Shown one piece after another: positions 1-64,000 of a DNA stretch of 64,000 nt. A model generated the notes under the pieces. It searched no databases, was not told where the DNA came from, and saw only the letters and a program-made list of their open reading frames with translations. The stretch covers positions 260,093 to 324,092 of the forward strand of contig BDSI01000079.1 of the NCBI GenBank assembly GCA_003117195.1, given 5' to 3'. A program made the position numbers and the translations under genes. The DNA comes from Eudorina sp. 2006-703-Eu-15 (Eukaryota > Chlorophyta > Chlorophyceae > Chlamydomonadales > Volvocaceae). Numbering within the stretch: the first letter of the stretch is position 1; each line of letters begins with the position of its first letter.

Positions 1-1713
1 CCCTTGCGCCTTGGGTTGGGTTGGGTTGGGTTGGGTTGTGGTGAGATGGTGTTGTGATGAGCAGCGGGGATTTGCATGAGCGGTAAGGCCGGTGGGCGCG
101 GCGTGGGATGGGGGGATGGGGGGACGTGTGTGTGTATGTCGGGGCGCGTGTGTGCTGTCCGAGGTCTGCTGGGCAGTACGGCGGCCGGCCCGCGGATCCG
201 CCAGGGCGGTGATCCGTCGGGCCTCTGCAGGGAGGGAGGGAGGGAGGGAGGCCGCTGCCCGGTGTGGGCCCCCACCGCGTGAGGGGCTGGCTGCTTCTGC
301 ATGCAGCTACAGCAACTGCTGAATGATCGGCAGTATGGAGGTACATGGCGGGATGGACGCATGGTCGGATGATGAGCGGTGCGGTGCGGTGCATGGCGGC
401 GAGGAGGTTTCGGCCACTCGGATAAGCCAGAGAGGGTTTATTGCTGCTTATCGGGAGGGGGGGAGGGTTTGGGGCGGGTTTGGGGTGGGGCGTTTCATAA
501 CGTAGCCCGGGAGCTCCCGCCACCCCTACCTCTCGGCGGGACAGGAGCGAGGAGGGCGAGGAGGGGGAGAGTTGCTCCTGCCTGCTCCTGAGCTCCTCTG
601 CCTACTCTCATCGCCGGTCCGACGTCCGTCTCCCCCGCGACGGCCGGGGGAGGTGCTGGATCGCAGATTGATCCAGCACCTATAAGGTGTACGACGGGTG
701 TACGACGCCTAGTCGGAAGAGTTCTCCACGGCTCGGAAGCTCACCGCTGAGGGTGGCGATGGTGTGGATGTACGGCAGTCGATGGTGCAGTGTGGTGGCG
801 CAGTCGGCGTGTGGTGGCGCACCGCCTGGCGCCCCCTACATACCCCGGGGCCCCCCCGGGGGAACTTGAGCACCAGCGCGAAGCATGCCACCATGACTGG
901 ACTGAAGCATGTTGCGGTGGAAGGTGGAGCATGGTACGTTCGTTGTTTGTTGGTGCGGAGTCGAGCCGCATCGTTTTTGTTTCACCTTCCTCACCACAGG
1001 AGGGTGGGTGGGTGGGTGGGTTTACGTGGGGCCACTCACGTCCTCCGGCGACGAAGGGAGGCGCCGAGGAGTCGGGACTGCGATGTGGACAGTGGGGAGT
1101 GGGGGGCCGCGCGGTCAACCCCTCCGCTCCACCCCATGCGACCCCCCGGGTGGTGCGGTCGCTACGAGCCTTGAGGCTGCTTGCTCATCACGCCCTGGCT
1201 TGCGGTGCTGCTGCTGCTGTCGAAGCGGCGGCTGTGGTGAACGAGGCGGTACTCCCCGTTTTCACTTCAATCCTCGAATTCCCGTTCATGTCGGCCAGGA
1301 AGGCTAGGTAGTTGGCTCCTTGACACGGAGCGATGGGAGAGGTTGGATGCGGTGTGGTTGTTTTCCGCCGCTGTGTACCGACGCGCTGTTGCTCGGCTTG
1401 GCGCCCCTGCGGGCAGAGCTATCAATTAAGCATATTATTTGGTATGAAATGTAAAGCAGCTTCCGTGCGCGCAACCGTTCCTCCTGAATCAGTTGGGCAC
1501 AAATCCGGCGATACCGTTTATGAAACAGTGAAACCTGACATGTGGTAGCTTGGGATTCAGTTTGGGTCGTGGCACGAGGTGGTCACTGCTCAGCTCCGAT
1601 CTGCCAGGCCTCAGGGTTTGTGGTCTTGAAGGAAGGTACGCGACACCAAGGGGTATGTAACCGTTTCAAGGTGGATCCGTGTCCCGACCGGGTGTTCTAA
1701 CGGGCCGAGATAG
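1..1713. other. no supported gene; short G-rich simple repeats
   Basis: I see no convincing coding region here; the open frames are short, overlap on both strands and show no family motif. Simple repeats are present: five TTGGG units at about 12-36, a GGGA run at 229-251 and a GGGT run near 1002-1021. The TTGGG run is too short and of the wrong unit to be called a telomere (algal telomeres are usually TTTAGGG or TTTTAGGG). A hairpin at 651-681 is listed separately. The stretch may be intron or 5' flank of the exon that follows. Confidence 0.5.
651..681. repeat. perfect 12-bp inverted repeat (hairpin)
   Basis: AGGTGCTGGATC (651-662) is followed by a 7-base spacer and its exact reverse complement (670-681). 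A TATAAGG string and two GGTGTACGAC direct repeats follow immediately. Function is unknown; it could be a transposon-end remnant or an RNA hairpin. Confidence 0.6.
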
Positions 1714-2599
1714 TTTGTAGGCGCCTCATCTCATCAACCCCCACAAAGGACTGCGCACCCATCCTCCATCACCCGCGGGGGGGTCATGCAGCCATCCCGG
1801 CCAACACACCAGGCTACCAGCGCGCCAGGATTGCCTCTCCTGGAAGCGCCAGAGGCCAGACCCGCCGAATCACATCCAGGTACGGCACGCTGGCTCAGGC
1901 GCACCGCTGTGCTGGTACTACGCACCCAGGACCCGGAGACTCTGAGGCGGGTGGCTGAGGTGGTCGGTCAGGCTAACCAGTTGAGGCGCCTGAACAGCGA
2001 ACTGCTGCAACTGGAGCAGCAGCAACAGCAGGAGGACAAGGAGGAGGCACAGGGGGAGGAGACGGAGGAAGCCCGGGGGCCGCAGACCTCCAAGGAGCCC
2101 AAGTCGACGGGTTCGCGGGAAGCGACCTTGCGCGGCGGCCGAGGACGGGAGGGCAGGGGCCGCGGCGGACGGGGACGGGGACGCGGGGGTCCGGCAGCAG
2201 AGGCGAAGCATCAGCAGCATCAGCAGCAGGAGCAGCAGCAGCCGGGCGGACCGCGCCGCGGGTCGGATCGGCCAGGCGAGGGGCGGGAGCGGGAGGGGGG
2301 CTCCTCTGCTGTTGAGAAGGGCGCTGCTGCAAAGGCGGCAGCCGTCGAGTGGGTCCAGCGTGACATCATCATCCGGTGCCGAAGCCGCCTCCAGCAGATG
2401 CAGGGCGAGTTGACTGCCTTGGCGGAGTTCGGACCCCTGGTGCGGTCGTGGGGGCCCCTGGCGGAGGAGGAGCTGGCGGCGCTGCTGGCGGCTGCGGCGG
2501 CCCGGCTGGGGCCGGCCGGGGCGGGCCGGGAGCTGGGCGGCCTGGCGGAGACGGTGGTGGCGGAGCGCGTGGATCGGCTCAGGCCTCACCTGCTGGTCC
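1714..2599 (+). CDS. plausible exon of an unknown Gln/RG-rich protein
   Basis: The frame is open from just after a stop at 1711 to a stop at 2617; the first ATG is at 1786. The translation has a helical N-terminal stretch (about residues 36-75 from the ATG) rich in Leu, Arg and Gln, then a poly-Gln run, an acidic segment, an Arg-Gly-rich RGRGGRGRG block, a second Gln/His-rich run, and an Ala/Leu-rich helical C-terminal part beginning at EWVQRDII. A good splice donor (GTGCGT) follows codon CGG at 2599, so the exon probably ends there rather than at the stop. The RG-rich block is typical of RNA-binding or low-complexity proteins, but I do not recognise the family. No downstream exon could be joined; satellite begins 570 bp later, so the gene may be truncated. 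Confidence 0.45.
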
Positions 2600-2750
2600 G
2601 GGTGCGTGTATGCGTTTAGAAAACGGCCCCGTGTCCCACGCCCAGGACCCAACCCACACCAGCGCGGCTCATGTCCGTCTGACCAGTCGGTCCAGGATAC
2701 GGGTTGCGATCAACCACATCAACCCTCCTGCATACAGGCAATGCACACAA

Positions 2751-2947
2751 CGGTTTGGTCGGGCGGGATCATTGCAGAACACGCCGCGGTTTGGGTCTGT
2801 CGGGATTTCATCGGTCAACACACAGAACCCGATTTGGGTCGGGCCGGTTCTTGCCATAAAACACATCCCGATTTGGGTCGGGTAAGTTCCCTTGCAAAAC
2901 ACACCCCAGTTTGAGTCGGGCGGGTATCCTCTGCGAATACACACATG
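2751..2947. repeat. five imperfect ~39-bp tandem repeats
   Basis: Units start near 2751, 2787, 2830, 2869 and 2908 (spacings 36, 43, 39, 39). Each begins CGATTTGGGTCGGG or a close variant and ends in an AACACAC-type stretch. The core is GC-rich and divergence between units is moderate, so the cluster is old. There is no sign that it is coding or a CRISPR array: units are imperfect and have no unique spacers. Confidence 0.65.
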
Positions 2948-3166
2948 TTATGTAAGCCCGCTTGCTCACAACGCTTTCTGGTGTCCAGATCACGAGAAAT
3001 GCGACCTGCATCCTGAGCATTCCGAGTGTACCTGCTACCTGCTCGAGATTCGCGGACTCGCCACCCCATCGACTCCCGGTTCCGATGCTGCTTCTGCCGC
3101 TGCTGATTCTGGTGCCCGCGGGCGATGTCGGCGCTGGGCGGTATGGGTCACACGCCCGTTTACACG

Positions 3167-3820
3167 CCGCGGACAGATGCCAGATGCATTGGTTAGGCGG
3201 GCAGGCCAGCCCGCCGCCACACACCGCACTGCAATACCCTGAGCACGCCCATGACCGCCGCGCCGGTAGGAGACCGTGCTCAGGAGCACGCGGACGTCGG
3301 GAGTGTGCTTAGCGGCCTAGGACGCAGCTGCCGACCCGCCCGCCCGCCCAGTACTACCAGTACTTACCTCAGGCCCATACGCCCCGCCTGGCCGCCTTGT
3401 CACGCCCTTCAGCTGCGCACAGCAGGCTGAGCACGCGGTGCTCGTGAAATGCCGTACAGGACGGCCAGTCACCGTAGATGCGTGCTTTCGGCGGGAAAAA
3501 GATGGCAACAGCTTTGACATGCCGCGGACAGATGCCAGATGCATTTGTAAGGCGGGCAGGCCAGCCCGCCGTCACACACCGCACTGCAATACCCTGAGCA
3601 CGCCCATGACCGCCGCGCCGGTAGGAGACCGTGCTCAGGAGCACGCGGACGTTGGGAGTGTGCTTAGCGGCCTAGGATGCAGCTGCCGACCCGCCCGCCC
3701 GCCCATTACGTACCTCAGGTCTATACGCCCCGCCTGGCCGCCTAGCCACGCCCTTCAGCTGCGCACAGCGGGCTGAGCACACGGTGCTCGTGAAATGCCG
3801 TACAGGACGGCCAGTCACCG
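3167..3820 (+). repeat. left flank satellite, ~354-356-bp unit, about 1.85 copies
   Basis: The segment from the CCGCGGACAGATGCCAGATG motif recurs at a period of 356 (3177 and 3533 for ATGCCAGATGCATT). The same satellite, in the same orientation, lies on the right side of the lectin array at 50224-51692. The unit contains small palindromes such as GTGCTCAGGAGCAC and a CCCGCCCGCCC run. It stops abruptly at 3820, where array sequence starts. Confidence 0.85.
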
Positions 3821-5346
3821 TGCTGTGCTTATGCATGTGCCATGACCAGCAGTTGTGTGGTCGCCGACGTGTCGCACGCGTCCACTAATGCCCCTGCTCA
3901 CGCGAGCCCCGTTTGCACCTAGCTACCGATGGGTAGGATATATATACCATGTCCACTTTGGGTCATGCTGCAGTCACGCTCAGCAAAGAAATCCTGCGAA
4001 TACGTAGTTACAGCAGCCGGGAGTGGCGTGCATACGTGCTCAGCAGCACCCCGGTGCATTGCAGTAAAATGTACTATAGTAAACCAGCCAGCCGCATACA
4101 TGGCGCAAGCGTGCGCTGGACAGCTGCTGCTGTGCCACAACGGACAAGCAAGCTCGTGAGCCTTGGTCGGTGCCCCAGCCATCTATTGTTCGCAGATGGG
4201 GATCCGGGGGAATCACTCGGTTGGTATCGATTTGCTAGGAAACTCGCACATGAGGGGGGCAGCCGTGACCCCTTGCGGGTGCGTGAGATACCCGGGAGCG
4301 GGGGCGGTGCGGCTAGGCAACGCCGAGGTAATGGGGCTGGGGGTTTCTGGCCCTGGGAGGCATTCTGGATAGAGCTCTGATGGTGGCTCTCGAGCTCCCG
4401 TCGCCTTCCAAGAATACGGGCAACTGCCGGGACGGGACGGAGCCGGTCTTGGCTGTGGTGGTGGTTCGATAATAGGGGCGCCCCGGTGGCTCACTCCCCT
4501 TGACTGGACCTTGTTCTTGACTGCGACTGGTATCCATACACGAACGGGTTGGCTCACTGGTATCCCTGGTAAAGTGCGTGCGCGGTGTGCTCCGGTGCAC
4601 TTGTGGGGTCCACTGTAACATCAGCTGTGTTAAATAGACTTTCCGCTCCACTGCTGACTGCTCCGAGTGTATGAGTGGCGAGGGTAGCACGGCGGGTCGT
4701 CAACATGCCGTAAAGCCATGTTACGAATTCGGGCGGTTGTATGTGGATGGTCGTTTGGCGCCCATACATTCATGCCACTGGCTCATGCGCGCCACGGCAC
4801 ATGCGTATAATCCACTTGCGTGATATGTGCGCAAGCCGTTACCTTGCACACACTCACAGTACGCGTTCACATGTATGGCATACTATCGATCGGCCATAAC
4901 TCCCCGCGCCGCATCGCCCATCAAACACGCACATCAAACATCGACATTTACACACACGAGCCCGCAAATCAAGCCTGCCAACCAAAAACCATAGCCGCTA
5001 CAATCAGTACGGCTGCTCGGTCAGCTACATACGCACGCCAGCAGTACATGTTCGTCTTCCATCCCCCGCCGCGGCTTGCTTCTTGCAAGAAAAGGAGGCC
5101 TGGAAGTAGCAGCATCCAGCCCGCGCACTATACAGATGAATGAATACGTGTCTTGGATGCTTTATGTATGCATGTATGTACGTGTATATACGTTTATGTA
5201 CGTGCGCCGCCTTGATTCATGCGGCGGTGCATATGTCCCATACATCTGCGTGATGCGCCTAGGTACATATCTACCGATCATATCAAGGAGCTGGTCCAAG
5301 CAAGCTCGCAACACCCTCCACGCACGCACCCACAGCATACACGCGA

Positions 5347-5930
5347 ACACACACACACACACACACACACGGATATACGCCGCCACACACACCCTAGCTA
5401 GCTAGTCTCCCTGCCAATCATTTGCGCTGCGATCGTTTACACGGACGGGCACTGCGCGTATGTAAGTATGTGTGACCGCCTGCCCGCCCGCCCACCCGCC
5501 TCGTGTCCTTGCATCCATCCATCCATCCATCCATCCATCCATCCATCCATCCATCCATCCATCCATCCATCCATCCATCCATCCATCCATCCATCCATCC
5601 ATCCATCCATCCATCCATCCATCCATCCATCCATCCATCCATCCATCCATCCATCCATCCATCCATCCATCCATCCATCCATCCATCCATCCATCCATCC
5701 ATCCATCCATCCATCCATCCATCCATCCATCCATCCATCCATCCATCCATCCATCCATCCATCCATCCATCCATCCATCCATCCATCCATCCATCCATCC
5801 ATCCATCCATCCATCCATCCATCCATCCATCCATCCATCCATCCATCCATCCATCCATCCATCCATCCATCCATCCATCCATGCAACCATCCATCCATCC
5901 ATCCATCCATCCATGCAACCATCCATCCGT
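5347..5930. repeat. unit A microsatellites: short (CA)n, very long (CCAT)n
   Basis: (CA)n occupies 5347-5370 and (CCAT)n occupies 5512-5930, the latter interrupted near its end by two ATGCAACC variants. Both lie immediately 3' of gene copy 1, which is on the minus strand with its stop at 5938-5940. The CCAT tract starts about 8 bp past the stop. On the minus strand a TGTAA poly(A)-type motif occurs near 5435, just beyond the tract, so both the stop and the tract could lie within one transcript. Confidence 0.95.
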
Positions 5931-5937
5931 TATGTTA

Positions 5938-7314
5938 CTAGGCGCCAAAGAGGTACAGCTGGGAGGTGGTGTCGTTGCATTCCCACACCTGCACCTTGGT
6001 GCCCGAGCTCGTGCTACCATTACTAATGTCCACGCACAAGCCCGGCAGCGCCACCGGCTGGATGGTGTACTGCTGGCTGCTGGACCCCGAGGGTGTCAGC
6101 GTGAACTGCTGGCCCGGAGACCCGGACATGCAGTCCAGCAGGTAGATGGGGTTGCCGGCAGCGGAGCTGCTAGAGCCATCCACAGTCAGGCAGTAGCCAG
6201 CCGCGCTCTTGATGTACCAGATGGTGGTGTTGGGGCTTGCACCTGGAGGCATGGATGGGTGCGCACATACGTACTCAAGAAAGGGACGGAGCCGCTGCTG
6301 AGGACACAGCGAGGGATGCGTTTGCGAGTGAGCAAGTCCGTCTACACATCCGTACATACGGCGATGTACGCAGCAAGTACAGCAAGTAGTTCAGCCATGT
6401 GATTACTAAAACTCCGCTCGTTTGCAGCTAGCGGTAAGTTGACGGGTGAGCAAGTACTGCGGGTGCACGCACGCACGCTCGGCCGGTTTACCTATCGTTG
6501 ATTGCATACGCCATGACACACACACGCACACACCTGCTGACGGATAGATGGCAAAGCGCTGCGCCTCAGTGGCTGTGCAGTTCTCCTGGTCCACACCCAC
6601 GCCGACCGACTGGTTGTTGTTCGGGACAGTGATGCAGCCCGTGTAGGCACCGGTGCTGGTGGCGATGGAGACGAACTGGGCGTTGGTGGGAACCACAGCT
6701 GCGGCAGGCAGGCAGGAAGGCAGGCAGGCCGGCAGGCAGCAAGGTAAGTACGGCAGCATGATGAAGTTATTGAAGCACTTGTGCATGTGCACACGCACAC
6801 GCATGCCGCTGTGACACTCTCGTTCACAACTTGATGTATGCCTAGCTAATAATACAGCAAGAACGCATTAATACAGCAATCGGCCGCCATGAATCTTGCC
6901 GCCGGATGTATGCCTACACACACGCACGTACTCACGTCCTGCGTTCTTAGTGTAGAAGCAAAACCCGGGTGCAGATGCAACAGCGGTCAGGGTGTACTTG
7001 ATCCAGCCCTGACTGTTGAAGCCCCTGCACCATGGGTTGGCCTGACAGGCAGCGGCGATGGCGATGACGTCGGTAGTGCCAACATTCTGAATGTCGCCCA
7101 GTGGGTGGTCAACACCGAGGCTGGCGGTGTAGCCGTTGATCCCAATGCACATGGTGGCCGCGAGTCCATTTTGCGTGGCGACGGTGGAACTAGTCACGTT
7201 AGAAGGCGACGATGAGGCATCCATTAAGAGCCTCGCAGCGTGAATTGTCGGCACCAGCAGCAGGAGGAATGGCGCCAGCAGGGAAAGAAGCGATCTCCGG
7301 GACGAGCAAACCAT
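5938..7314 (-). CDS. secreted beta-trefoil (ricin-B-type) lectin-like protein, array copy 1
   Basis: Three exons: 7314-6936, 6698-6534 and 6242-5938. Introns have GTGAGT/GTGTGT donors and GCAG/CCAG acceptors and both are phase 1. The product is 282 residues. Residues 1-27 are a signal peptide with a long Leu core. Residues about 56-125 are a Cys-containing module (C56, C90, C96, C119) with [12 protein letters not shown], faintly like PAN/Apple-type modules. Residues about 130-282 form three beta-trefoil repeats: C148/C167 with QRF 173-175, C199/C219 with QQF 226-228, and C251/C270 with QLY 276-278. These stand in for the QxW motifs of ricin-B lectins. N-glycosylation sites occur, for example NVT at 39. 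It is probably secreted to the extracellular matrix to bind glycans. No ribosome-inactivating A-chain is present. The reading frame is intact. Compared with other copies it has Val2 and Met55, and its upstream TATA-like motif is lost. Confidence 0.8.
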
Positions 7315-7863
7315 GCTCGTCCTTCTTTCTATCGGTTTGCGTTTATCTGGTTACTGCTGTAAGCAGATATGTAACGACTTCTTAATGGTGCTGTCTCGCT
7401 TGCTGCTTAGCAAATCGATGAACAATGAAGTGCTTGTTAAAAGATAACTGTGTATTTGGTGAGGTGAATCAGTGATGTGAAGTGAAGAAATGATGCAGCC
7501 TTGCCGTTTAAGTAGAAGAAATGAAATAATTGTAACTTTAGATAGCAGTACAGATGAACGAGTTAAGGGCGCGCCAGCTTCGGCCATGCGGCGTCTTCCG
7601 TCGGTTGGTTGTTTACGAGTGTGACCGACGGCGGCCGCATCGCGCAAAACTGACCCAAATTAATCACTCAAACCGATTACGAATATCATTCATTGGAAAT
7701 ATGCTTTCATAATTACTAGAATACAAGGATGTTTAATTTGCCATCTTAAAGAGTTGTGCGGACAAGTAGTTTGAGTGTGATGGGCCTGAACCCCTCCGGC
7801 ATCACCAAAACTCGGTATAAGAAATAAGGCATATTTTACTTGGAAGTGATTTGGAAATTGTTG

Positions 7864-8088
7864 TGCTGTGCTTATGCATGTGCCATGACCAGCAGTTGTG
7901 TGGTCGCCGACGTGTCGCACGCGTCCACTAATGCCCCTGCTCACGCGAGCCCCGTGCGAGAGCTATTGCACCTAGCTAGCTACCGATGGGTAGGATATAT
8001 ATACCATGTCCACTTTGGGTCATGCTGCAGTCACGCTCAGCAAAAGTTACAGCAGCCGGGAGTGGCGTGCGTACGTGCTCAGTAGCAC
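7864..8088 (+). repeat. array unit B, left fragment
   Basis: The first 225 bp of a unit match the other units up to GTGCTCAGTAGCAC, with a short internal deletion, then identity stops abruptly at 8088. The unit resumes at 19587. About 1.0 kb that lies between these points in unit C (about 22461-23477) is missing. Confidence 0.85.
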
Positions 8089-8290
8089 ATAGCGGCAAAC
8101 GTCAAACTCTGTCACTTGTCATGGTACAGTGACAGGGTTTAGTGAGGTGTGAGCTCCCAATTAGGTGACGGAGAGCGTTGACGCATCCACACGCCGGCGG
8201 CAGACGCGACCGTCCTCAACGGTCGCCAGTTTGTAATTACATCCGCTTCGATATGACCTTTTACTACCAGTAACAACACTTTAACTCACC

Positions 8291-8967
8291 CTACGGACCC
8301 ACGCGCACTCCACTCCGCACCTTTCGAGCCGAGCCGGGGCCTCCCTCCACCGACGACGACACCGAAACGGAGTAAGGGTCGCGTTTGCTGGCGAAATTCT
8401 CCTCCTCGTCGCCCTCCTCCGCCACCGCAGCAGCAGTCGCTACCGCCACCGACGCCATGCCATGGGCAGACGACGATGCCAGCGCCGACGCCGATGCGGC
8501 GGAGGCGGCCGCTTGCGCAACGGGAGCGTTAGGCGGCGCGCAGCGCCGCCACAACACCAGCCCAGCGGCGGCCGCGATAAGGGCCACCCCGCCAACGATG
8601 CACGCCACCAGCACCCCCGCCTGCCAGGGCTGCAGGTAGGGGCCGCCTTTGCTGCTGGCCGACCCGCCGACCTGGTCGCTGCCGCCGTACACTTCGCCGC
8701 CGAGGACCGGCGGGGAGGCAGGCGCCGGAGGCGACGGCAAGCCGCGAAGTGGTGACGGCCGCGACATCGACGGCGGCGGCTGGGGTGCTGCTGGCAACGC
8801 CACCGGCTGCGGCTGCGGCGGCGTGAGCTTGGGAGGCTGTGGTCCAGACGACTGAGAGGCGGGCGGCAGCGGTGAGGGCCGCTTGGAGGGCGGCTTCGGC
8901 GGGTTGCGGCTGATAATCACAGGCTCTGCGGGCAGGTCGGGGTACATGCCGCCCGGGTTGGAGGCGT
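8291..8967 (-). other. terminal exon: Pro-rich stalk, membrane helix, short tail
   Basis: The acceptor GCCGACAG precedes 8967. The frame joins exon 9388-9294 at phase 1, giving a TSAD-TLDASNPGGM junction. The exon runs through PP/SP-rich sequence, a 24-residue hydrophobic helix followed by WRR (stop-transfer), and about 85 cytoplasmic residues. A consensus donor GTGAGT lies 4 bases after the stop codon. This hints that the ancestral exon may have continued into further coding exons now lost beyond the array breakpoint at 8088. Confidence 0.6.
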
Positions 8968-11900
8968 CTGTCGGCGGAGGGCACGCAGGGAGCGGCGGTC
9001 GGGGTTCGTGTTGCGCGCATGCAAGGCATCTGCGCATCTCCCGGGGAGCGTTGCAGGGCCGGCTCGGCGGATGGCTCCAGGGCGGGCTCGCGGCGCAGCC
9101 ATCCCGCGGCAGCCAAACGCCGAAAGCCTGCGGCTCCCCAACCAGCGCTCGTGCGGCCGTGCCCAAGCTGTTAGTGGTTACCCCCAGCTCCCGCGCACCG
9201 GAACGACCGGGTGTTGACTGGGGTGTGGGGCCAGCAGCTGAGACAAGGCACAGGGGCGGGACGGCAGTACGGTAGCCGCAACTCCGGGCTCACCCAGGGT
9301 GTCCGCCGAGGTGATGCGGACGTTCACGCCGCGCACTCCCCGGTGTGCCAGGCGCCTCCAGCACCAGCACGTAGCCGTCCACCCAGAACTGCATCAGCGG
9401 AGGGGTGGTGAGAGCAAGCCACCAGGGCGGAAGGGGGAGCGGGAAGAAGACCGAATTTGCCGTGCTGGCAAGGGGAGGGGGGTGCAGCGGCGAAGGGCGC
9501 CAAGGGCACCAGGGGTCGAGCGAAACAGGCGAGAGGTGAATGCGGATGGAGAAGCGCCGGGAGGCGGTCCATGGACACAGACTCGCGCGGCGCAGGTGTC
9601 GTCTCCTTTGCAGTGGAGGTAGCACCCACCCACCCGCCCACCCACCCGCCCGCCCACCCGGCCCCCCACCCGCCCGCCCGCCCACCTACGGTATCCCCAC
9701 CCACCCACCCGCCCACCTATCCCCACAACGGAGGGCGATGAGGTGTGCATATGGCCAAGGGCGCCACCGCATTCCGGCGTTCTGCCCCCCTCATCCACCC
9801 AACCACCCGACCCACCTCTGAGGCCACCAGCATCTCCGCCAGCGCCGCCACCGCGCCGGGGCCCAGGTACAGCCGTGTCCCCAGCGCCTCCGCCTCCCGC
9901 TGCGCCACGATGCCCGACAAGCGCTCCACGGCGGAGCCCGCACTGGCGTCGCCTCCATCATGTCGTTCGCGAAGCCCAGCAGCAGCTTGACCTCCGCGCT
10001 GGGGGCCACGATGAGCACGTCGCGCAGGAAGAGGCGCTTCTGCGCGGGGGGAGAGAGGACGGGAGGGCGGCGTGAACGGCGCGGGAGGGGGCCCGCGCGG
10101 GCGTCTGATTGCTTCCCCAGGAGTGTCGATGTTTTTGTCGCTCTGTCGTTCAAAGGGGTCCCAGCGGCAGGTTTGAGCTGTGCGGGCGGCCTGGCGACCT
10201 TGAGCGGTCAAGGACGGTTGGGTGACAGGCTCTATTCGGCGGTTGCTCGGCGGGGGCGGCGCATGGCGATGGCGCTGCCAACCACCGAGGCAGGTAACGG
10301 AGCCCACAAACCACATCCGCGCGCGCCCACATCCCCCACTCCGCTCTCCAGCCACTACGCTGACCCAGCCGCCCCTCAACGCCCTGGGCGCCGCAGCCGC
10401 AGCGCACCTGTCAAACTCGAACGCCAGCAGCGATACGGACGGCATCCAGAACTGCTCCTCCTTCATCTTTGTCCCGCCGCTGTCGCCGACGCCGCCGTCG
10501 CCACCATACGGGCCAGCTGGTGGCGCCTCGGCGGCATCGCCGCTGCCGCCGCCTCCATCTCCGCCTTCGCCCGCCCAGCCGCCATTGTCCGAGGAGGAGG
10601 AGGAGGAGGCAGCAAGCGCGCTGCGGCGCAGCCCCCTGCCACCGCCCTCCCCCGTCGGCTGCTTTGGGCCCCCCACCACCTCAGCGGCCACGTCCGGTCG
10701 CGGCGGCGCGGCCGGGGCCCGACATCCCCAAAGAACATCGGCGGCGGCGGTGCCGGCGGCGGAGCCGCTCCGCCTATAGAGGACTCCACCAGGGAGACGA
10801 GCGCTGAGTCGCCGCCGCTGCCATCCCCACCTCCATTGCCAAGGCCGCCGCCGAGGCCTCCCAGGCCAATGGTTCCGTTCGCCAGGTTGGTGATGATCAG
10901 GCGGCGCAGCGCGATGCAGGCGCCTCCGGCCCCAAAGCTGACCGCCGCGTCCAGGCCGCCCAGGTCAAGCGTGGTGGGACTCCAGGGGTGGCCCATGAGG
11001 GTCACGTTGGCGGCCAGCGGCGCGCCCGTCAGGAACTCCGAGGCGGCGGCGCCGGCCGCCGACACCGCCGCCCGCCGCAGGCGCGCGTTCGAGCGGATAA
11101 ACACCGGCACTGAGCTGGAGGCGGCGGCGAAGATGGAGGAGGCGGGGAGGGGGTCGGGCGGCGACGGAGGCGCCGGGGGCGGCGACGGAGGCGCCGGGGG
11201 CACAGCGCCGAAGGCGGTGGACCAGCTGGATGGGTCGATGTCTTCCTGAGGAAGCGGAAAGAAGGTACGGATGGTACGGAAAGCAGTTGCCGGTGCCAAG
11301 GGATGAGCAGCCTGTGCAGGATGTGAAGAATCATTGCGCGCCATGAAACGCCGGATGGTGGACACGGGACGCGAACGGACCGGCAAGAAGAGGGTGTAGG
11401 CCAGGAGCGGCATTCCGCTACTGTGGCGGCTGCCGATAAGCTACGGGTGGCGACGGGTATATCCCGCAGGCCGTGAACGACAATCTCCGGCGTGTTGCGC
11501 CGCTGGCGCGTGCCTTACGCGTTGCCGCCAAACCCCCACCCAACACATCACACGTATTCCCCTCCTTTGCATTACATAGTCTCAGCCCACCCCACCCCAA
11601 CCCACACCCCATCACCGCGGCGCAGCGTCTGCGAGGCTTCGTCGGCTCCCACCATCCGCCCCGTTACCGCGGGGCCGCACCTGCACCTGCACAACCCGGA
11701 CCTCGCTAAGCGGCGTCGCCCCCGAAGCTGCAGCTGCCGGCCAGGAGTCCACGGATGAGCCATCGGAGCCCGAGGCGGACCCGGTCATCATGACGTCGGG
11801 CGGCGCCGCCATCCGCATCAACCAATCCTCCATAAACTGAGGCCCCGAAGGACCAGGTGGCGGCGGCGGCGGCGACGGGGGCGACGGCAGCAGCGGGGCC

Positions 11901-14900
11901 GGCGGCGGCGGCGACGTCGGCGGAGGATTGAGTGACGGCGGGTGCGGCGGTGACGGCTTCGGTGGTGGCGGCGGCTTCGATGGTGGCGGCGGCGCCGGCG
12001 ACGGCGGGACCCGCGGGAACGGCGATGAGTGCGGCAGCAGCGGCGGCCGTGGTGGCGACGATGACTGCGGCCGAGGCAGCGGCGCGGGCGCTCCAGGCGG
12101 AGAAGGGGCATGCGGCGGACTGCCGGCACCGCCTTTCTGGGTGAGTCTGGAGGAGGCGTCGGCGCCGTCGGGTCCCTTCGGCCCCGGACCCGAACACGGG
12201 GCCGGTGTTGCCCAGAAGTTCAGGGGCCTCGGTAAGCAAGGTGTCAGCATCTGACGGAGGCGGACCGCCATCGCCTCCGTCCGCGCGGCTGCCGCCACCT
12301 CCCTCACCCTCCACAGAGGCGGGCGCTGGCGGCGTGCGGTCCCGGCCACCTCCGGACGGCGGCGCCAGCGGCGGGCCGCCGCCTCTTGCGGCTCCGTCAT
12401 CACCTGGGCTGGAAGACGCTGGCGGCGGCGCCTCCTGGCCGCCTCCATCGGCTGAGGTGGCGCCGGGCCTTTGACCGGGGCCATCGCCTGGCCAGGATGC
12501 CGGGGTCGGCAGCGGCGGCTGCGGAGGCGCCGCCGCTGGGTCTTCACCGTCGGGCGTCGAGGCGCCGGGGGCTCGCAGCGTGACGCGGTCCAAGAAGATC
12601 GCGTTAGAGTGGGCGTCGGGGTCCGAATATCCCAGTAAGCCGAAGCGCACGGCCGGTGGTGTCGGGCCGGGAGGGAGCGCGCCAGCGTCTGGCGCATCGG
12701 GCGGAGGCGGAGGCGCGATGACGCCGTCGGGGCTGTCCATGACCTGCCCGGGACGGTTCAGGGCATGGGATGCTCGCGGCGGGATGCGCATATGCATGTA
12801 TGTACGTATGATGCAAGGTGTGTGAGCCCCTCAGGCTCAACCTTCCGACTAAGCGGTGTCCTAGGCCGTGCGAATTCGGCTCATCAACTGAGCCCAAACT
12901 CCACTCCTTGGCAGCGAACCTTAATCATATGCCATCGGCCCAGCTCAACAGATGGTGGTGGTGGTGGGGAGTCAGACCGAGTCTAGACCCGGATTTGCCA
13001 TCTCATCGACGAGTGTGTAACTGCTTGAACTCCCTGACCTTGGACACCTGTGTCGTTAGGATGCCAACAGCGTCGCGAACGGCCACACAACTGAAAGGCG
13101 CGCGACTCGGCGTACGCGAGCGGCGACTTCATTCCCTTGTATTCGGCACCTTGCCCATGTTTTCCCCAGGCCGGCCAACGGCGCCCGCCCAGCATCTCCG
13201 GTCCCGCCCGTACGGCCTGTTACGGCCTTGACCGTACCCAGCAAGAAGGTGCGGTTGAACCATGCTCCCCAGACGGGGTCCCACAACCGCGACAGCGCGG
13301 TGCTCCAGTACGACACCTCGTCGGCCGAGACCGTCAGGTTGCAAGCCACCATCTGTACGAGCGCCATCTTCCCGAAGCGCTTCTGGATGCCCATGGCGGT
13401 CCTGTGCAGCGACGACGGCGTCGCGCCGGCGACCGATCGGACGAGGCAGGGGTTGCGGACCGGGCGGCGGACGGCGGTAAGTGTGGTGTCATGCGATGAC
13501 GAAGAGGTAAAGAGGTGGGGGAAGACGTGGCTGTGGTTGGCCATGTGGATGACGATGGGACAAGGATGACGGTGGGGTGCGAGGGCTCCGCGGCGCCAGC
13601 CCGATCCTATGCCAGGCTAAGGACCCAACCGGCCACAGCGGGCGGCCGCCGTTGTAGCTGCACACGACCGCCATGGGCATCCAGAAGCGCTTCGGGAATA
13701 TGGCGACCTGCTCACCCGTCGGCGCCGAACGACCAGCCCAGCGCGGTCAGGAAGCCCGAGGGGCCTGTCTCCGGCCCGCCAGCTGCCAGGCCGGTGACGG
13801 TGAGGTCCTGTACGAACATGACCACGTTCACGAAGTCGGCGGCGCTGCTGGCGTCGAAGCCCGCGGCCGGCTCGGAGTACATCAGCTGGAACGGCTGGGG
13901 CAGGCCGCCCAGGTCGAGCGTGGCGGGGCCTGCGGCGCAGGAAGCGACCAGGGTATGGGTGGGCAAATGAGGCACGACAAGCGAGGCGCGGCATGAACAG
14001 AGCAGGCGGCGACACGAGCAGCTGCGGGGGAGGGTTTGGTCTGAAATGTGAAACCGGGGGGAGGGGGTTGCAGGATCCTCTTTTTCCACGGCGACCCGAT
14101 GGGTGCTTGCTGTGGCGGGCGCGGCTACCGGTACCCTGTCAGCCGGGGAGGTGCGGGGAGGTGCGGCCGACGGTGGGCAGGGAGACGCAAACGCTGGGGG
14201 GTGGAAGACCATCCCAACGCGGAAACCGCCGCGCCGGGGAGTGCGGCGCATAAGCTTTGCCCCACCCCCCACGGCCCTCAAAGCTCTCCCAGGCTCAGTA
14301 CGGTAACCGTACTGACCCATCAGCCGCACGGCTCGCCGCACTGGGATCATCTGTCGCTGCCGCGTCCCGTTTCCGCCCGCCGCCGCCGCCCGAGTTTCCG
14401 CCAGCGAGATCCGCCCCTGCAGGAACAGCCGGAACTCCGTCTGGTCGTAGCTGAGGTCGGGCGACACCAACTCGCCATCCACCAGCGCCAGCTCCTCGCC
14501 GCTGCGGACCACCGCGGTGCAGCTCAGCGGGAAGTCTGGCATCGCGTCGTCGCGCCCCGACGACGCGGCGCTGCGACGGGAGGAGGAGGCGGTGCTGAGG
14601 TGCCAGGCGTCCCTTCCCACGCCTGAGGCAACCGCATCAGAGCGCGACGCGGCGCCCTCTCCGGCTGTTGCGGCCCTTCTCCGCGCAGCCTGAGAGGCGG
14701 CGGCGCCTGCAGGACTGCGGCCACCTCCAGACGACCCGCCGGAGAACGACATGGCGGCGCGGCGCGGCGGCGGCGGCTGGCGGCGCCTGCGCGTCCCCGT
14801 CGTCGGCGCCGGCGCCGGTGACGGCGGCGACGGCGACGGCGGGGTCGTGCTGGTGCAGGACAAGAAGACGTCCACGGCGTGGTAGGATCCGACGGAGAGG

Positions 14901-16578
14901 CTCCGGATGTGGGTCACCCCGGGGAGCACCTAGGATGGGGCACGAGTGGGGCATGAGTGGGGGGAGGGGCGAGTAGGGTCACGCATGCTTCCCGGTGCCA
15001 GGCTGGGTGAGCTTCACCTCAGCGGTCTCGGGGAGCCGGTGGCCGGTGACCCTCTCCGATGGCCCTGCCTGCCGGGGGCCCTAGGGTCGGCACTCGGCAG
15101 GGCCATCGGGCGTGCGTGCTCGCCCTGCAATAACTGCCCTCCCTCCCTGCCCGTCCGGCCCCGCCGCCGCCTTCCGCGGACAGATGCATGCAGGTGCATC
15201 GATCCTGGCACCCCACGCGCCCATACACAGCCGTATCCCGCATTAGGCGCCCGGTAGGTGCATGAATGACCCAGCCGCCTCATCCGCCGCGATCCGCGCG
15301 AGTCGCCACAGCGCGCACCTTTATGGTCCCCAGCAGCCTCTCGTAGCAGACCCGGGCGCGTACTCTCTCCAGCAGCTTGCAGCTGGGCAGCACCAGCGTC
15401 ACGTTGACCAACTCCACCCGGCAATCGGTCAAGCTGGAAAGCAGCGCCGCGGAGTCCGCGAAGGCCAGCGGCAGCAGCTCTTGCAGCTGAGTGGTGGCGC
15501 CCAGGGTGCTGACGCCGGCCGAGCTTGATGACGGCAGCGGCGTCAGCGTCAACCCCGTAAACTTTACGGTGCTGCCTGTAAGAAAGGAGGGGAGTGAACG
15601 TAAGATGGCTAGACGGGAGGCGCGTCCTGGCGTCGCAGCAGCCGCGCACTATGGTCGGTGCGAACCCATGACTCGGTAGAGATGTCCCGTGGCGCGATGC
15701 CGCGCGCCGCGGGGCGGGGTGGCCGATGGCAATTTGTTGATAGTGCAATGCATGGGGAAATTCCATCACGAGGCCCTCCCGGGACGTAGTCGACCAAACG
15801 GCGAAGTGTGGTATGAAACTGCCAGGCAGGTTAATGCCAGGACCCCACCCGCGGCTGTTATTACCGCGACATGGGACCGCTCGGTTCTTATCGGCGTCAG
15901 GTGGTAACCCAGCTGTTCTAAGATACGGTGATGGGTGAATGCTAGGCCAGCACACGCGGGAGGACCGCGGACGCACGTCGCGACTTGCCTCCCATGATGC
16001 GCAGGCGCGGTGTCGTGCTGTCCGGCGCCGCGCCCATGCGCGGCCAGGCAGGAGGCCCGCGGTAACCCGCCGGGTGTGGCCAGGGTAAGGAAGGGGTTAC
16101 CGACTATCAGCGTGCGATCAGGCAGCTTCACGGCGGCGCCTTGAGCGGCGAGTGTGATGCCCCGCTGCAGAGGCAGGATGCGCGGGAAGGGGGCCCGAAA
16201 CCTCGTTGAAGTTGCGCGGATAGAAGCGACGCACCTTGATACACGGTTTGAACGAAGGAGACACGTGTTGGAAGGCCGCATTCGGTTTGCCGCAAAGGGC
16301 ATCGCTACCAAAATTTGTGCAGGGCGCGTACCTGACATTGCATATCACGAATGAGCTTGGACCAGGAATACCTCCTCCGCAGTAACTGGAAAGGAAATCG
16401 TTCGTTGTGATAGTACCAGCTGTTTGCAGCGCCACAGCTGCGCAATCAACAAAATGGCTAGTATCCAGGCACGACGCGAGCCAACACCCATCATCGGAGG
16501 ATATTTGGCAAACTCTCATCCCGAGGTTCCGAAGAGCATACAAGTAACTGACGTTTGGGACGGTGAAAGAGGTTCCGA
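8291..16578 (-). CDS. large Pro-rich single-pass membrane protein gene with beta-helix-like ectodomain modules (possibly broken)
   Basis: Multi-exon gene reconstructed from splice sites. Clearest exons: 16578-16332, 15575-15319, 14929 to about 14345, 13929-13716, the Pro-rich block about 12740-11690, an exon starting near 11248, an exon ending near 10410, 10039-9816, 9388-9294, and the last exon 8967-8291. Ectodomain modules repeat motifs such as TLDLGGL followed by an I/V-rich strand and LTITGLA-type stretches, and a Cys-rich VNVTLVLPSC module. This resembles the ectodomains of large volvocine receptor-like proteins. The last exon encodes a Pro-rich stalk, one membrane helix (starting AGVLVACIVGG) and a short Ala/acidic tail ending in a stop. 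No kinase follows. Two 1-base frame breaks are visible, in 10039-9816 (near 9962) and in 9388-9294, from conserved-looking sequence on either side. The 5' end is not resolved. It may be a pseudogene or contain sequencing indels. Confidence 0.5.
11690..12140 (-). other. Ser/Pro-rich rod (hydroxyproline-rich type) within the membrane protein gene
   Basis: The minus strand reads a long run of SPPPP, PPSPAPPPP and KPPPPPKP-type motifs followed by the globular segment FMEDWLMRMAAPPDVM. Such rods are the hallmark of volvocine cell-wall and matrix proteins such as pherophorins, where prolines are hydroxylated and glycosylated. This gene lacks a recognisable pherophorin domain, so I do not call it a pherophorin. 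Confidence 0.6.
13365..13703. repeat. 46-bp inverted duplicate (arms 13365-13410 and 13658-13703)
   Basis: The plus strand at 13365-13410 matches the reverse complement of 13658-13703 at 44 of 46 bases; the spacer is 247 bp. The coding sense of the right arm on the minus strand reads IFPKRFWMPMAV, so the left arm carries an antisense copy within the same gene. This is a local inverted duplication or inversion scar. Confidence 0.85.
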
Positions 16579-17149
16579 CTGTGCAATAGGGAAGGCGTTA
16601 ATGCTGTTCGACGCCGTCCTGGGACACAGCGATGAAAAGCCCGAGACCCAAGAAGCTGCACCAACGGTTAGGACCGTCCTTCCACCACTGACGATGGCAA
16701 AGCGAACCGTGGATTTGTTTTCTGTATCAGGATAAAGGCAATTCTAGCTGAAGAATGACTGAACCAGGCCGACATAGAAGTACAACGACGACCCCGAACC
16801 GTGACCCCGAACTAATGCAGTTACAGGTGTCAAGTTATTTAAGAGTAGCCACTGGCAACGGAGGTTCTTTTGAGTGCATGTTTGGTGCGCGGGCGCACTG
16901 GAGCTCGATGGACGAAATTTGTACGATGCAGCAGCGCGAATGGGCTCAGCACCCGCAGCATGCAAGCCTCCAGCGGACAGAAGACGGACATGCAAACGGA
17001 CAAAGGTAACTAATATCAATACACTGAACTTCTCGGCGGGATTTATGTAGCTCGCTATGGGGGCGCTGTTACAAGGATAATGTGAGCAGCAGCATGCAGG
17101 TGACTATCCGCATCTTCTGCATCTACTAGGAGGGTGCACACACCCTAAC
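16579..17149. other. no supported gene
   Basis: Minus-strand open frames near 16.6-17.0 kb could hold the unresolved 5' exon of the membrane protein gene (one begins with a hydrophobic stretch near 17019), but no joinable splice pair or family motif was found. Nothing else recognisable. Confidence 0.4.
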
Positions 17150-17650
17150 ATGACGGCGCTGTTCATCAAAAGGCACAACACAGCAGTTCAAACGGTTGCT
17201 AAGCAGCTGGCCACTGGAAGGTACGGAGGTTGCTATATGATTATGGACGCGGGGCCGCACACCAGCAGCCCGACTAATCCTCTGGAACACGAATGCCGGA
17301 ACACGAATGCCGGCGTGGATGCTCCCCAACACGCCGGAGGAAAACCGGGGGAAAATGAGACCTGACATCCTCTTCATACCCGGCCTACCCCTTGCAGCAG
17401 CGAAACAGACAGGATATGCTGGGCCAGACGTGCAATCTGACTACACTGTGCACATCATTGAGATAGGATACACCTCCGACACAAACCATACAGCAAAACA
17501 GAACGCTTAAGCACAGCAGCACGCCCAACTGGCAAATGAGCTGGAAGCTGCGGGCTGGAAAGTGCGCTACACAGCGCATGCAGGACGCTATCAGCCTAGG
17601 ATTCGCAGGCACCATCAGGAAAGACCTGGCGCATGCCGGACATTGTCGTA
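17150..17650 (+). pseudogene. decayed retroelement-like coding remnant
   Basis: Three consecutive plus-strand pieces read as one decayed protein in three frames. 17150 to about 17290 contains RYGGCYMIMDA. 17307-17507 contains RPDILFIPGLP and IIEIGYTSDTNH. After a TAA at 17508 the same frame continues with QLANELEAAGWKVRYT. Then a shift into the third frame gives ISLGFAGTIRKDL near 17586-17625. I associate this motif order with the C-terminal region of multicopy, probably retroelement-encoded proteins in volvocine genomes; this is recollection, not a search. At least one stop and two frameshifts make it non-functional. Confidence 0.4.
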
Positions 17651-18657
17651 TCGGGTGTCGTACAGGCTCAGTTCGGTGGAGGATTCTGGTTCCTGAAAGC
17701 ACCCATCACTGGCGTCAACACGTGAGTAGTGATGTGCGCACATTTGTTAGCTGGCTGAAGAAATATGTTCAGTTATGCATTTCTGTACCCCACACAGTTT
17801 GGACATGACAGGCACCCTCACACACTGTAATGCACAGTCAGGATCCATGCGTTCCGTGCAGTCTGGCTCACAGCGGTCTGAGTGCTTTCCAATTGTGTCC
17901 AATCGTCAATCCTCAGGTGCCGATGCAGCGCTTGCACGCCCAGCTCTAACAGGGTCTTTCGAGTGCTGGCCCCACTAATTACCCTCAGGGCACCCTAGCC
18001 CCGTGGGGATCAAAGAAAAATCAGCCCCGTGGGGAGCCACCCACCAGTGCTTCAAACCTCCACGGCTACTGCCACTCCGGCAACATCATGGACTACCGTT
18101 CAGCACCAGCACGGCTGCGACAGCCATGCGAATGAAGTGAGATGCTGCTTACGCAATGAGCGGCCCAGGGCCGTCAGATAGGGAGCCACGACTGTGTCAG
18201 AGCTGGCCCAAATTGCCTCGCCTGCCTGCAGGAAACACGCCCTGGTGCCGGGTGCTCCTAAAACCCCCACCACGTTCCTTAACTTGCTGCCCTCAGCCTT
18301 CCAGCGGAGCTCGAACTGCGCCCCAACTCAGCCCCCTTCTCCCCTAGGTCCCCTGTCCCCTGTCGCCCTGCACCTGCAAGCAACGAGCCCTAGGTGACGC
18401 AAGACCACGTAAGCTGGCACACGTCTGTGCTAGCTGCTGCTCATCTGCGCGTACATGGGTCTCCCGATTTTCGTCAGCTTCCGCAGCAGGGGGCAGGAGG
18501 TAGCAGCGGGTGGCGCGACCCTTCTGCGGAAGGCAGAATGAGAAACAATAGGCAAGACAATTAATGTTGAGAGGCCCACAATCTTTCAGCCAAGCGCTGC
18601 AATTCCGGTTCACCCGCTTTTCCACGCAACCCCGCTCCTCCTCCGCAGTTACGTACC
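17651..18657. other. no supported gene
   Basis: Short overlapping frames only. A duplicated AGCCCCGTGGGGA string occurs at about 17997-18009 and 18023-18035. Nothing else recognisable. Confidence 0.4.
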
Positions 18658-18660
18658 TTA

Positions 18661-19035
18661 CGGCTTGAACACTTTCCAGAGAGCCGCGGCCATGGTCCCG
18701 AGCGGGCTCTCGGGAGTGACGCTCAGAAGCACCCCCGCCAGCAGGAGAAAAAGGTAAAGCCGCAGCTCCTTTATGTCCTCCTTCGTTGCAACGCTGGAGT
18801 TTGATGGGTCAAAGCTGGCTGGGATGGCGTCAGCGTGCGCTTCGGGAATCCCAGCCGAGATGAGCTTTGCACGCGTTTCCACAACAGAGCCCGCGGCATC
18901 TGGTGGCAACGCCTTGGACGTGACGCACATCCGACGCTGCGGCCGTTCGTGAGCGATGAGCACACAGCAGGGGGTTGCTCTGCCTCGAGCCAGGGTAGCA
19001 GGATAGCAGGGCCTCATCTTAGAGGCCAGGTACAT
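18661..19035 (-). CDS. small DUF1640/CCDC90-like membrane protein, candidate
   Basis: A 125-codon open frame starts with ATG at 19035 and stops just upstream of 18660. The middle contains a stretch like the DUF1640 (CCDC90/MCUR1-related) pattern: a short helix with GIPEAHADAI, then VATKEDIKELR, then a hydrophobic helix (LYLFLLLAGVLL) and a short C-terminus. DUF1640 proteins are usually longer, with a coiled coil ahead of a C-terminal membrane helix, and many are mitochondrial. Here the coiled coil is nearly absent, so it may be a truncated paralogue or a last exon. The basic, hydroxylated N-terminal 50 residues could be a targeting sequence or untranslated. Confidence 0.35.
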
Positions 19036-19081
19036 TGGTAACTATCTAATAATATAGGAAGCGGATTGCTACAAGGAGGAC

Positions 19082-19267
19082 TTAGCCGCGGTGAGACCCG
19101 GACTTTGGGCCATCGGAACTGGAGAACTCGTTGGCACTCAGTACGCTATCCCTTTGCATCTTGAAACTACATATTGTTGAGTTGTATTCATCTGGCAAGA
19201 CAGAAAGGCAAATCTTGATGTTGGTGGTATCTTGATGTTCAAACATCAGAACACTATCGAAGTTCAA
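19082..19267 (-). pseudogene. possible Ty1/copia gag-like fragment
   Basis: A 61-codon minus-strand frame contains a SVLPDEYNSTICSF motif followed by a LSANEF stretch. This recalls the LPxEY...LT(L)NE pattern in the gag UBN2 region of copia-type retrotransposons. No other copia domain (protease, integrase, RT) is seen nearby. This is a weak call. Confidence 0.2.
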
Positions 19268-19546
19268 TTTAGCACGCGCCGCCCATTCCTAATCCAAGTA
19301 TTCATCACGCGGCACCTGTTGCAACAAACATGAGCGCGAGAGGCGTTGGGTGGATGTTGACTCGGGTCCATGGAGACCGCGGAGCTTTACTTTGACCGTT
19401 TGTGCGCAAAGAATTTTTTTCAGCCAAACCAAGAATACCTTGCAATAGAGGACAATTAATATGACAAACATTGCGAATTAGTTTAGCGGATAATGAACGT
19501 TTTGCCGTTACCGGACACACGGACACAGGGACACAGGGACACACGG

Positions 19547-19588
19547 GGGCGGGGCCCCCCGAACGCGCTTCGCGCTGGGGCCCCGCCC
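19547..19588. repeat. GC-rich hairpin at the right edge of the foreign segment
   Basis: GGGCGGGGCCCC (19547-19558) pairs perfectly with GGGGCCCCGCCC (19577-19588). The 18-base centre also contains a GCGC-TTC-GCGC mini-palindrome. Array sequence resumes at the very end of the right arm. GGACACA/GGGACACA repeats precede it (19513-19544). It may be a mobile-element end or a break-prone palindrome. Confidence 0.8.
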
Positions 19589-19942
19589 AAAAACCATAGC
19601 CGCTACAATCAGTACGGCTGCTCGGTCAGCTACATACGCACGCCAGCAGTACATAATCGTCTTCCATCCCCCGCCGCGGCTTGCTTCTTGCACGAAAAGC
19701 AGGCCTGGAAGTAGCAGCACCCAGCCCGCGCACTATACAGATGAAAGAATACGTGTCTTGGATGCTTTATGTATGCATGTATGTACGTGTATATACGTTT
19801 ATGTACGTGCGCCGCCTTGATTCATGCGGCGGTGCGTATGTACCATACATCTGCGTGTTGCGCCTAGGTATATACCGATAAAATCAAGGAGCTGGTCCAA
19901 GCTCGCAACACCCTCCACGCACGCACCCACAGCATACACGCG

Positions 19943-20213
<271 letters not shown>

Positions 20214-20342
20214 ACACACACACACACACACGGATATACGCCGCCACACACACCCTAGCTAGCTAGTCTCCCTATCCATCCATCCATCCATGCAACCATC
20301 CATCCATCCATCCATCCATGCAACCATCCATCCGTTATGTTA

Positions 20343-21716
20343 CTAGGCGCCAAAGAGGTACAGCTGGGAGGTGGTGTCGTTGCATTCCCACACCTGCACC
20401 TTGGTGCCCGAGCTCGTGCTACCATTACTAATGTCCACGCACAAGCCCGGCAGCGCCACCGGCTGGATGGTGTACTGGCTGCTGGACCCCGAGGGTGTCA
20501 GCGTGAACTGCTGGCCCGGAGACCCGGACATGCAGTCCAGCAGGTAGATGGGGTTGCCGGCAGCGGAGCTGCTAGAGCCATCCACAGTCAGGCAGTAGCC
20601 AGCCGCGCTCTTGATGTACCAGATGGTGGTGTTGGGGCTTGCACCTGGAGGCATGGATGAGTGCGCACATAGGTACTCAAGAAAGGGACGGAGCCGCTGC
20701 TGAGGACACAGCGAGGGATGCGTTTGCGAGTGAGCAAGTCCGTCTACACATCCGTACATACGGCGATGTACGCAGCAAGTACAGCAAGTAGTTCAGCCAT
20801 GTGATTACTAAAACTCCGCTCGTTTGCAGCTAGCGGTAAGTTGACGGGTGAGCAAGTACTGCGGGCGCACGCACGCACGCTCGGCCGGTTTACCTATCGT
20901 TGATTGCATACGCCATGACACACACACGCACACACCTGCTGACGGATAGATGGCAAAGCGCTGCGCCTCAGTGGCTGTGCAGTTCTCCTGGTCCACACCC
21001 ACGCCGACCGACTGGTTGTTGTTCGGGACAGTGATGCAGCCCGTGTAGGCACCGGTGCTGGTGGCGATGGAGACGAACTGGGCGTTGGTGGGAACCACAG
21101 CTGCGGCAGGCAGGCAGGAAGGCAGGCAGGCCGGCAGGCAGCAAGGTAAGTACGGCAGCATGATGAAGTTATTGAAGCACTTGTGCATGTGCACACGCAC
21201 ACGCATGCCGCTGTGACACTCTCGTTCACAACTTGATGTATGCCTAGCTAATAATACAGCAAGAACGCATTAATGCAGCAATCGGCCGCCATGAATCTTG
21301 CCGCCGGATGTATGCCTACACACACGCACGTACTCACGTCCTGCGTTCTTAGTGTAGAAGCAAAACCCGGGTGCAGATGCAACAGCGGTCAGGGTGTACT
21401 TGATCCAGCCCTGACTGTTGAAGCCCCTGCACCATGGGTTGGCCTGACATGCAGCGGCGATGGCGATGACGTCGGTCGTGCCAACATTCTGAATGTCGCC
21501 CAGTGGGTGGTCAACACCGAGGCTGGCGGTGTAACCGTTGATCCCAATGCAGATGGTGGCCGCGCCTCCATTTTGCGTGGCGACGGTGGAACTAGTCACG
21601 TTGGAAGGCGACGATGAGGCATCCATTAAGAGCCTCGCAGCGTGAATTGTCGGCACCAGCAGCAGGAGGAATGGCGCCAGCAGGGAAAGAAGCGATCTCC
21701 GGGACGAGCAAGCCAT
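20343..21716 (-). CDS. ricin-B-type lectin-like secreted protein, array copy 2
   Basis: Exons 21716-21338, 21100-20936 and 20644-20343; frame intact, 281 residues. It has one Gln fewer than copy 1 in the SSSQ(Q)Y stretch of exon 3, and GG in place of GL in the QNGLAAT stretch. All trefoil cysteines and QRF/QQF/QLY motifs are kept. A TATA-like CTATATATCTTTTAA lies about 120-130 bp upstream of the ATG. Confidence 0.8.
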
Positions 21717-21832
21717 GTTCGTCCTTCTTTCTATCTGTGTGCGTTACTGCTGTAAGCAGATATGTAACGACTTCTTACTGGTGCTGCTGTCTCGCTTGCT
21801 GCTTAGCAAATCGGTGAACAAAGAAGCGCTTG

Positions 21833-21848
21833 TTAAAAGATATATAGC
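21833..21848 (-). promoter_or_regulatory. TATA-like element of lectin copy 2
   Basis: On the minus strand CTATATATCTTTTAA precedes the ATG at 21716 by about 120 bp, with a well conserved leader in between. The same element occurs at the same place in copies 3-9. Copy 1 has the shorter CAGTTATCTTTTAA there and no TATATA. Assignment is by motif and position only. Confidence 0.4.
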
Positions 21849-22794
21849 TGTGTATTTGTTGAGGTGAATCAGTGATGTGAAGTGAAGAAATGATGCAGCC
21901 TTGCCGTTTAAGTAGAAGAAATGAAATAATTGTAACGTTAGATAGCAGTACAGATGAACGAGTCCAGGGCGCGCCAGCTTCAGCCATGCGGCGTCTTCCG
22001 TCGGTTGGTTGTTTACGAGTGTGACCGACGGCGGCCGCATCGCGCAAAACTGACCCTAATTAATCACTCAAACCGATCACGAATATCATTCATTGGAAAT
22101 ATGCTTTCATAATTACTAGAATACAGGGATGTTTAATTTGCCATCTTAAAGAGTTGTGCGGACAAGTAGTTTGAGTGTGATGGCCCTGAACCCCTCCGCA
22201 TCACCAAAACGCGGTATAAGAAATAAGGCATATTTTACTTGGAAGGGATTTGGGAATCGTTGTGCTGTGCTTATGCATGTGCCATGACCAGCAGTTGTGT
22301 GGTCGCCGACGTGCGTGTCGCACGCGTCCGGTGCCGCACGTGCGTGTAGGATATATACCATGTCCACTTTGGGTCATGCGGCAGTCACGCTCAGCAAAGA
22401 AATCCTGCGAATACGTAGTTACAGCAGCCGGGAGTGGCGTGCATACGTGCTCAGTAGCACCCCGGTGCATTGCAGTAAAATGTACTAAAGTAAACCAGCC
22501 AGCCGCATACATGGCGCAAGTGTGCGCTGGACAGCTGCGGCTGTGCCACAACGGACAAGCAAGCTCGTGAGTCTTGGTCGGTGCCCCAGCCATGTATTGT
22601 TCGCAGATGGGGATCCGGGGGAATCACTCGGTTGCTATCGTTTTGCTACGAAACTCGCACATGAGTAGTGGGGCAGCCGTGAACCCTTGCGGGTGCGTGA
22701 GATACCCGGGAGCGGAGGCGGTGCGGCTAGGCAACGCCGGCCGAGGTAATGGGGCTGGGGGTTTCTGGCCCTGGGAGGCATTCTGGATAGAGCT

Positions 22795-23130
22795 CTGATG
22801 GTGGCTCTCGAGCTCCCGTCGCCTTCCAAGAATACGGGCAACTGCCGGGACGGGACGGAGCCGGTCTTGGCTGTGGTGGTGGTTCGATAATAGGGGCGCC
22901 CCGGTGGCTCACTCCCCTTGACTGGACCTTGTTCTTGACTGCGACTGGTATCCATACACGAACGGGTTGGTTCCCTGGTAAAGTGCGTGCGCGGTGTGCT
23001 CCGGTGCACTTGTGTGGCCTATCCGGTGCGCCAAGGTGGCGCAGGTTCTTTCCTTTTGCAATGTGTGGGGCGGAGGCTGCGGCTGTCGCCGATGACCCGC
23101 GGGGTCCACTGTAACATCATTAGTGTTAAA
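22795..23130 (+). repeat. dispersed repeat R inside the unit (representative copy)
   Basis: The segment from TGATGGTGGCTCTCGAGC to GATGACCCGCGGGGTCCA is also found, more divergent and inverted, at 52612-52940. A fragment of it occurs at 57955-58045. Shared landmarks in order are GATGGTGGCTC, AATAGGGGCGCCC, GGTGGCT, a TTTTGCAATGTGTGG-like stretch and the end GATGACCCGC(G)GGGTCCACTGTAA. It is present in every array unit (for example 4378-4640, 26594-26934). It is probably an old non-autonomous transposable element. Confidence 0.6.
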
Positions 23131-23837
23131 TAGACCTTCCGCTCCACTGCTGACTGCTCCGAGTATATGAGTGGCGAGGGTAGCACGGCGGGTCGTCAAC
23201 ATGCCGTACAGCCATGTTACGAATTCGGGCGGTTGTATGTGGATGGTCGTTTGGCGCCCATACATTCATGCCACTGGCTCATGCGCGCCACGGCACATGC
23301 GTATAATCCACTTGCGTGATATGTGCGCAAGCCGTTACCTTGCACACACTCACAGTACGCGTTCACATGTATGGCATACTATCGATCGGCCATAACTCCC
23401 CGCGCCGCATCGCCCATCAAACACGCACATCAAACATCGACATTTACACACACGAGTCAGCAAATCAAGCCTGCCAACCAAAGACCATAGCCGCTACAAT
23501 CAGTACGGCTGCTCGGTCAGCTACATACGCACGCCAGCAGTACATGTTCGTCTTCCATCCCCCGCCGCGGCTTGCTTCTTGCACGAAAAGCAGGCCTGGA
23601 AGTAGCAGCACCCAGCCCGCGCACTATACAGATGAATGAATACGTGTCTTGGATGCTTTATGTATGCATGTATGTACGTGTATATACGTTTATGTACGTG
23701 CGCCGCCTTGATTCATGCGGCGGTGCGTATGTACCATACATCTGCGTGTTGCGCCTAGGTATTTACCGATAAAATCAAGGAGCTGGTCCAAGCAAGCTCG
23801 CAACACCCTCCACGCACGCACCCACAGCATACACGCG

Positions 23838-24024
<187 letters not shown>

Positions 24025-24143
24025 GGATATACGCCGCCACACACACCCTAGCTAGCTAGTCTCCCTATCCATCCATCCATCCATCCATCCATCCATCCAT
24101 CCATCCATCCATCCATCCATGCAACCATCCATCCGTTATGTTA

Positions 24144-25520
24144 CTAGGCGCCAAAGAGGTACAGCTGGGAGGTGGTGTCGTTGCATTCCCACACCTGCAC
24201 CTTGGTGCCCGAGCTCGTGCTACCATTACTAATGTCCACGCACAAGCCCGGCAGCGCCACCGGCTGGATGGTGTACTGCTGGCTGCTGGACCCCGAGGGT
24301 GTCAGCGTGAACTGCTGGCCCGGAGACCCGGACATGCAGTCCAGCAGGTAGATGGGGTTGCCGGCAGCGGAGCTGCTAGAGCCATCCACAGTCAGGCAGT
24401 AGCCAGCCGCGCTCTTGATGTACCAGATGGTGGTGTTGGGGCTTGCACCTGGAGGCATGGATGAGTGCGCACATAGGTACTCAAGAAAGGGACGGAGCCG
24501 CTGCTGAGGACACAGCGAGGGATGCGTTTGCGAGTGAGCAAGTCCGTCTACACATCCGTACATACGGCGATGTACGCAGCAAGTACAGCAAGTAGTTCAG
24601 CCATGTGATTACTAAAACTCCGCTCGTTTGCAGCTAGCGGTAAGTTGACGGGTGAGCAAGTACTGCGGGCGCACGCACGCACGCTCGGCCGGTTTACCTA
24701 TCGTTGATTGCATACGCCATGACACACACACGCACACACCTGCTGACGGATAGATGGCAAAGCGCTGCGCCTCAGTGGCTGTGCAGTTCTCCTGGTCCAC
24801 ACCCACGCCGACCGACTGGTTGTTGTTCGGGACAGTGATGCAGCCCGTGTAGTCACCGGTGCTGGTGGCGATGGAGACGAACTGGGCGTTGGTGGGAACC
24901 ACAGCTGCGGCAGGCAGGCAGGAAGGCAGGCAGGCCGGCAGGCAGCAAGGTAAGTACGGCAGCATGATGAAGTTATTGAAGCACTTGTGCATGTGCACAC
25001 GCACACGCATGCCGCTGTGACACTCTCGTTCACAACTTGATGTATGCCTAGCTAATAATACAGCAAGAACGCATTAATGCAGCAATCGGCCGCCATGAAT
25101 CTTGCCGCCGGATGTATGCCTACACACACGCACGTACTCACGTCCTGCGTTCTTAGTGTAGAAGCAAAACCCGGGTGCAGATGCAACAGCGGTCAGGGTG
25201 TACTTGATCCAGCCCTGACTGTTGAAGCCCCTGCACCATGGGTTGGCCTGACAGGCAGCGGCGATGGCGATGACGTCGGTCGTGCCAACATTCTGAATGT
25301 CGCCCAGTGGGTGGTCAACACCGAGGCTGGCGGTGTAACCGTTGATCCCAATGCAGATGGTGGCAGCGAGTCCATTTTGCGTGGCGACGGTGGAACTAGT
25401 CACGTTGGAAGGCGACGATGAGGCATCCATTAAGAGCCTCGCAGCGTGAATTGTCGGCACCAGCAGCAGGAGGAATGGCGCCAGCAGGGAAAGAAGCGAT
25501 CTCCGGGACGAGCAAGCCAT
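24144..25520 (-). CDS. ricin-B-type lectin-like secreted protein, array copy 3
   Basis: Exons 25520-25142, 24904-24740 and 24448-24144; intact, 282 residues. It differs from copy 1 by Ala2, Ile55 and an Ala-to-Asp change just before the first trefoil cysteine (STGDYTGC). Introns are almost identical to those of copies 2 and 4. Confidence 0.8.
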
Positions 25521-27121
25521 GTTCGTCCTTCTTTCTATCTGTGTGCGTTACTGCTGTAAGCAGATATGTAACGACTTCTTACTGGTGCTGCTGTCTCGCT
25601 TGCTGCTTAGCAAATCGGTGAACAAAGAAGCGCTTATTAAAAGATATATAGCTGTGTATTTGTTGAGGTGAATCAGTGATGTGAAGTGAAGAAATGATGC
25701 AGCCTTGCCGTTTAAGTAGAAGAAATGAAATAATTGTAACGTTAGATAGCAGTACAGATGAACGAGTCCAGGGCGCGCCAGCTTCAGCCATGCGGCGTCT
25801 TCCGTCGGTTGGTTGTTTACGAGTGTGACCGACGGCGGCCGCATCGCGCAAAACTGACCCTAATTAATCACTCAAACCGATCACGAATATCATTCATTGG
25901 AAATATGCTTTCATAATTACTAGAATACAGGGATGTTTAATTTGCCATCTTAAAGAGTTGTGCGGACAAGTAGTTTGAGTGTGATGGCCCTGAACCCCTC
26001 CGCATCACCAAAACGCGGTATAAGAAATAAGGCATATTTTACTTGGAAGGGATTTGGGAATCGTTGTGCTGTGCTTATGCATGTGCCATGACCAGCAGTT
26101 GTGTGGTCGCCGACGTGCGTGTCGCACGCGTCCGGTGCCGCACGTGCGTGTAGGATATATACCATGTCCACTTTGGGTCATGCGGCAGTCACGCTCAGCA
26201 AAGAAATCCTGCGAATACGTAGTTACAGCAGCCGGGAGTGGCGTGCATACGTGCTCAGTAGCACCCCGGTGCATTGCAGTAAAATGTACTAAAGTAAACC
26301 AGCCAGCCGCATACATGGCGCAAGTGTGCGCTGGACAGCTGCGGCTGTGCCACAACGGACAAGCAAGCTCGTGAGTCTTGGTCGGTGCCCCAGCCATGTA
26401 TTGTTCGCAGATGGGGATCCGGGGGAATCACTCGGTTGCTATCGTTTTGCTACGAAACTCGCACATGAGTAGTGGGGCAGCCGTGAACCCTTGCGGGTGC
26501 GTGAGATACCCGGGAGCGGAGGCGGTGCGGCTAGGCAACGCCGGCCGAGGTAATGGGGCTGGGGGTTTCTGGCCCTGGGAGGCATTCTGGATAGAGCTCT
26601 GATGGTGGCTCTCGAGCTCCCGTCGCCTTCCAAGAATACGGGCAACTGCCGGGACGGGACGGAGCCGGTCTTGGCTGTGGTGGTGGTTCGATAATAGGGG
26701 CGCCCCGGTGGCTCACTCCCCTTGACTGGACCTTGTTCTTGACTGCGACTGGTATCCATACACGAACGGGTTGGTTCCCTGGTAAAGTGCGTGCGCGGTG
26801 TGCTCCGGTGCACTTGTGTGGCCTATCCGGTGCGCCAAGGTGGCGCAGGTTCTTTCCTTTTGCAATGTGTGGGGCGGAGGCTGCGGCTGTCGCCGATGAC
26901 CCGCGGGGTCCACTGTAACATCATTAGTGTTAAATAGACCTTCCGCTCCACTGCTGACTGCTCCGAGTATATGAGTGGCGAGGGTAGCACGGCGGGTCGT
27001 CAACATGCCGTACAGCCATGTTACGAATTCGGGCGGTTGTATGTGGATGGTCGTTTGGCGCCCATACATTCATGCCACTGGCTCATGCGCGCCACGGCAC
27101 ATGCGTATAATCACTTGCGTG

Positions 27122-27629
27122 CAGTGTTGCTATCTTCAAAACGGGGAAATAGAATTCCGCAGGTTTCCGGCTGTCGCCAGTAGCCAAAAAATCTTTGGCA
27201 GGACAGATTTTGGGGGCTTCCTAGGTGCAGGAAATAAAAACCTCCGGGCAGGCCAGGAAATATTTCGGCGTGTTTCGACAGCAGGGACACTGCTACCACA
27301 GCTACGAAAGGGATTCTCAGTCTTGGAGGCCTGAAGCACGCTTTCCTGGCGTCGCGGATGCATATGGCGGGGGGGGGGGGGTAACCAGGAGTCCGGGACA
27401 CGGCATCAGAGTGTGTTTTGGCGGTAGGCAGGTGTACGACACAGGAATTGCCCCTGCGCCTGCAGATTTCCAGGCCCTTTTGGTAGTCTGGAAAATAGTT
27501 GGCAGGGCAGATTTCCGGCTCCTACAGCGTCAAATAAATGAAATCTCGCAGGTTTTCTGGGGTCCGGGAAATGAAAAAATTCCGGGTTTTTGGCCGTAAA
27601 TATTTATTTTATTTAAGATAGCAACACTG
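27122..27629. mobile_element. hAT-like MITE, 508 bp
   Basis: Ends are a perfect 15-bp inverted repeat, CAGTGTTGCTATCTT at the left and its reverse complement at the right. The element is flanked by an exact 8-bp target duplication CTTGCGTG (27114-27121 and 27630-27637). The empty site is visible in every other array unit. An 8-bp duplication with CAGTG-type ends is the hAT superfamily signature. There is no transposase; the interior has related internal segments (AGGAAATA/CCGGGAAAT-type) and a run of G at about 27368-27380. Confidence 0.9.
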
Positions 27630-28151
27630 CTTGCGTGATATGTGCGCAAGCCGTTACTTGCACACACTCACAGTACGCGTTCACATGTATGGCATACTAT
27701 CGATCGGCCATAACTCCCCGCGCCGCATCGCCCATCAAACACGCACATCAAACATCGACATTTACACACACGAGCCCGCAAATCAAGCCTGCCAACCAAA
27801 AACCATAGCCGCTACAATCAGTACGGCTGCTCGGTCAGCTACATACGCACGCCAGCAGTACATGTTCGTCTTCCATCCCCCGCCGCGGCTTGCTTCTTGC
27901 ACGAAAAGCAGGCCTGGAAGTAGCAGCACCCAGCCCGCGCACTATACAGATGAATGAATACGTGTCTTGGATGCTTTATGTATGCATGTATGTACGTGTA
28001 TATACGTTTATGTACGTGCGCCGCCTTGATTCATGCGGCGGTGCGTATGTACCATACATCTGCGTGTTGCGCCTAGGTATATACCGATAAAATCAAGGAG
28101 CTGGTCCAAGCTCGCAACACCCTCCACGCACGCACCCACAGCATACACGCG

Positions 28152-28294
<143 letters not shown>

Positions 28295-28390
28295 TATACG
28301 CCGCCACACACACCCTAGCTAGCTAGTCTCCCTATCCATCCATCCATCCATCCATCCATCCATCCATGCAACCATCCATCCGTTATGTTA

Positions 28391-29782
28391 CTAGGCGCCA
28401 AAGAGGTACAGCTGGGAGGTGGTGTCGTTGCATTCCCACACCTGCACCTTGGTGCCCGAGCTCGTGCTACCATTACTAATGTCCACGCACAAGCCCGGCA
28501 GCGCCACCGGCTGGATGGTGTACTGGCTGCTGGACCCCGAGGGTGTCAGCGTGAACTGCTGGCCCGGAGACCCGGACATGCAGTCCAGCAGGTAGATGGG
28601 GTTGCCGGCAGCGGAGCTGCTAGAGCCATCCACAGTCAGGCAGTAGCCAGCCGCGCTCTTGATGTACCAGATGGTGGTGTTGGGGCTTGCACCTGGAGGC
28701 ATGGATGAGTGCGCACATAGGTACTCAAGAAAGGGACGGAGCCGCTGCTGAGGACACAGCGAGGGATGCGTTTGCGAGTGAGCAAGTCCGTCTACACATC
28801 CGTACATACGGCGATGTACGCAGCAAGTACAGCAAGTAGTTCAGCCATGTGATTACTAAAACTCCGCTCGTTTGCAGCTAGCGGTAAGTTGACGGGTGAG
28901 CAAGTACTGCGGGCGCACGCACGCACGCTCGGCCAGTTTACCTATCGTTGAATGCATACGCCATGACACACACACGCACACACCTGCTGACGGATAGATG
29001 GCAAAGCGCTGCGCCTCAGTGGCTGTGCAGTTCTCCTGGTCCACACCCACGCCGACCGACTGGTTGTTGTTCGGGACAGTGATGCAGCCCGTGTAGGCAC
29101 CGGTGCTGGTGGCGATGGAGACGAACTGGGCGTTGGTGGGAACCACAGCTGCGGCAGGCAGGCAGGAAGGCAGGCAGGCCGGCAGGCAGCAAGGTAAGTA
29201 CGGCAGCATGATGAAGTTATTGAAGCACTTGTGCATGTGCACACGCACACGCATGCCGCTGTGACACTCTCGTTCACAACTTGATGTATGCCTAGCTAAT
29301 AATGTATGCCTAGCTAATAATACAGCAAGAACGCATTAATGCAGCAATCGGCCGCCATGAATCTTGCCGCCGGATGTATGCCTACACACACGCACGTACT
29401 CACGTCCTGCGTTCTTAGTGTAGAAGCAAAACCCGGGTGCAGATGCAACAGCGGTCAGGGTGTACTTGATCCAGCCCTGACTGTTGAAGCCCCTGCACCA
29501 TGGGTTGGCCTGACAGGCAGCGGCGATGGCGATGACGTCGGTCGTGCCAACATTCTGAATGTCGCCCAGTGGGTGGTCAACACCGAGGCTGGCGGTGTAA
29601 CCGTTGATCCCAATGCAGATGGTGGCAGCGAGTCCATTTTGCGTGGCGACGGTGGAACTAGTCACGTTGGAAGGCGACGATGAGGCATCCATTAAGAGCC
29701 TCGCAGCGTGAATTGTCGGCACCAGCAGCAGGAGGAATGGCGCCAGCAGGGAAAGAAGCGATCTCCGGGACGAGCAAGCCAT
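28391..29782 (-). CDS. ricin-B-type lectin-like secreted protein, array copy 4
   Basis: Exons 29782-29404, 29148-28984 and 28692-28391; intact, 281 residues (single Gln in SSSQY). Intron 1 carries an extra tandem copy of GTATGCCTAGCTAATAAT near 29285-29304, not seen in other copies. Protein otherwise as in copy 2 but with QNGLAATI. Confidence 0.8.
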
Positions 29783-30328
29783 GTTCGTCCTTCTTTCTAT
29801 CTGTGTGCGTTACTGCTGTAAGCAGATATGTAACGACTTCTTACTGGTGCTGCTGTCTCGCTTGCTGCTTAGCAAATCGGTGAACAAAGAAGCGCTTGTT
29901 AAAAGATATATAGCTGTGTATTTGTTGAGGTGAATCAGTGATGTGAAGTGAAGAAATGATGCAGCCTTGCCGTTTAAGTAGAAGAAATGAAATAATTGTA
30001 ACGTTAGATGGCAGTACAGATGAACGAGTCCAGGGCGCGCCAGCTTCAGCCATGCGGCGTCTTCCGTCGGTTGGTTGTTTACGAGTGTGACCGACGGCGG
30101 CCGCATCGCGCAAAACTGACCCTAATTAATCACTCAAACCGATCACGAATATCATTCATTGGAAATATGCTTTCATAATTACTAGAATACAGGGATGTTT
30201 AATTTGCCATCTTAAAGAGTTGTGCGGACAAGTAGTTTGAGGTGATGGCCCTGAACCCCTCCGGCATCACCAAAACGCGGTATAAGAAATAAGGCATATT
30301 TTACTTGGAAGGGATTTGGGAATCGTTG

Positions 30329-45529
<15,201 letters not shown>

Positions 45530-47099
45530 TGCTGTGCTTATGCATGTGCCATGACCAGCAGTTGTGTGGTTGCCGACGTGTCGCACGCGTCCGGTGCCGC
45601 ACGTGCGTGTAGGATATATACCATGTCCACTTTGGGTCATGCGGCAGTCACGCTCAGCAAAGAAATCCTGCGAATACGTAGTTACAGCAGCCGGGAGTGG
45701 CGTGCATACGTGCTCAGTAGCACCCCGGTGCATTGCAGTAAAATGTACTAAAGTAAACCAGCCAGCCGCATACATGGCGCAAGTGTGCGCTGGACAGCTG
45801 CGGCTGTGCCACAACGGACAAGCAAGCTCGTGAGTCTTGGTCGGTGCCCCAGCCATGTATTGTTCGCAGATGGGGATCCGGGGAATCACTCGGTTGCTAT
45901 CGTTTTGCTACGAAACTCGCACATGAGTAGTGGGGCAGCCGTGAACCCTTGCGGGTGCGTGAGATACCCGGGAGCGGAGGCGGTGCGGCTAGGCAACGCC
46001 GGCCGAGGTAATGGGGCTGGGGGTTTCTGGCCCTGGGAGGCATTCTGGATAGAGCTCTGATGGTGGCTCTCGAGCTCCCGTCGCCTTCCAAGAATACGGG
46101 CAACTGCCGGGACGGGACGGAGCCGGTCTTGGCTGTGGTGGTGGTTCGATAATAGGGGCGCCCCGGTGGCTCACTCCCCTTGACTGGACCTTGTTCTTGA
46201 CTGCGACTGGTATCCATACACGAACGGGTTGGTTCCCTGGTAAAGTGCGTGCGCGGTGTGCTCCGGTGCACTTGTGTGGCCTATCCGGTGCGCCAAGGTG
46301 GCGCAGGTTCTTTCCTTTTGCAATGTGTGGGGCGGAGGCTGCGGCTGTCGCCGATGACCCGTGGGGTCCACTGTAACATCATTAGTGTTAAATAGACCTT
46401 CCGCTCCACTGCTGACTGCTCCGAGTATATGAGTGGCGAGGGTAGCACGGCGGGTCGTCAACATGCCGTACAGCCATGTTACGAATTCGGGCGGTTGTAT
46501 GTGGATGGTCGTTTGGCGCCCATACATTCATGCCACTGGCTCATGCGCGCCACGGCACATGCGTATAATCCACTTGTGTGATATGTGCGCAAGCCGTTAC
46601 CTTGCACACACTCACAGTACGCGTTCACATGTATGGCATACTATCGATCGGCCATAACTCCCCGCGCCGCATCGCCCATCAAACACGCACATCAAACATC
46701 GACATTTACACACACGAGCCCGCAAATCAAGCCTGCCAACCAAAAACCATAGCCGCTACAATCAGTACGGCTGCTCGGTCAGCTACATACGCACGCCAGC
46801 AGTACATGTTCGTCTTCCATCCCCCGCCGCGGCTTGCTTCTTGCACGAAAAGCAGGCCTGGAAGTAGCAGCACCCAGCCCGCGCACTATACAGATGAATG
46901 AATACGTGTCTTGGATGCTTTATGTATGCATGTATGTACGTGTATATACGTTTATGTACGTGCGCCGCCTTGATTCATGCGGCGGTGCGTATGTACCATA
47001 CATCTGCGTGTTGCGCCTAGGTATTTACCGATAAAATCAAGGAGCTGGTCCAAGCAAGCTCGCAACACCCTCCACGCACGCACCCACAGCATACACGCG

Positions 47100-47719
<620 letters not shown>

Positions 47720-47729
47720 CGTTATGTTA

Positions 47730-49106
47730 CTAGGCGCCAAAGAGGTACAGCTGGGAGGTGGTGTCGTTGCATTCCCACACCTGCACCTTGGTGCCCGAGC
47801 TCGTGCTACCATTACTAATGTCCACGCACAAGCCCGGCAGCGCCACCGGCTGGATGGTGTACTGGCTGCTGGACCCCGAGGGTGTCAGCGTGAACTGCTG
47901 GCCCGGAGACCCGGACATGCAGTCCAGCAGGTAGATGGGGTTGCCGGCAGCGGAGCTGCTAGAGCCATCCACAGTCAGGCAGTAGCCAGCCGCGCTCTTG
48001 ATGTACCAGATGGTGGTGTTGGGGCTTGCACCTGGAGGCATGGATGAGTGCGCACATAGGTACTCAAGAAAGGGACGGAGCCGCTGCTGAGGACACAGCG
48101 AGGGATGCGTTTGCGAGTGAGCAAGTCCGTCTACACATCCGTACATACGGCGATGTACGCAGCAAGTACAGCAAGTAGTTCAGCCATGTGATTACTAAAA
48201 CTCCGCTCGTTTGCAGCTAGCGGTAAGTTGACGGGTGAGCAAGTACTGCGGGCGCACGCACGCACGCTCGGCCGGTTTACCTATCGTTGATTGCATACGC
48301 CATGACACACACACGCACACACCTGCTGACGGATAGATGGCAAAGCGCTGCGCCTCAGTTCTGTGCAGTTCTCCTGGTCCACACCCACGCCGACCGACTG
48401 GTTGTTGTTCGGGACAGTGATGCAGCCCGTGTAGGCACCGGTGCTGGTGGCGATGGAGACGAACTGGGCGTTGGTGGGAACCACAGCTGCGGCAGGCAGG
48501 CAGGAAGGCAGGCAGGCCGGCAGGCAGCAAGGTAAGTACGGCAGCATGATGAAGTTATTGAAGCACTTGTGCATGTGCACACGCACACGCATGCCGCTGT
48601 GACACTCTCGTTCACAACTTGATGCATGTATGCCTAGCTAATAATACAGCAAGAACGCATTAATGCAGCAATCGGCCGCCATGAATCTTGCCGCCGGATG
48701 TATGCCTACACACACGCACGTACTCACGTCCTGCGTTCTTAGTGTAGAAGCAAAACCCGGGTGCAGATGCAACAGCGGTCAGGGTGTACTTGATCCAGCC
48801 CTGACTGTTGAAGCCCCTGCACCATGGGTTGGCCTGACAGGCAGCGGCGATGGCGATGACGTCGGTCGTGCCAACATTCTGAATGTCGCCCAGTGGGTGG
48901 TCAACACCGAGGCTGGCGGTGTAACCGTTGATCCCAATGCAGATGGTGGCCGCGAGTCCATTTTGCGTGGCGACGGTGGAACTAGTCACGTTGGAAGGCG
49001 ACGATGAGGCATCCATTAAGAGCCTCGCAGCGTGAATTGTCGGCACCAGCAGCAGGAGGAATGGCGCCAGCAGGGAAAGAAGCGATCTCCGGGACGAGCA
49101 AGCCAT
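47730..49106 (-). pseudogene. lectin-like gene, array copy 9, frameshift in exon 2
   Basis: Exons 49106-48728, 48486-48323 and 48031-47730. Exon 2 is 164 instead of 165 bases: CTCAGTGGCTGTG of the other copies reads CTCAGTTCTGTG near 48357, a base loss plus a substitution. This changes the first trefoil repeat between C167 and the QRF motif. Exons 1 and 3 are normal. Confidence 0.68.
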
Positions 49107-49653
49107 GTTCGTCCTTCTTTCTATCTGTGTGCGTTACTGCTGTAAGCAGATATGTAACGACTTCTTAATGGTGCTGCTGTCTCGCTTGCTGCTTAGCAAA
49201 TCGGTGAACAAAGAAGCGCTTATTAAAAGATATATAGCTGTGTATTTGTTGAGGTGAATCAGTGATGTGAAGTGAAGAAATGATGCAGCCTTGCCGTTTA
49301 AGTAGAAGAAATGAAATAATTGTAACGTTAGATAGCAGTACAGATGAACGAGTCCAGGGCGCGCCAGCTTCAGCCATGCGGCGTCTTCCGTCGGTTGGTT
49401 GTTTACGAGTGTGACCGACGGCGGCCGCATCGCGCAAAACTGACCCTAATTAATCACTCAAACCGATCACGAGTATCATTCATTGGAAATATGCTTTCAT
49501 AATTACTAGAATACAGGGATGTTTAATTTGCCATCTTAAAGAGTTGTGCGGACAAGTAGTTTGAGTGTGATGGCCCTGAACCCCTCCGGCATCACCAAAA
49601 CGCGGTATAAGAAATAAGGCATATTTTACTTAGAAGGGATTTGGGAATCGTTG

Positions 49654-50195
49654 TGCTGTGCTTATGCATGTGCCATGACCAGCAGTTGTGTGGTTGCCGA
49701 CGTGTCGCACTCGTGCGTGTAGGATATATACCATGTCCACTTTGGGTCATGCGGCAGTCACGCTCAGCAAAGAAATCCTGCGAATACGTAGTTACAGCAG
49801 CCGGGAGTGGCGTGCATACGTGCTCAGTAGCACCCCGGTGCATTGCAGTAAAATGTACTAAAGTAAACCAGCCAGCCGCATACATGGCGCAAGTGTGCGC
49901 TGGACAGCTGCGGCTGTGCCACAACGGACAAGCAAGCTCGTGAGTCTTGGTCGGTGCCCCAGCCATGTATTGTTCGCAGATGGGGATCCGGGGGAATCAC
50001 TCGGTTGCTATCGTTTTGCTACGAAACTCGCACATGAGTAGTGGGGCAGCCGTGAACCCTTGCGGGTGCGTGAGATACCCGGGAGCGAAGGCGGTGCGGC
50101 TAGGCAACGCCGAGGTAATGGGGCTGGGGGTTTCTGGCCCTGGGAGGCATTCTGGATAGAGCCCTGATGGTGGCTCTCGAGCTCCCGTCGCCTTC
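49654..50195 (+). repeat. array unit J, truncated end of the array
   Basis: The first 542 bp of a unit, ending inside repeat R at CGTCGCCTTC where other units continue CAAGAAT. No gene copy follows. Confidence 0.9.
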
Positions 50196-51692
50196 GCGTG
50201 CTCAGCCCGCTGCGCGCAGCTGACACGGTGCTCGTGAAATGCCGCACAGGACGGCCAGTCGCCGTCGATGCATGCTTTCGGCGGGAAAAAGATGGCAACA
50301 GCTTTGACATGCCGCGGACAGATGCCAGATGCATTGGTAAGGCCGGCAGACCAGCCGGCCACAACACACCGCACTGCAATACCCTGAGCACGCCCATGAC
50401 CGCCGCGCCGGTAGGGGACTGTGCTTAGCGGACCGCGAACGTCGGGAGTGTGCTTAGCGGCCTAGGAAGCTAGGATGCAGCTGCCGACCCGCCCGCCCGC
50501 CCAGTACGTACCTCAGGCCCATACGCCCCGCCTGGCCGCCTAGCCACGCCCATCAGCTGCGCACAGCGGGCTGAGCACGCGGTGCTCGTGAAATGCCGCA
50601 CAGGACGGCCAGTCACCGTAGATGCATGCTTTCGGCGGGAAAAAGATGGCAACAGCTTTGACATGCCGCGGACAGATGCCAGATGCATTGGTAAGGCCGG
50701 CAGACCAGCCGGCCACAACACACCGCACTGCAATACCCTGAGCACGCCCATGACCGCCGCGCCGGTAGGGGACTGTGCTTAGCGGACCGCGAACGTCGGG
50801 AGTGTGCTTAGCGGCCTAGGAAGCTAGGATGCAGCTGCCGACCCGCCCGCCCGCCCAGTACGTACCTCAGGCCCATACGCCCCGCCTGGCCGCCTAGCCA
50901 CGCCCATCAGCTGCGCACAGCGGGCTGAGCACGCGGTGCTCGTGAAATGCCGCACAGGACGGCCAGTCACCGTAGATGCATGCTTTCGGCGGGAAAAAGA
51001 TGGCAACAGCTTTGACATGCCGCGGACAGATGCCAGATGCATTGGTTAGGCCGGCAGGCCAGCCTGCCGCCACACACCGCACTGCAATACCCTGAGCACA
51101 CCCATGACCGCCGCGCCGGTAGGGGACTGTGCTCAGCGGCCCGCAAACGTTGGGAGTGTGCTTAGCGGCCTAGGACGCAGCTGCCGACCCGCCCGCCTGC
51201 CCAGTACGTACCTCGTGCCGATACGCCCCGCCTGGCCGCCTTGTCACGCCCTTCAGCTGCACACAGCGGGCTGAGCACGCGGTGCTCATGAAATGCCGTA
51301 CGTACAGGACGGCCAGTCGCCGTCGATGTTGCTTTCGGCGGGAAAAAGATGGCAACAGCTTTGACATGCCGCGGACAGATGCCAGATGCATTTGTAAGGA
51401 GGGCAGCCCAGCCCGCCGCCACACACCGCACTGCAATACCCTGAGCACGCCCATGACCGCCGCGCCGGTAGGAGAGCGTGCTCCTGAGCACACGGACGTC
51501 GGGAGTCTGTCTGCTTAGCTGCTTAGCGGCCTAGGATGCAGCTGCCGACCCGCCCGCCCACCACGTACCTCGGGCCCATACGCCCCGCCTGGCCGCCTAG
51601 CCACGCCCTTCAGCTGCGCACAGCGGGCTGAGCACGCGGTGCTCATGGAATGCCGTACAGGATGGCCAGTCGCCAGTCACCGTAGATGCGTG
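50196..51692 (+). repeat. right flank satellite, 354-bp unit, about four copies, with a fold-back at its start
   Basis: Exact 354-bp period (for example the CAGCTGCGCACAGCG motif at about 50555 and 50909). The first 28 bases (50196-50223) are an inverted copy of the satellite segment that ends in GGGCTGAGCACGC, joined to forward satellite. Divergence grows toward the right, and a degenerate half-unit with GTGCTCGAGCAC palindromes is seen at about 51780-51860. Confidence 0.88.
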
Positions 51693-53281
51693 CTATGCAG
51701 TGAATCAAACTGCCGATAAGTTTTTTTGTGTAGCGATATTTTTATTCTTCAGGGACGATACAGGTTATTTTTAAGGTGTTATGCTCGAGCACATGGATTT
51801 CCGCCGTGCCGGTATTTATTTGGCACTGTGCTCGAGCACGCGGATGACCACCGTGGCGGTTCATGCGCTGACTCAATAGCCTTCCCGCCCTTAACAGTTG
51901 AGCAGCCAAGTGCAGTCAGCAACTATGAACTTGAATACCTTCTAAATGATCAAAAGGTATAACGTTATAAAATGTGTGGGATTGGCTTTATGCAAATACA
52001 ATTCAATGGCAAGAAGAAACGATGTGTTTGTGTTACAAATCAAGTCTACTATTAGCTGATGCAACTGTGTGGCAGCCTGTTGTACCTCAGGTGTGGCGTG
52101 CGGGTGGGTTGCAAGGGCCGCTCTATCTGTGACACAAAAAAGAGTTGAGCCAACAGAATAGACTTCTAGAAGCACATGCATTATTGTTTCTGTCTGGATC
52201 GGCTTGGTGGAGATCTGAAGATGTACGGCAATGTTTGGCTCCAGAACCGTACGAAAGGGTTGGTCGGTCCCTCTGGGGGGTCTCCAAAAACCTTCCTAGG
52301 ATGTGTTCCGCTTATAACTTGCATAACCCCTTGGATAAAGGTTAAATTGTTATGTCGAGGCGTTTCATCCTGGATCTGTTGTGATATACCTGTACCGATG
52401 GGTGTTTGAAATGATAATAATCTATAATAATACAAATCGTTCATAAAATGATGATGTGTTTGTTAAGGGGGCGGGGGGGAGAGGTTATGGTTTTCCCCTG
52501 GCCTTTGCACCTCCTGCCACAGCATGTTTTATGTTTTGAAATGCCATGTGTGTGTGAAATAATGGTGATCAAGAGAGTTGAGGGCAAATTTCATCCCGGA
52601 TGGAATTATCATTAAGGATGTTATTACAGTGGACCCTGCGGGTCATCGGTGACAGCCATCGGTGACAGCCAAAGCTTCCCCACCAAACACTGCATAAATG
52701 AAACTTAAGCCACCATGGCACACTGGACAGGCTCCACAAATGCATCGAAACACTCCCCGGTCCCACACTACCAGGGAACCACCCCGTTCCTGAGAACTAA
52801 CCACGGCTAGGGATCCTAAGGGGGAGTTAGCCACCAGGGCGCCCCTATTAGTGAGCCACCACCCGAACCAAGGCGGATTCACTTCTCCTGCGGCGGCCCT
52901 CAGTCTTGGAGAGCCATGGGGGCTCGCGAGCCACCATCAGGGGCCTGCCTGTATGGTCCCACTTGGGCCGAATAAACCGCCCAAACCTAACTATGGTGCC
53001 ACTGAGCCTTAGAGCGCGTCAGTGCCCTGTCCACCTGCGGCCCACTACAACAGACTTGTTACATGCATTTGTGGAGATAATAAGCAACAGCCTTGTTATG
53101 TGAGTGCTGCTGCTACTGGCAAGGTGGGTGGCTGCATGTATGTAGTCTGGTCCAGCCTGGTCTTTGTAACTTCCTTGCATGTAACATCCCTCTCAAAAAC
53201 TGAAACAAACATTGCAATTAAAAGACTAACTATTGATGTCTTTATATAAAAGGAAACCAATAAGACCAAAACAATAGTACT
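51693..53281. other. no supported complete gene; dispersed repeat and possible exon
   Basis: 51.7-52.6 kb shows little. A possible minus-strand exon lies at about 52095-52134 between a strong acceptor (TTTTTGTGTCACAG) and a GTACAA donor, reading DRAALATHPHATPE, but no partner exon is found. 52612-52940 is a copy of dispersed repeat R. A TGTAA on the minus strand at 53059-53063 is a poly(A) candidate for the glycosyltransferase gene. Confidence 0.4.
52612..52940 (-). repeat. dispersed repeat R, inverted copy
   Basis: The reverse complement contains, in order, CTGATGGTGGCTCGCGAGC, GGTGGCTCACTAATAGGGG, a GTGGTTCCCTGGTA stretch, a TTTATGCAGTGTTTGGTGG stretch, a doubled GGCTGTCACCGATG, and the terminus GATGACCCGCAGGGTCCA. 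The array units carry the same order with moderate divergence. Confidence 0.6.
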
Positions 53282-56200
53282 TTACTTCATGTTCCGGCAT
53301 CGCAGAAATGAAGGCAACAACTTTTTTCTTAGACGGCAGAGCTTGCGGCCAATTGGGCGCATCCACCATCGAGGCTTTCTCTGATACCATGAAGTAAGCC
53401 GATCTCCAAATGTTAAAGGTGGATACACCAGAGCATCAAAGTTGCCTGTCCAACCAGCCCTGCATGATGAAGATAAGAATACATGTCAGGTTGGTATGGA
53501 GATATTCCTGTAAATAATGATAAGCTGCCAAAGGAAGTGATCAGCCAGTAAGCCGCCTAAGGACATCAACAGTGATTGGTTTATCTGCTATGCTCATGGC
53601 AAGTGATCTTGCCTACCTAGCACAATGTATCTGGGGCGCTGATCTCCCCACCCCACCTGCATAAGTTCTGGGGTGTCCCACACATGTGGTCACCTATGTA
53701 TGTACTGCTATGTTCCTGAGTGCTCACTCATGTCTGGTTTCAAAACAAGCACAATACAGTGTGGAAGATCATTACTGTAAGAAATGACTAATACAAGTAA
53801 GAACTGGCCCTCCAGTATACTTGATAATAACTGATGCACACATCCACTCTGTGTAACCTGGGGCATGGTCAGCATGATAAACATGCTCATGAAAACATGT
53901 TGTAATTCCCTTCCAAAACACACACCAACTTGTTACCTAGTTTTAAACATAAACTTTAAGCAATAGCTGACACAATTTTAGCAACCACCAACAGGTAACA
54001 TAACTTTGAAAGAGTGGTCATATGATTTGTTCAGGAAGTTGTGTATGCTTCAGAACTGGCTGGTTGCTGCATATTTACAATGCACACATACCTGTAAAAG
54101 TCTCTAAAGGTGATGTAGTCAGGTAATGGATGAAATCCATCAAGGTCTGGTAATGGGTTTTCACCCATTCTTACTCTTGCAGCATGGTAAGAATCAAACC
54201 ATGGTGCACAGCGAAATGCACGTAGGACATCATATATGAATCTCTCAATGTCGTACCTGCATGAGTGACAAATCGACTACCTGTCAGACTTTAGGTATTA
54301 TTCATACAGGAGACACACTGTCCGTTCATAACATGGCAAGACCTGAGCAGAGATTTTGATTTAGATAGTGTTAACAACATGGTCACGGTATTTATTATTT
54401 CCAATTCACTGCTACTCCATCTCTATGGAAGGGGGCACACAAAATCGAATTACATTCAAAATATTACTTAGTATCATTGTATAAACATACATGACTGCTA
54501 CTAAGAGGGTGTTTCCACTTAAGATGGATTAGACCTTCAGGCGAAATAGCTCCTAAGCCTAGTCTAGGCATTATTTGATGTGTGATGTGCCTGTGCAATG
54601 GGAACCGCCTAATCCTCTGGTCCACAATTTAATACTTGGTCGCAACCAGGTATCAAATTTTCCATAACGTGAATTGAGCTATGTAATTCTATACAGTAAC
54701 CCAAGTGGAAACACCCTCTAATAATAATAATTAATAGTAAGTAAATAATTCGCGTTAACAATAAAAACGTAAAATAATATTAATAAGAATGATAATAAAT
54801 ATGTTAGTATCAAGAATAAATGTGCATGTTTTGGTGCCCATGGATGACCAAGCTATAATGAGTTACCCTTTGGTCTGTATACTTACAACCAATATCTTGT
54901 AATGTACTACAATGTACTACAACATTCCTTAACTCGTGCCAGTTAATGAAGGTTAATTCAGTTATGTGTATAGGATAGTAAGGTCTAATATTTCAAAAAT
55001 GGTATGCAATGTAACACAAGATCAAGAAGCCAGTATTACAATAATAGTTAATCATCTTATTGCAGTTCCTCTTGCAGCTGAGGACTCACCCTGAACCACT
55101 GTGGTTATTGTTATATATTGCTTCCACAACACTCCTTCGAAATGGCTGCAGCACTTGCCACCTCCGATTCCAGCCTGCTTCAAATGAGTCTGGTAGAGCC
55201 AAGTCCCACTTATGATAATTGGCATGAAAGAAAAGGGGCAGTCCTAGTGGGGCGGCAAGCACCAGCAATGAAGGGACCCTCAACCAATGTTTATTGGCAC
55301 ACAACTTGTTGCATGTGACACTAATGGGTAGACTCAACACAACACATGAGAGGACATCATGAGAGGTGGAAGACCCCACCTGTTATCTCATTCCATGCTA
55401 CAGTAAGGTAACCAGTCCACCCATATGCCAGCTATGTATATGGCAACCTCGCTTGTTCAGAAATACATGGTAATTCTCCAACCCTTCTATGGCAAAGCTA
55501 CAGTGGGTGTCTATACTCACCCTCAGGCCCATGCTGTACCATGGTATTTCCAAGGTATTGTTCGAGGCAGTGTGCAGCACGACCAGGAGTTGTGCAGACC
55601 ACTGAAACTACACCCACACTACCAGGCTTGACAGGGGAGACCCACATAGGCTCTCCAGCGGCCATCATGCCATATCCAAATGTCTCCTTATCACCCTGAG
55701 GTTTTGCATTACGGATTATCAAGTAAGCTGTCTTGCAAACCACACAATACTGGGCACTGTAACTAAGTTTGGTTGTATGTACTGATACTAATGACCAAAA
55801 AATTCACTACGCACTGGACCTCTTAGTACTGATGGACACACGTAACGATGTCAGCCAAACAACTGATATAACAAGACGAAGTGTATACATGTTCTTTGAA
55901 GTTGGCTTGCATTGTACCACAACGTCAAAAACGGTCCCCACCCCAGAGGAATAAAGTTCAAACAATAGTCAATGTTGAATGACCTGGGTTTCATACCTTC
56001 CCGATGTAGCAAGACAGTAACTCTGAAAATGTAGCTCCGTACACATTCATGTATACAGCAACAAGGAGCCCACGCCAGTGCCTGTGAAAGTGGCAATCGT
56101 TGGGGACATTGCGCACCTTATGAGCAGCTCATAAGCACCGGTTACAACATAAGCACTGCCAACACATGGCTGAAACACACAAATATAACTCACCTGGCCT

Positions 56201-59200
56201 TGTCTATCACCATTTGACCACTTTCAAAGGTGCCTGCCGGCATGTCAGTTGATGTTAGGTTTAGGATACGTGCAACCTGCAACAATTGACAAGAGCAGGT
56301 CCAGTCGCCGCGCCAAGGGCATTCAACGTAAATCCACACGTATTAGGAGGTATGCATGCAACATAGCACCAGAAAAATGCCTGAGGTTGGATTAAGGAAG
56401 TGGGTCCTTGTCTCGCTTGTCAACATTGTAATCTGGTCATCCTAGTGCACCGTTATTGGAAATGAATTTGTTGTTAACACATAAACATGGTACCAGTAGC
56501 ATTGTACAAGAACAACAAGAATAATAATAAGACACATAACAAGACTAATGAAAGCAATTATAGTTAATATAATGATAATAACAACAATAATGACAAAATA
56601 ATAATCATAATTGTAGTACGCATATTTCCAATACTAATTAGAAGATGTAATGTTATACTGATAACATTATATTAACAATCATCATTAAAATAATTACAAT
56701 TACATTGACAACAACTATAATATCCGTAATCATTAAAAGTATATCCACTAACAATATATAATAATACTAATATATATACATATATATATATTAATTATTG
56801 AAATACATAATATATTGTATTATATATTGATCCTTATTAACAATATATTATAATTCGCATTGAATATTATGATAGCCTAAGAGGATAACATAAACTGCAA
56901 TAACAATACACCTCGGTTTCAGACCGAGGTGTGTGTTCAGGGTTCCGGATTTCCCTTGGCCTTTGCACCTCCCACCAGTGTAGGTCATTATTGATACATT
57001 CCGGCAGTAAACCTACCTCAGGTGCTGTTGTGCGGTCCCAGTAATCAGGCCATAACAACGCTCCTGTGGAAACGTATGGCTCCGACTCAAACAAGTACGT
57101 CGGGTCTCGAAGAAGGACATTATCACTGTCAAGGAAGAGCACCTATAACGGACACAGACAAATTCCCAGTCAGTGATATGATTACGGCTGTGAATGGTAA
57201 AGCCGTTGGAGTGATGCACCAGTTGCACCTATCCACATGAAGGCAAAAGGGATCCTACCCACATGAAGGCGAAGGGGATTTACATAGATTTGAGTATAAA
57301 TTTGGTTCGGATGCCATTGATTGCTGAACTTCACAGGCCACTGTGAAGTGTCATAAACATATGAGCATGCAATCAAAGAGGCATCCAGCTTACCTCTTGA
57401 AAGCTGCTGAGCAACAATGCCGCAATTTTCACACCATAACCCTTTTGGGCCAAGTCTCTGGCAGACAACCGGCGTGATGTGACACCAATATCGACCAGTG
57501 CTGCTTCAACTGAAGAGGTTGGAAACTCCTCCACCGGAAACCACAGCTCAACAGGCAATGTACAGCCTGATGCACATGTCAGTATATGTGAAAGTCAGTT
57601 AGATTATCACGAGCTGCCAGCGGTGGTGGAAGCAGCCACGGGAAAACCCATAACCTCTCCACCCCCGCCCCTGAATTCATGCCGGTGAGGTGTAGGTAAT
57701 GTAATTGAATGCAGGGCATTATAACCTTGATAATCTTTAGTATCTGCAAGCCAGTTAATCTTGGCCATGGATGCAAATAACCTAATATCTCCTGGAAAAG
57801 CAACACTTAAACTTCAGCAGTGCTTGTTATTATCCTTATTATTTGGCGTCTATTATATTTATATTACTCTGATAAGCAGTAGCATAACCATCATGATGGT
57901 TATGATATGGATGATGATGAGGATTGTAACACAGCACAACCTGCACAGCATCTTGAGAAGCCTTTGGCGGCGCAGTGACTGCACCGTGTTTATGCAGTGT
58001 ATGGTGAGGAAGTCACTGATGACCCGCGGGGTCCACTGTAACATCCTTGATAACTGAAGGATGCTAAGCTGTTATAAAAGCATATGTACGTATTTATTTA
58101 TAGTCTCAACCGGATAAGCCGTCCTCACAAAGCAAACCACAATGCAGCGATGGCTAGGACGAGCAAGTATCTAGGAGCCCGTGAATCACCTGTCCTTCGA
58201 AGGACGTGAAGACTTGTCCAAGCAGGAGTCAAATAGCGGAGACCTCCTCCGACCATGACCACTCCACGTCCAGAAAAAAGCAGGCGTGCCAGTTTTGACT
58301 TATTTCCGATGGTAGGCCCATTCCTAACACCAACAGCATCCGTAATGGATAGTGCGCCGGGATATGGCGGCAAGTCCTTAAGGAGCCCGGCCACGGCAGC
58401 TGCCATTTTATCAACATCTTCATCTCGGGTGCGCCGGCCTTCCATCACCCAGTCCACGTTTCGCAGTCGTGGCCCTGGGATGACAGCGTTGCCCGGACCT
58501 GCGTGACCCGGAACCAAACCACAAGGAACTAGGCAAGCTGCTGACAAATTCACATGCCAGCCGTTGTGGTAAATCTCCCCTTTTCTGTGTATCCAAGCTC
58601 TAAGGACACACAAAACACGGCAAAGCCGTGATGCTGACGTGCTTGTGTGGTTGACGGACACATAAAGTCATCAACCAGATCAGCTTGACTTGAAGTCCAT
58701 TACTTACCGTGTCGGCCAACCAAGTCGTCGACCATGTCCCACAAATAACTGGATGCATGTGACAGGGAGGATACATCGTCACTTCGCACGGTCCATGGCA
58801 CGGCCCCAGAAGCCAAGGTGGTAACGTTGCTGAGCGCGTGCATCCCAGAGCTTCCGAAGGCATCAGCCTGGGCTCCCATCCCAGTCCTTCGTGCACGTCC
58901 CCAGTCAGGCACCAAGCGGGTCACGTCGTAGCCATCGAGCGGTCCACAGACGAGCGGCTTGGGCAGTAATTGCGCGCCTGATGTATCGTAGGCCAACTCA
59001 GCACACTTATCACGGCATCGAAAGCGGTGCGGGCCACAAGACATCCTGTAAGGACCGCATCCCACGTGACGGAGCAGCACATACACCTGTTATGGTGAAG
59101 ATCTTGTTGGTCCGCATGTGCAGATGATGCTTTCCAGCATGTGTTGCTCGTTTTCGTCATCACATCTTGCCTAGCTATCCGACACCTTCACGATGGACAC

Positions 59201-60406
59201 TCTGGATGGAGGTGTTACGAAGAACAATTGACACCTAACTTGACACCAGAGCAGTCACCCGCACAGGACGCGCACAGGACGCCCGGGAGACATGATGTGA
59301 TGTACAAATGGCAGATATCCGTAATCTTGAGCCGCCGCTTCCCAGTAATGAAGGTATATCAACGAAGAGGGCCATAATTTACGTCGATGGAAACCCTGCG
59401 CTACATGCTAATTACACATGTACAACTCTCAGTGTTCTTGCCGCTCGAGCTCATCGCCTCACAGCTGGCGACAGGCGATGAAGCCGAAAAAACTATCAGG
59501 GCTACGTGCATTTTCTGTGGGCACGGCCGGGCTTGGTGCTGGCTGATTATTCACGCACGCGGTATCCTGGCTCGCGACAACGCACCACCTGGACAATTAG
59601 TTGTAAGATCTGTACGACTGGATGCTTCCTGTTGTAACACGATTCAAAGGCGCACTTGGTGGGGCTCGAATTCCTGTTACACTCTCCCCATGCCTTTGGA
59701 GCGAACGTACTGGGGCGACTCTAGGCTGATCTATGAAACCCGTCATAGTGCCAAGTGGAAGGCATTACTATGTAAGGACTAGTGGGTGTCGCCTTCCTGG
59801 AGGTTATCCATCTTCAGATGTGTGATGAGCGTGTATCGAGTGTACTCGTGTGCACCAATCCGTTGCTATCATCGGGGTTCAACCCCGGGACTCCTCCTCC
59901 TACTCCTTCCAAACCGCACCACACGAGCCTGAAAAACGCTCGATTTCCTGTTGCAGCTGTCGCGGGGTGCAAAATCCATTCAGGTACCTCTTTCCCCAGG
60001 GTTGTGATTTGTGAACGCGATTGCTGCAGCAGGCATGACCATGAGGCCTAAACTGCGCCAGTCGTTTCGTTTCGTTTGCGTGGTGCGCCATCGGGAACCA
60101 TGAGCTAAGCTGTAGCAAACACCTTTGCGCGGACAGGGGGCATTTTAGTTGTACATGTCCCCCTATGCAACCCCATTCACATACCTGGCGACGGTTGTAT
60201 TCCCTTCGCACAAGCAGTAACCGGACCCGCCACGGACCTCTTGCGTGCACGTCCTGTCGAACGCAGGCTGTCGCGGCCTGTAGTACACCAATAGCGCAGG
60301 CAGCTCATGCAAGTATACTCTGAGTGCATTGAAGCCACGCTTCCTTGTACCCGTAAGGTATGCAACCAGATGTAGCTCTCCAGCCGATACACTTGGTGCC
60401 GGACCA
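53282..60406 (-). CDS. MNN1/MNN2-type (GT71-like) glycosyltransferase, 11 of 12 or more exons resolved
   Basis: Exons, all with GT/AG borders and matching phases: 60406-60185, 59045-58708, 58633-58190, 57566-57394, 57142-57017, 56276-56194, 56081-55997, 55695-55521, 55243-55090, 54256-54092 and 53459-53282 (stop TAA). Together they give at least 713 residues. Family hallmarks of putative mannosyltransferases (Mannosyl_trans3) run in order: GRGVVMVGGGLRYLTPAW, LPVELWFPVEEFP, the DxD-containing VLFLDSDNVLLRDP, GALLWPDYW, GTFESGQMVIDKARHW, GDKETFGYGM and GLPLFFHANYHKW. Expected role: Golgi type-II enzyme adding sugar, possibly mannose, to glycoproteins. The Cys-rich segment before the catalytic part (exon 59045-58708) is less conserved. 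The first exon with the membrane anchor is not placed with confidence. Introns are AT-rich and contain a MITE and AAT microsatellite. Confidence 0.85.
54505..54718. mobile_element. Tourist/PIF-Harbinger-like MITE, 214 bp
   Basis: Terminal inverted repeats GAGGGTGTTTCCACTT (16 bp, perfect) are flanked by a TAA target duplication (54502-54504 and 54719-54721). It lies in the intron between exons 55243-55090 and 54256-54092 of the glycosyltransferase gene. TAA duplication with GAGGGTG-type ends fits PIF/Harbinger non-autonomous elements. There is no coding capacity. Confidence 0.85.
56480..56870. repeat. AT-rich low-complexity tract in a glycosyltransferase intron
   Basis: Runs of AATAAT, TATATATA and similar sequence, far below the GC content of the rest of the window. 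It lies in the 740-bp intron between the DxD exon and the TFESGQ exon. Confidence 0.8.
57955..58045 (+). repeat. dispersed repeat R, 3'-terminal fragment
   Basis: TTTATGCAGTGTATGGTGAGG followed by the conserved end GATGACCCGCGGGGTCCA and CTGTAACATCC. Only about 90 bp of the family is present, in the intron just 3' of glycosyltransferase exon 58633-58190. Confidence 0.6.
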
Positions 60407-61200
60407 CTGCAGATGTTCCAGCCATTGTTGGCGGCGTCCCAAAAGAAAGATGCAGAAAGTTGGTATGCACAATATTAGTATAAGTCCTTGTCGAAGGGAT
60501 AGCCGTCGGCAGCGAAGCGCCATGGTAAACTCAACGCCAGGATTTAAGCGAACATCTCCCAACAGCTACGCTGAGCTAATCATTGAGAAATACGGAACAT
60601 TCCTTACGACTTCAAGTGCTGATAAGGAGATCAGTTTCCCCGCTTCAGGTTGTCGTGATTGCTAATGCATCCAATATGTTTATATTATGAGTCTTAGGTT
60701 GCAACAGTGTATGTATGTGAAAATCCTTGCAAGGAACGGCCTTGACGAAACAGACGGTCACTCTTTTGCAAGTTTGAATTAGACTTCGGGAACCGCGGCA
60801 CTGCAAACTACCGAAAATGCCCTCCACTCTGTCTCAATATCGCTGTCGTCGATGTTGAGGTTTTGCAGTGAGGTGCGTAGTTGTACGGCTGCAGTCCGGC
60901 CGCTAGGACGGATCATGTTATGGCGAGGGTAAGGCGTGACAAGGAACGTTATCCCGTTACCATTCACTCGTCGATCTCCTTGACCAACAATCCTGCTTTT
61001 GGCCTGACGGGCCTATTCAGCAGGAGCTGGTACCATATGGTCACGCGGGCTACGCGGGCGAGGAGGGTATCTACCTTATCACGATAACAAGCACCGTCCT
61101 ATTGCATAGCAGGCATTCCAGCCACCACGTACCAAGCAAGTGCCGCTTCCCTTGGTCACACATGCATGCCGCCTAGAAAAATTATACCATCCCCCACTTT
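60407..61200. other. region upstream of the glycosyltransferase; possible 5' exon or neighbouring 3' exon
   Basis: Two minus-strand candidates. (a) An ATG at 60523 opens a frame with a short basic start and a hydrophobic helix (GLILILCIPTFCIFLLG), as expected for a type-II anchor. It cannot be joined to the next exon without an unusual intron, because TACTAAT plus a pyrimidine tract inside it look like intron sequence of the downstream acceptor. (b) A frame from about 61012 to a stop at 60781 reads as protein-like (ITFLVTPYPRHNMIRPSG and onward) and could be the last exon of another minus-strand gene. Confidence 0.3.
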
Positions 61201-61396
61201 CACTGGGTCCCCGTACTGGGTCCGGGTCGTACTGCTGCCGTGCACAACCCCCGCAGGCCTACAGGTCAACCGCAGCGCCGCCCCCAACAGCACTGTGGAG
61301 GAGGTCCTGGAGCGGGCGGTATTCGGAGCCTCGGCGACCTGAAGAAGATCAAGTGGACCCGCAACAGCCGTACGGACAAGGGGGTGCACTTATATA
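61201..61396 (+). pseudogene. fragment of a TruA/PUS1-type tRNA pseudouridine synthase
   Basis: Frame 2 from about 61214 to 61330 reads GLQVNRSAAPNSTVEEVLER followed by AVFGA, matching the substrate-entry region of plant-type TruA/PUS proteins (GLQ...TVE..LE.A). Then frame 1 reads LGDLKKIKWTRNSRTDKGVH to 61390, with the catalytic Asp motif RTDKGVH. The usual AGGI..SN linker between the two is missing and the frame changes, so a deletion of roughly 20 bases has broken it. Similarity ends right after GVH. No other exon is seen, which suggests a gene relic or transposed exon. Confidence 0.6.
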
Positions 61397-62592
61397 GTTT
61401 TGCAGTCACGCATGGCGGGATCGGCTGCCTAAGGAAGCGGCCTTGTTGATCCTGGCAGTATTTGCACTGGCGTGCGGAGACCCCGGCCCTGATAGATAGG
61501 AAGGGTCGTCTCTGGCACCAACAAGGCAAATCACACTAGGGTGCACGCTTCGCGCAGTGGGGCGCATACACCCGCATGGCGAATGGCCATCAGCTGGAGG
61601 CAACGCACTTGGAACCTTGCCTTGTCACAGGGGCAATGAGCATGTGACCTGACGTGAACTGACAAAAAGAAAATTGACATTCCAGGTTGCACCGTACGCC
61701 GGCGAAAAACATAACATGTTGACAAAACGACACTGCAAAGGAAAGGCACTTCACGGCCTCAGCCCCAGGCATAGCTAGAAAGCCATCCGCGATGACTCTC
61801 TCAAGCTGCTTGCTGCACACGTCCTGCTATCATGGCCCCTACCTACCGTATATTGGTTACGCCCACAAAGCTGCTCAAGCATCACATATTCCCAGCTGAT
61901 GCCCAAAACACACACATCATAACATACAACAACCCGCGCTCTACATTCCTCGGTTCGCTCACCGCTAGGACTGAATGAATGAACGTTACAGCGGACCCCA
62001 AAGGGATCACCGGTGTATACCAGGGCAAGCCCCAGCAGGCCCCACCGCCAAGGCGGCAGGACACCTCCACACCTCAACGCCGCACCCAAAAACACACCGG
62101 GCCATGACCCCACCCAGCCAGACGCCGAAGCAAGCAGAGGCGCGCAGCGGGGCAACTGTCAAGCGAGTGATCGGGCAAACGGTGAACACCAAACTGGCAT
62201 GTCGCGCACGCCGCCGCCTGCTTCACGCGAGCACACAGTATTACGGACCTGGGTGTTTCCGGCGGGTTTCTCGCTAAACACGCATAACATCAGCGGTTGG
62301 CAGATTGGATAGCCGCAATCCGCGCTCTACTTGCATGTCGCGGCCGTGGGGTTACCCTTGGATACGTTTACCCACCCGGTCCCATAGGGCGGTACCCGGG
62401 GGTTACGTACCCCCAGTTTACCCTGGCTATGAATGCTTTAGGGCGGCGCGAGGCCCGCAACCCAAGAATACAGCCAATCCACAAAGAAAAAAATTGTAGA
62501 CAAAGCACTACTCCTGCAATGTACGCGCGCGGAAGCACACACCATCCTGCACTACCCGCCTTCTTCCCTATGCGTTAAGTATCGCAAGGGGG
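61397..62592. other. no supported gene
   Basis: Open frames on both strands are short and overlapping with no recognisable motif. A cluster of GTTACCC/GGTACCC-type strings is seen at 62349-62425. Confidence 0.4.
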
Positions 62593-62949
62593 TCATTTCA
62601 CCTGAAGAGCACATGAGGGGCCACAATAGCGCTCATCATCATCCTCAGCCTGCGTGCGAAGTCCCAGCTCGCATTTATGAGCAAATTGCCCTTCTTCGTC
62701 AATCACCAAAACCCGCATCATGGAGGCACGCACTTCCACCCGCAGCAGGCGCCATCCAATGGCCGGGTAGACAGCAGCCCGTCTCGCCCGAACATTAGAC
62801 CAGCGTAGCCGGACCGACTTCATACGTCCTCGTGCAGTGTGAAGCTGATGTTCAACGCCGCGAGTACCTGTACATGGCATTGTACGCGCAGGAGACCGTG
62901 GATGGTTTGGCCGTGATGGACACGTCCATATTACGGAAAATAGTAACAA
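62593..62949 (-). CDS. possible terminal exon of an unknown protein
   Basis: A 118-codon frame ends in TGA at 62593. The last 80 residues look protein-like (GWRLLRVEVRASMMRVLVID, then a Cys-containing end PSCALQVK). An internal acceptor-like ACATCAG lies near 62850. There is no family match in memory and no partner exon, so this may be chance. Confidence 0.25.
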   Translation of the reverse strand: MLLFSVIWTCPSRPNHPRSPARTMPCTGTRGVEHQLHTARGRMKSVRLRWSNVRARRAAVYPAIGWRLLRVEVRASMMRVLVIDEEGQFAHKCELGLRTQAEDDDERYCGPSCALQVK

Positions 62950-62956
62950 GTGGGAA

Positions 62957-63009
62957 CCTAGTCAAGGGAATGCCGGTGGCAATTTGCCGCCGGCATTCCC
63001 TTGATTAGG
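62957..63009. repeat. 53-bp near-perfect palindrome
   Basis: Arms of 26 bases around a single central T, with two mismatches; core AAGGGAATGCCGG. It sits 75 bp downstream of the transporter stop codon and would form a very stable hairpin in that gene's 3' untranslated region. Confidence 0.85.
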
Positions 63010-63083
63010 TTGGCTAACTGGATGCAGCTGCCTTCCTACAAGGCCTCAAAGCCTAGGCCCTGAAAGCGAGCGGAGCCTGAGCG

Positions 63084-63642
63084 TCAAGCGCAAGGCCACC
63101 GCATGCAAATTCCATCCTTGACTGCTAACGTTTTCACTCTCCGCTGTAAACCCTTCGATCCCACCTTCAGCCACATAACAATCAGCGGCGTGAGAAATAT
63201 GTTGCCAATGATGTTCGTCAGTGACACCAGCTCGACGCCCCGGCCGTACTGCACGGCAAGAACAAAACTAGCCGCAGCGGCAGGCGACAGCGTGAGCACC
63301 GTCATGGCCGCCACGTGCTGGCCGTCCAGCTGCACCAGCATAGCGCAGCCCGTCATCAACAGCGGCAGGACGCCCAGCTTGATGAACAGCAGCACCAGCA
63401 TCTGGAACAGGGCGGAGGGGGAAAACGAGGTCAGATCACCGCGGAGAAAACAACGAAAGGTAGGGGGGCCAGGGGAGGCAGTGACATACCGCCAGATATC
63501 CATAACCTGCCTCGCTTCACGGAACGGACCGGGGACCCCGACCAGCTATCCAGGTCGAAGAGCACGGCTGCGCTTGCTCCGCACACGTACAGCGCCGTAC
63601 CTTTATCACCTCGCCCTTTGGAAGCAGCGGCTTTCCGTACAT
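63084..63642 (-). CDS. auxin efflux carrier (AEC/Mem_trans) family transporter, 3' end
   Basis: Two exons are visible: a 42-bp exon 63642-63601 (MYGKPLLPKGEVIK, donor GTACGG) and the last exon 63401-63084 with a CTGTTCCAG acceptor, joined in phase 0. The last exon encodes three membrane segments: LVLLFIKLGVLPLLMTGCAM, then the conserved SPAAAASFVLAVQYGRGVEL block, then NIIGNIFLTPLIVMW. It ends with a short basic tail. This is the C-terminal half-domain of AEC/PIN-like proteins, membrane transporters of the BART superfamily. The start and N-terminal helices lie beyond the right edge or in unresolved exons at 63643-64000. The substrate cannot be inferred. Confidence 0.75.
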
Positions 63643-64000
63643 CTGCGCCATCAGCCGGGGTCACAGGGATGTCACCTTACTTTTTATTGTGGAGAACCAG
63701 ATTCCCGTCGTGCAGAAGCCAAGAGATGTGGCTCTCACGAACCGACGGCACGAAAGCCCAAAGGCAATGCTCTGGTTTCCTGTCGAGCATTGCTTGGCAG
63801 TTGCCAAGCGCGGAGAATCACCCAAAACACATCGGTTACAATGCCGCAAGGGCCCTACTACGATGCTGCATAGCAATGACGATGCCCGAATCCTTACACT
63901 CGTTGCACCCACTATCGGAGTGGTGCATCGACACGAGTGTATACAATGCGCAGTTGACGGTTGAAATATTGGGCCAGGCGGTTAGGCGGTCTGAGTACTT

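Follow-up and report, generated by a model that had tools for sequence, protein, structure and literature searches.

The beta-trefoil built of three repeats is shared by CBM13 modules and R-type lectins (PF00652), among them the CBM13 of a Streptomyces xylanase (1knl) and the ricin-type lectins. We found it in the product of a tandemly repeated gene of the green alga Eudorina sp., in a stretch of 64,000 nucleotides (hereafter, the window; C79:260093-324092) that we compared with itself and with the genome assembly (181.2 Mb, 3033 contigs). The lectin of the window differs from these known proteins by the addition of an N-terminal module that is predicted to be PAN/apple-like, and in its presumed sugar pockets: its third repeat keeps Asp, Gln, and the aromatic Trp, which we take to be the pocket residues of ricin and CBM13, whereas the Asp is replaced in the first two repeats. 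The combination of module and trefoil was found once each in three other algae. HYH02_011971 of Chlamydomonas schloesseri (42% identical) and HXX76_001973 of C. incerta have the same two-domain architecture as the window lectin, with no sign of an array in either case, and their gene models are perhaps cut N-terminally. The single protein found in Edaphochlamys debaryana, HYH03_017858, has the module followed by the three repeats, as in the window lectin, and is 36% identical over 224 residues, but it carries an AA15-LPMO-like domain in front. A full-length structure prediction of the C. schloesseri relative reached a pLDDT of only 31 and was set aside. The CDtoxinA profile (PF03498) scored 22.3 bits on this relative (cut-off 22) and was rejected, the ricin-B profiles scoring 71 and 94 bits; it had no match to the window protein at E <= 1. 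The available text of PMC8226300 describes an expansion of SRCR/C-type-lectin genes in E. debaryana. We found no earlier description of the present gene family in our searches of one library for volvocine or Chlamydomonas lectins or for gene conversion, and no account of the array in the accessible portions of works on lectins, lectin arrays, gene conversion, and volvocine algae or Chlamydomonas (including PMC6704257, PMC6362431, and PMC10066295).

Self-BLAST of the window showed that a unit of ~3.8 kb recurs at 3821, 7864/19587, 22263, 26067, 30329, 34087, 37926, 41768, 45530, and, in part, 49654, and exon searches recovered nine complete exon sets, all on the minus strand. Array A, as we call this locus, is real in the assembly, on which its copy number is based, and the nine-copy head-to-tail arrangement proposed by an earlier, sequence-only reading is borne out by both searches. 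At its edge lies a divergent unit 1 (3820..8040, minus strand), delimited by self-BLAST, by the divergence of its gene region, and by the end, at ~8040, of the similarity to a second array (array B, see below). The homogenised body (19587..50195, minus strand) contains the other eight genes and a truncated tenth unit from ~49654. The second unit is split by ~11.5 kb of other sequence (8041..19586), which includes proline-rich minus-strand open frames (8.3-16 kb) and ends on the right (~19280-19594) in a high-copy dispersed repeat; at least 39 other copies of the latter are 92-96% identical (40 of 870 candidates scored). None of the seven proline-rich frames scanned had a Pfam match at E <= 0.01; one has a hydrophobic stretch resembling a membrane anchor. 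The right edge of the array is followed by a 354-bp tandem repeat (50226..51671, 4.1 copies), the sequence of which is also found on the left edge (3159-3819) and, as partial copies, elsewhere in the genome. RNA family models had no match in the window at gathering scores. A partial membrane transport protein lies at 63087-63545 (minus strand; PF03547, E 2.3e-6), a family that presumably comprises the PIN-type carriers.

Each lectin gene has three exons, of 378-382, 164-165, and 301-305 bp, with GT donors and AG acceptors in 9/9 copies and the ATG at its highest coordinate. The frame is intact in four of the nine: copy 1 (5938..7314; exons 6936-7314, 6534-6698, and 5938-6242; 282 aa), copy 2 (20343..21716; exons 21338-21716, 20936-21100, and 20343-20644; 281 aa), copy 3, our reference (24144..25520; exons 25142-25520, 24740-24904, and 24144-24448; 282 aa), and copy 4 (28391..29782; exons 29404-29782, 28984-29148, and 28391-28692; 281 aa). 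Frame-changing indels affect the other five. Exon 1 has a single-base deletion in copy 5 (32168..33540; exons 33163-33540, 32761-32925, and 32168-32469), and a 4-bp insertion plus a single-base deletion in copy 6 (36000..37379; exons 36998-37379, 36596-36760, and 36000-36304). A single-base deletion in a G run of exon 3 is common to copy 7 (39887..41220; exons 40842-41220, 40479-40643, and 39887-40187) and copy 8 (43645..44982; exons 44604-44982, 44237-44401, and 43645-43945), and exon 2 has a single-base deletion in copy 9 (47730..49106; exons 48728-49106, 48323-48486, and 47730-48031). Hence, the claim of one three-exon gene per full unit stands for the exon sets (9/9), but an uninterrupted frame is present in only 4/9 as assembled.

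The nine copies of the window are not the full extent of the family, which also occurs at array B and on contigs C1472 and C60. Array B lies on the same contig, ~60 kb beyond the window (C79:369.8-389.2 kb), and consists of four full copies and two partial ones, with 98.9-99.5% identity within the array; all four full copies have intact frames. A dispersed intact paralogue (C60:300096-301650) has a frame one codon longer than in array B, and C146 matches an exon-1 fragment. Contig C1472 (15.4 kb) has four lectin units, with an intact frame in 1/4. Its differences from the window units are mostly gaps, with few mismatches (over 7.4 kb in one example, 7 mismatches against 24 gap openings); it is probably a redundant, poor-quality second version of these units, and we have not counted it as four extra copies.

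The divergence between units follows their position in the arrays. Among units 2-9, 39 aligned pieces of more than 600 bases have identities of 94.2-99.5% (median 98.5%, gaps counted), and the 23 aligned pieces between unit 1 and the others have identities of 92.3-99.0% (gaps counted). In the gene region, defined from 600 bp upstream to the stop and analysed for substitutions only, units 2-9 differ by 0.05-0.56%, unit 1 differs from the other eight by 1.6-1.8%, the copies of array B differ among themselves by 0-0.46%, and arrays A and B differ by 6.0-6.4%. Of the nearly identical units reported by the sequence-only reading, unit 1 is the exception. Identity is higher within arrays A and B than between them, as in concerted evolution. 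The proposed exchange between units is corroborated by pairs of informative sites of units 2-9 that misfit a single tree (15/45, or 5/21 without three alignment-edge sites). These data also bear on the possibility that the assembler repeated some units and that the real copies are fewer. Long reads of ~20 kb or less make the assembly of tandem repeats difficult, and C1472, so close to the window units, is probably a second version of them. However, substitutions, indels of 39, 18, and 4 bp, and microsatellites of unequal length tell the units of array A apart, and both unit 1 and array B stand clearly apart. We therefore mostly reject assembly duplication as the sole cause of the array, and we regard such inflation of the copy number as very improbable.

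The broken frames can be read as consensus errors or as decay. Outside simple repeats, the clear single-base indels of units 2-9 are, by majority, all deletions (10/10): six fall within G or C runs of four or five bases, three in GG/CC, and one is of an A; four of the ten are exonic. This count leaves out three rows (a 4-vs-4 split, one at the alignment edge, and one inside a microsatellite). According to the available text of PMC6123790, the female Eudorina sp. assembly was made from PacBio RS II reads and corrected by short-read mapping. Because the indels are all deletions and most often in G/C runs, consensus errors probably account for some of the broken frames; the pattern fits an uncorrected long-read consensus in repeats. 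Part of the breaks may be real, because the exon-3 deletion of copies 7 and 8 is shared by one C1472 copy and because of the 4-bp insertion in copy 6. The amplification might have been neutral and driven by repeats, with unequal exchange through the units' own repeated elements, most copies decaying and few of them mattering. The repeats are there: a long AC microsatellite tract is present in 8/9 units, and a spacer stretch (22795..23121), present in units 3-9 and partly in unit 1, matches a dispersed repeat found in at least 20 places outside the lectin arrays, at 74-81% identity (40 of 1867 candidates scored). Frames are broken in 5/9 copies of array A and 3/4 on C1472, and the shared exon-3 break is what one expects from the duplication of a broken copy. 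Yet the uniform direction of the single-base indels points to uncorrected errors rather than decay, the full copies of array B (4/4) and the C60 paralogue are intact, and dN/dS is 0.20-0.33 for the A-B, A-C60, and B-C60 pairs. These ratios between the arrays and the paralogue indicate that selection acts on the lectin protein, and we consider a neutral origin unlikely.

The product has an N-terminus that, judged by eye, resembles a signal peptide, as claimed previously, followed by the Cys module and the trefoil. The trefoil is confirmed by profile searches, with PF00652 (69.7 bits, cut-off 29, E 3.4e-19) and PF14200 (55.5 bits, cut-off 25.6) above their curated cut-offs; exon 2 encodes repeat 1 and exon 3 the other two, and all three align with those of the Chlamydomonas relatives. 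Six N-glycosylation sequons are present in the protein, and one of these falls in the linker that precedes the module. The Cys module had been called unfamiliar, a description that is not borne out as it stands: its predicted fold is most like PAN/apple domains, and it is matched at no fewer than 61 other places in the genome (138 of 160 candidates scored). The window's module had no Pfam PAN match in the profile search, and PAN_4 matched 2/4 related modules of contig C19 below its cut-off of 27 bits (E 0.23 and 0.27; 12.0 and 11.7 bits). Exons with the same Cys module form a dense cluster at C19:135-165 kb (C19:138500-148499 read), together with one SRCR-like exon (E 8.5e-5, 23.3 bits, below the Pfam cut-off of 26.1).

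The AA15-LPMO-like gene is itself multicopy in this genome, with one of its exons matched at least 26 times, on 20 contigs (C319, C331, C436, C605, C728, C739, C854, C947, C1131, C1149, C1218, C1441, C1459, C1735, C2012, C2150, C2207, C2328, C2851, and C136; 88 of 292 candidates scored). Among the candidates scored, five contigs have two or three matches, ~9-19 kb apart. In the one locus read (C436:9600-13600), the domain is followed by a Gly/Thr linker, then by a Cys-rich stretch. LPMO_10 (PF03067) had no match in this genome, and a literature search on AA15 LPMOs in green algae returned no paper.

The product of the arrays is most likely a glycan-binding protein, because repeat 3 keeps the presumed pocket residues and because the relative of E. 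debaryana has the domain pair behind an AA15-LPMO-like domain; we propose that it would be secreted to the cell surface or extracellular matrix. The latter architecture, the multicopy AA15-LPMO-like genes, and the clustering of related modules with an SRCR-like exon would also suit a role outside the matrix, either as a lectin for defence or for the binding of prey or bacteria, or in polysaccharide degradation, as an auxiliary binding protein for enzymes such as AA15 LPMOs. Nothing decisive stands against such a role, although the amplified LPMO-like locus read runs into a Cys-rich stretch and not into this domain pair; we see it as possible, if somewhat doubtful.

The C60 paralogue resembles array A in its exons only, which makes it a testable anomaly. 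In global alignments, where introns may be partly unalignable, A and C60 differ by 34% and 45% in the introns and by 33% in the 500 bp upstream; exons 1, 2, and 3 differ by 7.9%, 3.0%, and 1.0%. At four-fold sites, the differences in exons 1, 2, and 3 are 11/70, 1/32, and 1/54 for A-C60 (Fisher's test, P = 0.012 for exon 1 vs 3 and 0.003 for exon 1 vs 2+3), 9/71, 3/32, and 1/54 for B-C60 (P = 0.042 and 0.085), and 6/75, 2/32, and 0/54 for A-B (P = 0.040 and 0.15), all these tests being post hoc and uncorrected for their number. The 3' flank decides nothing: A and C60 are 52% different over the first 400 bp beyond the stop, and A already differs there by 43% from its own unit 1, from microsatellites. 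GC3 is 0.69, 0.80, and 0.85 in exons 1-3, and a stronger codon bias or constraint in exon 3 may be an ordinary cause of part of the synonymous gradient. Conversion limited to exons, which would homogenise the array and the dispersed C60 copy, is possible. The 3' bias of this exon-only pattern could even mean that spliced RNA or cDNA was the template, a long shot that finds no support, because there is no intronless lectin copy among 138 of 160 protein-match candidates in the genome, and those matches break at or near exon boundaries. Our literature search on exon-restricted or cDNA-mediated gene conversion found no paper.

Overall, we favour, with a probability of roughly 0.6, a lineage-specific tandem amplification of a gene whose product is small, probably secreted, and built of a PAN/apple-like module and a ricin-B/CBM13-type trefoil, where "lineage-specific" is based on the one protein found in each of three other algae. 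Unequal crossing-over and gene conversion would have kept arrays A and B each uniform internally while they drifted apart, and selection would have kept the protein. If the copies are transcribed and secreted, this would be a strong and recent change of dosage in a cell-surface glycan-binding protein, possibly a beneficial one, within a family of which we found few other members. The separate homogenisation of two neighbouring arrays provides a natural measure of exchange rates. Tandem families under concerted evolution are a known phenomenon, found here in a little-known algal protein family. Like that general class, arrays A and B are arranged head-to-tail, homogenised within, and diverged between. 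They depart from it in that two neighbouring arrays coexist with a dispersed copy whose likeness is confined to the exons and is greatest in exons 2 and 3.
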